64,000 nt of DNA from Aureococcus anophagefferens (taxonomy: Eukaryota; Sar; Pelagophyceae; Pelagomonadales; Pelagomonadaceae). The translations under genes were made by a program, and so were the position numbers. The stretch's first letter is position 1, and the number at the start of each line of letters is the position of its first letter. This document shows positions 1 through 64,000 of the stretch, in pieces. The notes beneath the pieces were generated by a model that ran no database searches, had not been told where the DNA came from, and worked only from the letters and a program-made list of their open reading frames with translations. The stretch spans positions 1,064,054-1,128,053 of the forward strand of contig NW_008705569.1 in the NCBI RefSeq assembly GCF_000186865.1, in the 5' to 3' direction.

Positions 1-1
1 C

Positions 2-932
2 TTCTACGAGACCTCGACCGCCGACTTCAGGCGGCCGCACGGCGCGGGGGGCGCGCCGCCGGGGGCGCCGCAGGGCCGCGCCGCGCCGCCGGCGCCCGCA
101 CCGCCGTCGGCGCAATGGACCGGCCTCGACGCCGCGGACCGGTGGTTGAGCGAGGCCACGGGCGAAAGGTCGCCCATCGACGACGATCGGCGCATGCAAA
201 GCCCCGGCCTGCAGAACAACTTTTACGAGAGCTCGACCGCCGACTTCAAGCGGCCGCACGGCGCGAGGGCCCCGCCTTCGGGCTTTCCCGAGCCGGGGGC
301 GCCGCAGGGCCGGGCCGCGCCGGAGGTGTCCGCGTCAACGCCGGCGCCCATGCCGCCGCCGGCGCCCGCGCGGCCGCCGGCGCCCGCGCGGCCGTCAGTG
401 GACGCGGCGTCGCGCGGCGCCGGCGCCGCGGACGCGCGCCTCGAGGCGGCGGCGGCGCGCCTCGAGGCCGCGGATCGCGCCCTGGGCGCCGCCGTCGCCG
501 CGGCGGCGGCGCCCGTACCGCCGTCGGCGCAACAGACGGCGGTCCCGCGGCCCGAGGGCGGCACCTTCGAGGCCGCGAGCGAAAGGTCCGACGACGCGCC
601 GGCCGTCGTCGCCGGCGCGAGCTACGACGTCGCCAACGCGGCCCTCGACGCCGCGGACCGGGCCGCCGCGGCCGTNNNNNNNNNNNNNNNNNNNNNNNNN
701 NNNNNNNNNNNNNNNNNNNNNNNNNNNNNNNNNNNNNNNNNNNNNNNNNNNNNNNNNNNNNNNNNNNNNNNNNNNNNNNNNNNNNNNNNNNNNNNNNNNN
801 NNNNNNGCGTCCGTGGCGGCCGCGGCGGCCGCGGCGTTGCCCGCCGGCTGGTCCGCGGCCGTGGACCCGACCTCGGGCAACACGTACTACTACAACGGCG
901 CGGAGACGCGCTGGGACGCGCCCACGGCCTAA
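2..932 (+). CDS. WW-domain protein, 5' end outside window, interrupted by an assembly gap
   Basis: The frame beginning at base 2 is open from the window edge to the N-gap. After the gap, a second stretch ends at a TAA (930-932) and encodes a WW domain: LPAGW, then the tyrosine block TYYYNG, then RWDAP. WW domains bind proline-rich ligands. Upstream is a Pro/Ala-rich region with two copies of a ~30-residue unit around FYE(T/S)STADF(R/K)RPHGA, which read like short linear motifs on a disordered scaffold. The two halves are not in the same frame across the 131-base gap, so either the gap length is a guess or it hides an intron. No start codon is visible. Function beyond a WW adaptor is not inferable. 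Confidence 0.6.
676..806. other. Assembly gap (131 N)
   Basis: A run of N inside the WW-domain gene. The flanking sequence is Ala-rich (GCG/GCC runs), which probably defeated assembly. The reading frame is not preserved across it. Confidence 0.99.
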
Positions 933-1060
933 GAGCGATGCGGAGCGTCTTCGCCACAGGTGCCGTCTCTCCACCTGCAGGTTCCTCGCGCGCTCGGGGT
1001 CGCACGTCGACGTGGCAATGTTGACGCACGAGTCCTTCAGGTGGATCTCCGCGGCCTTGT

Positions 1061-1066
1061 TATATA
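1061..1066 (+). promoter_or_regulatory. TATA-like element upstream of the membrane-protein gene
   Basis: TATATA stands out in an otherwise GC-rich 295-base spacer between the WW gene stop (932) and the next ATG (1228). It lies about 160 bases upstream of that ATG. Position and composition are the only support; no other signal was recognised in this spacer. Confidence 0.2.
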
Positions 1067-1227
1067 GGTGCAGACCGCGCCCTCGGGCAGGACGCCGACG
1101 ACGGCAGCGCGCGCGCGCCGCCACAGTCCGACGCCAGAATCGACTCGAGCGGAGAGCTGCTGCTTCACAAGGTTGAACGCGCAATCCACGCTGCCGACGG
1201 CGGTGAGCGCCGCGCACGACGCGAAGC

Positions 1228-2574
1228 ATGACGACGTCGAGGACCCTGTCGACGGCTAGACGACCAGTGGTGATCGCGTTGGCCCTCTTACTCCGAACGT
1301 CGGCGCTGCTGCGTCCCGCCCAGCGCTCGACGCCGTTTCGCCACGGCAAAAGGAGGCCAGTGCGCGCGTCGACCTTCGACTCGGAGACGGCGCCGCGGCT
1401 CGAGGCGGCCGCCCCGCCCCTCGCCAACGGCACGGGCACGTTTCTCGAGCTCGAGGTGCCGGACCTCGCGCCCGCGCCACCGGCGGCGCCGCGGCCGCGG
1501 GTCACGGCCGCGTACCTCAAGCGGAAGCTCTGGACGAAGCTGGACTTCGCGCACTCGCACGCCGTGAGCGGCGCGGCCTTCCTCGCCCTGGGCGTCGGCT
1601 GGCTCGGCGCCGTCGCGCGGGGCGAGGCCGCGGGCGCCGTCGAGGCCGGCGCGCGCATCCACGGGGGCCCCGCGTCGCTCGCGATCCTCGCCGTCGGCGT
1701 CTGGAACAGCGTCTCCGCGCTGCCCATGGCCTCGGACGAGCGCGTCTACGTGACGCGGGACCTGGACCGCTACCACGCGCTCGCGTTCCGCTGGGGCGGG
1801 TCCGCGCAGCTCGTCGCCTGCGCGTGGCTCTCAGGGCAGGAAAGGGTGATTCAACGTCGCTTCAACGTGAGTGTTCCGCGCGCGCGCGTTCCGGGAAAAA
1901 AGCATCCACGCGTCGAGAGCGCTCCGAGAGATGATCGCTCGTCCAAAAATTAGCCGAAACGAGCGGAAAACGACCGAGATGGGAGCCTTTGAAGTTGGGA
2001 ATTTCGCACTCTTTTCCTGCCCAGGTGGCTCTGCTGGTGGTTCTCGGGCCTCTACCCGGCCTTCGTGCCCGGCGTCGTCGACGGGGCGCTGTGCCTCGCG
2101 GCCATGGCGTCCATCGCCTGGGTCATCTACTTCTCCGAGGAGAGCATCGCCGTCGTCGACCGGAAGGTCGCTGAGGGCGGCTTCGTCCACGGGAAGCGCG
2201 CGTCCGAGCTCACGGCGGGCGAGCACGCGCAGCTGAGCGCGCTGGCGCGCCTCGGCTCCTACCCGAACCTCTTCCAGCTCCCCGTGCTCGCCAACGTGCT
2301 TTTAGGCGGGCGGCCGTGGCTCGACCGCGTGCTCGACGAGTTCCCGCACCAGTCGGCGCTGCTGCACCACTACCTCTTCGCCTGCGCCCTGTCCTACGCC
2401 ATCACCTTCTTCGCGACGACGCTCCGGGACCGCAACGTCATCGGCATCACGGCGGACCTGGCCATGCTCGCGACGGGCACGGCGCTGCCGTTCCTGACCA
2501 TGTTCGTCGACGTCGCCGCGTTCCCCGCGGCGACGACGCTGAACCCGCTGGACTACAACGTCGGCTTCCTGTAA
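1228..2574 (+). CDS. Predicted multipass membrane protein with N-terminal signal
   Basis: Exons 1228-1823 and 2025-2574 give 381 residues. The N-terminus has a basic stretch, then a short hydrophobic run (VVIALALLL), then an Arg/Ser-rich segment, compatible with a secretory or bipartite plastid-targeting signal. After a Pro/Ala-rich linker come several hydrophobic segments: around AFLALGVGWLGAV, ASLAILAVGVWNSV, a long one spanning the splice junction (LVACAWLCWWFSGLY), one near the ALCLAAMASIAWVIYF block, and two near the C-terminus. The junction is phase 2 and restores ACAWLCWWF. I recognise no family. A plastid or endomembrane location is inference only. Confidence 0.75.
1824..2024 (+). mobile_element. 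Introner family B, intron of the membrane-protein gene
   Basis: The 193-bp element (1832-2024) is flanked by perfect 8-bp copies of GTGGCTCT (1824-1831 and 2025-2032). Terminal inverted repeats read CAGGGCAGGAAA at the left and TTTCCTGCCCAG at the right. The left target copy supplies the GT donor and the element end supplies the AG acceptor, giving a 201-bp intron whose removal restores the ancestral sequence. This copy lies in the opposite orientation to the other six family B copies. An internal GTGAGT exists but is not needed. Confidence 0.92.
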
Positions 2575-2640
2575 GACCGATGAAAATAGGTGCTAGAGGA
2601 GGGCTGCGGCGGGGGGGGAGCGCGCGGCGGCGCGGGCCGC

Positions 2641-3570
2641 TCACTCGAGGGGCTCCGCGAGCCAGAGCGGCTGGCGGAACGCGTGCTTGTAGACGGCGCC
2701 GTTGGCGACGTGCAGCGCCCGGGGCAGCGTCGCCGTCGTGTGCGCCTCGCTGAGGACGGCGATGCCGTGGCTCGCGACGGCGTCGGCGGCGGCGGCCGCC
2801 GCCTTCGCGTCGACGGCGCCGCCGTCGAAGGCGTCGGCGCCGCTGATGGGCCCCGTCGTCGAGTCGTAGGCGACGACCTTGGCGCCCGGCGCGAGGAGCG
2901 CCGCGCAGGCCCGGAGGAGCTTGGCGTCGCGGACGTCGACGGCGTGCGCCGCGGCGAGGGCCCCGCGGCGCGCGGCCGCGCCCTCGGCGTCGAGGAGCGC
3001 GTTCACCGCCGGCGCGTCGATGTTCGCCGCGTCGACGAGGAGCAGCGACGGCGCGCCGAGGTCCGCGACGACGCCGCGGAACGTCGGCGTCCGCGCGAAC
3101 GCCGCGGGCGCCGCGCAGACGGCGCCGAGGTTCTTCAGCACCTCGACCGCGTCCTCGGCGTCGGCGACGTCGGCGCCCACGAGGCTCACGAGGGACACGC
3201 CCCGCGCGGCGCAGAGCTGGGCCGCGACCTGGCCCACGGCGCCCTCGCCGCCGAGGTGGAGCACGACGTCCCCGGCGACCGCGCCGTCGAGGAGCGCCGC
3301 GGCGGCCGCGGCGGCGCCGAGGTGCGCGGCCTGCGCCGGCGGGATTGTGGGCGGCACCTTGACCAGGGCCTTGGCGTCGATTTTGACCGTCGCCGCGTCG
3401 CCCCAGGCGCACCGCAGCGTCGGCGCGAAGACGAGGTCGCCCTTGGCGAGGTCGCCCTCGGCCTGCTCGACGACGCCCGCGGCGCCGGCCATCTCCGGGC
3501 CCTTGATGGGCGCCGACACGAGGCGCAGGGTCGCGAGGGACCGTCGGGAGGCCGCGCGGGCAGCCAACAT
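2641..3570 (-). CDS. Mitochondrial trans-2-enoyl-CoA reductase-like MDR protein
   Basis: This single-exon gene encodes 309 residues. The N-terminus (MLAARAASRRSLATLRL) is Arg-rich, amphipathic and free of acidic residues, as in mitochondrial presequences. The body resembles zinc-free medium-chain reductases of the MECR/ETR1 type: a GroES-like part with the run VKVPPTIPPAQAAHLGA, then a nucleotide-binding glycine motif HLGGEGAVGQVAAQLCAARG. MECR/ETR1 reduces enoyl thioesters with NADPH in mitochondrial fatty-acid synthesis, which feeds lipoate production. The N-terminal catalytic portion looks short, so a divergent or inactive member is possible. It is divergent from the histone-fold gene at 3654, leaving only ~80 bases for both promoters. 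Confidence 0.65.
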   Translation of the reverse strand: MLAARAASRRSLATLRLVSAPIKGPEMAGAAGVVEQAEGDLAKGDLVFAPTLRCAWGDAATVKIDAKALVKVPPTIPPAQAAHLGAAAAAAALLDGAVAGDVVLHLGGEGAVGQVAAQLCAARGVSLVSLVGADVADAEDAVEVLKNLGAVCAAPAAFARTPTFRGVVADLGAPSLLLVDAANIDAPAVNALLDAEGAAARRGALAAAHAVDVRDAKLLRACAALLAPGAKVVAYDSTTGPISGADAFDGGAVDAKAAAAAADAVASHGIAVLSEAHTTATLPRALHVANGAVYKHAFRQPLWLAEPLE

Positions 3571-3653
3571 GGCGTCGACGACGGCCCAATTCGAGCCAAG
3601 GAGTTGCTCAAGTGCGAGGCTCGCCCTTCTCGAGAGCTCGTTGCCACAAGAGC

Positions 3654-4286
3654 ATGGAGGGCATGCAGACGGCGACGCCGCAGTACGTCGCGCCGCAGCC
3701 CGCGGCGGCCTACGCGGCGCCCCAACTCGTCGCGCCCGCCGCCGTGCCGCCGCCGGCGGCGAGCCCCATGCAGGTCGACACGCCGCCGCCGCCGCTGGCG
3801 CCGTCGAGCCCGCGGACGAGCGACGCCGGCGACGGCGAGAAGCCCAAGGGCGGCGGCGTCGAGAGCCTGCTCATCCCCAAGGCCGCCGTGAAGCGCATCA
3901 TGAAGCTGGACCCCGAGGTGAACCAGGTCGCCAACGACGCCGTCATCCTCGTCGCCAAGGCCACGGAGATGTTCCTCGAGAAGTTCTCCGCCGAGGCGCG
4001 AGCGCAGGCGACGCTCCGGAGCCGGACGACGGTCAAGTACGAGGACATCGCGGACACGGTCTCCGGCGACAAGAACTACGAGTTCCTCGCGACCGTCATC
4101 CCCAACGGCCCCGTGGGCCGCGGCATGCCGCTCGAGCCCGCGACGGCGAACGGCACCGCCGCGCCGGCCGCGCCGAACCTCGCGGCGCGCCTGCCGCCGC
4201 CGGCGGTCATGCCCCTGCCCGTCGCGCCCCTGCCCCTGCCCGTCGCGCCCCCGCCCGCGCAGCTCCACGCGACGCCCGCCCCCTAG
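3654..4286 (+). CDS. Histone-fold protein of the POLE4/CHRAC-15/NF-YC group
   Basis: The gene encodes 210 residues starting at ATG 3654; an in-frame GTG at 3612 is not a likely eukaryotic start. A Pro/Ala/Gln-rich N-terminus precedes a histone-fold domain at about residues 65-145. It contains LIPKAAVKRIMKLDPEVNQV, a long central helix with VAKATEMFLEKFS and the loop-strand TVKYEDIADTV. This pattern fits the DNA polymerase epsilon small subunit, CHRAC accessory subunit or NF-YC branch, which pair with an NF-YB-like partner. The tail is a Pro/Ala/Leu repeat of APLPLPVAP type. Which member it is cannot be decided here; the ISW2/Pol epsilon type (Dpb3/POLE4) fits best because of the DPEVNQV motif. 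Confidence 0.75.
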   Translation: MEGMQTATPQYVAPQPAAAYAAPQLVAPAAVPPPAASPMQVDTPPPPLAPSSPRTSDAGDGEKPKGGGVESLLIPKAAVKRIMKLDPEVNQVANDAVILVAKATEMFLEKFSAEARAQATLRSRTTVKYEDIADTVSGDKNYEFLATVIPNGPVGRGMPLEPATANGTAAPAAPNLAARLPPPAVMPLPVAPLPLPVAPPPAQLHATPAP

Positions 4287-4318
4287 CGTTGAAGGGAAAC
4301 GTCGCGGGTAAGTGAAGG

Positions 4319-4326
4319 CATATATC
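4319..4326 (+). promoter_or_regulatory. TATA-like element upstream of the K+ channel gene
   Basis: CATATATC in the 135-base spacer between the histone-fold stop (4286) and the channel ATG (4422), about 100 bases upstream of the ATG. Support is position and contrast with GC-rich surroundings only. Confidence 0.2.
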
Positions 4327-4421
4327 CGGGGCGGGCAGCGCCCACTTCTGCCGCTGGTTTCTCTCGCAGAGCGCGGCGGGTCGCCGGGGCACGGCACGCG
4401 GGCGGCGCGGGCGCGTCGTCC

Positions 4422-7394
4422 ATGGCGCGCGTCGTGGACGTCAAGTCCTTCGACTCGTCCATCGGCGGGTCCTTCGACGACCTCGCGGCCATGCGGCCGA
4501 CGCGCCCGTCGCCGCGGGCCGACGGCCACGGGGCGCCGCAGCTCGCGCCGCTCCCGCGGTCGCGGAGCGGGCGGGGCGAGGCCCTGCTGCTCGACAGCCT
4601 GTTGAGCGGCCTCGAGGCGGCCGTGGGCGCGCTCGAGGCCTACGGGCACGACGGCTCCGGCGACGCGAGCCGCGCGCGGCGCCTCCGGAGCTGTGCGAGC
4701 CGCGCGGAGGCGCTCGCGTCCCCGGCGTCGCCGCGGGCCTACGTCGACGGCCCGTCCATCGGCGCGGAGCGGGCCGAGCCCGCCTTCCCCGCCCCGGGCA
4801 GCCCGGGCGCCCGCGGCGCCGCGCTGCCGCCCGTCGACGGCCGGAAGCGCGCGTCCTACGCCGTGCCCTCCGCGCTGCCCCCGAGCGACCCGCCGCCGGC
4901 GGGCGACGCGCCGGCGCTGCGGTCGCCGACGCGCGAGGAGCGGAAGAAGCTCCACCGCAACGAGCTCGTCGAGCGCTTCCTGTCGCTCGACGAAAACGGC
5001 GACGGCGAGGTCACGGCCGACGAGTTCGCGCACGCGCTGTCGCGGGCCGCGTGGAACTCAAATCTTCAACCCGACTTCAATCTGCGCGTCATCGAACGGT
5101 TCGGACCATCCCCTTCGGCTGCGCTTCGAGAAGTCGACGAGAGCCATCGATTCGTCCAAACGTCAGCCGAATCGACGTCGATTCGACCGAGCTCGAGAGT
5201 TGTGAAGTTTGGTGGGGACGTCCCAAACCAGTGGTTGATTTCCGCACAGGTCCCAGGACGGGCTGACCTTCAAGGAGGCCAAGGCCCTCTTCGCGTCCGT
5301 GGACGAGAACGGCGACGGCACCATGGACCAGATGGAGTTCATTTCGCTGGTGGAGAGCCGCCACCCGCTGTTGAGCAAGGTCGCGTGGGCCGCGGATCTC
5401 CAAAAGTACTTCGCGGACGACGCGTGGGACGACGACGGCGTCGCCTGGGTCGACCCGAACCGGCGGCCCTGGCTCATGCTCTCGCCCAACGACAACTTCC
5501 GCATGTGCTGGGACATCGCGACGGCCGTGCTCCTCGTCTACGTCGCCATCGTCGAGCCCAGGGCAGCACAAGAGAGCGAAATTCCCGACTTCAAAGGCTC
5601 CGATCTCGGCCGTTTTCCACTCGTTTCGGCTGATTTTTGGACGAGCGATCGTCTCTCGGAACGGTCTCGAAGCGCGAATGCTTTTCCCGGAACGCGCGCG
5701 CGCGTAAGACTCACGTTGAATTGACGTTGAATCACCCTTGTGCCACCCAGGTCGAGCCGCTGCGCCTCGGCTTCGACCTCGACCCGCCGCGCGCGTCGTT
5801 CATCTGGTTCATGGACTACATCTGCGACGGCTTCTTCGTCGCCGACTTCGGGCTCAACTTCCGCACGGGCTACCTGCGGCGGGACACGGGCGCGCTGGAC
5901 ATGGACCCGAAGCGGTCCGCGCTCTACTACTGCCGCACGTGGGCGTTCCTCGACTTCATCTCGTCCGTGCCGCCGATCCTGGAGATTTTGGTGGGCAACG
6001 GCATGACGGCGCTGCGGTCCGCGAAGATCCTGAAGCTCGGCCGCGTCATGAAGCTCGGCAAGATGTTCCGTTTGGCCAAGTTCATGCGGTTCTCGCAGGA
6101 CACGGCGTTCGGCGAATTCGTCGAGGACTTCTTCGCGTCGTCCAAGTCCAAGGCGCTCCGGCGCATCTTCCAGGTGCTTTTATCTTTCGCCATCCTGGCC
6201 CACTACCTCGGCTGCATGTTCGCCGTCGCGGGGCACACGCACCTCCGCTACTACGACCCCGCGGGCGACCCCGCGGGCGGCGGCGCGTCGCGCGCGGCGA
6301 ACGGGTGGACGACGCAGAAGAAGTACCTCGCGTCCGTCTACTGGGCCGTGACGACGATGACGACCGTGGGCTACGGCGACATCGTGCCCGTGACCCACGC
6401 CGAGCGCGTCTACACCATGGTCGCCATGGTCGTCGGCGGCGCGTGCGACGCCGCGCGGAACTCGACCGCCGGTTCGGGACGTCCCGACCACACTTTGACA
6501 TGCTCGAGCTCAAATCGACGTCGATTCGGCTGATGTTTGGACGAATCGATGGCTCTCGTCGAGTGCTCGACGCGCGGCCGAAGCGTCCGGCGTCATCCGT
6601 CCGACGACGCGCCCATTGACGTCGGGTCGCAGATGTGATGTCCGCGCAGGTTCTACGGCTACGTCGTCGCGCAGGCGACGTGCATCGTCAACGCGTACGA
6701 CGCGCGCAAGGGGCCCTACTACGCGAAGATGGACCGCATCCACTCCTGGCTCAACTACCACCAGGCGCCGCTGAGCATCCGGAGGCACGTGCGCCGCTAC
6801 TACCGCACCTACTTCTCGCACAAGACGGCCTTCGACGAGGCGGCGATCTTGGACGACCTCGACCCGGAGTCGCAGCGCATGATCGCGGACCACGTCCTGC
6901 CGTCGTGCATCCGGCACAACGAGCTCTTCGAGGTGCTGCCCAAGGGCGCGCTCTGCAAGCTCGTGCCCGTGATCCGTCTGCTGAGCTTCCAGGCGGGGGA
7001 CCTCGTCGTCTCCGAGGGCGACAAGTCGTCGTCCATGTTCATCATCTACACGGGCAAGGTCCGCGTGCGCCGCAACCTCGACGGCTCCGACGACGTCGAG
7101 GAGGACACGCTCCAGCCCGGCGGCTCCTTCGGCGAGAAGGCCGTCCTCGGCGTCAACTCGCGGTCCTACGTCACGGCGCGCGCGATCGCGCCGACGAACA
7201 TCTACATCATCACCCAGGACAACTTCATGCAGGCCTTCGTGACGCTGCCCGAGGCGCTCCTCGCCATGCGCACGGCCGTCGACGGCCTCGACGCGCCGAA
7301 GCCGTCGACGTTCTCCCACCTCTCGCCAAACCGCCCGGGCTCCGCGCTCGTCTCGCCCGCGGTCAACGCCGCCGCGAGGAAGGCGCTGGCATAA
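4422..7394 (+). CDS. EF-hand voltage-gated K+ channel with C-terminal cyclic-nucleotide-binding domain
   Basis: Exons 4422-5038, 5250-5550, 5751-6442 and 6650-7394 join in frame to 784 residues. A disordered N-terminus leads to two EF-hands, DENGDGEVTADEF (~190) and DENGDGTMDQMEF (~224). A six-helix channel core follows, with an S4-like segment spaced by basic residues (AKILKLGRVMKLGKMFRLAK) and the K+ selectivity filter TTVGYGD (~510-516). After S6 come a C-linker and a cyclic-nucleotide fold (GDLVVSEGD, then SFGEKAVLG with a downstream NSRSYVTARA). The fold is EAG/KAT-like. EF-hands fused to the N-terminus suggest direct Ca2+ gating. Three of three introns are introners. The exact donor of intron 1 affects four residues between the EF-hands. 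Confidence 0.88.
5039..5249 (+). mobile_element. Introner family A, channel intron 1
   Basis: The element spans 5047-5249, starting CCGCGTGGAACTC and ending CCGCACAG. The flanking 8-mers GTCGCGGG (5039-5046) and GTCCCAGG (5250-5257) match at 6 of 8, as in an aged target duplication. With the target-derived donor at 5039 the protein reads FAHALSQDGLTF. An alternative GT at 5051 is also in frame and adds four residues. Confidence 0.82.
5551..5750 (+). mobile_element. Introner family B, channel intron 2
   Basis: Perfect 8-bp target duplication GTCGAGCC (5551-5558 and 5751-5758). The 192-bp element (5559-5750) starts CAGGGCAGCACAAGAG and ends CTTGTGCCACCCAG. Splicing is phase 0 and restores AIVEPLRLG at the end of S1. 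The orientation is opposite to the copy at 1824. Confidence 0.93.
6443..6649 (+). mobile_element. Introner family A (reverse orientation), channel intron 3
   Basis: The element spans 6451-6649, starting CCGCGCGGAACTCG and ending TCCGCGCAG. Flanking 8-mers GTGCGACG and GTTCTACG match at 6 of 8. Splicing (phase 2) joins VVGGA to FYGYVVAQ, inside the S6 region directly after the filter. It is reversed relative to introns in the rhomboid gene yet still supplies a usable AG. Confidence 0.87.
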
Positions 7395-7456
7395 CGCGGG
7401 CTCTTCCGCGCGGGGCTCGGGCGCCCGGCGAGCGGTCGCGCGCCGTTTACGCGGGG

Positions 7457-7963
7457 CTAGGACTCCCGGCCGAGGCTCGCGGCGGCCGTGTCGTCCGCGT
7501 CGGCCCAGCAGCCCGGCGCGCCGTGCTTCCACCGCTCGTCGAGGGCCGAGAGCGCGCAGTCGAAGGTTTTCTTCCCGAGCTTCGCGTTCACGAGGTTGTG
7601 CTGCTCGCACGTCCAGATGGAAAAGAGCGCGCGCGACGCGAGGTCCGGCGGCGACGCCTCCACGGCCTCCCGGAAGTCCGCCGCGCAGTGCTCGCAGGGG
7701 TAGAGCGCCGCGAGGCCCGCGACGAGGCCCGCGGCGGCCGCCCGGTCGCGCTCCGTCGGCGACTCGGGGTAGTAGGCCGCCGTCGTGTGCAGCAGGTCCC
7801 ACGTCGACCGGCCGAGCTCCGCGCGGTCCACGGGGCAGGCGGGCGCCGGCGCCGGCGCGGCCGCCGCCGTCGACTTCGCCCGCGCGAGGCTCTTGGAGAA
7901 CATGGACATCTTGTCGCCGCAGACCGGGTTGGCGCAGTCGTCGGCGTTGAAGCCCGGCGCCAT
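7457..7963 (-). CDS. Erv1/ALR-type FAD-linked sulfhydryl oxidase
   Basis: The protein has 168 residues starting at ATG 7963. The Erv1 fold is visible in order: WDLLHTTAAYYPESP (FAD-binding helix 1), the active-site CXXC in YPCEHCAADF, then HNLVNAKLGKKTFDC, the canonical HNxVNxxLGK block with its following Cys. Two further cysteine pairs lie near the N-terminus (DDCANPVCGD) and C-terminus (PGCW). Erv1/ALR reoxidises Mia40 in the mitochondrial intermembrane space, driving oxidative import. The N-terminal Cys-rich stretch fits a shuttle disulphide. It is convergent with the channel gene (62 bases between stops) and divergent from the rhomboid gene (246-base spacer). Confidence 0.88.
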   Translation of the reverse strand: MAPGFNADDCANPVCGDKMSMFSKSLARAKSTAAAAPAPAPACPVDRAELGRSTWDLLHTTAAYYPESPTERDRAAAAGLVAGLAALYPCEHCAADFREAVEASPPDLASRALFSIWTCEQHNLVNAKLGKKTFDCALSALDERWKHGAPGCWADADDTAAASLGRES

Positions 7964-8209
7964 CGAGTCGTGCGAGGTGCGCTTCAACGTTGCGCGCGCT
8001 GCGACAGCGTCGGAAGCGCGCGACGCGGCGTTCTATCGTCCGCGTCGACAGTGGCGGCGGCCGCCGAGGGAGAGCGCCTCGAATCGGCCCTCGACCTGTA
8101 CTACAGGCTGTAGACCGATGCCGGAGAGCGCCCCTGCGGCAATTCTTCAGCGAGCCTCAAGATGACCTAAAGCTCGACCTCACGTTCGACTCCGCGAGGC
8201 GAGAACGCA

Positions 8210-10142
8210 ATGGAGCCGGCTCCCCTCTCTTCGAGCGATGACCTCGCGAACCCACTCCTAGAGAATACCGACGAGGGCACCGAACTCGCGAGTGGTACGG
8301 AACTCGTCGATGCCGACGGCGCGGAGCTGCGCGAGGCGCACCCGCTGGTCGCCGACGCCGAGGCGCAGCGCGCGCGCCCGCCGTCGCCCACGACCAGCAG
8401 CCCGAGCCGCGCGTCCATGGCCTCCGTCGCCGCGGCGCCCGACGCCCTCCGGGAGGGCCTCGTCGTCGAGCTCTGGCACGCGCGCCGCCGCTACGCGGCC
8501 GCCGGCTCGCACGAGCACCTCGCCCGCTACCTCAGTCGCTTCGTGGCCGGCACGTGGTGCCGCTGCGTCGTCGAGGACTTCGACGGCGAGACCTACACGC
8601 TGCGCTACGAGGACGGCCCCCACGCCGCCCGGTCGCGGGCCTTCGCGCCCGTCGCCGGGCTGCCGCGGGGCACGCGGTTCGTGCGGTGCCCCCGCGACTG
8701 CATCGAGGTCGACTACGAGGCGTCGTACTGCGCCGTGTCGCCCGAGGGCCGCTACGCGTTGAGCCACGGCGTCGTCGTCGTCCCCTTCATCGTCGCCGCG
8801 CAGCTCTTCTGCTACTTTTACTACGCGGCGCGCGAGTGCGAACGGACGGGGCGCGCGATCGAGGCCTACGCGCCCGTCGCGGGCCCCGGCGGCGACCGGT
8901 TCGCCTTCGCGGCGACGTCCCACTTCCCGGGGTGCCGGGACCTGCGGGGCCGCGAGTGGTACCGCTTCTGGACCTACCAGTGGCTCCACGAGGGCTGGGC
9001 GCACGTGTCGACGACCGCGCGGCACTCACATCTTCGACCCGACGTCAATGCGCGCGTCATCGAACGGTTCGGCCTCTTCGGCCGTGCTTCGAGAGCTCGA
9101 CGAGAGCAATCGATCCGTCCAAAAATCAGCCGAATCGACGTCGATGTGGTCGAGCGAGAGCATGTCAAAGTTTGGTCGGGACGTCCCGAACCGGCGGTCG
9201 ATGTCCACGCAGGTCGACGAACGGCTTCATGGCGCTCGTCTTCGGCATCCCCTTGGAAGTAGCGCACGGCGGCTGGCGCGCGGCGCTGATCATGCAGGCG
9301 GGCGTCGTCGCCGGGGCTTTGTCGTGCGCCGTTTTTGACGTGGAGAGGAGGGTCGTCGGCGCGTCCGCGAGCTGCTACGCGCTCCTCGGCGCGCACGTCG
9401 CGATCATCGCGCTCCACTGGCGGTCCATGAAGCGGGGCCTGCTGCACCGCGACGTGCGCATCGCCGTCTTCGCCGCGCTGGCGTTCTGCGACGTCCTGAC
9501 GACCGCGGACCGCGCGGCGAACGTCGGCGCCCGCGCGGAACTCGAATCTTCCACCCGACTTCAACGCGCGCGTACTCGAACGGAGTGCACCACACTCTTT
9601 TTGAATGTGCTTCGAGAACTCGACGAGAGCCATCGACGTGTCTCAAAATCGGCCAAAACGACGTCGATGTGGTCGAGCGAGAGAAGTTCAACGTTTGGTC
9701 GGGACGTCCCAGAGACCCGCGGTCGATGTCCGCGCAGGTCGGCGCCGCGTCCGCGGGCTCCGTGTCGTACTCGGCGCACGTCGGCGGCCTGGCCTGCGGC
9801 TACCTCCTCGGCGTGCTCGTCATCCAGCGGCGGCCCGTCAAGGACCCCAACGTCGGCGGCCGGCGCAAGGCCGCGGCCGGCGTCGCGCTCCTCGCGCTGC
9901 TCTGCGGCGCGCTCGCGTGGATCGGGTCGCACGCCCCGCCGAAGAACGTGCCCTGGCTCTACCCGGACTCGAACGACTGGAGCCACCGCTCCTGCTGCTC
10001 GAAGCTCGACGCCTGCGCCGACCTCGAGGGGCCGACGTCGCTGCTCTCCTGCGACGACCGGACGGAGCTCGCCCTCGGCCGGACCGTCGCGCGGTCCTGC
10101 AACGAGCTCCGCGCGCTCCTCCGCAACGCGACCGACGCGTAA
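8210..10142 (+). CDS. Rhomboid intramembrane serine protease
   Basis: Exons 8210-9006, 9213-9522 and 9738-10142 give 503 residues. A ~170-residue cytosolic N-terminus contains a small beta-rich module (WCRCVVEDFDGETYTLRYED), resembling a Tudor/SH3 fold. The rhomboid core carries the helix-2 triad-like pattern H-(4)-H-(3)-N in LHEGWAHVSTNGF, assembled exactly across intron 1. It also carries the catalytic serine in GASA (~Ser317) and the partner histidine in SAHVGGLACG (~His383), so it should be active. The C-terminal ~70 residues are Cys-rich and probably lumenal (SHRSCCSKLDAC). Both introns are introners with perfect target duplications. Substrates are unknown. Confidence 0.9.
9007..9212 (+). 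mobile_element. Introner family A, rhomboid intron 1
   Basis: Perfect 8-bp target duplication GTCGACGA (9007-9014 and 9213-9220). The element (9015-9212) starts CCGCGCGGCACTC and ends TCCACGCAG. Removal rebuilds the rhomboid HxxxxHxxxN signature, which independently supports the boundary. Confidence 0.95.
9523..9737 (+). mobile_element. Introner family A, rhomboid intron 2
   Basis: Perfect 8-bp target duplication GTCGGCGC (9523-9530 and 9738-9745). The element (9531-9737) starts CCGCGCGGAACTCG and ends TCCGCGCAG. Phase-0 splicing gives AANVGAASAGSVSYSAHVGG, in front of the catalytic histidine. Confidence 0.95.
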
Positions 10143-10278
10143 GAGGCGCACGCGCGTGCGACGACCGACGGCGGAGCGTATGGGTGCCGGCGGGGTCCTC
10201 CCCGGACGCGCCGGCGCGCGTCGGCGACGACGGGCCGACCGGTCGGGCCCGCGGCGGTCGAGACCCTACCCGCGCGTG

Positions 10279-12871
10279 TTACAGGAAGACGCGCATGGTC
10301 TGGGTGACCTTCTGCCGGCACACGGGGCAGACGCGCGCGCTCTGCTTCGCCGGGCAGGACGCGTCGACGCAGGTCGAGCAGAGCACGTGGCCGCAGGGGA
10401 TGAGCGCCGTGTCGCGGGCCCGCTCGAAGCAGAAGGGGCACTCGTCGGCCTTGTCGCCGCCGGCCTTGCCCGCGCGGGGGCTCCGCGCGGGCGGCGCCTT
10501 GGGCTTGTCGCCGAGCTTCTTCTTCTCCTTGGCCGCGGCGCGGAGCGCGGCCGCGCGCGGCGTCGATGGCGTCGGCGCGGCGTCGCGGCCGCGCGGCGTC
10601 GCGGCCGGCGCGCGCGCGGCGGGCGTCGGCGGCTTGGGCGCCGCGGCGCCGCGCGGCGTGCCCTTGCTCGCGGGTGACGCCGGCGTCGGCGCCTTCCTCG
10701 GCGGCGTCGCGGCGCCCCCGGCCTTGGGCGTCGGCGCCGACCGCGACGTCGCCGCCTTCCTCGGCGGCGGCGTCCTCGCGCGCGCGGCGGCGCCCCGGGG
10801 CGTCCGCGGCGCGCCGCGCGGCGTCCCGTCGCCGTCGCCGGCCGCCTCGTCGTCGTCGTCGTCGTCCGAGGCCGCGGCCGCGCCCGCGCGGACCTGCGCG
10901 GACATCGACCGGTGGAACGCCCCGTCCGGCGAAAACTTCTCGAGCTCGGCCACATCGACGTCGATGCGGGTGACTTTTGGACGAATCGATTGCTCGCGTC
11001 GAGTGCTCGAAGCACGGACGACGGGCTCGTGTCAAAACCGTCGCATACGCGCACATTGAAGTCGGGTCGAAGATTCGAGTTCCGCGCGGGCGCGGACGTT
11101 GACGGCGACGGGCTTCCGCCGGTTCTGCGACCGCTCAAAGGTCACGGCCCGCCCCGGCCCCGGCACCTTGCCGGCGAAGCCCGAGACGTGGACGAAGAGG
11201 TCGTCGGCGTCGGCGTCGTGGCCGTCGGGCCGGATGAAGCCCATGTTGCGGACCTTTGAGAACCAGAGGAGCTGGCCCGTCTCCGCCGGCCGCGGGCTCC
11301 CGGCGCCGGGCGCCGTTCCCGCGCCGTCGCCGCTCGGCTCCGACGCCGACGACGCGTCGTCCCGCGGGCTCTCGAGGGCGGGCAGCGGCGGGGGCGCCGC
11401 GGGCGCCGCGGCGGGCGCCGCGCCGTCGTCGCACTCGTCGTCCGACTCGGGCGGTTTCGGCGTCTCGACGCGGCGCACGGCCGCGCGGCGGCTGCCCGAC
11501 GTCGCCAGGCCGTCGCAGCGCGCGAGGAAGTGGCCCATCTTCTCGAAGCCCAGCGCGCGGACGTCCAGCGCCGTCTTGTAGCGCCGGCCGTAGAGGTACG
11601 CGAGCTTCGCGCAGAGCACCGTCCTCGTCGGCGACGCGTCGCAGAGCTCGCCGATGCGGCCCTCCACGGCCGCGAGGGCGGCGTCGGGCGCGCGCCGCGG
11701 CAGGGGCGGCCGCGGCGCGCCGTCGGCGCCCTCGGCCGGCGCGGCGCCGTCGTCGTCGCGCGGCGCGCGCGCGTCGCCGCGCCGCGGCGGCGTCGCGGCC
11801 GGCGCCGCCGCGCGCGGCGACCCGACGACGTTGCGCAGGGACGCGTGGACGAGCTCCGCCTCCGTCTCCGAGCAGCCGAGCTCGACGAGGTCCGCCATGT
11901 CGAGCCGCGCCGTCGCCTCGAGGTCGAGCCGGTTCTCCACAAACAACGCGGCGAGGCGGCCGAGGTCCAGCGACGTGAGGAAGGCGACGAGGCCGTCGTA
12001 GCGCGTGAGCTCGCCGTCGCCGCCGGCGGCGAAGAGCCGCGGCGGGCTCCGGGGCGTCTCGCCGAAGCCCGGCGGCGCGGAGCCGCCGGGCGTCCGCGCG
12101 GCGCGCGGCGGCGCCGCGGCCGGCGCCGGGGCCGGCGGCGCGCCCCCGTGGCGCGGGCTCCGCATGAGGCCCGGCGGGTCGTCGCGGCGCGGCTGCGACT
12201 GCTGCGTGTCGACGACGATCTTCGGGCGCAGGAGGCCGCCGAGCGTCGCCGACACCGGCGGCGCGGCGCCGCGCGCGCCCTCGAGCAGAAAGTCGAGGTC
12301 CGGCGGCAGCGCGTCGAAGAAGGCCGGGCTCTTGAGGCCGCCGAAGCCGCCGAGGCCCACGGCCGACGGCAGCCCCATGGTGAGCTCGCGCGACGGCGAC
12401 GCGACGCGCGGGCTGCCCCGCGGCGACCCGAGGGGCAGCTGCTCGACGCGGCACGGCAGGTCGCTGAGGCCCCGCGTCTCCCGGGTCAGGGGCCTCCCGT
12501 CGCCGTAGTCGCCGTAGTCGCCGACGAGGGCGCCGAAGGGCGTGTGCTGCGGCGCCACGCGCGGCTCGGCCCGCGCGGCGGCGCCGCGGCCGGACCGGCC
12601 CGGCGCGCGGATCGCGGGCGCGGCGGCGGCCTCGGGCAGGCCGCCCGCGCGGCGGAGCGACGCCGTGGCCGCCGTGATCACGGGGTCGAGGCGCGGCGAC
12701 GGCCGCGGCGCCGGCGCCGGCGCCGCGGCGCGCGGCGCGGCGGCCTCGGCGGGCGCCGCGCGCGCGGGCTCGGGCGCCGGCGCCGGCGGCGCCGGCGGCG
12801 CCGGCGCCGGCGGGTCCCGGGGCGGCGCGGGCGCGGCCCGGGGCGGCGGGTCCCGGGCCTCGGGCCTCCGC

Positions 12872-12906
<35 letters not shown>

Positions 12907-12930
12907 CGGCGCGGGCGCGGGCCGCGGCCG
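10279..12930 (-). CDS. SAM - LOTUS-like - cold-shock - RING protein (5' limit uncertain)
   Basis: Exons run from about 12930 to 11098, then 10893 to 10279. Order of parts: a Pro/Ala-rich disordered start; a SAM domain (TRYDGLVAFLTSLDLGRLAA through DMADLVELGCSETEAELVH); a segment resembling an OST-HTH/LOTUS fold (LCAKLAYLYGRRYKTALDVR, then LGFEKMGHFL); a cold-shock domain (GQLLWFSKVRNMGFIRPDG, DDLFVHVSGF); an acidic and basic linker; and a C3HC4 RING (CPFCFERARDTALIPCGH, then CPVC). The combination suggests an RNA-binding ubiquitin ligase. The intron is an introner. The upstream part is open into a Pro/Ala tract without a convincing ATG, and may be continuous with the helical-repeat gene upstream after a one-base frame slip. 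Confidence 0.7.
10894..11097 (-). mobile_element. Introner family A between cold-shock and RING exons
   Basis: On the gene strand a perfect 8-bp duplication GTCCGCGC flanks the element (positions 11097-11090 and 10893-10886). The element starts CCGCGCGGAACTCG and ends TCCGCGCAG. Splicing is phase 0 and gives VAVNVRAGAAAAS. Orientation is forward relative to the host gene. Confidence 0.94.
12871..12927. repeat. (GCGGGC)n simple tract
   Basis: An imperfect hexamer array encodes Pro/Ala or Ala/Arg depending on frame. The open frame of the upstream exon and that of the SAM-RING exon differ by one base across this tract, so a miscounted base here is a likely cause of the apparent break. Confidence 0.7.
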
Positions 12931-15900
12931 CGGCGGCGGGCTTCCGGGGCGGCCGCTTCCTCGGCTGGCGCTTCGGCGGCGGCGGCGGCTCGTCGTCGGA
13001 GCCGTCGTCGTCGTCGTCGTCGTCGTCGCTCGACGCGGACGGCGGCGCCTCCTTGGGCGACGGCGGCCGCGCGGCCGCGGGCGCCTTCTTCTTCTTCTTC
13101 CGCTTCTTCTTCTCGACGAGCGCGGCCTCGTCGTCGAGGAGCTGGAGCAGCTCCCGCTCCGCCGCGGACGCCTTGGCCGCGCGGTCCGCGACCTCCTCGC
13201 CGCTGAGCGCCCGCTGCTTCGCCGCGCGGCGGCCCTTGCCGCCGCCGCGGTGCCGCGCGGCCGCGTCGCGGACGGCCTCGAGCTTGGTCCGCGCGGCGAC
13301 GCAGCGCGCGGCCGCGGACCCGCCGGCGTCGCGGTCCGCGCCCGCGGCCAGCAGATTGAGCTCGAAGCCCGCGGTCCAGCTCGCGGGGTCCACCGCGGCG
13401 CTCAGCGCGTCGAGCACCGCGTCCTGGCAGCGGTCGACCTGGCGACGCGAGTTCGCTTCGACGTGAGTCCGCGCGCGCGCGCGGACCGGAAGAAAAGCAT
13501 CCGCGCGTCGAGACCGCGCCGAGGGACGATCGCTCGTCCAAGCATGGGCCGAAACGAGTGGGGACCGGCCGAAAGAGGAGCCTTTGAAGTTGGGAACGTC
13601 GCGCGCTTTTCCCGCGCCGCGGTCGACGTCGGCCATGCGGTGCAGCAGGGCGAAGGCGACGCGCGACGACGACGCGCGCCGCGCCTCCACGAGCCGCAGC
13701 AGGTCGGCGACGCCGTCCCGGCTCTCGGCGACGGCGTCGAGCCACGACTCGCCGACCGCGCAGCGGCACTCGTGCTGGAGCGCGTGCGCGCCTGCGTGGA
13801 TATCAAATCTTCAACCCGACTTCAATGTGCGCGTATTCGAACGTTTCGACGCAAGCTCTTCGGCTGTGCTTCGAGAACTCGACGAGAGCAATCGATCGGT
13901 CCCAAAAACCAGCCGAATCGACTTCGATGTGTCCGAGCTCGAGAATTTCAAAGTTTGGTCGGGACGTCCCGAACCAGCGGTTGATTTGCACACAGGTGCG
14001 CGCCCAGCACGTGCGCGGCGACGTCGCGCGCCTCGACGCGGCCGCCGCCGTCGCCGAGCCGCTCGCCGTCGAAGCCCAGCGCCCCGAAGAGGCCCGCCTC
14101 GACCGCGCGGCCGCTGTGGAGCAGCGAGAGGAGCGGCTTCGCGTGCCGCGGCGCGTCGACGTGGACGCAGAAGTCGAAGTTCGCGATGACGGCGAGGGGC
14201 GCGAGGGCGTCGTGGTTCGCGAAGTCGTCGTCGGGCTCGGCCTCGAAAGCGCCGAGGAGCGCGACGCAGACGCGGCCCCACTCGTCGGCGCCGCAGAGGG
14301 GGCGCGGGGCCCGCGCGTCGTGGAGCCGCGCCTCGAGCGCGCCGCACGACGCCACGGCGTCGCAGAGCGCGCGCTCGTAGGGGTAGGCGCCACCCGGCTC
14401 CCGCGGCTCGGGCCGCCGGGGGAAGGGCCCGCGCCGTTCGACGAGCGCGCGGAGGTGCGCGACGGCGGCCTCGACGGCGCCCGAGGGCACGTGGCAGGGC
14501 TCGTCGAAGACCGCGAAGAGGGGCACGACGCGGCTCAGCGTACCCGCGAGCCGCGTCAGCGTGCGCTCGCCCGCGCGCCACGCGGCTTCGGAGCCGAGCG
14601 CGCGCACGAGCGCGTCGACGGCGCCGCACGCGACGACGGGCGCGAGGGCCGCCGCGTCGTCCCCCGCGCCCTCGAATCCCGCGCGCGCCTCGACGACGCG
14701 GTCCACGGCCTCGCAGAGCGCCTCGGCCGCCGCGCCGCGGCGGCCGCCGGCCGCGTCGCCGTCGGAGGGCCGCGCGCCGCCCTCGCCGGCGGCGTGGCCC
14801 GCGGACACGGCGAGCACGCCCGCGTAGAGCGCCCCGGCGCCCGCGTCCGGCGGCCCGTTCGCCGCCGCGTCGAGAAGCCCCCGGAGCTCGTCGAGCGTCG
14901 CCGTCGTCCGCGCGCGCTGCGGCGCGCGCATGCGCGCGGTCCAATCCGGCGCCGCGTCGCCGTCGCGGCCCAGGTGCAGCGCCCCGCCGTGGAGCATCTC
15001 CGCGGCGACGGCGACGGCGACGTCGCGGTCCTCGGCGCAGAGCGCGCAGAGCGCGGCGAGCGCGTCGGCCTTGGCGTGCGACGCGGGCGCGACCTCGCCC
15101 CGGCGGCAGGCGACGTCGGCGAGCGCCGCGACGCAGCCCGAGGCCACGAGGGCCAGGCGCGCGCTCGGCGTCTTGGCGAGGCCGCAGACGCCGCGGAGCG
15201 CGGCCGCCGCGTCGCCCTGCGCGTGGCGGAGCCGGCCCGGCGGCGCGCGGAGCGCGAGGCAGAGGAGCGCGAGGTGGCCGTCGGCGATGACCTTCTCGGC
15301 CCGCAGGCCGGCGACGACGTCGTCGTCGCGCGGGGCCTCGCCGCGGCGCGACCGCGCGGGCCTCGCGCAGAACGCGCCGATGAGCCGCGCGCAGAGGTGC
15401 GTGCCGTCGACGACGGCGTGCTGCGCCTCGACGGCGTCGTTGCCCAGGCGGTCCACGTGGAGCACGAGGCGCCGCGCCTCGTTCTTCGACTCGCGGAGGC
15501 GGCAGCAGCCCGCGAGGAGCGCGCCGAGCGGCGCGGGCGCGGGCGAGCCGCGCGGCCGCCGCGACACCGCGACGAGCTCGCGGAGCACCCCGTCCGCGTC
15601 GACGGCGTCCGCGACGGTGCGCAGGGCCCGCACGGCGGCGAGGGCCGGCCGCCGGCACCGCGCGTCGTGGTCCGCGACGAGCGCGACGAGCGCGGGCACC
15701 GCGAGGTCCGCGGATCGCGACGCGTAGAACGCCGCCGCGCTCGGCGCCTGGATTCGATGTCGCTTCGACGCGAGCGTGCCGCGCGCGCGCGTTCCGGGAA
15801 GAAAGCACCCGAGACCGCTCCGAGAGATGATCGCCCGTCCAAACATCAGCCGAAACGAGCGGGAAACGGCCGAGGGACGAGCCTTTGCGAAGTCGGGAAT

Positions 15901-16710
15901 GTCGCTCTCTTTTCCCGCCCCGCCCGCCGCCGGCCGCCGGAGCAGCGCGCGGTAGGACCGGCAGGCCTCGTACTTGGCCCGGCTCCGGTTCGACGCCGTC
16001 GCCAGCGCGAGGAGCACGGCGTCGACCGCGCGCCGGCCGCAGGCCTCGAGCGTCGAGCCGACGAACGCGCGCGCGAGGCGGCACGTGGACGCGAGCGCGG
16101 CGACGTCGCGGAGCCCCGCGCCCCGGCCCGGCCGCCGCTTCGCGAGTTCGACGTCGTCCCCAAAGGCCTCGTCGTCGTCCGCGTCGTGTTCGCCGTCGTC
16201 GTCGTCCTCGCCGTCCTCGGAGTCGCCGTCGTCGCCGAGCGCGCGGCCGCGCTCGTCCGCGCGCTTACTGAGGAAGCCGCAGACGTGCGACGCGACCGAC
16301 GGCGACCGCGGGCCCACGCCCGGCGCGGACCGCAGCCCGAAGTCGGACCCCCGCAGGAAGAAGACGAGGGCCGCGCGCTCCCGGGGCGACGCGCCCTCGA
16401 TCGCGTCGCTGACGACGCGCACGAAGCGCGCGCCGTCGAGGCCGTGCGTCCGCGTGCGGCTCGCGAGCTCGCAGTAGGTGCGGCCCGTCGCCGCGAACTG
16501 GCAGGACGTGCCGCTGAGGTCCACGAGCACGACGCCCCGCAGCTCGTCGCACGCTCCCGACCCGCCGCCGCACGCCCAGACGCAGCGGCGCCCGCTGCAG
16601 AAGTAGAGGCCGCCGCGCGCGGGCACGGCGTCGGCGGGCAGGGGCCGCGTCTCGACGAGGGTCGCGACGGACGCGCACCGCTCCTTCGCGCTCTTCGGGC
16701 TCAGCACCAT
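12928..16710 (-). CDS. Large helical-repeat (ARM-like) protein with acidic/basic tail
   Basis: Exons 16710-15931, 15747-14004, 13791-13628 and 13438 to about 12928 join in frame (phases 0, 1, 0). The start is ATG 16710; an earlier in-frame GTG is discounted. The first exon has a Cys-containing region (GGLYFCSGRRCVWACGGG), an acidic run and an F-box-like helix (DVAALASTCRLARAF). The second holds Ala/Leu-rich helical repeats of ARM/HEAT character (AVPALVALVADHDARCRRPA, ALRGVCGLAKTPSARLALVA, LAPLAVIANFDF). The last exon contains a Lys run (KKKRKKKKK), a poly-Asp run and PPKRQPRKRPPRKP, then passes into the hexamer tract. No in-frame stop precedes the tract, so this is probably the 5' part of the SAM-RING gene. 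Function not assigned. Confidence 0.65.
13439..13627 (-). mobile_element. Introner family B, helical-repeat gene intron 3
   Basis: On the gene strand a perfect 8-bp duplication GTCGACCG lies at 13627-13620 and 13438-13431. The element starts CGGCGCGGGAAAAG and ends CGTCGCCAG. Phase-0 splicing gives HRMADVDRCQDAVL. Confidence 0.93.
13792..14003 (-). mobile_element. Introner family A (reverse), helical-repeat gene intron 2, GC donor
   Basis: On the gene strand a perfect 8-bp duplication GCGCGCAC lies at 14003-13996 and 13791-13784. The element starts CTGTGTGCAAATCAACC and ends ATCCACGCAG. Because the target begins GC, the intron is GC-AG. Phase-1 splicing gives HVLGAHALQHECRC. Confidence 0.92.
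15748..15930 (-). mobile_element. Introner family B, helical-repeat gene intron 1, GC donor
   Basis: On the gene strand the flanks GCGGCGGG and GCGCCGAG match at 6 of 8. The element starts CGGGGCGGGAAAAGAG and ends ATCGAATCCAG. At 183 bp it is the shortest clear family B intron. The donor is GC, phase 0, giving LLRRPAPSAAAFY. Confidence 0.82.
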
Positions 16711-17130
16711 GGGTCGTGCGAGCGCGCGGCGCACCGAACCCAATGGATGGAGTTTCGGGCCGGCCGAGCGGTCGTTTCTTGACGGCTCGCCGAGGGGCGG
16801 CCCGCGAATGCGCCGAGGGCCGAGACCGCCGGCGACCGCCGGGCCTCGACCTCGCTTGCGAAACGCGCGACCGACGGGCACGCCGAGGAGAAGCTGTCGA
16901 GCGAGAGCGTCGGCCGGGCGGGCTGCCTGCACGAAGATAATTCGGCTTCAACGTTCTAACGTGCCGCACAGTCTTTTGCCCTCGCAAGTCATCGCGTCTG
17001 CCCGCCCGCAGGAGCGGCCGATCGACGCGCCACTGCCCCTGCGAGCGTCGTCGCCGACGTGCGCGCGCCCTCCGCCGGCGTCGCCGCCCGACCGCTCGCC
17101 GCGGACTTCCGCGGCGCCCGTGTCGGAACC
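16711..17130. other. 420-base divergent intergenic region
   Basis: This lies between the ATG of the helical-repeat gene (minus) and the ATG of the Yip1-family gene (plus), so it should hold both promoters. The stretch 16930-16990 is less GC-rich (GATAATTCGGC, AGTCTTTTGCCC), a plausible core-promoter zone. I see no RNA gene, repeat or convincing motif. Confidence 0.6.
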
Positions 17131-17841
17131 ATGCTCGCGGAGAGCGGCGACGTCGAGGCCGACGACATCCACGGCCTGCTCGCCGAGGAGACGCTCGAGG
17201 GCACGGGCGAGTTCGGCGCCCAGGGCCCCGGCGCCGGGGCCGGGGGCATGTGCTCCTGCCTGTCCATCGCCTACTACCGCCCGTTCTTCGACGTCGACAC
17301 GGACGAGGTCCTCGGGCGCGTGCGCGCCGCGCTCCTCTTCTGCCACAGCGAGCCGTTCCTCCGCGTGCTGCGGAACAAGCCCGACGCCTACGGGCCCTGG
17401 TGGATCGCGACGACGCTCATCTTCCTCATCTCCGTGACGTCGCACTTCAAGGCGCTCCTGAGCCTGGGAGACGACTACGAGTACGACTTCGCGGCGGTCA
17501 CGTTCAGCGCCATGGCCGTCTACACCTACCTGGGCCTGGCGGCCTTCACGTCCTGGCTCTGCCTCAACTACTGGCTCAAGGTGCCCATGGCGCTGCTGAA
17601 CTGCCTCTGCATCGTCGGCTACTCCCTGGTGCCGTACCTGCCCGCGTCGCTCGCGTGCGTGCTCCCCTACATGGCCTGGCCGGCGGTCCTCGCCGCCGCG
17701 GGCGCCCAGACGGCCTTCAGCCTCAAGGCGGCGCTCCCGGCCATCGAGCAGCACCCGAAGGAGAAGGCCGCGGTCTACGCCGGCGCCGTCGTCGTCCTCA
17801 ACGTCGGCCTCATGCTCATCATCAAGCTCTACCTCTACTAG
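17131..17841 (+). CDS. Yip1-domain (YIPF1/2-like) Golgi membrane protein
   Basis: The protein has 236 residues starting at ATG 17131. An acidic cytosolic N-terminus includes SCLSIAYYRPFFDVDTDEVL, the Tyr-Pro-Phe-Phe-Asp motif typical of the YIPF1/2 branch. The Yip1 hallmark DAYGPWWIATTLIFLISVT opens five hydrophobic segments, the last ending KLYLY at the C-terminus. Yip1-family proteins bind Rab GTPases and act in ER-Golgi and Golgi membrane traffic. It is a single exon, convergent with the kelch gene 40 bases downstream. Confidence 0.85.
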   Translation: MLAESGDVEADDIHGLLAEETLEGTGEFGAQGPGAGAGGMCSCLSIAYYRPFFDVDTDEVLGRVRAALLFCHSEPFLRVLRNKPDAYGPWWIATTLIFLISVTSHFKALLSLGDDYEYDFAAVTFSAMAVYTYLGLAAFTSWLCLNYWLKVPMALLNCLCIVGYSLVPYLPASLACVLPYMAWPAVLAAAGAQTAFSLKAALPAIEQHPKEKAAVYAGAVVVLNVGLMLIIKLYLY

Positions 17842-17881
17842 GCCAAATGCGCGGGGGATAACGCGCCACACACTGCGACCC

Positions 17882-18892
17882 CTACCCCAGCATGAGGGAC
17901 CCGAGGCACGCGCGCGCGACGTCGGGCGGGTGCGGGTCCCGCGGCGCCTCCCAGGCGCCGCCGCGCAGGTAGAGCGTCGACTGGTCGCCGCAGAGCACGA
18001 CGGCGCCCGCGTGCGACGCCGCCGCGCACCACGCGTGGACGCGCGGCGGCGGCGCCGCCGACCCGCGCGGCCCCGCCCGCGGAAGGGGGGGCGCCGCCGC
18101 CCAGGCGTCCGTCCGCGGGTCGTAGCGCAGCGTGGACGACCACGCCGCGCGCGTGCCGCGCGTCCGCCCGCCCATGACCAGCAGCGCGCCGTCGAGCTCC
18201 GCGGCCGCGGCGCCGTTCCGCGGCTCGGGCAGGTCGCGGAGCACCGTCCACGACGCGCCGTCCCAGGCCTGGAGCTTGGCGGACGTCACGCCGCCGGCAA
18301 CGTAGAGCACGCCGCCGACGACGGCCGCGGCCGCGGACCACGCGGGGAAGGGCATGGGCGGGAGCGGCCGCCAGGCGCCGTCGCGCCACGCCTCGACGGA
18401 CGCGAGGGGCCCCGACCGGAGGTCGCCGCCGCCGGCGACGACGAGCGACCCGGCGACGACGCCGCACGCCGCGCCCTGGCGGCCCTCGCGCATGGGCCGC
18501 AGCGGCCGCCACGCGTCGATCGACGGGTCGTAGGCCTCGGCGCTCGCGAGCGCGTCGCCGCCCGAGGACCCGCCGGCGACGACGAGCTCGCCGCCGACGA
18601 CACCGGCGCAGGCGAAGGCGCGCGCCGTCGCCATGGGCGCGATCGCGTCGCAGCGGCCGCCGACGACGCGCCAGCACGCGGCCGTCGCGCGCCGCCGCGC
18701 GACGCCGCCGGCGACGACGAGCGCGGCCTCGGCGCAGCCCAGGGCGACGCGCGCGCGCCGAAAGCCCGCGGAGCGCAGCACGTCCCGTGCCCGTCGACAG
18801 GTCGCGCGGAGCGCGCCCTGCGACAGCAGCGGCACGCGCGCGAAGACGGCCGTGAGCACGTCGTCGCTCTCCCACTCGAGCAGCGGAGCCAT
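17882..18892 (-). CDS. F-box and kelch-repeat protein
   Basis: This single-exon gene encodes 336 residues. The N-terminal ~45 residues read as an F-box (SDDVLTAVFARVPLLSQGAL, then CRRARDVLR). Kelch repeats follow with the double-glycine strands and spaced Trp/Tyr: LVVAGGVA, LVVAGGSSGGDALASAEAYD, WRPLRPM, LVVAGGGDL, LYVAGGVTSA, LLVMGGRTRGT. About five blades can be counted, with a sixth degenerate at the C-terminus. F-box/kelch proteins are substrate receptors of SCF ubiquitin ligases, the kelch propeller binding the target. Substrate unknown. Confidence 0.82.
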   Translation of the reverse strand: MAPLLEWESDDVLTAVFARVPLLSQGALRATCRRARDVLRSAGFRRARVALGCAEAALVVAGGVARRRATAACWRVVGGRCDAIAPMATARAFACAGVVGGELVVAGGSSGGDALASAEAYDPSIDAWRPLRPMREGRQGAACGVVAGSLVVAGGGDLRSGPLASVEAWRDGAWRPLPPMPFPAWSAAAAVVGGVLYVAGGVTSAKLQAWDGASWTVLRDLPEPRNGAAAAELDGALLVMGGRTRGTRAAWSSTLRYDPRTDAWAAAPPLPRAGPRGSAAPPPRVHAWCAAASHAGAVVLCGDQSTLYLRGGAWEAPRDPHPPDVARACLGSLMLG

Positions 18893-19093
18893 GCTGCGAG
18901 CGGCGCTGCGAAGACGGACCGCTCAAGCGGCGCTCGGCACGTGAACTAGTTCAGCCATAATGCCTCGACCTCGATTAGCCGATGTTGCAGACAACATTGA
19001 ACAAGTCGTACGCAGCGTAGCCCACGGGCTCTGCCACTGTCGAGCGCGTAACGGAGGCCCGTGCGCCGGGCGCGCGCGCGCGTCCCCCGGGGC

Positions 19094-20676
19094 TCAGTCG
19101 AGGTCGCCCATCTCGACCTCGGGCGCGGCCGCGGCCGCGGCGGGCGCGGGCGCGGGCTCGGGCGCGGGCGGCGCGACGTCGGGCTCCTCCGGGGCCGCCG
19201 CCGCGGGCGGCGGCGCGGGCATGGGCGCCGCGGCGTTCTCGTAGAGCGGCGAGATGCCCGTCGGCAGCGGCGCCGGCGCGGCGGGCGCGGGCGGCGCCGG
19301 CGCCGGCGCGGCCGGCCGCGGCTGCGCGCGCGTCGGCTCGTCGTCGCCGTGGGCCTCGCCCTCGCCCTCGTCGCCCGGGTCGTCGTCCTCGTCGAGGGCG
19401 CGGAAGCCGCAGACGAACCAGCANNNNNNNNNNNNNNNNNNNNNNNNNNNNNNNNNNNNNNNNNNNNNNNNNNCGCGCCCGGCGGCGGCGGCGTGATCGT
19501 CGCGGAGATGGCCTTGGACGCCGCCGCGAAGCGGTAGCAGCGGTTGAGCTGCAGCGCGCAGTAGACCCAGAGGGGCGCGAAGACGCCCCACCAGTTCAAC
19601 GCCGCGCCCGCGCCCTTTGGCGCGTCCGCGAGCTTGCACACTAAAAGCACCTCGAGGCAGACCCGGAGCGCCGCGGACCGCAGGGCCAGGCGGTGCCGGT
19701 CGCGGATCTCGAGCTGCTGGACGTAGGCGATGGTCTTGAGCTCCTTCTCGATGGACTGGTTCGGGTCCAGCGGCTCGCTGTCGTCGTCGCACTCCGGCGG
19801 CTCGACTTTAACGACGCCCCCCGGCAGGAGGAAGAGCGCGCCCAGGAGCTCCCGCACCAGCAGCGGCGCGAAGACCGGGAGCCAGGCGCCGCGGGAGCTG
19901 TCGCCGTCGAGCTTCCAGACGAGCGCGGCCTGGAACGCGACGACGAGGAGGAGCTGGCCGAGGAGGAACGCGCGCGCGACGACCGGCGTGTCGTCGTGGG
20001 CCCGCGCGTCGTCCTCCTCCTCGTCGTCGTCGCCGTCCGGCGCGTCGGGCCCGCCCTCGGCCCCGACGGGCCCGCCGGACCCGAGCTCCTCGTCGACGGG
20101 GCCCGCGGCGGGCGCCTCGACCAAACCCTCGTAGATCCAGCCGACGTGGTTCACGACGAGGAACGCGTCGAAGACCCAGAGCGGCAGCCAGACCACGGCC
20201 CAGGGCACGTCCGCGTCCCCGTCGACGTTGAGCGACAGGAGCACGGGGAAGAAGAGGAAGAAGAACGCGACGAGCGCGAACGCCGACAGGAGGATGCAGC
20301 ACCGGCACTGCTCCGACATCTTCGACAGCGCCTTGATGAGCGTCTCCGGCGGCACGGACGCCGGGTTCTCCGTCAGCTTCAGCCCCAGCTCGCCGAGCTG
20401 GTCGTAGATCTTCCGCCTTTTGGGGTCGCCGAGGCACTCGTACGCCTCCTTCGTCCGCTGGAACGCCTGCACGTCCGCGGGCGTCATGGCCTCGCCGCGC
20501 TGCGCGAACTTGTCCGGGTGCATGCGGATGCTCTTCTGGCGGAAGAGCTTCTTGATCTGCGCCGCCGACGCGCGCCGGTCGCAGCCCAGCAGGTCGTAGT
20601 ACTCGTCGTCGCGGTCCGGGTTCAGGAGCGGACTCAGGCAGCACATGGTCAGGCGGCTCGGCGCCGGATTCGCCAT
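19094..20676 (-). CDS. J-domain multipass membrane protein with TMEM185-like region
   Basis: The start is ATG 20676. A J domain occupies about residues 22-90: YYDLLGCDRRASAAQIKKLF, the HPD motif in IRMHPDKFAQRG, and YDQLGELG at its end. It can therefore stimulate an Hsp70. Hydrophobic helices follow in two blocks separated by an acidic, Gly-rich loop; the segments around VVWLPLWVFDAFLVVNHVGW and WWGVFAPLWVYCALQLNRCY resemble the TMEM185-like family. The C-terminal ~110 residues are Pro/Ala-rich and acidic. A 50-base gap (19424-19473) lies at the start of the tail, and the frame after the gap (ending TGA at 19094) is assigned by composition. Likely an ER/endomembrane co-chaperone. Confidence 0.78.
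19424..19473. other. Assembly gap (50 N)
   Basis: A run of N within the J-domain membrane protein gene, just after the last hydrophobic segment. True length and frame are unknown. Confidence 0.99.
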
Positions 20677-20895
20677 GGCTGTTTCGGGAGCGTCTCGTCT
20701 CGTGCGCGCGGCGCTACGAGGCGACGGTGTCGCGCGCCGCGGACCCGCGCACAAGCGGCCGGTTTATGCCACTCCAAATTTGCTCGCCGTCGGCGCCGGC
20801 TCGAGGAAAACTCGCAGACGACGCCAGGCTGAGCTCTTGAAGGCTTCTTGAAGGCTTCGTCGCGCGATGGCCTCGCGAACGAACTCGTCGTCTCA

Positions 20896-22263
20896 CTAGG
20901 CGCCGAACCCCCGGGGCGGCGGGCGCCGGAAGCAGCTCGGGTGGAGGAGGTCGCGGACGGGCGGCTCGCGCGCGGCCGCGGCGGCCGCGGCGACGCGCGC
21001 GTCGAACATGGCCTCCGCGGCGGCGAGGAGGTCGTCGTCGGGCGACGGCGCGGCGAGGGGCGCGACGAGCGCGTCGAAGAAGTCGTCGCCCGCGGCGAGG
21101 CACAATTCCCGGAGGAGGCAGCTCGTCGACCCGCCGAGGAGCACGTTGTCCTTGGTGACGGACGTTCTCGACAGCGCGGCGTCCGCGGGGCAGACCTCGG
21201 GCCGGCAGCCCGCGGCGGGCGCCTTGCCGAACGCCTTGAGCCGCCGCCGGTCGTCCTCGCGCTTCGCCGGCGCCTCGCAGCGCATGGGCGACGGGCACGC
21301 CGCGGAGGACTCGCGGGGCCACGGGACGCGCGACGTCGCGTGCCACAGGCACGCGGACTCGAGCCAGCGGTGCTGGAGCCCGAACCAGGGCATGGCCGCC
21401 AGCGCCTCGGCCGCCCGCACGACCGACGGCGGCTCGGCGACGGCCGCGCAGGCGAAGGAGTGGGCCGCGCCGCCGCCGCCGCCGAGGACCCACCGCGTCT
21501 GCCGGTCGAGCGGCGCCCAGGCGCCGGCGGCGGCGGGCCGCGGATCCCGGCCCGGCGGCGCGTCGCTGCCCCGCGTCGGCCAGCCCGACGACAGGTAGCG
21601 GAGCCGCGCGGCGAACCGCGCGAGGCGCGGCGCGGCGCCCGCGGTCGCGTTCGCCGCGAGCGCCGCGGCCGCGGCCCCGAACCAGGGCGCGCGCGCCTGG
21701 AGCGCCGCGTCCAATGGGCCCCGGAGCATCGTGGCCTGGCGCCAGGGCGCGCCGCCGACGGCCGCGGCGAGCGTCCCGTTGCGGCCCGCGCAGCCGACGC
21801 CGTCGTGCGAGTAGAGCACGCGCCAGGGCGCCCCCGCGGCCGCGGCCGCGTCCGCGGAGCCCGCGGCGGCCAGCGGATCCCGGCGCTGCCTCGCGCGGCC
21901 GCAGCCGCGCGCCTCAGCGACCCAGGGGTCCGGGTTTTGGACGTTGTAGCCCTTGGAGAAGCCCGAGCCGGGCGCGATCTCGCTCGGGCGGAACGCGCTC
22001 GCGAGGCGCCAGCTCCAGGCGCTCCCACCGGAGTGCGGCAGGTGGCCGAAGACCTCGAGCGTCTTCGGGTCGGCGCGTCGCATCGACGCGACGGCCGTCG
22101 TCTCGAGCGCCGCGAGCTGGGCTGCCGCGAGCGACGATGGCTTCTGCGCCGACAGCACGCGCCGCTCGCAGGCCGTCGTCGCCCGCGCCGGCGCCCGCGC
22201 GTCGTCGCTCGCGGCGGTGGCAAAGAACAACAGGAGCAGCAGCCCTTGCTTGGGCATGCCCAT
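20896..22263 (-). CDS. Secreted/Golgi sulfotransferase-like protein
   Basis: The protein has 455 residues when started at ATG 22263, which places a textbook signal sequence first (MGMPKQGLLLLLFFATAAS). Motifs follow the carbohydrate sulfotransferase plan. A PAPS 5'-phosphosulfate loop-like HLPHSGGSAWSWRL corresponds to HxPKTGGTS. A 3'-phosphate block TMLRGPLDAALQARAPWFG corresponds to LRDPxxRxxS. A late FGLQHRWLESACLW corresponds to GLxExxxES. The usual Lys of the loop is His here, so activity is uncertain. The N-terminal coding region has a 54-bp tandem duplication that creates an alternative upstream ATG (22317). The gene is divergent from the oxygenase at 22479. Confidence 0.6.
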   Translation of the reverse strand: MGMPKQGLLLLLFFATAASDDARAPARATTACERRVLSAQKPSSLAAAQLAALETTAVASMRRADPKTLEVFGHLPHSGGSAWSWRLASAFRPSEIAPGSGFSKGYNVQNPDPWVAEARGCGRARQRRDPLAAAGSADAAAAAGAPWRVLYSHDGVGCAGRNGTLAAAVGGAPWRQATMLRGPLDAALQARAPWFGAAAAALAANATAGAAPRLARFAARLRYLSSGWPTRGSDAPPGRDPRPAAAGAWAPLDRQTRWVLGGGGGAAHSFACAAVAEPPSVVRAAEALAAMPWFGLQHRWLESACLWHATSRVPWPRESSAACPSPMRCEAPAKREDDRRRLKAFGKAPAAGCRPEVCPADAALSRTSVTKDNVLLGGSTSCLLRELCLAAGDDFFDALVAPLAAPSPDDDLLAAAEAMFDARVAAAAAAAREPPVRDLLHPSCFRRPPPRGFGA

Positions 22264-22350
22264 CGCGAGATGCACGCGCCGCGTGCTGAGGATCGGCCCT
22301 TGCTTGGGCAGCCCCATCGCGTGTTGCACGCGCCGCGGTTGAGCTCGTGT
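22243..22350. repeat. 54-bp tandem duplication across a start codon
   Basis: Two copies (22243-22296 and 22297-22350) both contain CCCTTGCTTGGGCA followed by an ATG on the minus strand. They encode MGLPKQG and MGMPKQG. The unit is a multiple of three, so both ATGs are in frame with the sulfotransferase-like protein. Confidence 0.8.
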
Positions 22351-22478
22351 TGAGGGACAAACAAAATGATGCAGCCAAAGTTGGCGAAGGTGATCCACAG
22401 CCGTAAGTATGGGTCTCCTCTTTCCATAGCCCGGCGTCCGGCGCTGACCCGGCTGCACGCGGAACCGTATACCACACG

Positions 22479-23654
22479 ATGCACTTCGAGGACATCATCT
22501 CCGGCGGGCTGCGCGTCGAGTCCTGCGGCCCCGTCGACGAGCGGTGGCTCGAGGCGTGTCGCGCCGCCGTGGACCGCCAGCGCGGCGGCGACGCGCGCCA
22601 CACGGAGCTCGACGAGATGGACGCGCCGACGCGCGCGCTGGTGGCCGGCGGCGCGGACCGGCTCGTCGCGGCGGTCGGCGCGCGGCACGAGCGCTTCCGC
22701 GTCGCGCTCGCGCGCGCGTTCGTCGTCACCTACGACGCGGACGACGCCGTGAGCTCGCACGACGTCCACGTGGACCCGCGCGTCGACGTCACGCTCAACG
22801 TGCCCCTGACGCCGGACGACGAGTACGACGGCGGCGAGCTCTTCTTCCGGCTGTCGAACGAACGGAGCCAGATGATCGACGTCAAAGGCGACGAGGAGCC
22901 GGAGATCGCGAAACTCGTCGAAGGGCGGTTTCTCCGTCATTACACTGGAGCGACCCGTACGACGGGGAGCGAGTGCGCGTTCCTCCGCCAGTTTCGCGGC
23001 CGCGCGCTCGTCCATTCGGGCGCGGCGCCGCACGGCGCGACGGCGCTCGAGCGGGGCCGGCGCGCGAACCTGATCCTGTGGTGCGTCCGCGTCCACGCGC
23101 TCCCCCGGTGGGGCCAGGCGCCCGACGACGTGCGGCGCGCCGTCGTCGACTTCTCGCACTGGCGCGACATGCTCTCGCTCGCCGCGACGTCCAAGGCGGA
23201 GCGACGGCTCGTCCTGCCGTTCTGGAAGGTCGACCGCGTGCGCCAGGCGCTCGTCTCGCGCTACGTCGCCGCCGCGAGGCTCGGCCTGGGCATGAGGATG
23301 AACGCGGTCGTGAACAACGCCGCGGCCGCGGTGGCGATGGGCGTCCACGCCGCCGTCGCGGGCGCGGACGACATCTCGAGCACGATTCGCGGCGTCGCCG
23401 CCGTCGTCAAGGATCTATGGGATTCAGAGCGGACGTGGGCGAACGTCGCCGACCCGGACCTCGCCGCCGCGATCGTCCGAAATCGGGAGAGCCGCGCGCG
23501 CTCTCTCGTCCCCGAGGTCCTCGTCCACGTCTTCCTGGACGACCCGAGCTACGTGGACAAGCGACGGCGGGGCATCTTCTCCTGGGCCATGTCTCTCACG
23601 ATCTCCTGGAACTGTCCTTCGCTAGTTTCTATTGACAATGACATACAAGCCTGA
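22479..23654 (+). CDS. 2-oxoglutarate/Fe(II)-dependent dioxygenase
   Basis: The protein has 391 residues. The double-stranded beta-helix signature is present: HVDPRVDVTLNVPL supplies the HxD iron ligands, EYDGGELFF is the conserved glycine-glutamate strand, and HSGAAPHGATALERGRRANL supplies the distal histidine and the 2-oxoglutarate-binding Arg. This is the layout of prolyl-4-hydroxylase/PKHD-like oxygenases. Between the two ligand blocks is a ~45-residue insertion (MIDVKGDEEPEIAKLVEGRF). The C-terminal ~130 residues are helical and unlike the family core. The last ~20 codons are less GC-rich than the rest. Substrate not inferable. Confidence 0.8.
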   Translation: MHFEDIISGGLRVESCGPVDERWLEACRAAVDRQRGGDARHTELDEMDAPTRALVAGGADRLVAAVGARHERFRVALARAFVVTYDADDAVSSHDVHVDPRVDVTLNVPLTPDDEYDGGELFFRLSNERSQMIDVKGDEEPEIAKLVEGRFLRHYTGATRTTGSECAFLRQFRGRALVHSGAAPHGATALERGRRANLILWCVRVHALPRWGQAPDDVRRAVVDFSHWRDMLSLAATSKAERRLVLPFWKVDRVRQALVSRYVAAARLGLGMRMNAVVNNAAAAVAMGVHAAVAGADDISSTIRGVAAVVKDLWDSERTWANVADPDLAAAIVRNRESRARSLVPEVLVHVFLDDPSYVDKRRRGIFSWAMSLTISWNCPSLVSIDNDIQA

Positions 23655-23743
23655 GAATTCTTACTTATTGAATTATTTTACATTATTGTGCATCGCCCAG
23701 TCCCCGCCTCTATTAATGCGGGCTGCTCTGCGCCCCCCCTCCC

Positions 23744-24571
23744 TCAGAGCAGGTACTCGGCGACGAGGTCGCGCTCGGGCCCGCCGGCGGCCGGCCGGAC
23801 CCTGAGGCGGCCGTCCGGGAGCAGCCGCACGGGCGAGACGACCTCGGACGTGTCGCGGAGCGTGAGGGGCAGGCTCCAGTCGACGAAGTGGGACCAGTGG
23901 GCCACGAGCGTCGGCGCGTCGTCGACGCCGTCGGCCCACGTCGACAGGTGCGCCGCGAGGTCCTTGGCGATGGCCTCGGCGTCAGCGGACGTCGCGCCGC
24001 ACGCCGCGAGCGACGTGGCCTCGCGGCCGCGCTCGGGGCCCGCCTGGGGCACGTCCGGGTGCGTCGCGACGTTGATGCCGACGCCGACGAGCAGGGCGTC
24101 GCCGTCGGCCTCGATGAGCACGCCGCAGACCTTCTTCCCGTTGAGCAGCACGTCGTTCGGCCACTTGAGCGACACGGCGCAGCCCGGGGCGTCCTCGAGG
24201 TGGTCCGCCAGCACGCGGGCGACCTCGACGCCGACGCGCAGGGGCACGAGCGTCACGGGTTTCAGGGGCAGGTGGCGCATGTCGAGCGCGACGGTGAGCG
24301 CGACGTTGCCGCGGCCGTCGTCGTTCCACGTCCGGCCGCGCGTGCCGCGGCCGGCCGTCTGGTGCGCCGTCGCGACGGCGACGTGCTTCCCGTCGTGGCC
24401 GTTGCTGTTCCCGACGACGCGCTGCTTCAGGATCTGCTTGGCGGCGTCCTGCGTGCTCTTCGTCTCGCGCAGCCAGTGCCACTCGAAGGCGTCGCAGCTC
24501 TGGGCCTGGGCCGCCATGCGCCGCCGCCCGCTGTGCGCGGCCGTCAGCAGCAGCACGCGGCCCAGCAGCAT
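23744..24571 (-). CDS. Biotin-protein ligase (BirA/HCS catalytic domain)
   Basis: The protein has 275 residues starting at ATG 24571. The BPL fold is clear: ETKSTQDAAKQIL, the biotinyl-AMP loop QTAGRGTRGRTW (GRGxxG), KWPNDVLLNGKKVCGVLIEA carrying the catalytic lysine region, and GVGINV. A short C-terminal beta domain ends the protein (VRLLPDGRLRVRP). There is no DNA-binding domain. The enzyme biotinylates carboxylases such as acetyl-CoA carboxylase. The first ~20 residues are basic and could be an organelle presequence. It is divergent from CRNKL1 with 200 bases between ATGs, a likely shared promoter. Confidence 0.92.
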   Translation of the reverse strand: MLLGRVLLLTAAHSGRRRMAAQAQSCDAFEWHWLRETKSTQDAAKQILKQRVVGNSNGHDGKHVAVATAHQTAGRGTRGRTWNDDGRGNVALTVALDMRHLPLKPVTLVPLRVGVEVARVLADHLEDAPGCAVSLKWPNDVLLNGKKVCGVLIEADGDALLVGVGINVATHPDVPQAGPERGREATSLAACGATSADAEAIAKDLAAHLSTWADGVDDAPTLVAHWSHFVDWSLPLTLRDTSEVVSPVRLLPDGRLRVRPAAGGPERDLVAEYLL

Positions 24572-24771
24572 GCGCGGACGCGCCCGAAAGATGGCTCCGC
24601 GCCGCGTGGTCCGACGGCGCGCGCGTTGCCGCAGCTCGGTGTTGTTGGCGCCGTCGAGCGCTCGATCGACTGCCCTCGCCGAGCCGCCCGCCGCCGCCGC
24701 CGAGCGCCTGCCCGCGCGCGCGCGCCGCCGACCTTCGCGCGCCTCGCCGCGCCGCCGGCGTCCGGGCGACC

Positions 24772-26871
24772 ATGAGCGGCAAGTATGCGGTCAAGAACCG
24801 GGCGCCGGCGCCGATCCAGATCACGGCGGAGCAGCTCCTGCGCGAGGCCCACGACCGCGGCGGCGGCAGCAGCCACGGCCAGAAGCAGCGGTCCCAGATC
24901 ACGGACCCCGAGGAGCTGCGGGAGCACCGCATGAACAAGCGCAAGGAGTTCGAGGACGCGATCCGCATGAACCGCGTGCACCTCGGCAACTACGTCAAGT
25001 ACGCCAAGTGGGAGGAGGCGCAGGAGGAGTTCGAGCGGAGCCGGTCCGTCTTCGAGCGCGCGCTCGACATCGACCACCGGTCGCAGTCGCTGTGGCTCAA
25101 GTACGCGGAGATGGAGATGCGGAACAAGTTCGTGAACCACGCGCGGAACGTCTGGGACCGCGCGGTCACGTTGCTCCCGCGCGTGGACCAGTTCTGGTAC
25201 AAGTACACCTACATGGAGGAGATGGTCGAGAATTATGCGGTCTGCCGGTCGCTCTTCGAGCGGTGGATGGCCTGGGAGCCCGACGACAAGGCCTGGCACG
25301 CGTACGCGGCGTTCGAGGAGCGGCGCAAGGACGCGCGGCGCGCCCGCGACGTCCTCGAGCGCTTCGTCGCGTGCCACCCGCGGCTCGCGTCCTACCTCAA
25401 GTACGCGCGCTGGGAGGAGCGGCAGAACCAGATCCCGCTCGCGCGCCAGGTCTACGAGCGCGCGCTCGGCGAGCTCGGCGAGTGGGAGCTCGAGGACGGC
25501 GAGGAGGCCAAGCTCTACGGCGCCTTCGCGCGCTTCGAGGAGCAGCAGCGCGAGTTCGCGCGGTGCCGGGCCATCTACGCCTTCGCGGCCACGAAGCTCG
25601 ACCGCGCGGACTTCCCCGAGCTCCACGACGCCTACCTGCGCTTCGAGAAGAAGCACGGCGCCGTCGACGACGTCGAGCGCCACGTCGCCGAGTCGCGGCG
25701 CCGCGACTACGAGGCCCGGGTGTCGTCCCAGCCGCGGGACTACGACGCCTGGTTCGATTTGGTGCGGTTGGAGGAGGGCCGCGCGGCGGACTTGGGGTTC
25801 GACGAGTCGGCCGTGGACGCGGTGCGCGACGCGTACGAGCGCGCGGTGTCGCATCTGCCGCCGCCGGAGAAGAAGTACTGGCGCCGCTACGTGTATCTGT
25901 GGTTGAACTACGCGTGCTTCGAGGAGCTCGAGGCCGGGGATCTCGCGCGCGCGCGCGCGGTCTACCGCGCGGCGCTCGACGTCGTGCCCCACGACCGCTT
26001 CACCTTCGGCAAGCTCTGGCTCGGCGCCGCGCACCTCGAGGTGCGCGCGGGCGACCTGGCGGCGGCGCGCAAGGTGCTCGGCGAGGCTTTAGGGCGGTGC
26101 CGGCGGCTCGCGAAGCCGAAGCTCTACGCGGGCTACGCGCATTTGGAGCGGCAGCTCGGCGAGGTCGACCGCTGCCGCACGATCTACGGCAAGTGGGTCG
26201 AGGCCGACCCGGCGTCGTCCGCGGCCTGGGCGGCCTTTGGGGACCTGGAGCACGCCGTCGGCGAGCAGGACCGCGCGCGCGCGGTCTACGAGCTCGCGCT
26301 CAAGCAGCCCGAGCTCGACAAGCCCGAGGCCGTGTGGAAGAAGTACGTCGACCTCGAGATCTTCCTCGAGAACAACCCGGACGAGGACGACGGCGACGGC
26401 GCCGCGGGCGGGCCGCCGCGCGCCGCGACGCTCTACGAGCGGCTCCTCGAGCGCACGGGCCACGTCAAGGTCTACCTGTCCTACGCGGCCTACGAGGAGG
26501 CCGCGCCCGCGGGGCCGGGCCGCGGCGCCGCGGACGCGCGGACGCGCGCGCGCGACGTCTTCGGCCGGGGCCACGCGGCGCTCAAGGGCGGCGCGGCCGA
26601 GGACCGCGTCGCGCTGCTCGACGCGTGGGCGGCCTTCGAGCAGCGCCACGCGGCCGCCGAGGGGCCGGACAAGCTCGCGCACGCGCGGAGCCTCTTCCCC
26701 CGCAAGGTCAAGAAGCGGCGGCCCCGCGACGACGACCCGGAGGCCACGGAGGAGTACTACGACTTCATCTTCCCGGACGACGCGAAGCCCAACGTCAACC
26801 TCAAGATCCTCGAGATGGCGAAGAAGTGGAAGGAGGCGACGAAGAAGCGGCCCCGGGACGAGGAGGCCTAA
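24772..26871 (+). CDS. CRNKL1: Pre-mRNA splicing factor Clf1/Crooked neck (CRNKL1)
   Basis: A single 2.1-kb exon encodes 699 residues, the usual length for the family. The N-terminus carries the conserved KNRAPAPIQITAEQLLREA motif and EFEDAIRMNRVHLGNYVKYA. The rest is an array of about 16 HAT (half-a-TPR) repeats with the W-x-x-Y/F pattern: YAKWEEAQEEFERSRSVFER, LWLKYAEMEMRNKFVNHARN, FWYKYTYMEE. The tail has a basic segment (RKVKKRRPRDDD), then a helix ending KKRPRDEEA. Clf1/CRNKL1 is a scaffold of the Prp19-associated (NTC) complex needed for catalytic activation of the spliceosome. Confidence 0.95.
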   Translation: MSGKYAVKNRAPAPIQITAEQLLREAHDRGGGSSHGQKQRSQITDPEELREHRMNKRKEFEDAIRMNRVHLGNYVKYAKWEEAQEEFERSRSVFERALDIDHRSQSLWLKYAEMEMRNKFVNHARNVWDRAVTLLPRVDQFWYKYTYMEEMVENYAVCRSLFERWMAWEPDDKAWHAYAAFEERRKDARRARDVLERFVACHPRLASYLKYARWEERQNQIPLARQVYERALGELGEWELEDGEEAKLYGAFARFEEQQREFARCRAIYAFAATKLDRADFPELHDAYLRFEKKHGAVDDVERHVAESRRRDYEARVSSQPRDYDAWFDLVRLEEGRAADLGFDESAVDAVRDAYERAVSHLPPPEKKYWRRYVYLWLNYACFEELEAGDLARARAVYRAALDVVPHDRFTFGKLWLGAAHLEVRAGDLAAARKVLGEALGRCRRLAKPKLYAGYAHLERQLGEVDRCRTIYGKWVEADPASSAAWAAFGDLEHAVGEQDRARAVYELALKQPELDKPEAVWKKYVDLEIFLENNPDEDDGDGAAGGPPRAATLYERLLERTGHVKVYLSYAAYEEAAPAGPGRGAADARTRARDVFGRGHAALKGGAAEDRVALLDAWAAFEQRHAAAEGPDKLAHARSLFPRKVKKRRPRDDDPEATEEYYDFIFPDDAKPNVNLKILEMAKKWKEATKKRPRDEEA

Positions 26872-26915
26872 GTCTGTCAGCGCTTGGTTCTTCTTAGTGG
26901 CCGGGGAGCGGGCGC

Positions 26916-27644
26916 TCAGCCGCCGCCGAGCCGGGAGACGGCTTCCTTCAGCCGGCTCACAGTATCCTTCAGGTTGCAGGCGCGCGGGTCATCCCGGAAC
27001 GGCCCGAAGATCTTTTCTTCGATCGCGAGCGCCCGCCGGTACAGCGGCTCTGCGGCGGCGTATTCGCCCTGCGCCTCGAGCATCCGGGCCACGTCTTCCT
27101 TCAGGCAGCCGACGTCCTGGCTCTCCGGCCCCCAACGCTTTTCTTTGATCGCGAGCTTCCGCCGGTACAGCAGCTCCGCGGCAGCGTATTCGCCCTGCTC
27201 CTCGAGCACGAGAGCCAGGTAGTCCAGCGCCTCGGCGACATACACATGGTCCGGCCCCCTATGTTTCCTTTCGATCGCAAGTACTCGCCAGAACAGCTTC
27301 TCCGCCGCGACGAGATCGCCCTTGCGGGGAGCGACGCGGGGCGCGGGGAACAGGGGGTTGCTTTCCCAAAGAAGCCGCGCATGGGCGCGAAGCAAAGACG
27401 CGACCGGCAGACCCTCTGGCCCGAACTGTTTCTCGAAGATCTTGAGCGTCTGTCGGAACAGCGCTTCCGCGCCGGCGTAGTCGCCCTCCTTGTACTTCAC
27501 CTCCTTGTACTTGGACAAGAAAAATGCGAAAGTATCGCACAGCCGCGCCTCCTTTTTGCTGTAGTGCCGCTCGGCCGCGTCGTCCTCCGCTTCCTGCGCC
27601 ATCTTTAGGCTCTGCAGCGCAATCCAGTCGATTTCCTCGGCCAT
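26916..27644 (-). CDS. Kinesin-light-chain-type TPR protein
   Basis: The protein has 242 residues starting at ATG 27644. It carries four TPR_10/TPR_12 units: EGDYAGAEALFRQTLKIFEK, KGDLVAAEKLFWRVLAIERK, QGEYAAAELLYRRKLAIKEK and QGEYAAAEPLYRRALAIEEK. Most are preceded by the FGPE/GPDH turn typical of kinesin-light-chain repeats, which are common in algal genomes. A ~12-residue insert (NPLFPAPRVAPR) separates the first two full repeats. It is a protein-protein interaction module; partner unknown. Base composition is somewhat less GC-biased than in neighbours. Confidence 0.82.
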   Translation of the reverse strand: MAEEIDWIALQSLKMAQEAEDDAAERHYSKKEARLCDTFAFFLSKYKEVKYKEGDYAGAEALFRQTLKIFEKQFGPEGLPVASLLRAHARLLWESNPLFPAPRVAPRKGDLVAAEKLFWRVLAIERKHRGPDHVYVAEALDYLALVLEEQGEYAAAELLYRRKLAIKEKRWGPESQDVGCLKEDVARMLEAQGEYAAAEPLYRRALAIEEKIFGPFRDDPRACNLKDTVSRLKEAVSRLGGG

Positions 27645-27971
27645 CGCGCCACGCGCCGGACTTTTCGCGCGCGCCGGCGGCCGCCCCCCGTCGACGGTGT
27701 TCTGCTTGGTCCCTGGGCTGCCGAGCTCGATCGAGCTCGAGGGCGGTGGAGGTTCAAGCCCACGACCTTGAAGTTCAACCAAATCACGGTGGTTAGTGAG
27801 GCGAATTCGGCGCTCGCGACGGCCGCGGCTTTGGCGAGCTGGGCCGGTCGCGCGCGGGGGCCGAACGCAGGGCAGGGGGAGGTTTGGAGGGAAGGGGGAG
27901 GGGGGGGCGCACACGCGGCCCCTTGCGGGCCGGTCGCCGCTCGGGGCGCGGGGAACAGGGGGGCCGCGTGC
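27645..27971. other. 327-base spacer with no recognised gene
   Basis: The spacer lies upstream of the TPR gene (minus) and downstream of the phytotransferrin-like gene (minus). It contains G-rich runs near 27875-27907 and a GGTTCAAGCC box near 27752 that does not fold into a tRNA. No open reading frame with coding character was found. Confidence 0.5.
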
Positions 27972-30635
27972 TTAGAGCATGTTGTTCGAGGCCTTGTCGC
28001 CGTTGGCCACGAGCTCGTAGAGCTTTGTCTCCGTCTTGCGCCACTGGAAGAAGAGGACGATGGCGACGAGGAGGAGGATGAGCGCGACGGCCGCGAGGAT
28101 GATGACGATGACGACGGGGATGCCGTCGACGTCGTCGTCGTCGTCGCTGGAGGAGGAGGAGGTGACCGTGCCCGAGCCGTCGACGCAGGCGTCCATGCCC
28201 GCGTAGACGCCCGCGGAGTTCTGGAACTCGCCCATGTCGGCGCAGGTGATGCCCATGCACGAGTAGACGGACTCGACGGACTCCTTGAACTCCTCGAAGC
28301 CGTTCTCGGACATGGGGTCCGAGTTCATGACGTCGAGGTTGGCGACGATCATCGACGCGACGGTGTGGTCGCACTCGTGGACCTGCGGGAGCACGGCGGC
28401 GGCGAAGGCCCAGCCCTCGGCCCACTCCTTGGGGCAGGAGCCGCTCGTGCACGAGCCCTGCGAGTTCGCCGGGTCGGACTTGAACGCGTACTTGAGCATG
28501 CCCTGGACGAGGGGCACCGTGAGCTGCTTGACGATCTCGTCGAACTCGAACTGGACCGTGACGCAGTCGCCGTCGAGGATCTTGTCGCGGCCCTGCTCGG
28601 CGTAGGCGAGGGCCTTGAGGTTCGCCTTGGCCTCCCCGGACGTGCCGGAGACGCAGGTCCCGAAGTCCGCGCAGCGCTTCTCGGCGAGCTGGTAGAGCAT
28701 CTGGCCCGAGCCGGAGCCGTCCGTGCCCTCGATGGAGCCCGCGAGGAAGGCCCAGCCCTCGTCCCAGGCGTGGGGCGAGTCGCCCGCGTCCGACGTCTCC
28801 TCGTTGTCCCAGATGTCGCCCGCGAGGCAGTCGGAGATCGCGTCCTCGAACTCGTGCATGACGTACATCCAGACGGCCTGGTACGCGACGCCCTTCTTGA
28901 TGAGCTGGTCGCGCATGTTGTCCGGCAGCGACGCGTAGTCGCCGCTGATGGCGTTCATGACGAAGGTGTCGGCGTAGTCGTCGTCGCCCCAGTAGTTCTT
29001 GTAGACGGGCCACCACGTCTCCTCGGCCATCTTCGACGCGCCGGACGTCGCGAAGCCCCGGAGCGTGCGGATCGCGCCGTTGTCCTTGACGGAGTTGCCC
29101 TTGGCGTCGGCCGTCGTGTGGCCGTAGCACGAGTCCGTCGTGTCCGTCGTCGTGATGTCCGACGAGGAGCAGAGGCCGCCGCCGCCGTTCGAGTAGACGA
29201 ACTCGGCCTGCGTCCAGTCGTAGGAGTCGACGGCCGCGGAGATCTCCTCCATGTCGAGGTCGACCATGGAGTGGGGCACGACGTCCGTCGCGGGCTCGTA
29301 GCCGGCGATGACCTCGTAGTTGTCGAGGCACGCGTCCATGCCGTCGTAGACGCCCGCGGTGTTCTGGAACTCGCCGACCTCCGCGCAGGTGATGCCGAGG
29401 CACGAGTAGGTCTTCTCGACCTGGGTCTTGAGGTACTCGTAGCCGTTGACGGACATGGGCGCGGACGCGTCCACGGAGAGGTTGTCCACGATGACCTCCG
29501 CGACGCTCGACGAGCAGTAGTGGATGCGCGGGAGCACGGCGGCGGCGAAGGCCCAGCCCTCGGCCCACTCCTTGGGGCAGTCGCCGTCCGTGCACGAGCC
29601 CTGCGTGTTCGCCGGGTCGGCCTTGAACGCGTACTTGAGCATGCCCTGGATGAGGGGGATCGTCATCTGGTCGACGATGAGGTCGAACTCCGTGGCGACG
29701 TCGCTGCACATGCCGAGCAGGATCTTGTCGCGGCCGAGCTCGGCGTAGGTGAGGGCCTTGGTGTTGACGTTGGCGTCGCCCGTGATGCCGTCGGCGCACG
29801 TGCCGAAGTCAGCGCAGCGCTTCTCGGCGAGCTGGAAGAGCATCTGGCCCGAACCGGAGCCGTCCGTGCCCTCGATGGAGCCCGCGTAGAAGGCCCAGCC
29901 CTCGTCCCAGGCGTGGGGCGAGTCGCCAGCCGTCGTCGCGTCGTTGTCGTAGATGTCGCCGCTGAGGCAGTCCTTGATCGCGTCCTCGAACTCGTGGAGC
30001 ACGTACATCCAGACCGCCTGGTACGCGACGCCCTTCTTGACGAGCTCCGCGCGCATGAGGTCGTCCTTGCTGGCCCAGGCGCCGCCGTCGAAGGCCTTGA
30101 GCACGAAGGTGTCGGCGTAGTCGTCGTCGCCCCAGTAGTTCTTGTAGACGGGCCACCACGTCTCCTCGGCCATCTTCGACGCGCCGGACGTCGCGAAGCC
30201 CCGGAGCGTGCGGATCGCGCCGTTGTCCTTGACGGAGTTGCCCTTGGCGTCGGCCGTCGTGTGGCCGTAGCACGAGTCCGTCGTGTCCGTCGTCGTGATG
30301 TCCGACGAGGAGCAGAGGCCGCCGCCGCCGTTCGAGTAGACGAACTCGGCCTGCGTCCAGTCGTAGGAGTCGACGGCCGCGGAGATCTCCTCCATGTCGA
30401 GGTCGACCTCGGAGTGGGGCACGACGTCGGTCTCGGGCATGTAGTTGGCGATCAGGGTGTAGGACCTAAGGAGGGTTGAAGTTTTTGGTGCTGCTGACTG
30501 TTGACCGGGCGGAACGGCTGGCGCGCGGCGCGCGGCGCGCGGGCGGGCGGACCTCCCCGGCGCGGCGCGCCCCGCAGACCGGCCCGCCGGGGGCGCGCGG
30601 CGCGCCCCAGTGGACCGGACGGCGCGCGACGACAT
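27972..30635 (-). CDS. Two-domain FEA1/phytotransferrin-like cell-surface protein
   Basis: From ATG 30635 the gene encodes 887 residues. Two ~381-residue repeats each run from TDVVPHS(E/M)VDLDMEEIS through AWDEGWAF(Y/L)AGSIEGTDGS, LAEKRCADFGTC, CPKEWAEGWAFAAAVLP and (Y/S)SC(L/M)GITCA(E/D)(V/M)GEFQN. The DEGWAF-AGS and KRCADFGTC blocks recall the algal FEA1/ISIP2A low-iron-induced proteins (phytotransferrins), which bind ferric iron with carbonate. That assignment is from memory of motif style and is tentative. A Ser/Asp-rich stalk, one transmembrane helix (GIPVVIVIILAAVALILLLV) and a short cytoplasmic tail follow. The first ~55 residues are Arg/Pro-rich with no signal peptide, so the true first exon is probably missing; a TTAG/GTCC acceptor-like site lies just before SYTLIANY. 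Confidence 0.6.
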   Translation of the reverse strand: MSSRAVRSTGARRAPPAGRSAGRAAPGRSARPRAARRAPAVPPGQQSAAPKTSTLLRSYTLIANYMPETDVVPHSEVDLDMEEISAAVDSYDWTQAEFVYSNGGGGLCSSSDITTTDTTDSCYGHTTADAKGNSVKDNGAIRTLRGFATSGASKMAEETWWPVYKNYWGDDDYADTFVLKAFDGGAWASKDDLMRAELVKKGVAYQAVWMYVLHEFEDAIKDCLSGDIYDNDATTAGDSPHAWDEGWAFYAGSIEGTDGSGSGQMLFQLAEKRCADFGTCADGITGDANVNTKALTYAELGRDKILLGMCSDVATEFDLIVDQMTIPLIQGMLKYAFKADPANTQGSCTDGDCPKEWAEGWAFAAAVLPRIHYCSSSVAEVIVDNLSVDASAPMSVNGYEYLKTQVEKTYSCLGITCAEVGEFQNTAGVYDGMDACLDNYEVIAGYEPATDVVPHSMVDLDMEEISAAVDSYDWTQAEFVYSNGGGGLCSSSDITTTDTTDSCYGHTTADAKGNSVKDNGAIRTLRGFATSGASKMAEETWWPVYKNYWGDDDYADTFVMNAISGDYASLPDNMRDQLIKKGVAYQAVWMYVMHEFEDAISDCLAGDIWDNEETSDAGDSPHAWDEGWAFLAGSIEGTDGSGSGQMLYQLAEKRCADFGTCVSGTSGEAKANLKALAYAEQGRDKILDGDCVTVQFEFDEIVKQLTVPLVQGMLKYAFKSDPANSQGSCTSGSCPKEWAEGWAFAAAVLPQVHECDHTVASMIVANLDVMNSDPMSENGFEEFKESVESVYSCMGITCADMGEFQNSAGVYAGMDACVDGSGTVTSSSSSDDDDDVDGIPVVIVIILAAVALILLLVAIVLFFQWRKTETKLYELVANGDKASNNML
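28960..29265 (-). repeat. 306-bp direct repeat, copy 1
   Basis: Identical by eye to 30103-30408, at an offset of 1,143 bases (381 codons). It encodes the N-terminal third of the second FEA1-like domain. Sequence outside the block has diverged, which points to recent gene conversion rather than a young whole-domain duplication. Confidence 0.9.
30103..30408 (-). repeat. 306-bp direct repeat, copy 2
   Basis: Partner of 28960-29265. It lies in the N-terminal third of the first FEA1-like domain and is identical over the whole block. Confidence 0.9.
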
Positions 30636-31284
30636 TTTGAAGTTTTGGCTTCCGCCACCTCAGAGCAGCTGCCCGGGGCTGCCGCATTCGATGTTTTGGG
30701 CGTGGGGCAGCCCGGGGGTGAATGTCGACACGGGGGCGCACGCGAGCGTCTTCCCCGCCAGGAGGGCGGCTGCTACGGTGCGCATGGTTGTCAGATACTT
30801 ACAGCTCAGAATCGCGCGCTATAGTGGCAGCGATTGCGGCGTGCGGAAGCTCTGGTTGAGCATGGGCGTGTGTCGCTCGAGCTTTTATGGGACTAGGAGA
30901 GCACGCTTGCACGTGCCGCAGTGGCCCATGACGTTAATGTTGAATTCATCGTTGAAGGTTCGTCGCCCGACGGCGGCGTCGGCGACCGAGGCGCTTACGC
31001 GGGTCCGGAGGAGGTTGGGTTCGCGGTGGGGATGTGGGAGGAGGAGCGCTCGGAAGGCGTGCGCTCGGGAGACGGAGCACGCCGTCGGCCTACGCGGAGC
31101 ACCGTGACGCCGTCGGGCTACGCGGAGCGCAGCCGCTCGACCAAGGTGCCGTCGCGGACGAGGCTCAGGATGGCCATTGCGTGCTGGAAGACGTCGTCGT
31201 CGACGCCGTGCGCCGCGTGGAGCGCGCTCGCGATGACGGTTAAGATGACGGCGCGGAGGTGCTCGGAGCACTTCAAGCGCACTG
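30636..31284. other. 649-base intergenic region
   Basis: The spacer is less GC-rich in its first half. It holds an imperfect 20-bp direct repeat (31081-31100 and 31109-31128, 19 of 20 identical). On the minus strand, 31279-31118 is open and reads like the C-terminus of a protein (LRAVILTVIASALHAAHG, then VFQHAMAILSLVRDGTLVER), ending in TAG inside the repeat. No start codon is in frame, so it may be the last exon of an unrecognised gene or a relic. It should also contain promoters for the GT8 gene (plus) and the phytotransferrin-like gene (minus). Confidence 0.35.
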
Positions 31285-32574
31285 ATGTTGAATGAGCAAG
31301 AGAGCATGGGCACCGAGCGCCGCGCCGTCGCGACGCTGCTCTACGACGAGTCCTTCGTCGACGGCGCGCTCGCGCTCGGCGCGTCGATCAAAGCACACCT
31401 CAGAGAAAAGGACGTCGCCCTCGTCACGCTCGCGACGAGCGGCGTGCCGCGCGGCGCGCGCCAGCGCTTAGCAACCGGCGGCTGGGCGCTCCACGACGTC
31501 GCCGCGGCGTCGCGGCCGTCGGACACGCACGTCAGCAATTCGCGCCTGCGCTTCGCCTACTCGAAGCTCGAGCTCTGGCGCCTGCCCTACGACGTCGTCG
31601 TGTACGCGGACGCGGACGCGATCGCGCTCGGCCCCGTCGACGCGCTCTTCGGCTGCCGCGCGTCCCTCTGCGCGGTGCTGCGCCATGGCGAGTTGCTCAA
31701 CAGCGGCGTTTTAGTCGTGCGGCCGGATGCGCGCGTCTTCGAGGACATGCGCGCCCAGGCGGACGCGCTGCCGAGCTACACGGGCGGCGACCAGGGCTTC
31801 TTGAACAGCTACTACGGCAACTTCGCCGCCTGCCCGGCCTTCGAGGGCGACGGCGACGACGTGGCCCGATGTCGCCGCCTGCCGAACGCCTGGAACGGCG
31901 ACTGGCCCCTGCTCTGGGCGCGCGGCGTCGACGACGCGCCCAACATCCTCCACTACTCGCTCGGCCCGGCGAGCACCCGCGCGGGAATCACTTCTTCGAC
32001 GAGAGCGACAGTTTCTCGAGCGAAACTGGAGCTTTTCGAGCGAGACGTTCTTGAACAATCGTAGGTCAAGCCCTGGCACGACGCCGCCGCGCCGTTCCTG
32101 CCCGGCGTGCGCGCGTGGCGCGCGGCGCTCCGCGCGTCGCCCGCGGCGTCGCCCGCGTCGCCCGCCGCCGCGCCCGCGTTCCTGCTCTTCGCCGTGCTGG
32201 TGCCGCTCGCGTGCGCGCGCGCGGCCGCGCGCTGCTCGCGGCGCCGCGGGGCATTCCTCCCGGTCCTCGCCGCCTCCGCGGCCGTCGCGGCGCTCGCGGC
32301 GCGGCACGCGCCCTTCGGGCCCGAGGCGCGCTGGGCCACATTGTTCGCCGCGGGCGCCGTTGTGCGCCTCGCGTACCGCCGCGACGCCAAGGCGCTCGCG
32401 CTCGAGGGCCTCCTTGTCGCCGCCGTCGCGCTGCCCGAGCTTTCGGGCGCGAACGCGTCCCTTTTGGGCCTGCTCGCGCTCGAGGCGCCGCTCCTCTACG
32501 GCGCGCTCGTTCTCGTCCTGCTCATGGCGCTCTCCCCCACCGACGACAACGCCCTCCCCGCCGTGAAGAGCTAA
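31285..32574 (+). CDS. GT8 (glycogenin-like) glycosyltransferase with C-terminal membrane segments
   Basis: Exons 31285-31968 and 32065-32574 give 397 residues. GT8 marks are present: VATLLYDESFVDGALALG at the start, the DXD metal/sugar-nucleotide motif in YADADAIAL, LLNSGVLVVRPD, YTGGDQGFLNSYY, and the terminal HYSLGP-VKPWHD, which is assembled across the intron (family pattern H-x-x-G-x-KPW). The last ~150 residues form four or five hydrophobic segments (AFLLFAVLVPLACARAA, APLLYGALVLVLLMAL), as in membrane-anchored GT8 enzymes. It ends four bases into the hydroxylase gene on the other strand. Likely Golgi or ER; donor sugar unknown. Confidence 0.8.
31969..32064 (+). mobile_element. Short GC-AG intron resembling a deleted family A introner
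   Basis: Frame and the HYxxGxxKPW motif place this 96-bp intron at 31969-32064 with a GC donor. Eight bases after the donor the sequence CCGCGCGGGAATC begins and continues to CTTCTTCGAC, close to the family A 5' end (CCGCGCGGAACTC, then ATCTTCGAC). The 3' end (AATCGTAG) is not family-like and the flanks (GCGAGCAC / GTCAAGCC) do not match well. An internally deleted old copy is an inference. Confidence 0.5.
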
Positions 32575-33542
32575 AACTCATCCCGGTACATGGACGCGTC
32601 CCTCCCGAGGTCCGGGTGGGGGACGGAGAGGTCCAGGACGACGCGCCGCGCGGCGCCGCCGTGGCGGACCTCGTGCTCGAAGGAGTCGTCGAAGAGGACG
32701 ACGGACCCCTGGCGCCAGGGCCGCTCGCGCCGCTCGCCGCCGACGAGGAGCTCCAGCCGCGCCTCGTCGGCCTCCGCGACGTCGAGGCCGAGGTGGAGGC
32801 TCCAGCGCCGGTTCGTCGGGCCCGTGTGCGGGCGGAGGTGCGCGCCGGGGTCGAGGCTCGACACGCCCGCGTTCTGGAGGCCGCAGGTCGCCTCGAGGCG
32901 CCGCGCGGCCGCGCCGAGCGCCGTGTCGGCGGCCGCGTCCAAAACGACGTACAGCCACGAACCGCCGCCGGGCGCCTGGAGGCCCTCGCGCGGCTCGCGC
33001 GCGTCCGCGAGGAGCGCCGCCGCCTCGGCGCGCATGGCGTCGCCGCGCGCCGCGTACGCCGCCTCGAGGTCGTCCACGCACGCGCGGAGCGCGGGCGGCG
33101 CGGCCGGGAACGGCGCGGACGCGAGCGCCGCGTCGTACTCCGACGGCCGCTGCCACTTCGACGGCCAGAGGCCCGCGCCGAGGGCCGCGGCGACGACGCC
33201 GTCGGCCGTCGTCGCGTAGCCGGCCCACTGCAGGGCCGTGACGAACTTCGCGGCCAGCGTGGGATCCGTCGGCGCCAGCGACCGCGCGACCCCCAGCAGG
33301 CCCACGCTGGCCTTGAGGTCGTTCTTCGCGAGGGCGTCGTCGCCGGCGCGCGCCGCCCACATGGCGAAGGGCGCGACGACGTCGTCGACGCAGGCGAGGC
33401 GCCGCGCCCGCGCGCCGTCGAGGGCCGCCAGCGCCTTCTTCGAATCGAGCTTGCGCGCCACGGCGATGGCCTCGTCGCAGAGCTCCGTCGACGAGCCCGC
33501 GAGCGCCGCGAGCGCGAGCACGCGTGCTTTTAGCGTTCTCAT
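32571..33542 (-). CDS. Aspartyl/asparaginyl beta-hydroxylase-like 2OG oxygenase
   Basis: The protein has 323 residues starting at ATG 33542. The N-terminus carries a short hydrophobic stretch (VLALAALAGSS), possibly a signal. A helical repeat-like region follows (LGVARSLAPTDPTLAAKFV). The catalytic domain is C-terminal: LDPGAHLRPHTGPTNRRWSL (iron-binding His and 2OG-site residues of the Asp/Asn hydroxylase family), then WRQGSVVLFDDSFEHEVRHG (second His) and RVVLDLSVPHPDLG. Family members hydroxylate Asp/Asn in EGF-like domains or lipid substrates. Its stop codon overlaps that of the GT8 gene, and its ATG lies 88 bases from the preferred start of the plus-strand sulfotransferase. Confidence 0.85.
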   Translation of the reverse strand: MRTLKARVLALAALAGSSTELCDEAIAVARKLDSKKALAALDGARARRLACVDDVVAPFAMWAARAGDDALAKNDLKASVGLLGVARSLAPTDPTLAAKFVTALQWAGYATTADGVVAAALGAGLWPSKWQRPSEYDAALASAPFPAAPPALRACVDDLEAAYAARGDAMRAEAAALLADAREPREGLQAPGGGSWLYVVLDAAADTALGAAARRLEATCGLQNAGVSSLDPGAHLRPHTGPTNRRWSLHLGLDVAEADEARLELLVGGERRERPWRQGSVVLFDDSFEHEVRHGGAARRVVLDLSVPHPDLGRDASMYRDEF

Positions 33543-33629
33543 TGCATGATGAGCTGCCCCATCGCGCACCTTGACGGTGCAAGAATAAACGTTGACGCAC
33601 AAAATTATGGGGCAGCAGCTTCTCATGAG

Positions 33630-34912
33630 ATGATGCAGCTCGCGCTCCTGGTCGTGTGCGCGCTGGCGAGCGCGTCGAAGCCCGCGAGGCCCTGCGACTG
33701 CGGCGCGCTCGCCGGCGCCGGCGCGGCGGAGCGCCACGTCGTGCCACCGTCCTTCGCGTCGCGCAACCTCTCGGCCCAGGTCGTGCTCCTCAAGGTGCCG
33801 GAGACGGGGTCGTCGACGGCGGCGAACCTGCTCGCGGAGATCGCCGCGGCGCGGTCCATCCCGTCCTGGGTGTCGACGAAGAGCGGCGAGTTCGACCGCG
33901 TCGTCGCCGCGCCGGGCCGGACGGCGCCCAAGTGGGCCCTGGGCCACCGGGGCTGGGGCGCGTGGCTCCACGACTACTTCGACGGCCCCGCCGTGGACCT
34001 CGTGACGACGGCGCGGGAGCCCCTGGCGCGCCTCGCGAGCTCGGCGGAGAAGCGCCTCCTCCGCGGCGAACAAGCGGACTGCGCGCGGGGCCTCGGAGTG
34101 GCGCTCAAATTCTGGGGCGTCCACGGCGCCAAGCACTTCGAGAAGCTCAACGAGACCTGGACGAACGCGAGCCTCGTCGAGGCGGGCGTGCGCCAGATGG
34201 CCAAGTTCGACACGATCGTCGTCAAGGAGCGCTACAACGAGTCGCTCGTGGCCTTCGCGCTCCGGCACCGCGCGACGCAGGGCGGGAAAAGGGCGCGACA
34301 CGGCCAACTTCAAAGGCTCCGATCTCGGCCGTTCGTTTCGGCTGATTCTTGGACGAGCGATCATCCCTCGGAGCGCTCTCGAAGCGTGGGTGTTTTTTTG
34401 GAACGCGCGCGCGCGCGGAACACCCAATTTGAAGCGAAGTTGAATCGCCCCGTTCCCGCCCAGGCCTCCAGCTCGGCGACGTGCTCCCGCCGCTCGCCAA
34501 GTACCGCGCGGACCCCAAAGGCGGCGGCGGCACGCGCGCGGAGGCGCGGCGCGCCTGCGAGGCGTCCGTCGGCGCGGAAGACGTCGAGTTCCGCACGGAG
34601 GCGGCGATCCACGCGGCGAGCGTATCGCGGCTTGAATCGACGCTCGCCGCCGCGCGCGCCGCGGGCGTCGACGTCGGCCGTCTCCTCGACGCCTTTTCGC
34701 GCCACCTCGACGCGGCCATGACCCTCGGGGCGCGGCGCATGTCGAAGCCCGGCGCGCACCAGCAGCGCGCGGCGTCCGCGGACACGCTGATCATGAGCCC
34801 GTGCGCGCGCCGCTGCGCCGTCGCCGCGCTCAACGGCGCCGTCCGCCTGCGCTACGACGGCGCCGAGGCCCCGCGGCCCTACGCCCACCGCCGCGCCGCC
34901 CCGGACCCTTAG
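33630..34912 (+). CDS. Golgi sulfotransferase-like protein (Gal3ST/Sulfotransfer_2 type)
   Basis: Exons 33630-34269 and 34464-34912 give 362 residues. The start at ATG 33630 puts a signal sequence first (MMQLALLVVCALASAS); an ATG at 33546 is also in frame. The PAPS loop is VVLLKVPETGSSTAANLL (family: KxPKTGSS), the 3'-phosphate motif is VTTAREPLARLASSAEKR, and VVKERYNESLVAFALRHR matches the late Glu-Ser helix. Exon 2 continues LQLGDVLPPLAKYRAD, the usual sequel in galactose-3-O-sulfotransferases. The Lys-to-Glu change in the loop (PETG for PKTG) may affect catalysis. Its stop overlaps that of the giant minus-strand gene by four bases. Confidence 0.72.
34270..34463 (+). mobile_element. Introner family B, sulfotransferase intron, GC donor
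   Basis: The element (34278-34463) starts CAGGGCGGGAAAAGG and ends GTTCCCGCCCAG. The flanks GCGCGACG (34270-34277) and GCCTCCAG (34464-34471) match poorly (3 of 8). The donor eight bases before the element still gives the only phase (1) that continues the protein as RHRLQLGDVLP, so an old insertion with a GC donor is inferred. Confidence 0.75.
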
Positions 34913-37900
34913 AATTCGCCGTCGTCGTCGTCCCCCTCGTCGCCGTCGTCGTCGTCGTCGCGCGAGGGCTCGGAGACGTGGTCCTCGCCGCGGTCGAAGC
35001 CGCCGCTCGACGCGGAGTCCGGCGGGAAGCCCTCCTGGTCGTTGAAGGCGTCGAAGGCGTCGTCGAACTGCGCCTCCATGTGCTCGCTGAAGGCCGCGGA
35101 GCTGATGTGGCTCTGCTTGTCGACGTCGTCGAACGCGCCCGCGTGCGGGCTCGTCGGGTGGTCCGCGTCGCTCGCCATGAGGTGGTGCTCGTGGCTCTCG
35201 AGGGACCGCGGCGACGCCGCGGCGGGCACGTCGATCTGTATGTCCGGCGGCGGCGCCGTGAGCGGCCGCGGCGCCGGCACGTCGTAGAAGTCGGAGAAGA
35301 TCTGCGTCCGCGGCAGCTCCTCGGGGCCCCGGGGGCTCCCGGAGCCGGCGTCGAAGCGCACGGCGTAGCGGTCGCCGCCGAGGTCCGCCTCGACGCGGCC
35401 CGGCAGCACGAGGTCGTCGCGGCCGGGGCAGACCGCGTCGACCCGCTCGCCCGCGACGAGGATCTGGTGCTGCTGCTGGCCCGGGCGGTAGATGGCCCGC
35501 CGGTTCGCGGCGTCGTCCTCGTCGCCGTCGTCGAAGAGGACCGCGTAGGTCCCGTCGCCGTTGTCGCGCACGACGGTGGCCGGGTAGAACTCCGCGTCCT
35601 GCTGGAACCGGCAGAAGACGGCCGCGCCGGCCTCGAGCGGCGCCGCGGCGGGCCGCGGGCTCGCCGCCGCGGCCTTCGCCGGCGTCGCGGCCGCGGGTTC
35701 CTCGGCCGCGGGCTCCTCGGCCGCGGGCTCCTCGGCCGCGGGCTCCTCGGCCGCGGGTTCCTCGGCCGCGGGCTCCTCGGCCGCGGGCTCCTCCGCGCCC
35801 TCGCGCGGCGGCGCGACGACCGCGGGCGCGTCGACGCGCGGGCTCGGGGGCGCGCGCGCGCTGTCGCCGACGTAGCGCGGCGACGCGGCGAGCTCCGGGA
35901 AGACGCCCTCGGCGAAGATGGCGGCGAACTCGACGATGTGCTCCGCGTCGTCGTCGTCGAAGCGCACGGTGTAGGAGCCGTTCGCGTGCGCGTAGACGAT
36001 GACTCCCGCGACGACGGACCCGGTCGTCGACCGCCACGCGTCGACCTCCTCGCCGACGTCGAGCCGCGACGGCGGCACCATGCCCCGCAGGCGCAGGCGC
36101 CGCCGGGACACGCCGGCCTCCTCGCGCCGCGCGTCGGCGTGCCAGACCGTGTGCGAGCCCGTCGCCGCGTCGACGGCCGTGACCGTGCACGGCGCGTACG
36201 CGCCGCCCTCGGCCTCGCGGCAGTCGCAGACCGTGCCCACGGGCGCCGCGTCGCGGTCGTCGACGAAGGGCCCGAAGACGTCGTCGCGGTCCGCGGTCTC
36301 CTCGGCGCCGTCGTCGGCGAAGCGCACGCGGCAGCCGCCGGCGCCCGCGGCGACGACGGCGGCCGCGACGACGCGGCCGTCCGCGGATTTGCGGACGGCG
36401 TCGACGGCCGTGCCCGGCGCCAGGTCGCGGACCTGGCGCTGGCCCCGGAGCTTGAGCCGCCGCCGCGGCGCGTCGTCGTCGCGGTCGCCGTCGTCGAAGA
36501 GGATCGCGTACGACCGCGCGTGCACGCCCGTGACGACGGCGGGGTAGAAGGTCCGCTCCTCGCCGTAGCGCGCGAGGACCTTGGCGCCCATGGCCAGGGG
36601 CGCCGCGCCGTCATCCAACGCCTCGCGGCTCGGCGAGGCCGCGAGGACGCCGGCCGCGGCCTCGCGGACGGCGTCCTCGGCGCCGCGCGCCGCGAGGCCC
36701 CGCGCCTCGGCGACCTTCGGCGACGGCGGCGCGGCCTGCTTGGCGTGGTGGTCGTGGAGGACGGGCTTCTTCGCCTTCTTCGGCGAGAAGTCGTCGTTGT
36801 CGAAGGTCAGCGCCTCGCCCTTGGGCGTCTCGTAGTTGTTGCGGCGGCCGACGGCGAGCGCGTCGTCGACGCCGGGCTTTTCGACGTCCTCGACGACGTC
36901 CGGCGACGCCGGCGCGTCGGGGCCCTCGACGGGCTCGACGACGTCGGGCGCCCGGGCCGCGAGGGCCTTCACGGGCGTCGCCATTTTCGGCCGCGGCGAC
37001 GCGGCGCGCTCCGGGTCGTGGAACTCGCCGAAGATCTTGGACCGCGGGACCACGGCGCCGGGCCCGAAGTCGAAGGCGACCTCGTAGGTGCCGTCGTCGA
37101 ACCGGGACGCCACGGTCGCCGGGAGCACGTCGCCGTCGCGCGCGTCGCAGACCGCGTCGACGGTTTCGCCGACCTCGAGCGCCTCGGCCTGCACCTGGCC
37201 GGGCACGTAGAGCCGGCGCCGCGCGACGGCCGTCTCGACGTCGCCGTCGTCGTAGGCGACGGAGTAGGCGCCGCCGCCGCCGCCGTCGACGACGCCCGCG
37301 TAGAACTCCGCGTCGTTGCCGTAGCGGCACATGACCCGCGTGCCGGGCGCGAGGGCCGGCTGCGCCGGGCGCACGACCGTCGGCTCGGGCTCGTCGTCGT
37401 CGTCGTGGGCGTGGACCGCGTCGTCGTCGTGGGCGTGGGCCGGCTCCTCCTCGTGTTCGTGCTCCTCCTCGTGGTGATCGTGGGCGTGGGCCGGCTCCTC
37501 CTTGTGGTGATCGTGGGCGTGGGCCGGCTCATCGTGTTTGTGGCCGGAGTCTTCTTCGTGGTGATCGTGGGCGTGGGCCGGCTCCTCCTCGTGGTGGTCG
37601 TGGTCGTGGCTGTCGTGGTCGTGGCTCGCGTGGTCGTGGCTCGCGTGGTCGTGGCTCGCGTGGTCGCCGCCGTGGTCGTGGCCGCCGTGGCCGTGGTCCT
37701 CCGTGCAGACCTCGCCGTCGCCGTGGTCGTGGCCGTGCGCGTGGTCCTCCGTGCAGTGCTCGTCCGTGCAGACCTTGTCCGCGTCGAGCTTCTGCTTCGC
37801 CGCGCGCGCGTCCTCGAGGGACGTCTGCGGCTGCTGCTCTGGCACGGCCGCGCCCATGGACTTGAGCATGTCGGCCGCGGAGCCGCTGAACGCGATCGGG

Positions 37901-40900
37901 GTCGGCGCCGCGGGCTCCGGCTCCGCGGGCTCCGCGGGCGCCGCGGGCTCCGCGTCGGCCGCGGGCTCGGCCGCGTCGCCGTAGAAGCCCGAGAAGATGG
38001 CGTCACGGGGGAGCACGACCTCGTCGAGGTCCGCGTCGTCGAAGTTGACCTTGTAGTTGCCGCCCTTGTAGACCTCGACGACCATGCCCGGGAGCACCGC
38101 GCCGTCGCGCGCCGCGCAGGCCGCGTCGACGGTCTCGCCGAGCGCGAGGCCGTCGGCCATGGCCTGGCCCGCGTAGCGGAGCTTCCGCCGGGGCACGCGC
38201 GCCTCGTCGTCGCCGTCGTCGTAGTGGACGGCGAACGCGCCGTCGCCGTCGTCGGCGACGATCTTTCCGGCGTAGAACTCGGCCGTGTCGAGGTAGCGGC
38301 ACTCGACGGCGTCGCCGACGCGCATGGGCGCGAGCGGCGCGGCCTCGCGGAACGACGGCGACAGGGGCCCGTCGGGCGCGGCCGGCGAGAGCGCGTCGGC
38401 GCCGCCCGGGCGCGGCGTCTCCGACGCCGCGGGCTCGGGGACGAGGCCCGGGGGCAGGAACGCGCCGAAGAGGCTGCCGCGGCCGACGTCGTGGACGACG
38501 CCGTCGTCGTCGAACTTGACCGTGACCCGCTCCGCGCCGAGGCCGACGACGGACGCGCGGCGCACGCAGTTGGACCCGGGGTGCCACGCGTCGACGACGG
38601 CGTCCACCGCGGGCGGCGCCATGGCCTGGCCGGGCAGCCGGAGCCGGAGCCGGTCGACGCCGTGCTCCGTGCCCATGTCGTCGTACTCCACGGTGTAGCG
38701 GCCGTTGACGTAGGACGCGACGACGCCGCCGTAGAACTCGGACGTCGCCATGTAGCGGCACTCGACGCGCGCGCCCGGCGCGAGGTAGTCCGCGGGGAGC
38801 GGCTCGGGCGCCGGCCCCGCCGCGACGGCGGGCGCGGTCCCCTGCTCCGGCGGCGCGCCGACGGCGGCGTCGCTCGGCAGCACGGCGTCGCGGCGCGGCG
38901 AGCCGTCGGCGCGCGGCGCGGCCTTGGGCGGCTCCCCGCCGGGCACGAGCGCGTCGCGCCGCGGCGAGTTGTCGGCGCGCGGCGACAGCGCGCGCGTCGG
39001 CGCGGACACGACGGCGTCGCGCCGCGGCGCCGCGTCGGGCTCCGGGGCGTTCTCCTTCTCCGGCCGCCCGCGCGGCTCCGCCGGCGCCGCGTCCGGGACG
39101 ACGGCGTCGCGGCGCGGCGAGTTGTCCGCGCGCGGCGACAGCGCGCGCGTCGGCGCGGACACGACGGCGTCGCGCCGCGGCGTCGCGTCGGGCTCCGGGG
39201 CGTTCTCCTTCTCCGGCCGCGCGGGCGGCTCCGCCGGCGCCGCGTCCGGGACGACGGCGTCGCGGCGCGGCGAGTTGTCCGCGCGCGGCGACAGCGCGCG
39301 CGTTGGCGCGGACACGGCCCCGCCGCGCCGCGGCGACTTGTCCCGCGGCGACTGGTCGGCGGGCTGGAGCGCGAGGCTCTTGAGCACGTCGGGGAACTCG
39401 GCGAAGCGGTCCTGGAGCTGCTCGTCGAGCCACGCCCAGGGGAAGCCCGCGACGGAGGCCTCGGCGACGAGCGCGAGGCCGCCGGTCGTCGCCTCGGCGC
39501 GGACGGCGACGTCGTCGTCGGGGGCGATGACGCCCCAGTCCGCGAGGACCGCGTCGACGGCCGCGGCGTCGACGGCCGCGGCCTCGGGCACGAGCGCCCA
39601 GCGCCGCGCCTCGACGACGCCGCGCGGCGGCGGCTTCTGCGGCGACGGCGGGTCGTCCCGCTCTTGCTCCGGCTCCGGCGCCGCCGGGGCGTTTTCGTGG
39701 TCGTGGTCGTGGTCGTGGGCCGCGAGGGCGAAGCCGCCGGGGACGGCGACGAGGTCCCCGGGCCGCGGCGGCGCCTCCGCCGGCTCCGGGTCCTCCTCCG
39801 CGTCCGGCTCCTCCGGCTCCTCCGGTTCATCCGGCTCCTCCGCCGCCGGGTCGTCGCGCGGCGACATCTTCAGCGGCGACGGCGGGTCGTCGAGGAGGAG
39901 CGCCGCCGGGTCGACGGCGGGCCGGTCGTGGAACGCGCCCCAGACCTGGTCGCGCGTCAAAGACGCCTCCCCCAACTCCGGGTCCTCGAAGACGACGTGG
40001 TACGCGTCGCCGTCGACGGCGACGACCGTCGCCGTCGCGACGCGCGCGTCGTCCTCGCCATCGACGAGCGCGTCGACGGTCTCGCCCACGGGCAGCGCCG
40101 CGTCCTGGACCTGGTTCGCCGTGAAGATCCGCCGCCGGGGGATGTCGTCGCCGACGGCGCCGAAGTCGAAGCGCACGCCGTACGACTCGCCGTCGACGGC
40201 CTCGACGGCGCCCTCGGAGAAGAAGGCGTCGTCGCCGTGGCGCGCCAACACGCGGGCGCCCGGCGCCAGGGGCTCGAGGTCGAACTGGGACATGACGGAG
40301 TGGCGGCTCGGCGCCTGGCTCAGCCGTTTCCGCGCGACGGCCTCCGCGCGGAGGCCCTTGAGCTTGACGGCGAAGCCGACCTTGAGCCCCAGGTCCCGGG
40401 CGAGCGCGTCGACCTCGGCCTCCGTCATCTTCGCGAGCGTCTGCAGGTCGTCGACGCCCTCGGCCCGCAGGCCCTCCGCGACGGAGCCGAGGCCCGCGCG
40501 GGCCAACCTCGCGCCGAAGTCGTCGGACGCGTCCGAGCCGCGCGACGCGCCCAACTGCGCCGACGGCTCGCGCTGCTCCCGGTCGACGAGGGCCGCGAGC
40601 TTCGCCGCGTCGAGCGTGACGATCTCCTTGGCCGGGTCCGGCTCGTCCCAGTCGTAGGCGAGGTCCACGAACGTCACGAGGCCCATGGACCTGCCGGACA
40701 GCGGCACGAGGTTCCGCTGGAGCTCGCGGTACATGAAGTCGCGCGACACGTCCTCGGGGAGCGTGCAGGTCACGAGGAAGCGGTTGTCCCCGGCGTTGGC
40801 GACGACGCTGCCCGGGTCCCAGACGACGCCCGCGTCCGCGACGGCCGCGACCGCGAACAGCTTCGCGGCGACTTCGTAGGGGTCCGCGCCGGGCCGGAAC

Positions 40901-43085
40901 TTGACGTGGTACGTGCACCGGTCGGCGTCCACGTCCTCGTCGACGCCGGGCTCCTCGACGTTCTCCTCCTCGTGGATCGGGGGCTCGTCCCGGGGGCGGA
41001 ACGGCGGGATCTCCGCGAGTTTGGTGGTCGGCGGCGGCCGCGACGGCGCGGGCTCGTCGGCGGGCGCGCCGCCCCGGAAGGGCGGGATCTCCGCGATGGG
41101 GCCGACGGTCGCCCGCGACGGCGGCGGCGGGTCGCTCCGCGGGGGCGGCGGGTCGCTCCGCGGGGGCGCGGGATCCGGGACCCGCGGCGCGGGCGCGGGC
41201 GCCGGCCGCGGCGCGGGCGGCGACGCGCCCCAGGGGAGCGTCGCGCCCGCGGGCTCGTCGGCGTCGCGCGCGACGGCGGCCACCGCGGCGACGAGGGCGC
41301 TGCCCCGGCGGCCGCTGGGGAAGAGGCGCTGGAGCTCCGCGAGCACCTCCTTCCGCGACGGCGCGTTCTTCGCGTGGATCACGAGCCAGTCGCCTGGGCA
41401 GGAAAAGAGTGATTCAAGGTCGCTTCAACATGAGTGTTTCGCGCGCGCGCGTTCCGGAAAAATCATCTACGCTTCGAGACCGTTCCGAGAGATGATCGCT
41501 CGTCCAAAAATCAGCCGAAACGAGCGGAGAACGGCCGAGATCGGAGCCTTTGAAGTTGGGGATGTCGCTCTCTTTTCCCGCCCCGGCGGTCGCCGGCGAC
41601 GTCGTAGGACGCGCGCCAGGCGACGTGGGCCAGCGCCGCGGAGGCGTCGATGGCGCGCGCGACGTCGCCGCAGTCCGCGCCCTCGTGGAGCAGCAGCTCG
41701 AAGCTGCAGGGCGCCGTCGCCCCGCCGCCGCCGCCGCGCGGGCCCTCGGCGCGCGGCGACGGCGCGGGCTCGTCGCCGTCGCCCGCGGCGCCGTCGGCGC
41801 ACCGCGCCGAGGCGACGTCCGCGGCGAACATGATCTCCACGAGGTCCGCGACGACCTCGTGGCGGTCCGCGGGGCACCGCAGGTCCAGGAAGAGCCGGTC
41901 GCGGACGACGCGGTAGTCGTCCCAGACGACCGCGCGGAACAGCAGCTCCTCGCCCTTGCCGACGGCGGCCGACCGCGCGGCCGACTCGGCCAAAATGGAC
42001 CGCGCGAGGCCGTGGAGATCGACGCTGGACCCGCTGGGCACGACCTCGAGCGTCGCCGGCGCCTTGGGCCGCGACGCCTGCGAGTTGTCCCCCCGGTCCC
42101 CGTCGCCGCGCGGCGACCGCCGCAACGTCGACGCGGCGCCCGTGAGCCGCGCGAAGTCCTCGTCGAGCTCGGCCTGGCGCCGCTCCGTGCGCCGCTGCCG
42201 CCGCGTCCGCGTGCGCTCCTCGCGGAGCTGGCGCTTGAGCCGCTTGATCTCGTCGAGGCGCTCCCGCTCGAGCTCCTCCCACGTGCGGACGTCGCGCTCG
42301 TCGCGCGCCTCGCGCCGCTTCCGCTCGCGCGCGACGACGGCCAGGCGCTCCGTCTTCGCGCGCTCGCTCGCCAGCTCCGCGGCCACGAGGCCCCGGTTCC
42401 GCCGGTAGACGCGCGCCTCGGCCGCGGGCCGCCGCGCGCGCGGCCGCGGGCCCCGCCGCGGCCGGCCCCGCGGCGGCGGCTCCGCCGCGGCGGCCATCGT
42501 GCCGTAGGGCGCCGGCGCGTCCTCGTAGAGGTCCAGCTCCTCGTCCAGCCCGTCCTCGCTGGCGCCGTCGGGCGCGTCGGGGAACGCGCCCGGCGCCGGC
42601 GCGGGCGACCGCGACCGGTCCGGCGCCGCGAGCTCGTAGCGCCGCTGCGCGGCCTCGATCTCGCCCCGGAGCGCGTCGGCGGCGCGCTTCTCGGCGCCGA
42701 CGTCGGCCCGCTTCATGCGCGCGTCGAGCGCCTCCGTCTCGCCCTTCCGCGCGCGGAGCCGCTGCTCGAGCGCCGCGACCTGGCCGTAGAGCGCGACCAA
42801 CGCGGACGTGAGCTGGCTCGGGTCGAGGCACGGCTCGTCGTCGATGACGCCGCCGCCGACGCTCCTCGAGCGCTTGCAGCGGTTCACGTCCTCGAGCGCG
42901 AGCTCCAGCTCCCGGCTCCGCAGCTCCAGCGACGCGTCGAAGGCGTCCTTGACGCGCCGCAGGCGCTCGCCCTCGCGCCGCTGCTGCTCGAGCTGCTGCT
43001 CCGCCTCCTCGAGGTGCATCTCCAGGTCCTCGCGGACGCGCCGCTTCGACGGCGTCCACGCCGACAAGATGCGCGGCTTCACCAT
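34909..43085 (-). CDS. Giant multi-Tudor/SH3-like scaffold protein with SAM and His-rich regions
   Basis: Exons 43085-41594 and 41393-34909 give about 2,658 residues. The N-terminal exon has a coiled coil (LEEAEQQLEQQRREGERLRR; EIKRLKRQLREERTRTRRQ). A SAM-like domain follows the intron by ~260 residues (DFGARLARAGLGSVAEGLRA, LQTLAKMTEAEVDALARDLG). Seven paired beta modules then run to the C-terminus. Each has a first half like GARVECRYMATSEFYGGVV with YDDG, a link PGQ(A/V)-VGE(T/R)VDA, and a second half ending in FDD then (I/L)F(G/S)-FxD. They resemble Tudor/SH3-type folds. Between modules 3 and 4 is a His/Asp/Glu-rich tract. Pro/Ala/Glu linkers with tandem repeats separate the rest. I assign no function; chromatin or cytoskeletal scaffold are both possible. 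Confidence 0.8.
35691..35800 (-). repeat. 15-bp tandem repeat coding (AEEPA)n
   Basis: About seven copies of a 15-bp unit encode Ala-Glu-Glu-Pro-Ala in the linker before the last module pair of the giant scaffold gene. The array keeps frame. Confidence 0.85.
37395..37775 (-). repeat. His-rich coding tract in the giant scaffold gene
   Basis: About 125 residues are dominated by His with Asp, Glu, Ala and Gly: DEHCTEDHAHGHDHGDGE, ASHDHASHDHASHDH, PAHAHDHHEEE. Two CTEDH and one CTDEH units add cysteines. Such tracts bind Zn, Ni or Cu in ZIP/CDF transporter loops and metal chaperones; a metal role here is inference. Confidence 0.85.
38940..39330 (-). repeat. 153-bp tandem repeat in the giant scaffold gene
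   Basis: A 51-codon unit containing SPRRDAVVPDAAPAEP and RPEKENAPEPDA is repeated, with the GAGTT landmark at 38966, 39119 and 39272 (exactly 153 bases apart). Near-identity between copies indicates recent expansion. Confidence 0.88.
41394..41593 (-). mobile_element. Introner family B in the giant scaffold gene, GC donor
   Basis: On the gene strand the flanks GCGACCGC (41593-41586) and GCGACTGG (41393-41386) match at 6 of 8. The element starts CGGGGCGGGAAAAGAG and ends TTTTCCTGCCCAG. Phase-1 GC-AG splicing joins SYDVAG to DWLVIHAKNAPS, linking what otherwise look like two separate genes. Confidence 0.85.
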
Positions 43086-43234
43086 GGCCACCGACGCTGC
43101 CCGACGACAACCGATGCGTCCAAAATCGTTTGCTCGACGGTGTCAATACGGTGATGAAGGGCAGCATAAGCTTCAATGCCGTCGCCTGCAGCTGGGGCCG
43201 GCATGGTGGTTCGTCGGGGCGCAAGCTCCTCCTG

Positions 43235-44811
43235 ATGGGGAAGAAATCGGCGAAGAAGCGAAACCAGCGCGGCGCGGACCGGGCAGCCGATCAACCAGCG
43301 GCGCCTCGAGAGTGGCCTGTGAGAACCGTGGATCTCGACGACGCGGCACTGGATGCAGCCCAAGGTCGCTATGCCGCTGAAATCGTAGACATATCGAAGA
43401 AATTCAAGGCCCAGTGGATGTCCGTGCGCCCCCGAGATCGTCCCAAGCGATTGCTGTCTCTTCGCAACATCCGCGTGTCGAGGCCGCTGGTCGACGCGTG
43501 CGACTTCCAGGCCGTGCTCGAGTTCGAAGACAGGCATCCAGAGCTCTTCGTCGGCGCGGACGTGGTCCCGCCGCATCGCGACGACACGATCGATCCGATG
43601 AACATCATCCCGCAGATCGACGCGGTCAACAGGCTCGCGTGTCATCCGCAGCACGGTCCCGAGTTCAGACGCATCCAAGCGCCGTTGCACGAAGAACACA
43701 TGGCGGCTGTAAAGCGTGGCGACGAGACCAATCGATTTACGATCCACCCAGATAGCCTCGAGCAGCGTCCCGTGGCCGTGGCGACTTTCGAGAGAGCTCG
43801 ACCGGGACATCGACCGCGTCGTCATCGCCGCGCGGCGTAGGTTTTCCGGGGAAGATCTCGCGGGGCTGCTTCGACGATCTAAACCGACGATTCCTGGAAC
43901 GGCCCGACGCGGTGATGGTCGTGTGCCCGTGCTGCGCCAGGATGAACGAAACAGACACGTCGTGTCGGGAAATTACCTTTGTCAAGAGAGACCCGACGAT
44001 TCCCTGGACGTCCGTCGACCTGTTGGACGTAGCCGCCGATGATCTCGTTCACAGATCTATCGCGCAAAATTGGGCCATGACCGCTTGCGGCACTTACTCG
44101 CTCGTTATGGAGCGAGAACGCGCTGGCAAGCAATGGAAATTCGTCCTGTGGAAATCCGTCGGTTATGACATCTTCCCGTCCTGTGCAACCTGTGGCTCGC
44201 GCCCCGAAAAGAGCGGCCCAGCGCATCAGCACCAGCTCTGTGCTGGCTGCGAGCGGGTCTTCTAAGCCGCGCGGCGTCCCCGTCCTTTGCTTCTTTCGGC
44301 GGGCGGCGACCGCCCCGTTTCTTTAGGCAGCAAAGCCTGCCAACGCAAGGCGTGGCCCCGGCACAAGCCCCACTGCGTCGCCCGCCGCGTCCTTCGGCAG
44401 GACGCGTCGCCCGAGGACCCCGCGGGCACGCCGGACGTCGACGTCGCGTCGCGCCCCGAGGACGAGACGCCCGGGATCCCCGTCGAGATGACGACGTCGC
44501 GCCCCGAGGACGAGACGTCCTCGCCCGCGTCGGAGGAGCCCTACGCGGCCGCCAAGGGCGACCGCGTCGTCGTCATCTCGACGGGGATCGCGGGCGTCGT
44601 CCGGAATGTGACGCCCTACGGCTGGGTCAACGTCTACATGGACACCACCACCGACGAACGCAGCCTCGAAAAATGGAATGGTATCGAAAGCTACGGTTTC
44701 CAAAGCTACCCCCACGCGCAGCTCAGGCCCGAGACCGCGGCGGAGCGCGCCGAGGCCGCGGCGATTCGGAAGCGCGCCCTGGCGGAAGCCTATCACATCA
44801 TCGAGCTTTGA
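43235..44811 (+). pseudogene. MYND zinc-finger gene with interrupted reading frame
   Basis: Three pieces look like one gene. The first frame, from MGKKSAKKRNQRG at 43235 (an ATG at 43154 is also in frame), runs through FQAVLEFEDRHPELFVGADV to about 43790. The protein-like continuation RELDRDIDRVVIAARRRFSGEDLAG is in the +1 frame, then CFDDLNRRFLERPDAVMVVC in the next frame. That part ends SCATCGSRPEKSGP and LCAGCERVF followed by TAA at 44263, where MYND fingers have Tyr-Cys. The second half of the finger, SKACQRKAWPRHKPHC, lies in the same frame ~25 codons on. A beta module (RVVVISTGIAGVVRNV) ends it at 44811. Much of 43140-44330 is visibly less GC-rich than its neighbours. Non-introner introns or assembly errors are alternatives to decay. 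Confidence 0.55.
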
Positions 44812-44884
44812 GCCGAACTAACCTAGTCGGCCCGCTCCGCCGGTGTCGCGTTAGCCGGCCCCGACGACGGGTCCGCGCGGTGTC

Positions 44885-46426
44885 CTAGACGTTGTTCGCC
44901 GCGCGGTACTCGCCGGCGATGAACGGCGGCGCGTTGGCCTCGCCGGCTATCCGGAGGAGCTCGTTGTACTTGTTTGCGTGCTCGAGGCCGCCGAGCCCCC
45001 CGGCCTTGAACTGGCCCGAGCGGACGCCGACGGCGAAGTGCGCCGCGAACGCGTCGTCGCTCTCGGGCCGCGCGGTCTCCGCCGAGACGACGACGCCCCA
45101 GCCCTTGGACCGCGCGGCCTTGACGAGGTCGATGGCCCCGGAAACGGTCTTGCCCTTGCTCAGCGTCAGGCAGAGCGTGTTGATCGTCTTCTGCTCGTCG
45201 TACTTGTCGATGTCGTCCGTGTTCTCGCAGACGACGTCGCCGACGAGCTGGAGCGTGCACGCGTCGTCGCCGCCGAGGGGCGCCAGCCGTAAGATCATGT
45301 CGTCCGGGTTCTCGCCGTCGACGTCCGTGGGCTCCGCGGCCCGCGCCGCCTCGAGGTCGAGGCGCTCCTTCAGCTTCAAAAACGCGAAGATGTCCTTGGA
45401 GAGGAACGGGTCCTCGAGGCCGATGACCGGGTAGTTGAGCAGCAGGTCGAAGTACGCCTCGACCATCTCGTCCGCCGACTTGGGCGGCGGCGGCGTCTCC
45501 AGACCCTCGAAGTGGGCCAAATCATAGACCGTCGTCTCCTCCTCGTCCTCGTGCTGCTTCGCGTACGCGGGCGCGCCGACGTCGACCGCGATCTTCACGC
45601 TCTCCTCCGCGGACGCGAGCTTGATGGCCTCGTGGACGACCTTGACGGCGTCGCCGGGCGTCGCCACCTCGACGGCGTAGCCGCCCCGCGTGCCCAGGCC
45701 CGGCTTCGGCAGGCCCGCGGCCGCGCAGGCCTCGGGGATCCGCCGGAACACGGACGCGCAGACCTCGAGCGCGTCCTCGAGCGACCGCGCGGCGACGGGC
45801 ACGACGGACACCTCCTCGAAGGGGCAGCTCGTCGACGTGCCGTAGGAGCCGCCGTTGACGACGGCGACCGTGGGCATGGGCAGCACGCCGCCCGCCGACG
45901 CGGCCAAAGCGGCGACGTGCTCGTGGACCTCGAGCCCGCCGTGGCGCGCGGCCGCCTTGCAGCACGCCACGGACAGCGCGAGGACCGCGTTCGCCGGCGC
46001 GTCCTCGCCCAGGAGCAGGGCGTCGATGGCCTCCATGTTCGTCACGTCGACGTTGACGAGCTTGTCGGCGAGCACGGCCTTGACGCTGTCCGCGGCCTTC
46101 TTGAGCCCGAAGCCGCCGTGGCGGTCCTCGTCGTCGTCGAAGGGGCCGAGGCCGGAGATGGCCCGGAACTTGCCCTGCTGCGTCTCGACCTCGACCTCGA
46201 GGGCGGGCGTGCCGTGGCCGTTCAACACCTCCGTCGCGCGCACGGCCGTGATCGAGTTCGCCGTCTCGCTGCTCCGCAGCAGGCTCTGGCCGAGCTTCAC
46301 GTAGGGGTCGGCGGGGCGCGTCTTGACGATGTTGTTGACGACGTCGTTGAGCGTCGTCTCCAAGCCGTGCTCCTGCATGTAGGTCTCGATGATCTGCCGC
46401 TCGTTCTCGAGCTGCTTGTCCGCCAT
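44885..46426 (-). CDS. ENO4-like divergent enolase (probable pseudoenzyme)
   Basis: The protein has 513 residues starting at ATG 46426. The N-terminal ~50 residues form a DPY-30/RIIa-like docking helix pair (IIETYMQEHGLETTLNDVV, then RPADPYVKLGQ), as in the axonemal enolase ENO4. The enolase fold follows: GHGTPALEVEVET, FGLKKAADSV, ANAVLALSVACCKAAARHGG. Metal-ligand positions survive (AVDVGAP, GLEDPF, QLVGD). However, the catalytic Lys after strand 6 (LLLKVNQ in true enolases) is Thr here (LCLTLSKGK). The SHRSGETED loop with its catalytic His is replaced by SAETARPESDD. GQFKAGG keeps the later Lys. Glycolytic activity is therefore unlikely; a structural flagellar role is inferred. Confidence 0.78.
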   Translation of the reverse strand: MADKQLENERQIIETYMQEHGLETTLNDVVNNIVKTRPADPYVKLGQSLLRSSETANSITAVRATEVLNGHGTPALEVEVETQQGKFRAISGLGPFDDDEDRHGGFGLKKAADSVKAVLADKLVNVDVTNMEAIDALLLGEDAPANAVLALSVACCKAAARHGGLEVHEHVAALAASAGGVLPMPTVAVVNGGSYGTSTSCPFEEVSVVPVAARSLEDALEVCASVFRRIPEACAAAGLPKPGLGTRGGYAVEVATPGDAVKVVHEAIKLASAEESVKIAVDVGAPAYAKQHEDEEETTVYDLAHFEGLETPPPPKSADEMVEAYFDLLLNYPVIGLEDPFLSKDIFAFLKLKERLDLEAARAAEPTDVDGENPDDMILRLAPLGGDDACTLQLVGDVVCENTDDIDKYDEQKTINTLCLTLSKGKTVSGAIDLVKAARSKGWGVVVSAETARPESDDAFAAHFAVGVRSGQFKAGGLGGLEHANKYNELLRIAGEANAPPFIAGEYRAANNV

Positions 46427-46523
46427 CGTGCCGAGGCGGGCAGCTTAATCGTTGCGCTGCGAGGGGTAAGGGCGACCTCAACAACAGTCCAGCGCAAACT
46501 GCTTTCAGCGATCGACCTCGGGT

Positions 46524-47135
46524 ATGGCTGCGACCATCGATGACGAGAACGACACGTGGAGCGACGCCGAGGAGGCGGACAGCGAGCCCCAGATCGCCGC
46601 CGTGACGGATGTGTCGCGCCTCTTCGCCACCGCCGAGGAGGCTCTGGCCTTCGACGCGTCCCGGGGCTTCGACCTCGCCGCCGTCGCGCGGGCGGCGCGC
46701 GTCGACTTCTACGGCGCCGTCAAGCTGCTCAACTACGCGCGCGGGTTCGTCGCGAGCGGCTCCGGCCTGGGCTGGGGCCCCGAGGCCGCCGCGGCGCTCA
46801 ACGCCGAGCTCTCCGACGAGAGCGCGTGGCGGTCGGACCACTTCCTCAAGCCGGCGCTCGAGCCCGACGAGCTGCTCCACCGCCTCGAGGACGTGCTGGC
46901 CCTCGAGGACGAGGCGCCGGAGTCGGACCGCGCCGCCGCGCTCCGGGGCGAGATCGAGGCCGTGCAGCGGCGCTACGAGGCCGCGGCGGCCAAGGTCCGC
47001 GACGCGTCGAAGTTCGACGGCGGCCGCTTCGCCGAGGCGCCCGTCGACGCGAGCGCGCCCCTCGAGGCGCGCCTCGAGGCCGAGCTCGCCGCCGCGAAGG
47101 AGCGGCTCATCGCCATGGAGACGCTCGCGCTCTAA
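46524..47135 (+). CDS. Small acidic protein resembling the N-terminal region of PRMT3
   Basis: The protein has 203 residues from ATG 46524, 97 bases from the divergent enolase ATG. It begins with an acidic segment (WSDAEEADSEPQ). The block FDASRGFDLAAVARAARVDF, continuing YGAVKLLNYARG, matches the helix-turn pattern (F-D-L..., D-F-Y-x-x-I/V-K-L-(I/L)-N-Y-x-R) found after the zinc finger of PRMT3-type arginine methyltransferases, but no methyltransferase domain is present. The second half is a coiled coil (LRGEIEAVQRRYEAAAAKVR; LEAELAAAKERLIAMETLAL). It could be a stand-alone adaptor. Assignment is tentative. Confidence 0.6.
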   Translation: MAATIDDENDTWSDAEEADSEPQIAAVTDVSRLFATAEEALAFDASRGFDLAAVARAARVDFYGAVKLLNYARGFVASGSGLGWGPEAAAALNAELSDESAWRSDHFLKPALEPDELLHRLEDVLALEDEAPESDRAAALRGEIEAVQRRYEAAAAKVRDASKFDGGRFAEAPVDASAPLEARLEAELAAAKERLIAMETLAL

Positions 47136-47153
47136 GAACTCTCGACCGCCGTC

Positions 47154-48044
47154 TCACGCGCACGGGCGCGCGCAGTAGGCGCGCCCGTCTTCGAAGAGCG
47201 CGGCGGCGTCCGCCTCGTCGCGGTCGTAGTGGAGCTCGACGAAGAGGGGCGCGCCGGCGCGCGCGCCGTCGTCGACGGACACGCGGGACGCGTTGCGCCG
47301 GAGCGCGCTCGTCCAGTCGTCGGCGTCGGACACGACGGCTGCGGACAGGACGCCCGAGCCGGCGACGTAGCGATGTCGGTCGCCCGGCCGGTCCGAGAAG
47401 TTCCGCGCGGCGCGCACGTTGTCGACGACGGCCGCGACGGCCCTCAGCAGCGCCGGGTGCCCCGGCTTCGGCGCCGCGAGGAAGCCCGGCCAGAGCGAGC
47501 CGTCGGCGTCGGTGACGACTTGGAGCCGCTTGTGCCAGCCGCCGCGAGCGCGGCTGGCGACGACGAGGTCGTCGACGGATCCCGCCAAATGGAGCCGCGC
47601 GTCGACGAACCAGCCGCCGCAGGCCCAGAGCGCGGCGTAGCGCCAGAGCTCCGCCCGGAACGCGCGCGGCCGCAGCCGCGCCAGGGCGCCGGCGAAGCCC
47701 CGCGCGCCGGCGCCCGCGAGGAGCGCGCCGAGGCCCGCCGCGCTTCGCCGCATCGCGGCGTCGTCGACGGCGTGGAACCTGAACCACTCCGGCCAGCCGT
47801 CGCCGAGCGGCGCGTCGCCGTCGCCGAGCGGCGCGTCGCGGTCGCCGAGCGGCGCGTCGACTGCCGCGACGACGGAGAAGACGTTGACGTCGCCCTTGGC
47901 GCGCGGCGGGCAGACAGCGCGCGGGTCCGGCTTCGGCGGCGCGTTTTGCAAGTTCCATTTTGCGACAGGCACGCGAAGCAGCTCTTGCGGGACCTGCTGG
48001 GACGCGACGACGGGCAGCCACACGAGCGCCGCGAGGCATCTCAT
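47154..48044 (-). CDS. GT32-like sugar transferase, secretory
   Basis: The protein has 296 residues starting at ATG 48044, which opens with a signal sequence (MRCLAALVWLPVVASQ). The DXD-type glycosyltransferase module common to GT32 (Och1/MNN-like) proteins is visible as RAFRAELWRYAALWACGGWF followed by VDARL, corresponding to the usual D-x-x-R-Y-x-x-L-x-x-x-G-G-x-Y-x-D-x-D. The second Asp of DXD is replaced, so activity is uncertain. Later conserved points include FLAAPKPGHPAL and YVAGSGVLS. A three-copy 8-residue repeat APLGDGD sits near residue 75. Upstream DNA carries a collapsed copy of the gene's own ends. Confidence 0.68.
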   Translation of the reverse strand: MRCLAALVWLPVVASQQVPQELLRVPVAKWNLQNAPPKPDPRAVCPPRAKGDVNVFSVVAAVDAPLGDRDAPLGDGDAPLGDGWPEWFRFHAVDDAAMRRSAAGLGALLAGAGARGFAGALARLRPRAFRAELWRYAALWACGGWFVDARLHLAGSVDDLVVASRARGGWHKRLQVVTDADGSLWPGFLAAPKPGHPALLRAVAAVVDNVRAARNFSDRPGDRHRYVAGSGVLSAAVVSDADDWTSALRRNASRVSVDDGARAGAPLFVELHYDRDEADAAALFEDGRAYCARPCA

Positions 48045-48116
48045 GAGGTCACCAAGTGTCGACCGCCGTCTTACGCGCACGGGCTCGCGCCGCGAGGCAT
48101 CTCATGAGGTCACCAA
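48029..48116. repeat. Relic of a tandem copy of the GT32-like gene
   Basis: CGAGGCATCTCATGAGGTCACCAA occurs at the gene's start and again at about 48091-48114. Between them, 48058-48083 (TCGACCGCCGTCTTACGCGC and on) repeats the gene's 3' end at 47143-47168 almost exactly. On the gene strand the order is start, 3' end, start: what remains when an upstream tandem copy is deleted internally. Confidence 0.75.
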
Positions 48117-48258
48117 CACCACCGCTGCGAGGCAGCCCATCAGGATCCCATCGGGCCGACCGAGATGGCCGACCGATCGGACATGTTGAAGTTCAAACTC
48201 GCATTTCGAATAAAGATGGCTGCCCGCCGGACGCGATGATCGTCGTGGAACGCTAGCC

Positions 48259-50301
48259 ATGAGTGGCGAGAAGAAGTTCATCTGGGACGAGCTCGACGGC
48301 GAGGCCGAGCACCCGCCGTCGCGGGGCGCGTCGCGGGCCGAGCGCCGCGCGCGCGGTGCCGCCCCGGTGCGCGGCGGTGCCGCCGGGGACGCCGCGAGCG
48401 GCGGCGCGTCGTCGTCGGCGCGCTACGTCTGGGACGAGGCGCTCGACGACGACGCAACTACGCCGGCGCCGGCGCCCCGCGCCGGTGCCCGGGCCGGCGA
48501 CGCGGAGACCTTCGAGGCCGTGCAGCGGCAGCTGAACGTGCTCCACGGCGAGCTCGCCGAGGCGCGCGACCTCGTGCGGACGCGGCGCCTCGAGCTCAAG
48601 CACGCGCGCGAGGACCGCGCCGCCGAGGTCGCGGCCGTCAAGGCCGAGTGGGACGCGAAGCTCGAGGCGCAGCGCGTCGAGCACGCGGCCGCGCTGAAGA
48701 AGCAGGAGGACCTCAAGGCCACCCTCAAGGACGACGTGGCCAAGCTCGAGCGCCGCCGCCGCGACCTCCGGTCCGTCATCGACCGCGCCGACGGGCTCCG
48801 GGAGCAGCGCGTCGCCGCGGCGCGGGAGGCTGGGCGGCGCGATTTGGAAAAGCAGATGGCCGAGTGGAAGGCCGCGGAGCAAAAGGAGCTCGAGGCCGTC
48901 GTCGAGAAGCGGCGCGCGGGCATCAAGGCCAAGGTCATCAAGGCGCTCGAGCCCGAGGTGCACCGCCTCATCTCCGCGAACCGCGACGACCTCGCGAAGA
49001 AGGAGCGGGAGCTCGAGGAGGAGCTCGAGCGGGAGCGGCGGACGATCCTCGCGGAGCACGAGATCGTCCTCCGGCAGGAGCAGCAGAAAGCCGACGCGCA
49101 GATGGAGCAGCAGCTCAGCGACCTGCGCGAGGAGAACACGAAGAAGCTCAAGGCGAAGCAGGAGGCCCACGACGCGGACCTGCGCAAGCTCTGGGACGAG
49201 CACAAGGCCGCGCTCGAGGCGGAGCGGAAAGCGCACGAGGTCGAGTGCGACCGCCTCAAGCAGCGGCGCCAGGTCGAGGAGGCGGAGTTGAAGCGCGAGG
49301 AGCACATCAAGACCGCGGAGCTCGTCGTCGAGCACGAGCGGCACCTGCAGCTCGACCGCGAGAAGGTCGAGGCCGAGGAACGCGAGGCGCAGGCCGCGTA
49401 CGAGCGCGAGCGCGCGGCCTACCAGGCCAAGTTCCTCGCGGAGCAGGAGGCGGCGAAGCCGGCGAAGATCGACAAGCTCGTCGCGCCCATCAGGGCCAAG
49501 TACGACGCGGAGCTCGCGGAGGTCCTCAAGCGGCTCGAGGCCGACGCGCAGCGCGAGCGCGACGCCTTCTCCGCGAAGCTCGAGGCCAAGACGGCGGACC
49601 TCGAGGCGAAGCACGCCGACGCCATCACGAAGATGAAGGAGCAGAACGCGGCGGCCATGGCCCAATACATGGCCGTCGCGGCCGAGGAGGCGAAGCTCCG
49701 CGACGAGTGCGAAACCGTCAACCGCAACACCGCGCGCCTCGTCGCGGAGACGGAGGCCCTGGAGCAGGAGGTCGCCGAGTCGTCGGGCAAGAAGGCCGAC
49801 ATGACGCGCCAGCACGAGCTCAAGGTCGAGGCGCTCGACAAGCAGTTCGAGAAGTTGAAACGCGACAAGGAGGCCAAGATTCGAAAAGCCCACGCGGACT
49901 TCGCCGCGCTCGTCGAGAAGGAGAAGGAGATGGCGAAGCAGCACACGCACGAGCGGCGCTGCCAGCTCGACGCGCAGCACCAGGAGCTCGAGCGCATCGA
50001 CGCGAAGATCGACGCGGCGCGGCGGAAAAAACTGAAGCGCAAGGAGGAGCTGCTCGCGCAGGTCGACGCGCTCCAGCGCGAGAACGCGGAGCGCGAGCGC
50101 GCGCTCGAGGACCTGCGCACGCGGCGCATGCTCTCCGAGTCCCGCGACTCGGAGCGGCCGCCGCCCGCGCCGCCCGCGCCCGCGGAAGCGGACGAGCCCA
50201 AGCCGAAACGCGCGCCGCGGCCGCCGGGCCGGCCCGAGATGGCGTTCGGCGCGCGGCGCGACCTCGGCCGGGGGCTCTCGCCGAGGGGCGGGGACGCATA
50301 G
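48259..50301 (+). CDS. CEP131/AZI1-like coiled-coil centriolar protein
   Basis: The protein has 680 residues in one exon. Two short motifs near the N-terminus share a W-D-E core (KFIWDELDGE and RYVWDEALDD). From ~residue 75 the protein is almost continuous coiled coil. The segment KVIKALEPEVHRLISANRDD (~234-253) matches the most conserved block of CEP131/AZI1 (K-x-x-x-x-L-E-P-E-(I/V)-x-x-L-I). CEP131 is a centriolar-satellite and ciliary transition-zone protein needed for ciliogenesis. The C-terminus is a basic Pro-rich tail (PKPKRAPRPPGRP). Assignment rests mainly on that block; other coiled-coil proteins cannot be excluded. Confidence 0.65.
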   Translation: MSGEKKFIWDELDGEAEHPPSRGASRAERRARGAAPVRGGAAGDAASGGASSSARYVWDEALDDDATTPAPAPRAGARAGDAETFEAVQRQLNVLHGELAEARDLVRTRRLELKHAREDRAAEVAAVKAEWDAKLEAQRVEHAAALKKQEDLKATLKDDVAKLERRRRDLRSVIDRADGLREQRVAAAREAGRRDLEKQMAEWKAAEQKELEAVVEKRRAGIKAKVIKALEPEVHRLISANRDDLAKKERELEEELERERRTILAEHEIVLRQEQQKADAQMEQQLSDLREENTKKLKAKQEAHDADLRKLWDEHKAALEAERKAHEVECDRLKQRRQVEEAELKREEHIKTAELVVEHERHLQLDREKVEAEEREAQAAYERERAAYQAKFLAEQEAAKPAKIDKLVAPIRAKYDAELAEVLKRLEADAQRERDAFSAKLEAKTADLEAKHADAITKMKEQNAAAMAQYMAVAAEEAKLRDECETVNRNTARLVAETEALEQEVAESSGKKADMTRQHELKVEALDKQFEKLKRDKEAKIRKAHADFAALVEKEKEMAKQHTHERRCQLDAQHQELERIDAKIDAARRKKLKRKEELLAQVDALQRENAERERALEDLRTRRMLSESRDSERPPPAPPAPAEADEPKPKRAPRPPGRPEMAFGARRDLGRGLSPRGGDA

Positions 50302-50510
50302 TATTTCTGGTGTGGCGTGGCGAGCCTCGCTGGGAGGCGCGCTGGAGGGAGTGCTGAGCTCGAGGCCGACGGTGACGACATGGTGACGCCGAGCTCCGGA
50401 AGCTGCAGCTGTCTCCCAGGCGTACAGGCGATAGGCCGAAGCGCTCCGTCTCGCACGCCTTTGCACGCCGCGCATCTGGCACGCCCACTCTCCCCGCGCA
50501 TCGCTCGGCA

Positions 50511-51338
50511 ATGAAGCGCGCGGCGCGACCCGGCGAGGCCAGCGACAGCGACGACAGCGACGACGAGGACGCCGCGGAGCGCCGCGCCCTCGCCGAGAGC
50601 CGCGCCGGCGGCGGCGCGCGCGCGCAGCTCGCGTCGGCGCGCGCGACGGCGGCGAGCGACCGCGCGGGCCTCGAGCGCGCGGCGAAGACGATCCTGCCCG
50701 GCGGCGCGCCCTGGCTCGAGACGCTCGTGCTCACGGCGCCGGAGCCGCTCTCCGCGGCGACGGACGACGACCTCGAGCGCGAGGTCGCGTTCTACAACAT
50801 GGCGCTCGGCCTCGTCCGCGAGGGCCGCGACAAGCTCCGGGCGCTCGGCGAGCCCTACAAGCGGCCCAAGGACTTCTTCTGCGAGATGACCAAGAGCGAC
50901 GGCCACATGGCCAAAGTCAAGGAGAACCTGCTCTTCCAGCAGAAGAAGATGGACGCGTTCGAGCAGCGGAAGCGGCGCCAGGCCGAGGTCAAGTACGCCA
51001 AGGCCCTCCAGGCCGAGAAGGTCGCGGAGAAGAGCGCGAAGAAGAAGGCCGAGCTCCGCGAGGTCGAGGACTGGCGCAAGGAGGCGAAGCAGCGCCGCGG
51101 CGGCGGCCTCGCGGACGGCGACGGCGACGACGGCCCGCCCCGGCCGGGCAAGAGCGGCAAGCAGAAGAACAAGGACAAGAAGTGGGGCTACGGCGGCGTC
51201 CAGAAGGGCAAGAAGAAGAGCGACGCGCGGTCCATCGACGACATGAAGAGTTTCAACCCCCAGCGCGGCAAGGCCGGGGGCAAGAAGCGCAAGGGCGGCG
51301 GCGCCAAGGGCGGCGGCGCCAAGAAGCCGCGTAAATAG
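50511..51338 (+). CDS. EBP2: Ribosome biogenesis protein EBP2
   Basis: The protein has 275 residues. An acidic N-terminus (DSDDSDDEDAAERR) precedes the EBP2 core: WLETLVLTAPEPL, DDDLEREVAFYNMALGLVRE, the diagnostic KRPKDFFCEMTKSDGHMAKV, then a long basic helix (QQKKMDAFEQRKRRQAEVKY). The tail is Lys/Gly-rich with a nucleolar-type signal (KKRKGGGAKGGGAKKPRK) and includes DMKSFNPQRGKAGGKKRKG, matching the family's SxxDxxxFN motif. EBP2 acts in the nucleolus in 27SA pre-rRNA processing and 60S assembly. It is convergent with the LUC7-like gene (11 bases between stops). Confidence 0.93.
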   Translation: MKRAARPGEASDSDDSDDEDAAERRALAESRAGGGARAQLASARATAASDRAGLERAAKTILPGGAPWLETLVLTAPEPLSAATDDDLEREVAFYNMALGLVREGRDKLRALGEPYKRPKDFFCEMTKSDGHMAKVKENLLFQQKKMDAFEQRKRRQAEVKYAKALQAEKVAEKSAKKKAELREVEDWRKEAKQRRGGGLADGDGDDGPPRPGKSGKQKNKDKKWGYGGVQKGKKKSDARSIDDMKSFNPQRGKAGGKKRKGGGAKGGGAKKPRK

Positions 51339-51349
51339 GGACACGTTGT

Positions 51350-52600
51350 TTAGGCCTCCCCGGGCTCGGGCTCGCGGTTCTCGCGGCGGTAGTGCGGCGG
51401 CGCGTCGCGGCGGTAGGCGGGCGCCTCGCCGGGCTCGGGCTCGCGGCGGTAGACGGGCGCCTCGCCGGGCTCGGGCTCGCGGCGGTAGGTCGGCCGCCGG
51501 TCGTAGTCGCGGTCCCGGTCGTCGCGGCGCCGGTCGTAGCCGTCGTCGCGGCGGACGCGGTCGCGGCCCCGGTCGTCGTCGCGGCGCCGGTCGTAGCCGT
51601 CGTCGCGGCGGCGGTAGTCGTCGCGGCGGTCGTCGTACCGGCGGTCGCGGCCCCGGTCGCGGCTCCGCGACCGGGGCCGGTCGCGGTCGCGCCGCGCCGG
51701 CGGCGGCCGCGGCGGCGGCGGCCGCGCGCGGCCCTCGTCGCGGAGCCGTTCGCGCTCCGCGGCCTCGCCGCCCCGGCCCAGCTCGTAGCCCGGCGCGTGG
51801 CGCGGCGGCCCCCGGCCGTCGCGCTGGAGCTTGAGTTTCGCGCAGGTCTCGCGGAGCAGCTTCCAGCCCTGGAAGTCCGCGGACTCGAAGTGGCTCGCCA
51901 TCCACGCGTCGTCGGCGGCGGCCGCGGCCTCGATGAGGTCGCCCGTCGTCTGGCACACCACAAAACGCTTCGTGCCCTCGCCGCCCATGCACTTGGTCTC
52001 GAGGTCGACCTTGGCCTTGCGGATCTCGTCCGCCTCGCCCATGGCGCGCATCGACTCCTCGATCTCGCCGACCTCGCCGAGCGTCTCGGATTCCTCCGTC
52101 TTGGCCCGGTAGGCCGCGTCGAGCTCGGCGATCTTCGCGACGACGTCGTCCGTGATCGTCACGTTCTTCACCTCGATCTTCTCTTTTTGGTTCGCGATGC
52201 GGCGGTCGCCCTGTTTTACCAAAGAATGGACGCAGTCGTAGAGCACGCGCTCGTAGCCGTACTTGGCCTTGGTCTCGTCGTCGAGGGCGTCGTACTGGGC
52301 CTTGAGGTTGTGGTCGACCTTCCACCGCTCGCAGTCCACGTCGTCGGGCCGGCAGTCGAGGCGCAGCGCGTAGGCGTACGCGTGCTTCACCCAGACGTCG
52401 TAGCCGTTCGCCACAAAGCCCCTGGTCTCCTTGAGCAGCTTGTAGGGGCTCAGGCCCGCCAGGTAGAGCTTGCAGACGTCCTTCTCCCAGAACTTCTTCT
52501 TCGCCTTGGACTCGAGGTCGAGGTCGCGCTCGGCGCCCATGAGCTGGTCCAGGAGCGCGCGCTGCGACGCCTTGGGGTCCGCGGACCCGAAGCCGCCCAT
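51350..52600 (-). CDS. LUC7-like U1 snRNP-associated protein with degenerate zinc fingers
   Basis: The protein has 416 residues starting at ATG 52600. LUC7 features in order: RALLDQLMGAERDLD at the N-terminus; KFWEKDVCKLYLAGLSPYKL (first finger region); a coiled coil with AELDAAYRAKTEESETLGEV; FVVCQTTGDLIEAAAAADD leading to SHFESADFQGWKLLRE (second finger region); and an Arg/Asp/Ser-rich tail of DRDR and RRDD repeats. Compared with LUC7L, the first finger keeps one Cys and the His but loses two Cys. The second keeps its first Cys and first His but loses the others. LUC7 proteins stabilise U1 snRNP at 5' splice sites. Four near-copies of YRREPEPGEAP sit in the tail. Confidence 0.78.
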   Translation of the reverse strand: MGGFGSADPKASQRALLDQLMGAERDLDLESKAKKKFWEKDVCKLYLAGLSPYKLLKETRGFVANGYDVWVKHAYAYALRLDCRPDDVDCERWKVDHNLKAQYDALDDETKAKYGYERVLYDCVHSLVKQGDRRIANQKEKIEVKNVTITDDVVAKIAELDAAYRAKTEESETLGEVGEIEESMRAMGEADEIRKAKVDLETKCMGGEGTKRFVVCQTTGDLIEAAAAADDAWMASHFESADFQGWKLLRETCAKLKLQRDGRGPPRHAPGYELGRGGEAAERERLRDEGRARPPPPRPPPARRDRDRPRSRSRDRGRDRRYDDRRDDYRRRDDGYDRRRDDDRGRDRVRRDDGYDRRRDDRDRDYDRRPTYRREPEPGEAPVYRREPEPGEAPAYRRDAPPHYRRENREPEPGEA

Positions 52601-52798
52601 GGGTGTTTTTCTTCGAGGCGCGGGTCGCGGTGGCGCGGCGCGGTGTGTGTGGCGGTGGGTCTTGTGACGACTCGAACGCGTCGGCCGGCGCGCGCAGCGG
52701 CGACGGCCAGGTTCGACGGCAGGCGGTGTCGCGCCAGTGTTGCAGGCACGATAACACGATGCACTCCGCCTCGCAGTGCTTGAATTTCGCTTTGAACG

Positions 52799-53980
52799 AT
52801 GGCCGAGGCAGCCGAGGCTCCTCCGGCGAAGTCCGGCAACGGCGACCTCTTCCTGCGCCTGCAGGAGGCGGTCGCAGCGAGCGAGGCGCTGACGCGGCAG
52901 CCCGTGCCCATCGCGCCGCGGCAGCCCGTGCCCATCGCGCCGCGGCAGCCCGTGCCCATCGCGCCGCGGCAGCCCGTGCCCATCGCGCCGCGGCAGCCCG
53001 TCCCCATCGCGCCGGCGCCCATCGCGCCCGCGTTTCCGGGCGCGCCCTGGCAGCAGCACCCGCTGCAGCAGCCGCCGGCCTTCCCGAGCCCGCTGCAGCA
53101 GCAGCAGCAGCAGCAGCTGGCCTTCGCCAACTTCCTCGCGCAGCAGCAGCAGCGGCAGCAGCCCGGCCGCTTCTCGCCGCCGCCGCAGGGCTTCGCGCCG
53201 CAGGGCCGCTCCTCGCCGCCGCCGCAGGGCTTCGCGCCGCAGGGCCGCTTCTCGCCGCCGCCGCAGGGCTTCGCGCCGCAGGGCCGCTTCTCGCCGCCGC
53301 CGCAGGGCTTCGCGCCGCCGGGCCGCTTCTCGCCGCCGCCGCCGGGCTTCGCGCCGCCGCCGCGCGGCTACGCGCCCGTCGCGCCGCGGCCGGCGGCCGT
53401 CGTCGCCGCGCCGGCGGCCGTCGCCGCCCCGCCGGCGCCGGCGCCGCCGGCCGCGCGGGCGCGGTCCCGGTCGCCGCGGCCGCCCAAGGCGAAGAAGGCG
53501 GCGACGAGGCGGAAGAAACACCAGAGCCCCTACTTCGACGAGGACGACTTCGTGCCGCCCGAACGCGCGCGATTCCACGGCGACATGGACGCGTCCTTGC
53601 ACGAGGAGGTGGCGCTCGACTTCGAGCTGCGGGGCGACCACCCCGTGCTCCTCGGCGCGCCCGTCGACGAGATCCTCGACAAGAACGCGGACATGCTCGA
53701 GGAGATCCACATCCTGCGCGCCCGGGCCGCGACCGCGGAGCCCGAGGAGAGGGAGCGCCTCGAGCGCCGCGCGGACGGCCTCGTCGTCGTGCTCGCGGAG
53801 TCGCTCTCCGTGCTCGGCGGCGACGAGTCGGAGATGCTCGGCTTCACCTACGCGTCCATCGAGGCGGCCATGAACGGCGCGACGCGCGCGCCCGACGGCG
53901 CCATGCGCATGCCCGACGGCGCGGCCTACGCGGACTACGCCGCGGCCATGGACGCGGCGCGCGGGGGCGCCGTGCGATAG
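52799..53980 (+). CDS. Proline/glutamine-rich tandem-repeat protein
   Basis: The protein has 393 residues. A short N-terminus (GNGDLFLRLQEAVAASEALT) is followed by five copies of an 8-residue repeat (RQPVPIAP), a Gln-rich stretch, and five copies of a 13-residue repeat (GRFSPPPQGFAPQ). Then come a basic RS-like patch (RARSRSPRPPKAKKAATRRK) and a folded-looking acidic C-terminus with a helix LEEIHILRARAATAEPEERE. No known domain was recognised. The Phe/Tyr-Ser-Pro-Gln composition resembles RNA-granule or CTD-interacting low-complexity proteins; that is inference. It is divergent from the LUC7-like gene with 198 bases between ATGs. Confidence 0.75.
   Translation: MAEAAEAPPAKSGNGDLFLRLQEAVAASEALTRQPVPIAPRQPVPIAPRQPVPIAPRQPVPIAPRQPVPIAPAPIAPAFPGAPWQQHPLQQPPAFPSPLQQQQQQQLAFANFLAQQQQRQQPGRFSPPPQGFAPQGRSSPPPQGFAPQGRFSPPPQGFAPQGRFSPPPQGFAPPGRFSPPPPGFAPPPRGYAPVAPRPAAVVAAPAAVAAPPAPAPPAARARSRSPRPPKAKKAATRRKKHQSPYFDEDDFVPPERARFHGDMDASLHEEVALDFELRGDHPVLLGAPVDEILDKNADMLEEIHILRARAATAEPEERERLERRADGLVVVLAESLSVLGGDESEMLGFTYASIEAAMNGATRAPDGAMRMPDGAAYADYAAAMDAARGGAVR
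52894..53016 (+). repeat. 24-bp tandem repeat, 5 copies
   Basis: Unit CGGCAGCCCGTGCCCATCGC plus four bases, encoding RQPVPIAP. Copies are nearly identical; only synonymous changes are seen in the last. Confidence 0.9.
53165..53359 (+). repeat. 39-bp tandem repeat, 5 copies
   Basis: Each unit encodes GRFSPPPQGFAPQ. The second copy has Ser for Phe and the last two have Pro for Gln. The array is in frame with the host gene. Confidence 0.9.
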
Positions 53981-54004
53981 TTAGCCCCCCGAAAGAACGG
54001 GCGC

Positions 54005-57000
54005 CTACTTGGCCGCGCGGACCGTGCCGTTCTTCTTGACGACCTGGGGCACCTTCGTCGCGTCGCTGTCGTCCTTGATGATGACCTCCTTCTGGCCGGA
54101 CGTCGACACGACCTTGCCCTCGAAGTAGCGGATCTTGGAGCTCTCCTTGCCGTAGACGATGTTCGGCGACCGGATCGAGCTCTTCCAGCCGCCGTTCGAC
54201 GGCCGCGACCCGTAGCGCTCGAGGAGCTGCTCCCGGAGCCGCGCGTCCTCGCGGTCCTTCTTGCGCTTCGCCTTGGCGGCGTCCTCGGCGCTCACGCGCT
54301 TGGCGGGGGCCTTGCGGAGGGCCGCGCGCGTCATCTCCGCGGTGCCACTGCGCGCCGCGAGCCACTCGGCCGCGGCCCTGGCGTCGCGGCCCTTGAGCTC
54401 CCAGGCCGCCGCGAAGTCGTCGTCGCCGAGGTCCTGCACCGTGGCGCCCCGGAGCAGCGCCACGACGGCGGCTCTGCGCGCCGCGGCGGCCGCGCGGCGG
54501 TGCAGGACGACGGCCGCGAGCGCGGCGGGCGCCTCGAAGGCCTTGTTCGACTCGCGGCGCTTCGCCTTCGCGACGACCCTGGCCCACTTGCGGAGCACGT
54601 GGGGCGCCATGGGCGTCTGCTCGTCGTCGTCGTCGCCCTCGCCGCCGGGGTCCGGGTGCGCCTCCTCGGGGTCGCTGCCCGCGTCGTCGCGGAGCTCGGG
54701 CACGGCGGCGCGCGCCGCGGCCACGAAATCCGCGAGGTCGCCCGCGGGGCCCGCCTTGGCGCCGTCGAGCACGCAGGCGACGGCGGCGCCCTGGAGCGCG
54801 GCGTCGCCGAGCTCCTTGAAGGCGGGCAGGAACGCGTCGAGCACCGTGGACACGTTGTCGCCGTCGCCGCCGTCGACGGAGCCGACGACGTAGTCCCACT
54901 CGTCGCGGCCGAGCGCGTCGAGGGACGCGACGAGCGACGCGCAGCCGACCCTGGCCGCCGTCTCGGCGTCGCGCGCCGCGGACGCCGCGGCCGCCTCCTC
55001 GAGCGCCCGGGCCTTTTCGAGCGTGGACTCGAGCCGCTCGCGCTCGACGCGCTTCTGCAGCTCGACGGCGCTCTCGCGCTTCGGCTCCGGCGCCTTCGCG
55101 ACGGGCGCCGGCGCCTTGACGACGGGCGCCGGCGCCTTGACGACGGGCGCCGGCGCCTTCGCGGGCGGCTCCGTTTCCGCGGGCGCCTCGGGCTCCTTCT
55201 CGGGCGCGGGCGCGTCGTCGCGCGTCGCCGACGGCGCCGCCGCGTCCGCGGGCGGCGCCGGCGCCTTCTTGGGCTTCTTCTTCTTGGGCTTCTTCTTCTT
55301 CTCCGCCGCGACGGCCTGCTCGAGGTCCTCCTTGGACCGCTCGAAGTCGTCCGCGGCCGGTTCGCGCGCGTCCTCGGACGCGACGGCCGCGCGCGCGTCG
55401 GCATCCTTGGGCTTCTTGCCCTTGGCCGCGCGGTACTCCAGCACGTCGTCCATGCAGGCGTCGAGGATGGCGCGGATCTGCTCCTGGGAGTAGTCCTGGA
55501 GCGACTCCAGACACGCGAGGACGGACACGGCCGTCGAATCTTTCCGCGGCGCGACGGTGACGATGGACACGCAGCCCTTGCGGAGCATGCGGTCCTGCAG
55601 GCTCCGCTGCTCCGCGGGCTGGAGGGACCCGCGGAGGCCGTACTTGTAGACGTCCGACGGCTCGAAGAGCACCCAGCTCTCGCCGTCGGCGCCGAGCGGC
55701 GCGCGCTTTTCGCACCGGAGGAACCTGGGCAGGAACAGAGTGATTCAACGTCGCTTCATCATAAGTGGTTCGTGCGCGCGCGTTCCCGGAAAGAAAACAT
55801 CCACGCTTCGAGATCGTTCCGAGAGATGATCGCTCGTCCAAAAATCAGCCAAAACGAGTGGAAAACGGCCGAGATAGGAGCCTTTGAAGTTGGGAATTTC
55901 GCTCTCTTTTCCCGCCCTGGAAGGAACGCGCCCTCGATCCACTTGGCGTGCTTCTCGCTGTAGCCGTAGGTGCGCATGGACGCGCCGACGAGGGGGCCGG
56001 ACCCGGGCGGCTTGGGCTTGGGCGCGGCCTTGGGCGCGGCCTTGGGCTTTTGCGGCGCCGCGGCGGCGTCCGCGACGCCGCGGCCCGCGGCGATGCGGCC
56101 GAGGAGCGGCGCCGCGTCCGCGACGAGCGGCTCGGCGCCGGGCACGTCGTCGTCGTCGTCGGGCGTCGCGGGCCGCGGCGGCGGGCTCGCGGCCCGCGGC
56201 GGCGTCCGCGCGCGCGGCGGCGCCGCGTCGCGCTTCGGCGGCGCGGGGCTCTTGGCCCGCTTCGGCGGCGCGGGGCTCTTGGCCCGCTTCTTCTGGGCGA
56301 GCTGGGACTGGAGGGCCGCGATCTGGGCCTCGAGGGCCTTCTCCTCGTCGGTCTCGTCGTCGCCGGGCCCGTCGTCCACGGGCTCCGGCGGCGGCGCGGG
56401 CTTCTTCTTCCGCGCGAGCACGGACGTGGGCTCGGCGGGCTTCTTCGGCGCCGGCGCGGGCTTTTGCGGCGCGGGCTTTTGCGGCGCGGGCTTGGGCGCC
56501 GGCGGCTTCGCGGGCGGCCGGCCGCGCGGCTCGAGCGCCGAGGGGTCGTCGGCCTGCGTCATGAAGTCGGCGAGGTGGAGCGCGCAGCCCGGCGGCGCGC
56601 CGGCGAACTTCTCCTCGAAGCAGAGGGGCAGCCCGAGCTTCTTCGCGAGGTGGATCGTGCGGTGGAGGTCGTCGAGGGGGATGAGGTTGTGCGACACGCG
56701 GAGCTTGAGCGGCCTTCGCTTCCCGGTTCTCCCCGGCGCCGGGTAGCGGCCCGCGGCCGCCGTGACGAGGGTGTCGCACTTCGTGAGCCGGTTGTGCGAC
56801 AGGTCGACGTCGGCGATGGGCTCGTCGAGGCTCTCGACGAGGTCCGCGACGCCGCGCGCGCCCTGGTCGCCGATGCGGTTCCGCGCGAGCGACAGCTTCG
56901 TGACCCGGACGAGCGTCGACACGTCCAGGAGCGCGCCGGCGATGGCGATGGCGCCGTAGTCGCCCAACGCGTTGTCGTCGAGGTGGATGGCCATGGCCAG

Positions 57001-58509
57001 GGGCTCGCCGAAACCCGCCGCGCGCTCGCGGACCTCGACGGTGATCGACAGCGCGACGGAGATGGCGTCCTCGTCGCGGAGCGGCGGCGACTCGCCGACG
57101 AGGCGGAGCACGACGCCGCCGGCGCCGTCGGGCGCCAGCAGCTGGCCGCCCCGCGGCGCCATGCGCGGCCGCGGCGGCGGGCCCGGGTCCGCGCGCGGCG
57201 GCGGCGGCGCCGCGTCGCGCGCGGGCCGCCGCGGCGGCGGCGGCGCGTCGTCCTCCGGGTCCCAGAGCCGCGGCGCCGCGTCCTGGTTCAGGAAGCCGCG
57301 CATGTGGACCGCCGTCGCGACGCCGGAGGCCCCGGCGCAGACGTCGCGCCGGCACGCGCGCTTCTCGGCGAGGCAGACGCCGCACCGCAGGCGCTTCGCG
57401 GCGTCCGCGAGGCACCGCCGCGCGTCGCGGACGCCGTTGCGCTCCAGGTTCAGCCAGAGCGGCCAGCCCCGGCGCCGCGCGTCGCCGCCGACGGGGTAGA
57501 CGGCGTGGGCCGCCTCGAGGAGCGTCGCGACGCCGCGGTCCGTGACGCGATTGTCGCTGAGGTGGAGCTCCTCCATGGGCTTGCGCTGGGTCTGCAGCAG
57601 CTCCGCGAGGGCCGCCGCGCCGCCGTCGCCGACGCGGTTCTTGTAGAGCCGCAGGTCGCGCACGTAGGCGACGTCGCGGAGCGACGCGAGCGCGTCGACG
57701 AGGCCGCGGACGCCGTCGTCCGCGACGTCGCCGCCCTGGAGGTCCAGGCGCAGCTCGAAGAGCGTGCCCGTCGTCGGCAGGCGCGCCGTCTCCCGCTTCT
57801 TCGTGACCTCCTCGACGATGCGCTCGGCGAGGTTCGCCAGCTCGTCGTCCCGGAGCGGCGGGTCCAATTCCGCGACGCGGAGCCACAGCCGCGCGCCGTC
57901 GCCCCGGAACAGGGGCCGGTGCGGGTTCGGCCGGGAGAAGCGCGCGCCGGCGGCGTAGCCCCGGGCGCTGGCGCCGCCGGAGGCCGGCGCCTGCGACGCG
58001 GGGCCCCGCGGCAGCGACGCGAACGTGTCGCGCCGCCGCGCCGCGTCGAGGACCGCGCGCGCGCCGCGGCCCGTCACGGCCGGGTTCCCGCCGAGGCGCA
58101 CCTCGCCGACGGGGTGCTTCGCCTTCTCGAGCAGCTCCGCGACGCGCAGGGCGCCCTCGTCGGAGATGCGGTTGTTGTGGAGGAGGAGGCTCTTGATCCG
58201 CGCGATGCCCGACGTGAGCAGCAGCGTGGTGACGAGCGCGGAGCAGCCCCGGTCGCCGATGGCGTTGTCCTGGAGCTTGATGTTCACCTCGAGGAGCGCG
58301 GACCGGTTCCGCATGAGGGTCACCTCCTGGAAGCGCCGCCGGAGCTCGTCGAGGAGTGTCGATGCCATGTGCTTGCAGTCGCCGTCGCTCAGGTTCCGGT
58401 CGCTCAGGTTCAGGGTCAGGGCGTGGGCCATGGCGCCGTCGAGCGTCAGGAGCTGCCCCCCGCGCTCCGCGGCGACCTTGTCGCGCACCATGACCTTCGT
58501 CGACGCCAT
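54005..58509 (-). CDS. Leucine-rich-repeat (RNI-like) protein with large C-terminal extension
   Basis: Exons 58509-55928 and 55724-54005 give 1,433 residues. The N-terminal ~600 residues hold ribonuclease-inhibitor-type LRRs in separated groups: IKSLLLHNNRISDEGALRVA, VRDLRLYKNRVGDGGAAALA, MEELHLSDNRVTDRGVATLL, VTKLSLARNRIGDQGARGVA, IADVDLSHNRLT. A Cys cluster (RCGVCLAEKRACRRDVC) lies between groups. A Pro/Ala/Lys linker with KRAKSPAPPKRAKSPAPPKR follows. The introner joins the conserved-looking EGAFLRCEKRAPLGADGESW. The second exon starts with a compact domain (WVLFEPSDVYKYGLRGSLQP), then Lys/Pro/Ala-rich and helical segments, and ends in a beta-rich tail (YFEGKVVSTSGQKEVIIKDD). Function not assigned. 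Confidence 0.78.
55725..55927 (-). mobile_element. Introner family B in the LRR gene
   Basis: On the gene strand the flanks GTTCCTTC (55927-55920) and GTTCCTCC (55724-55717) match at 7 of 8. The element starts CAGGGCGGGAAAAGAG and ends CTGTTCCTGCCCAG. Phase-2 splicing gives IEGAFLRCEKRAPLG. Confidence 0.92.
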
Positions 58510-58640
58510 GGTTCGCCGCGCACTAGTCGACTTCTGTGTGGCGCCCGAGAGCTGGCCGGCCAGAGAGCGCCGTGAATAAGTTTGCGTTACACGGACAACA
58601 TATCTTGGGCAGCGCCGCTGTCAAAACGCTTTCAAGCAAT

Positions 58641-61600
58641 ATGGGCGCACCCGGCGGCCTGCGCTTCGAGCCGTCGAGCGTCGCCCTCGTCGGCCTCGAG
58701 CCCCCGGGTGAGGATGCGGCGCCCGAGAAGCTCGCGCTCAAGCTGCGCATCCGCTGCGAGTGCGGCGGCGCACCCGCCGAGACCTGGGCCGACACGACGA
58801 CGGACGCCGTCGAGGGCGAGGTCGAGCCGACGGCGGCGACGGTCTTCTTCGGCAAGGCCATGTCCATCCCCGCGGCGCCCCTGGAGCTCGCCTTCGGCCC
58901 CGTCGACGGCCTGCTCCGCACGGTCTTGGTGGTGGACGTCGACGTCGCGCGCGGCGACGCGGACGAGCCCGAGTTCGCGACGGTCGGCGCCGCGACGGTG
59001 CCGCTCTACGGCGCCGTCGCCGCGGGCCTGCCCGTCTTCGAGGTCGATGCGCCCATCGTCGCGCCGGCGCCCGCCGAGGAGGACGCGGAGCCCGCGCCGT
59101 CGCCGGGGGTCTTGAAAGCGCGCTTCGCTTTGGACGAGGAGCTCACGGACTACCTCGACGGCGCGCGCGTGCTCCGCGTCGCTACGGCGGTCCTCACGAA
59201 GCCGCCGCCGGGCGCCTGGTGCCCCGCGCCGAAGAGCGCCGAGGAGCTCGAGGCCGCGGGCGACGAGCCGGAGCCCGAGGACCTGTCGCCCTTCGCGTTC
59301 GACCTCCGCGTCGTCGGCGACGGCGCGGCGCCGCCGCTGCCGGGCGACCTCGACCTCGGGGCCGCGCGCCTCGCCTTCGTCGACGAGACGCCGCCGCCGC
59401 CGGAGGAGACCGAGGACGGCGGCGAGGCCCCGGAGCCCGGTGACGGCGGCGACGACGCGTCCGCGGCGGCGGCGTCGGCCGCGCCGTCGGACCCGCCCGC
59501 CGGGGAGGACGCGGAGCCCGCCGAGGAGCCGCCGCCGCCCTTCGTCGGGTACCGCGCGGCCTGGAGCGACGCGGCGCCGTCGCTCTTCCTGCCGCGGGAG
59601 ACGTGCGTCGCGCTCGCGGCCGCCGCGGCGGCCGGCGAGCCCGAGCTCGTCTTCGAGATCGCGCGAAAAGTCCCGCCGCCGCCGCCGGACCCGGAGGCCG
59701 AGGTCGACCCGGAGGCCCCGGCGCCCGAGCCGACCGTGGAGACGGCGACGGTGACGCTCGACGCGAAGGGCTTCTGGGGCGGCGCTTCCAATCTCGACGC
59801 GTCCGGCGCCGTCGTCGCGCCGCCGCCGCCCGCGCCGGACCTGCCCGACGCCGAGGAGTCCGCTGGGGAGAGCCTGGCCCAGACGTCGTTGGAGGACCCC
59901 GGCGAGACCGGCGAGCCGCCCGCGGAGGCCGCGGACGGCGCCGAGGACGCGGAGCCGGAGCCCGAACCCGAGCCCGCGAAGCACCTCAGCGAATTGCTCG
60001 ACGACCACGGCACGGAGCTCGCCCTCGGCCTGACGCTCTCGAAGCCCCTCGTGGCGCCCGTCGACCCATCCTCAAAACCGACCTACGAGGGCCTCGTCCC
60101 GAAGACCAAAATCGCGTCGCTCTGCGGCACCGCGGGCCCGCGCGACTTCAAGGTCGAGTTCAAGGACGAGATCGACGACGTCGTCACGACGCTCAGCGAG
60201 GAGATGGCAAAGATCATCATCTCCAAGGACCCGACGGGCAAAGCGCCCGTCGAGGACTTCGACGAGCGCCAGTGGCTCTACGGTTTGAACACGGGCACGC
60301 TCGAGCCCGCGGACGTCGGCGGCAAGATTCTCGGGCCCTACCACGCCTTCAAGGAGCGGCTCAAGCCCTGCATCCAGCGCGTCGTGCGCAAGTACTTCCC
60401 CGACGCGCCGACGACGCCCCACCGCGACTGCGACGACTGGCGCGAGCTCGGCGAGTACGACCGTTTTTTGAACGCGGTCTACGCGGAGCTCGTCACGAAC
60501 GTCATCGAGGTCACGAACAAGCGGTTCCGCGACGCCGAGTCGAACCAGGAGCCGGAGTCGAAGCCGTCGCCCTTCGTCGAGGAGCACGACGACGACGACG
60601 ACAAGGCCGTCGTCAAGTGCAAGGTCTTCGTGGAGAAGGTGCTGATGAAGTGCGAGGATTTCGAGGGCCAGGGCGACGTCGCGCGCGCGGCCGCGCACTT
60701 CGCCGAGGCCTTTGAGCACATCAAGCAGCAGATCGGCCTCTTCCCCGCCGAGGCCAAGGGGCTCGCCTTCGTCCTGGGCAACTGCTACCGCGCCGCGGGG
60801 CTCGCCGCGGGCCGGTGTTTGGGCCGGCGCCTCGACGGCGCCGCGCTCGGTCCCGTGCTCGCGCACCTCAAGGAGGCGCTGGCCCTCGACTGCGCCCACG
60901 ACGGCGCCCTGGCGGTCTACGGCGCGGCGTTGTTGGAGGCCGGCGACGCGAAGGGCGCGCGCTGCGTGCTGGAAGAAGCTTTGGACCCGTCCGCGGAGTC
61001 CCTGAAAGAGGGCGCCGCGGACGCGGCCGTGCTCACGACGACGCTCCTCGCCGTCGTCGACGTCGCCGACGGCGACCTCCCCAAGGCGCGGCGCACGCTC
61101 GAGAAAGCGGCCCGGGCGAACAACACGCCGGGCCAGGACGGCGCGCGGGGCCGCGCGTACGTCGGCCTCGCGGCCGCGACGTGGCTCCACGGCTTCGGGC
61201 TCACGGCCTGCGCGACCAAGGCTTTGGATTTGGCCCTCGCGGGCGAAGCGCGCGCGTCGGCGCTCGCGCGCGTCGCCGGCCCGCTCCGCGACAGCTTCAC
61301 GCCGCCCGAGCTCCGCGCGGAGCTCGACGCGGAGCGCGCGTTCCTCCTGCTCGCCGCGGGGGAGCTGGGCCCGGCGGAGGTCGTCGCGACGAAGGCGACC
61401 TACGCGGCGCCGGACCTGGGCCGCGCCTGGCTCGCGCTGGGCCTCGTCCACGACGCCGCGCGGCGGACGGCGGACGCCGCGGGCACTTTAGCCCGCGCGC
61501 TCGCGCTGCTCAACGCGCCGGAGTCGCCGGAGCCGGCGCCGCTCTGGCTCTTCTGCCGCGTCTGCGATCTGGCCATCCTGCAGGGCGACCTGGACCTGGC

Positions 61601-62168
61601 CAAGGACGTGGCGATCATCGCGTGCCAGCGGGGGAAGAACGCGGTGCCGTGGATCATGGCCGCGCGCGCGTTCATCCTCTTGGGGGAGCACGCGGAGGCC
61701 GAGGCGGCGCTCACGGAGGCGAACATCCGGAACCCGGACAGCGCCGAGACCTGGGGCTACCTCGTCCTCGCGAACCTGGGCCAGTACGTCCTCGGCGACT
61801 CGAAACGGATCGACCAGGCCGCGAGTTGCCTCGACCAGGCGAAGAACCTCTTCCTCGACGACGGCAACATATTGACGGACGTCGGCGTCGCCTTCGCCGA
61901 GGTCGACCGCCTCACGGTGGCGGCGGAGGTCCTCGCGGCGGCGGCCGCGCTGCCCTACGGCGACTTCACGAAGCACGCGAAACTGGCCCTCGCGCGCGTC
62001 CTCGCGAAGCAGAACAAGGTCGTCGAGGCGACGGACGAGTACGCGAGCCTGCTGGGCACGGCCACGGGCGACGAGGCCGCCATCCTCAAGGCCGAGCTCG
62101 CGCCCCTCCTCGCGGTCCTCGGCAAGCCCCTCTCCCTGGACTCGCGCGCGCAGCCCCTCCAGCCCTGA
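58641..62168 (+). CDS. CFAP70-like axonemal TPR protein
   Basis: The protein has 1,175 residues in one exon starting at ATG 58641. The N-terminal half has beta-rich segments (FEPSSVALVGLEPP; LRTVLVVDVDVARGDADEPE) between Pro/Glu-rich linkers. A conserved-looking block follows (FKERLKPCIQRVVRKYFP; DWRELGEYDRFLNAVYAELV). From ~residue 670 there are about a dozen TPR-like helical pairs (GDVARAAAHFAEAFEHIKQQ; LGPAEVVATKATYAAPDLGR; GDLDLAKDVAIIACQRGKNA). This arrangement and size match CFAP70/TTC18, which sits at the base of the outer dynein arm in motile cilia. The TPR half is firm; the CFAP70 name is from architecture and block style. Confidence 0.65.
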   Translation: MGAPGGLRFEPSSVALVGLEPPGEDAAPEKLALKLRIRCECGGAPAETWADTTTDAVEGEVEPTAATVFFGKAMSIPAAPLELAFGPVDGLLRTVLVVDVDVARGDADEPEFATVGAATVPLYGAVAAGLPVFEVDAPIVAPAPAEEDAEPAPSPGVLKARFALDEELTDYLDGARVLRVATAVLTKPPPGAWCPAPKSAEELEAAGDEPEPEDLSPFAFDLRVVGDGAAPPLPGDLDLGAARLAFVDETPPPPEETEDGGEAPEPGDGGDDASAAAASAAPSDPPAGEDAEPAEEPPPPFVGYRAAWSDAAPSLFLPRETCVALAAAAAAGEPELVFEIARKVPPPPPDPEAEVDPEAPAPEPTVETATVTLDAKGFWGGASNLDASGAVVAPPPPAPDLPDAEESAGESLAQTSLEDPGETGEPPAEAADGAEDAEPEPEPEPAKHLSELLDDHGTELALGLTLSKPLVAPVDPSSKPTYEGLVPKTKIASLCGTAGPRDFKVEFKDEIDDVVTTLSEEMAKIIISKDPTGKAPVEDFDERQWLYGLNTGTLEPADVGGKILGPYHAFKERLKPCIQRVVRKYFPDAPTTPHRDCDDWRELGEYDRFLNAVYAELVTNVIEVTNKRFRDAESNQEPESKPSPFVEEHDDDDDKAVVKCKVFVEKVLMKCEDFEGQGDVARAAAHFAEAFEHIKQQIGLFPAEAKGLAFVLGNCYRAAGLAAGRCLGRRLDGAALGPVLAHLKEALALDCAHDGALAVYGAALLEAGDAKGARCVLEEALDPSAESLKEGAADAAVLTTTLLAVVDVADGDLPKARRTLEKAARANNTPGQDGARGRAYVGLAAATWLHGFGLTACATKALDLALAGEARASALARVAGPLRDSFTPPELRAELDAERAFLLLAAGELGPAEVVATKATYAAPDLGRAWLALGLVHDAARRTADAAGTLARALALLNAPESPEPAPLWLFCRVCDLAILQGDLDLAKDVAIIACQRGKNAVPWIMAARAFILLGEHAEAEAALTEANIRNPDSAETWGYLVLANLGQYVLGDSKRIDQAASCLDQAKNLFLDDGNILTDVGVAFAEVDRLTVAAEVLAAAAALPYGDFTKHAKLALARVLAKQNKVVEATDEYASLLGTATGDEAAILKAELAPLLAVLGKPLSLDSRAQPLQP

Positions 62169-62191
62169 GGCGCGCGCGCCGTCCGCTCCGT

Positions 62192-63337
62192 TTACACCAT
62201 CGCCAGGTCCGCGAGGACGCGCGCGTAGGCGGGCGTGCGCGCGCCCTGGGCGTCGCGCACGACGAGGGGCGCGTCCGGCGCGACGGCCGCGGCGGCGTCG
62301 TCGCCGGGCGCCGCGAGGCGCAGCACCCAGACGCCGAAGAGCGGCGGCTTCCCCTCGCGGCCGACGACGGGCAGGTGGCGCAGGATGGCGAGCCCGTTTG
62401 CCTTCGCCGCCGCCGCGACGCGCGCCAGGTTGACGTGGAGCCCGCCCTCGCAGCAGACGAAGCGGTCGCCCGCCGCGCCGCCGCGGAGGAGCCGCGCGCC
62501 GGCGGCGCAGTAGGCCTCGACGCCGCCCCGGAACTCGTAGCGCGCGCCCGCGGACTGCTCGCAGTTCGGGAAGGCGCCGAAGGTCGTCGACGCCGCGCCG
62601 GACCCGTCGAAGGCGACGTTGAAGTAGGGCGGCGTGCCCGTGACGATCCGCTGGGCGGCTTCGCACCCCTCGTGGAGCTCGGAAAAGCCGCGCGCGTCGC
62701 GGAGGTCGCCGTCGACCACGGCACAGGGCGCGCCGTTGTAGGCGATGGACCGCCGCGCGAGGGTCGCCGAGTCGACCTGGGCCTCGACGCCGCGGCCCTC
62801 GTAGTCGACGCCCGCCTCGAGGCACTTCCACGCGACGAGCTGCAAGACGCTCCCGATTCCGCAGCCGACGTCGACGTGGCGGACGCGCCCCGCGACCTCG
62901 CCGCTCGCGACCCAGGCCGTGACGACGTCCTCCGTCGAGTAGCGGTGGCCGCCGACGCGCTGGAAGACGCGCCACGCGCCGCTCAAGCAGCAGAGCTCCT
63001 CGCCGGGGCCGGGCGCGCCGACGCCCGCGGGCCGCGGGCCCCGGCGCGTCGACGCCTCGGACCGCGGCGCCGTCACGCGGCCGGGCTTCTTCGCGGCCTT
63101 GCTCAGCTTCCCGCTCCGCGGCGCGAGCCCGCTGCCGCCGCAGACGCCACACGACCCGTCGTCCTCCGCGCCCTCGGCCATGCGCTTCCGCTGGCGCGCG
63201 CCCATCTTCGGCTTGAGCCGCGTGCCGGCGCCCTTGCACTTCCAGCACGCGGACGACGCGCCGAAGCCGGGCAAGGCCGGTGGTGGTGCTGCGGCTGAGG
63301 CGTCGAGCTGGGGCTCGGCGGCGGAGAGCTGGGCCAT
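62192..63337 (-). CDS. TrmN6-like SAM methyltransferase with N-terminal CxxCxGxG motifs
   Basis: The protein has 381 residues. Two DnaJ-type zinc motifs lie near the N-terminus (CWKCKGAGT ~32 and CGVCGGSG ~63). Together they form one possible zinc site. A Rossmann methyltransferase follows: RYSTEDVVTAWVA, motif I VDVGCGIGSVLQLVAWKC, an acidic GVEAQVDSATLARRSIAYNG and, at the catalytic loop, GTPPYFNVAF where relatives have NPPYF. This is the tRNA1(Val) adenine-N6 (TrmN6/COG4123) layout. The Asn-to-Thr change in the catalytic tetrapeptide is unusual for base N-methylation, so substrate and activity are open. It is convergent with the CFAP70-like gene (23 bases between stops). Confidence 0.75.
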   Translation of the reverse strand: MAQLSAAEPQLDASAAAPPPALPGFGASSACWKCKGAGTRLKPKMGARQRKRMAEGAEDDGSCGVCGGSGLAPRSGKLSKAAKKPGRVTAPRSEASTRRGPRPAGVGAPGPGEELCCLSGAWRVFQRVGGHRYSTEDVVTAWVASGEVAGRVRHVDVGCGIGSVLQLVAWKCLEAGVDYEGRGVEAQVDSATLARRSIAYNGAPCAVVDGDLRDARGFSELHEGCEAAQRIVTGTPPYFNVAFDGSGAASTTFGAFPNCEQSAGARYEFRGGVEAYCAAGARLLRGGAAGDRFVCCEGGLHVNLARVAAAAKANGLAILRHLPVVGREGKPPLFGVWVLRLAAPGDDAAAAVAPDAPLVVRDAQGARTPAYARVLADLAMV

Positions 63338-63500
63338 CGCTATGCCTCAACGAGACCTCAAGTGCAGCACACAGTGCAGTTTTACTTGGCAGCACGATGT
63401 CAAGTTCCTCATTTCTAAAACCACAATCAAGCGTCTCCCACCTGGCTGACGGAGAATTCCTTCGTGGTTGGAAAGGTATTGCTTATCCTGATTACCTACT

Positions 63501-64000
63501 ATGGCCACCATGGTTGCGACGACCGTGACGATGCACCGCAAAGACTTTGCCGTCCAGGACGCCTGGCAGACCAAGACGTTCCGCTGCGTCGAGCGCACGG
63601 GCGATTTCAAGCAGTTCCTCAACGACGCGGGGCTGCCCCGTATCCTCGGCGAGATCGTCGAGCGCCTGAGCGGCGTCGGCGCGACCATGACCATGGGCAT
63701 CCACGACAACATGTTCTACCGCACGGAGCACGGCCTGCTCAAGGACAAGGTGAACCTGCCCGTGCCGCTCGACGGCTCCGAGGTCTCGGACCGCAACGCG
63801 CTCGGCCACGCGATCACGAAGCGCGGGTCGCTCGTGGGCGGCGCCGTCGAGGTGCGCAGCGTCACCACGTGCAACGGCAAGGGCAACAACGGCATGGCGA
63901 GGTACGAGATCGTCGGCGACGAGCTGCTCGTCACCGTGGCGAACTTGGACACGGGCGCGGCGTTCCGGTTGCGCATGGAGCGCGTCGACGAGGCGCCGTC
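63501..64000 (+). CDS. Lipocalin/FABP-like protein, 3' end outside window
   Basis: Open from ATG 63501 (alternative ATG 63510) to the window edge, 166 codons. It begins MATMVATTVTMHRKDFAVQD, then CVERTGDFKQFLNDAGLPRI, GATMTMGIHDNMFYRTEHG and, late, YEIVGDELLVTVANLDTGA and FRLRMERVDE. Alternating beta strands with a helix-rich start and the late strand pair T-G-x-x-F-x-L-R-M-E-R recall cytosolic fatty-acid-binding/lipocalin-type barrels. No signal sequence is seen. The frame runs off the end, so length and C-terminus are unknown. Confidence 0.6.
   Translation, partial: MATMVATTVTMHRKDFAVQDAWQTKTFRCVERTGDFKQFLNDAGLPRILGEIVERLSGVGATMTMGIHDNMFYRTEHGLLKDKVNLPVPLDGSEVSDRNALGHAITKRGSLVGGAVEVRSVTTCNGKGNNGMARYEIVGDELLVTVANLDTGAAFRLRMERVDEAP

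Follow-up and report, generated by a model that had tools for sequence, protein, structure and literature searches.

We are highly confident that 13 intervals of an Aureococcus anophagefferens contig, all within the window (the whole 64,000-nucleotide stretch of DNA that was analyzed), are short inverted-repeat elements, likely non-autonomous DNA transposons, and that they are predicted introns whose donors derive from the duplicated insertion site. The observations behind this reading are target duplications, element ends, restoration of the reading frame, copy counts, and identical copies at unrelated sites.

Introner copies in the window

Searches with blastn, using one copy per family as query, revealed 13 introner copies in the window belonging to two families, F1 (n = 7) and F2 (n = 6), both of which have terminal inverted repeats (Table 1). 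Borders were placed from the duplicates and the element ends and then checked jointly. The flanking 8-base duplications matched at 8/8 positions in seven copies, at 7/8 in one, at 6/8 in four, and at 3/8 in one. Of 1,339 comparisons in a shifted-position control for the left duplicates, one reached 8/8 and nine reached 7/8, with a mean match of 2.4. The predicted donors were GT in nine copies and GC in four, and the acceptor was AG in 13/13. These results agree with the initial annotation, which had proposed 13 copies of two families, had counted seven perfect duplications with the rest at 7, 6, or once 3 of 8 positions, and had assigned the donor to the left copy and the acceptor to the element.

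A model of codon usage, trained on the window itself and applied to 180-nt flanks, placed both flanks on the same strand and in the same frame, with a stop-free join, after removal of the element and one duplicate in 13/13 cases. If retained, the copies would introduce a stop in 8/13 and a frameshift in those beginning at 5039, 9523, and 34270. The earlier claim that all 13 joins keep the frame thus stands, but in two degraded F1 copies (13439-13627 and 15748-15930) the length is divisible by three and no stop occurs, so that frame does not force splicing there.

Table 1. Predicted introner introns in the window, with the match between the two flanking 8-base duplicates.
Feature	Positions	Strand	Donor	Duplication match
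F1 introner intron	1824..2024	+	GTGGCTCT	8/8
F2 introner intron, K+ channel gene	5039..5249	+	GTCGCGGG	6/8
F1 introner intron, K+ channel gene, element antisense to gene	5551..5750	+	GTCGAGCC	8/8
F2 introner intron, K+ channel gene, element antisense	6443..6649	+	GTGCGACG	6/8
F2 introner intron, rhomboid gene, H-x4-H-x3-N rebuilt by join	9007..9212	+	GTCGACGA	8/8
F2 introner intron, rhomboid gene	9523..9737	+	GTCGGCGC	8/8
F2 introner intron	10894..11097	-	GTCCGCGC	8/8
F1 introner intron, degraded, open and in frame if retained	13439..13627	-	GTCGACCG	8/8
F2 introner intron	13792..14003	-	GCGCGCAC (GC donor)	8/8
F1 introner intron, degraded, open and in frame if retained	15748..15930	-	GCGGCGGG (GC donor)	6/8
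F1 introner intron, element antisense	34270..34463	+	GCGCGACG (GC donor)	3/8
F1 introner intron, element antisense to gene	41394..41593	-	GCGACCGC (GC donor)	6/8
F1 introner intron, element antisense to gene	55725..55927	-	GTTCCTTC	7/8

Genes carrying the introns

Coding-periodicity segmentation called 82% of the window coding, with gene breaks falling mostly at the elements. The sole non-introner intron found (31969-32064; 96 nt, GC-AG) has no duplication, and within the coding-periodicity model the window holds almost no other intron type, as had been claimed. This 96-nt intron was rejected as a third family on the basis of its single genome match. Small introns that keep the frame and are free of stops could escape such a model.

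The spliced rhomboid sequence contains the H-x4-H-x3-N motif that had been predicted to be rebuilt at the join, and its Pfam rhomboid E-value was 6.5e-24, versus 1.5e-11 for exon 2 alone. The spliced K+ channel carries EF-hand, ion transport, and cNMP-binding domains (Pfam). Alignments with the channel homologues P0023 (68% identity), P0024 (56%; named as A. anophagefferens), and P0026 (53%) were free of gaps across all three joins. Two further proteins bearing that species name matched the spliced channel: P0021, at 90% identity, covers 100% of the query, whereas P0025, at 98% identity, covers 18%. These names point to A. anophagefferens as the source of the window. P0022 (99% identity) starts within the F1 copy and continues past the third join, so that its DNA may be an empty site for the F2 copy at 6443 or may be a spliced gene model.

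Copies across the genome

Across the 49.05-Mb genome (86 contigs), the F1 core pattern had 2,852 matches at one mismatch or fewer and its reversed control had none; F1 had no match among phage records. Flanks were read for the first 70 matches listed, all of them core-exact and located on contigs C1 and C2. A G-Y donor together with an AG acceptor was found in 69/70, 62 of them resolved by script and a further seven by eye, and 58 of the script-resolved copies were also in frame on the coding strand. The seven copies read by eye had borders misplaced by the script or flanks without a clear coding signal. The lone exception, L055, was on the wrong strand and lacked the AG. Donors were GC in 45 copies, GT in 24, and neither in one. 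The initial annotation had also suggested tabulating the flanking 8-mers of genome-wide copies; perfect duplications were present in 54/70 sampled F1 copies and in 33/46 F2 rows.

Among exact F1 gene-5' ends, G-Y was found eight bases upstream in 1,076/1,117 (96.3%), compared with 20.0% in the coding-flank background. The four cases lacking it among the first 100 listed ends consisted of three in which G-Y was shifted by 1-2 bases and one GA-AG. An earlier F1 set comprised 66 rows, with the window duplicate L009 left out and one locus present twice (L012 and L068). In 61 of these rows the predicted strand was coding on both sides of the element, and every one of the 61 was in frame; the remaining five were two window copies with script-misplaced borders, L054, L055, and L058. 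Four copies (L018, L019, L021, and L022) had identical F1 elements in otherwise unrelated surroundings, which argues for recent movement.

The F2 set consisted of 46 rows (45 distinct), that is, the six window copies and the 40 best matches, one of which was a repeated window copy. Donors were GT in 24 rows and GC in 22, the acceptor was CAG in 45 and TAG in one, and two in-frame coding flanks were observed in 41/46; each of the remaining five had one flank assigned to a different strand or frame. A putative longer F2-ended element at C1:2651791-2652535 proved to be two separate F2 copies and was rejected.

Element ends and mirror forms

On the gene strand, sampled F1 copies read CNGGGC...GCCCAG whichever way the interior is oriented, with N mostly A and never T. 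Among the 62 script-resolved copies, 47 had an interior antisense to the gene and 15 a sense interior, the gene-strand 3' end was CAG in all 62, and the 5' end was CAG in 47, CGG in 10, CCG in two, AAG in two, CAC in one, and CTG in none. F1 is therefore present as a pair of mirror forms in which only one strand has the AG, and none of the 70 sampled copies (0/70) had AG on both strands. F2, with its CTG...CAG ends, has AG on both strands. Because F1 has mirror forms and F2 an AG on either strand, the acceptor is not tied to one element end.

Two ancestral forms were considered. A perfect-repeat F1 without AG (CAGGG..CCCTG), from which the acceptor would have been gained by a one-base change, was unsupported, its exact pattern having no genome match. 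An ancestral CAG-type F2 was likewise not seen: CTG-type F2 ends (CTGTGTGGAAATCAA) occurred at 774 genome places, versus 10 for CAG-type ends. In a tree of 97 F1 copies, with three end bases trimmed from each side, the two forms require six changes. Identity was 94.4% and 91.6% within the forms and 90.8% between them; in both the tree and the identity comparison, the sense-form set was enriched through a BLAST-chosen sample. The two forms would also result if the interior were inverted between the repeats.

On folding, one copy of each F1 form gave an end-to-end stem, a result obtained with no shuffle control. Two of the seven window F1 copies have mostly lost the acceptor-end repeat and retain G-Y, AG, and frame. 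The hairpin thus appears dispensable, at least for upkeep, and was rejected to that extent as a required guide for splicing.

Scarcity outside coding sequence and the origin of G-Y

Noncoding sequence made up 14.3% of the non-introner window. Taking half of insertions to be wrong-strand, 20% to meet G-Y, and the coding share from this one window only, about 63% of the F1 copies that break nothing would be expected outside coding sequence; three or four of 70 were seen. Three sampled copies lacked a clear two-sided coding flank and one was on the wrong strand. Both flanks of L127 scored below zero for coding, and L129 and L138 had no clear coding flank; all three nevertheless carried G-Y and AG. 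Seven further sampled copies had one flank with a coding score below zero.

Selection alone has difficulty with this scarcity. Since the coding share comes from a single window, and since intergenic insertions could likewise do harm when the genome is this compact, we keep both insertion bias and selective loss as explanations. We consider it possible, if rather unlikely, that insertion depends on transcription or on competence for splicing, with new copies landing almost exclusively at places where the transcribed strand has a GY eight bases ahead of the element, and that the spliceosome recognizes as donor nothing more than a GY at a set distance from the element, skipping a GTGAGT at +44.

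Another explanation is that the donor G-Y mainly reflects a target preference of the transposase, rather than selection for splicing. Consistent with such a preference, the far-end duplication shows the mirror bias, R-C, in 31/100 listed F1 and 17/45 F2 copies against 22.4% expected, L127, L129, and L138 have G-Y and AG despite their flanks, and non-coding copies are scarcer than simple selection predicts. However, the far-end bias is mild, at about 1.5-fold, whereas almost every copy has G-Y at its donor end, so that a symmetric preference cannot explain the latter. In addition, the G-Y end tracks the strand of the gene and not the orientation of the element. We therefore judge target preference improbable as the main source of G-Y, and prefer donors taken from the duplicate and retained where they splice.

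Donor choice

GC donors outnumber GT donors in F1. Beyond G-Y, the context of F1 donors carried at most 0.17 bits at each of positions -6 to -1 and +3 to +8 (63 rows). GC made up 79% of GC plus GT in the coding background, and GT was favored over GC about 2.3-fold relative to that background (38 versus 62 among the first 100 listed F1 copies).

The motif GTGAGT, which is close to the usual donor consensus, occurred inside the element in 33/40 element-sense F1 rows. Splicing at this or other internal sites, with part of the element translated, would be an alternative to exact removal. For one Aureococcus sp. family, a 12-bp gain is presented in Fig. 2F of PMC9860276, and internal sites are used by the deposited channel model P0021, which matches the predictions at the third of the three joins but not at the other two: at the first it treats part of the F2 copy (20 residues) as exon, and at the second, the F1 copy, it is five residues short. 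P0025 differs from the predicted joins more than P0021 does. We take these departures to be probable gene-model errors, in the case of P0021 because the channel homologues lack the 20 extra residues and keep the five dropped ones; they still count against exact borders. In 32/33 rows the distance from the donor to the internal GTGAGT is 44 bases, which puts it out of frame, while exact removal is in frame in 61/61 testable rows. On these grounds GTGAGT was rejected as the donor, and internal-site splicing is very improbable.

Proposed route of intron gain

We propose that insertion of a short inverted-repeat element would duplicate eight target bases, recognizable as such in most copies, and that the left duplicate would supply the predicted donor with its two leading bases (GT or GC), while the AG that ends the element would be the predicted acceptor. 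The right duplicate would be kept in the exon, and exact removal would therefore restore the pre-insertion coding sequence. The F1 repeat is pyrimidine-rich towards the acceptor and would act as a polypyrimidine tract. The elements would be moved by a transposase acting in trans, the copies would themselves be spliced, and selection would remove insertions that fail to splice. The transposase domains PF05699 (hAT) and PF18758 (KDZ) had 0 matches in this genome, and no control genome matched either domain.

Spread through RNA, by reverse splicing of excised introns into other transcripts followed by copying back to DNA, has been proposed for fungal introner-like elements and would directly give the location of 69/70 sampled copies in genes on the splicing-competent strand; it is nonetheless very improbable here, because a reverse-spliced intron would bring its own first bases, whereas the first eight intron bases of most F1 and F2 copies follow the target and not the family, and because the ends are inverted repeats and F1 interiors occur in both orientations.

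Relation to known introners and significance

Huff, Zilberman and Roy reportedly described, in 2016, DNA-transposon introners of A. anophagefferens in which the target duplication is eight bases long, the ends are inverted repeats, the donor is co-opted, and the element brings the AG. The F1 and F2 copies share with these the species, a length of about 200 bp, the 8-base duplication, the inverted repeats, the duplicate-derived donor, and the element-borne AG, and no difference between them and the window copies was established. The initial annotation had drawn this same comparison, which our counts support, with refinements in the GC donors and in the placement of the AG. F1 and F2 are thus an instance of a phenomenon already on record, and very likely come from the species of its first description.

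Transposons of the hAT type make 8-base duplications with the consensus nTnnnnAn. Miniature hAT elements resemble F1 and F2 in duplication length, and the F1 outer end CAGGG resembles hAT ends. They differ in that the duplications described here showed no enrichment of A at position 7 (12% in 100 listed F1 and 16% in 45 F2 copies, against a background of 13.6%), and neither family was classed as hAT.

About 210 bp is given as the characteristic introner length in A. anophagefferens (PMC9481584), and algal introners are described as MITE-like (PMC9860276). The families of other eukaryotes surveyed in PMC9860276 are nonautonomous, with duplications, inverted repeats, one co-opted splice site, and, in some families, up to 50% GC donors, features that F1 and F2 share. 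One Aureococcus sp. family in that survey brings both of its splice sites and has a gain of 12 bp, whereas exact restoration fits 61/61 testable F1 rows here.

To this picture we add, with no claim that they are unpublished, the GC majority among F1 donors, the mirror forms, the two-strand AG of F2, the skipped GTGAGT, and the rarity of non-intron copies. According to PMC3033335, the 5' end of the A. anophagefferens U1 matches the consensus, and the 39.6% of introns that are GC-AG are called an enigma. Abundant GC-AG introns would follow if donors are co-opted from the insertion duplicate and the spliceosome prefers GT about 2.3-fold, and co-opted donors would then explain the 39.6%. Few systems of mass intron birth can be read step by step from sequence alone. 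The counts obtained here sharpen two questions, namely how the donor is recognized and why copies outside introns are rare, and the scarcity of such copies makes insertion bias versus selection directly testable in A. anophagefferens.

Introner copies and their surroundings

F1 and F2, the two families of short inverted-repeat introners, have a short interior stretch in common (for example, at 1910-1962 and 9086-9138), with F1 positions 79-131 matching 9086-9138 at 79.6% (blastn), and may therefore have a common origin or share a functional site. The two degraded F1 copies, which may be turning into coding sequence, lie in the same minus-strand gene, and each is open and a multiple of three in length. 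Genome-wide, the sampled F1 copy L127 (G000:C1:3388760-3389560) has a GT donor, an AG, and the duplication, adjoins a CT microsatellite, and lies between flanks that both score as noncoding; it may be an intron within a UTR or a copy outside genes.

Other features of the window

The GC-AG intron without a duplication had a single match in the genome, and its host gene product looks, by eye, like a glycogenin-type glycosyltransferase. The coding-frame change in a large minus-strand gene is possibly a sequence error. Repeats were also observed within coding stretches, with the copies of the direct repeat 98% alike over 300 bases and 85% alike over 239 bases.

Features located in the window
Position	Strand	Feature
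5039-5249	+	F2 copy, channel gene
5551-5750	+	F1 copy, channel gene
~12919-12920	-	Frame change, in very GC-rich low-complexity stretch
13439-13627	-	Degraded F1 copy
15748-15930	-	Degraded F1 copy
28569-30382	-	Direct repeat in single coding stretch, spacing 1143 bases
31969-32064		GC-AG intron, 96 nt
52869-53415		Tandem repeats in predicted coding stretch, units of 24 and 39 bases

Introners in deposited gene models

P0021, a deposited A. anophagefferens model of the K+ channel, reads 20 residues of the F2 copy as protein and lacks five residues at the F1 copy, and thus introners may have led to errors in publicly available gene models for the species.
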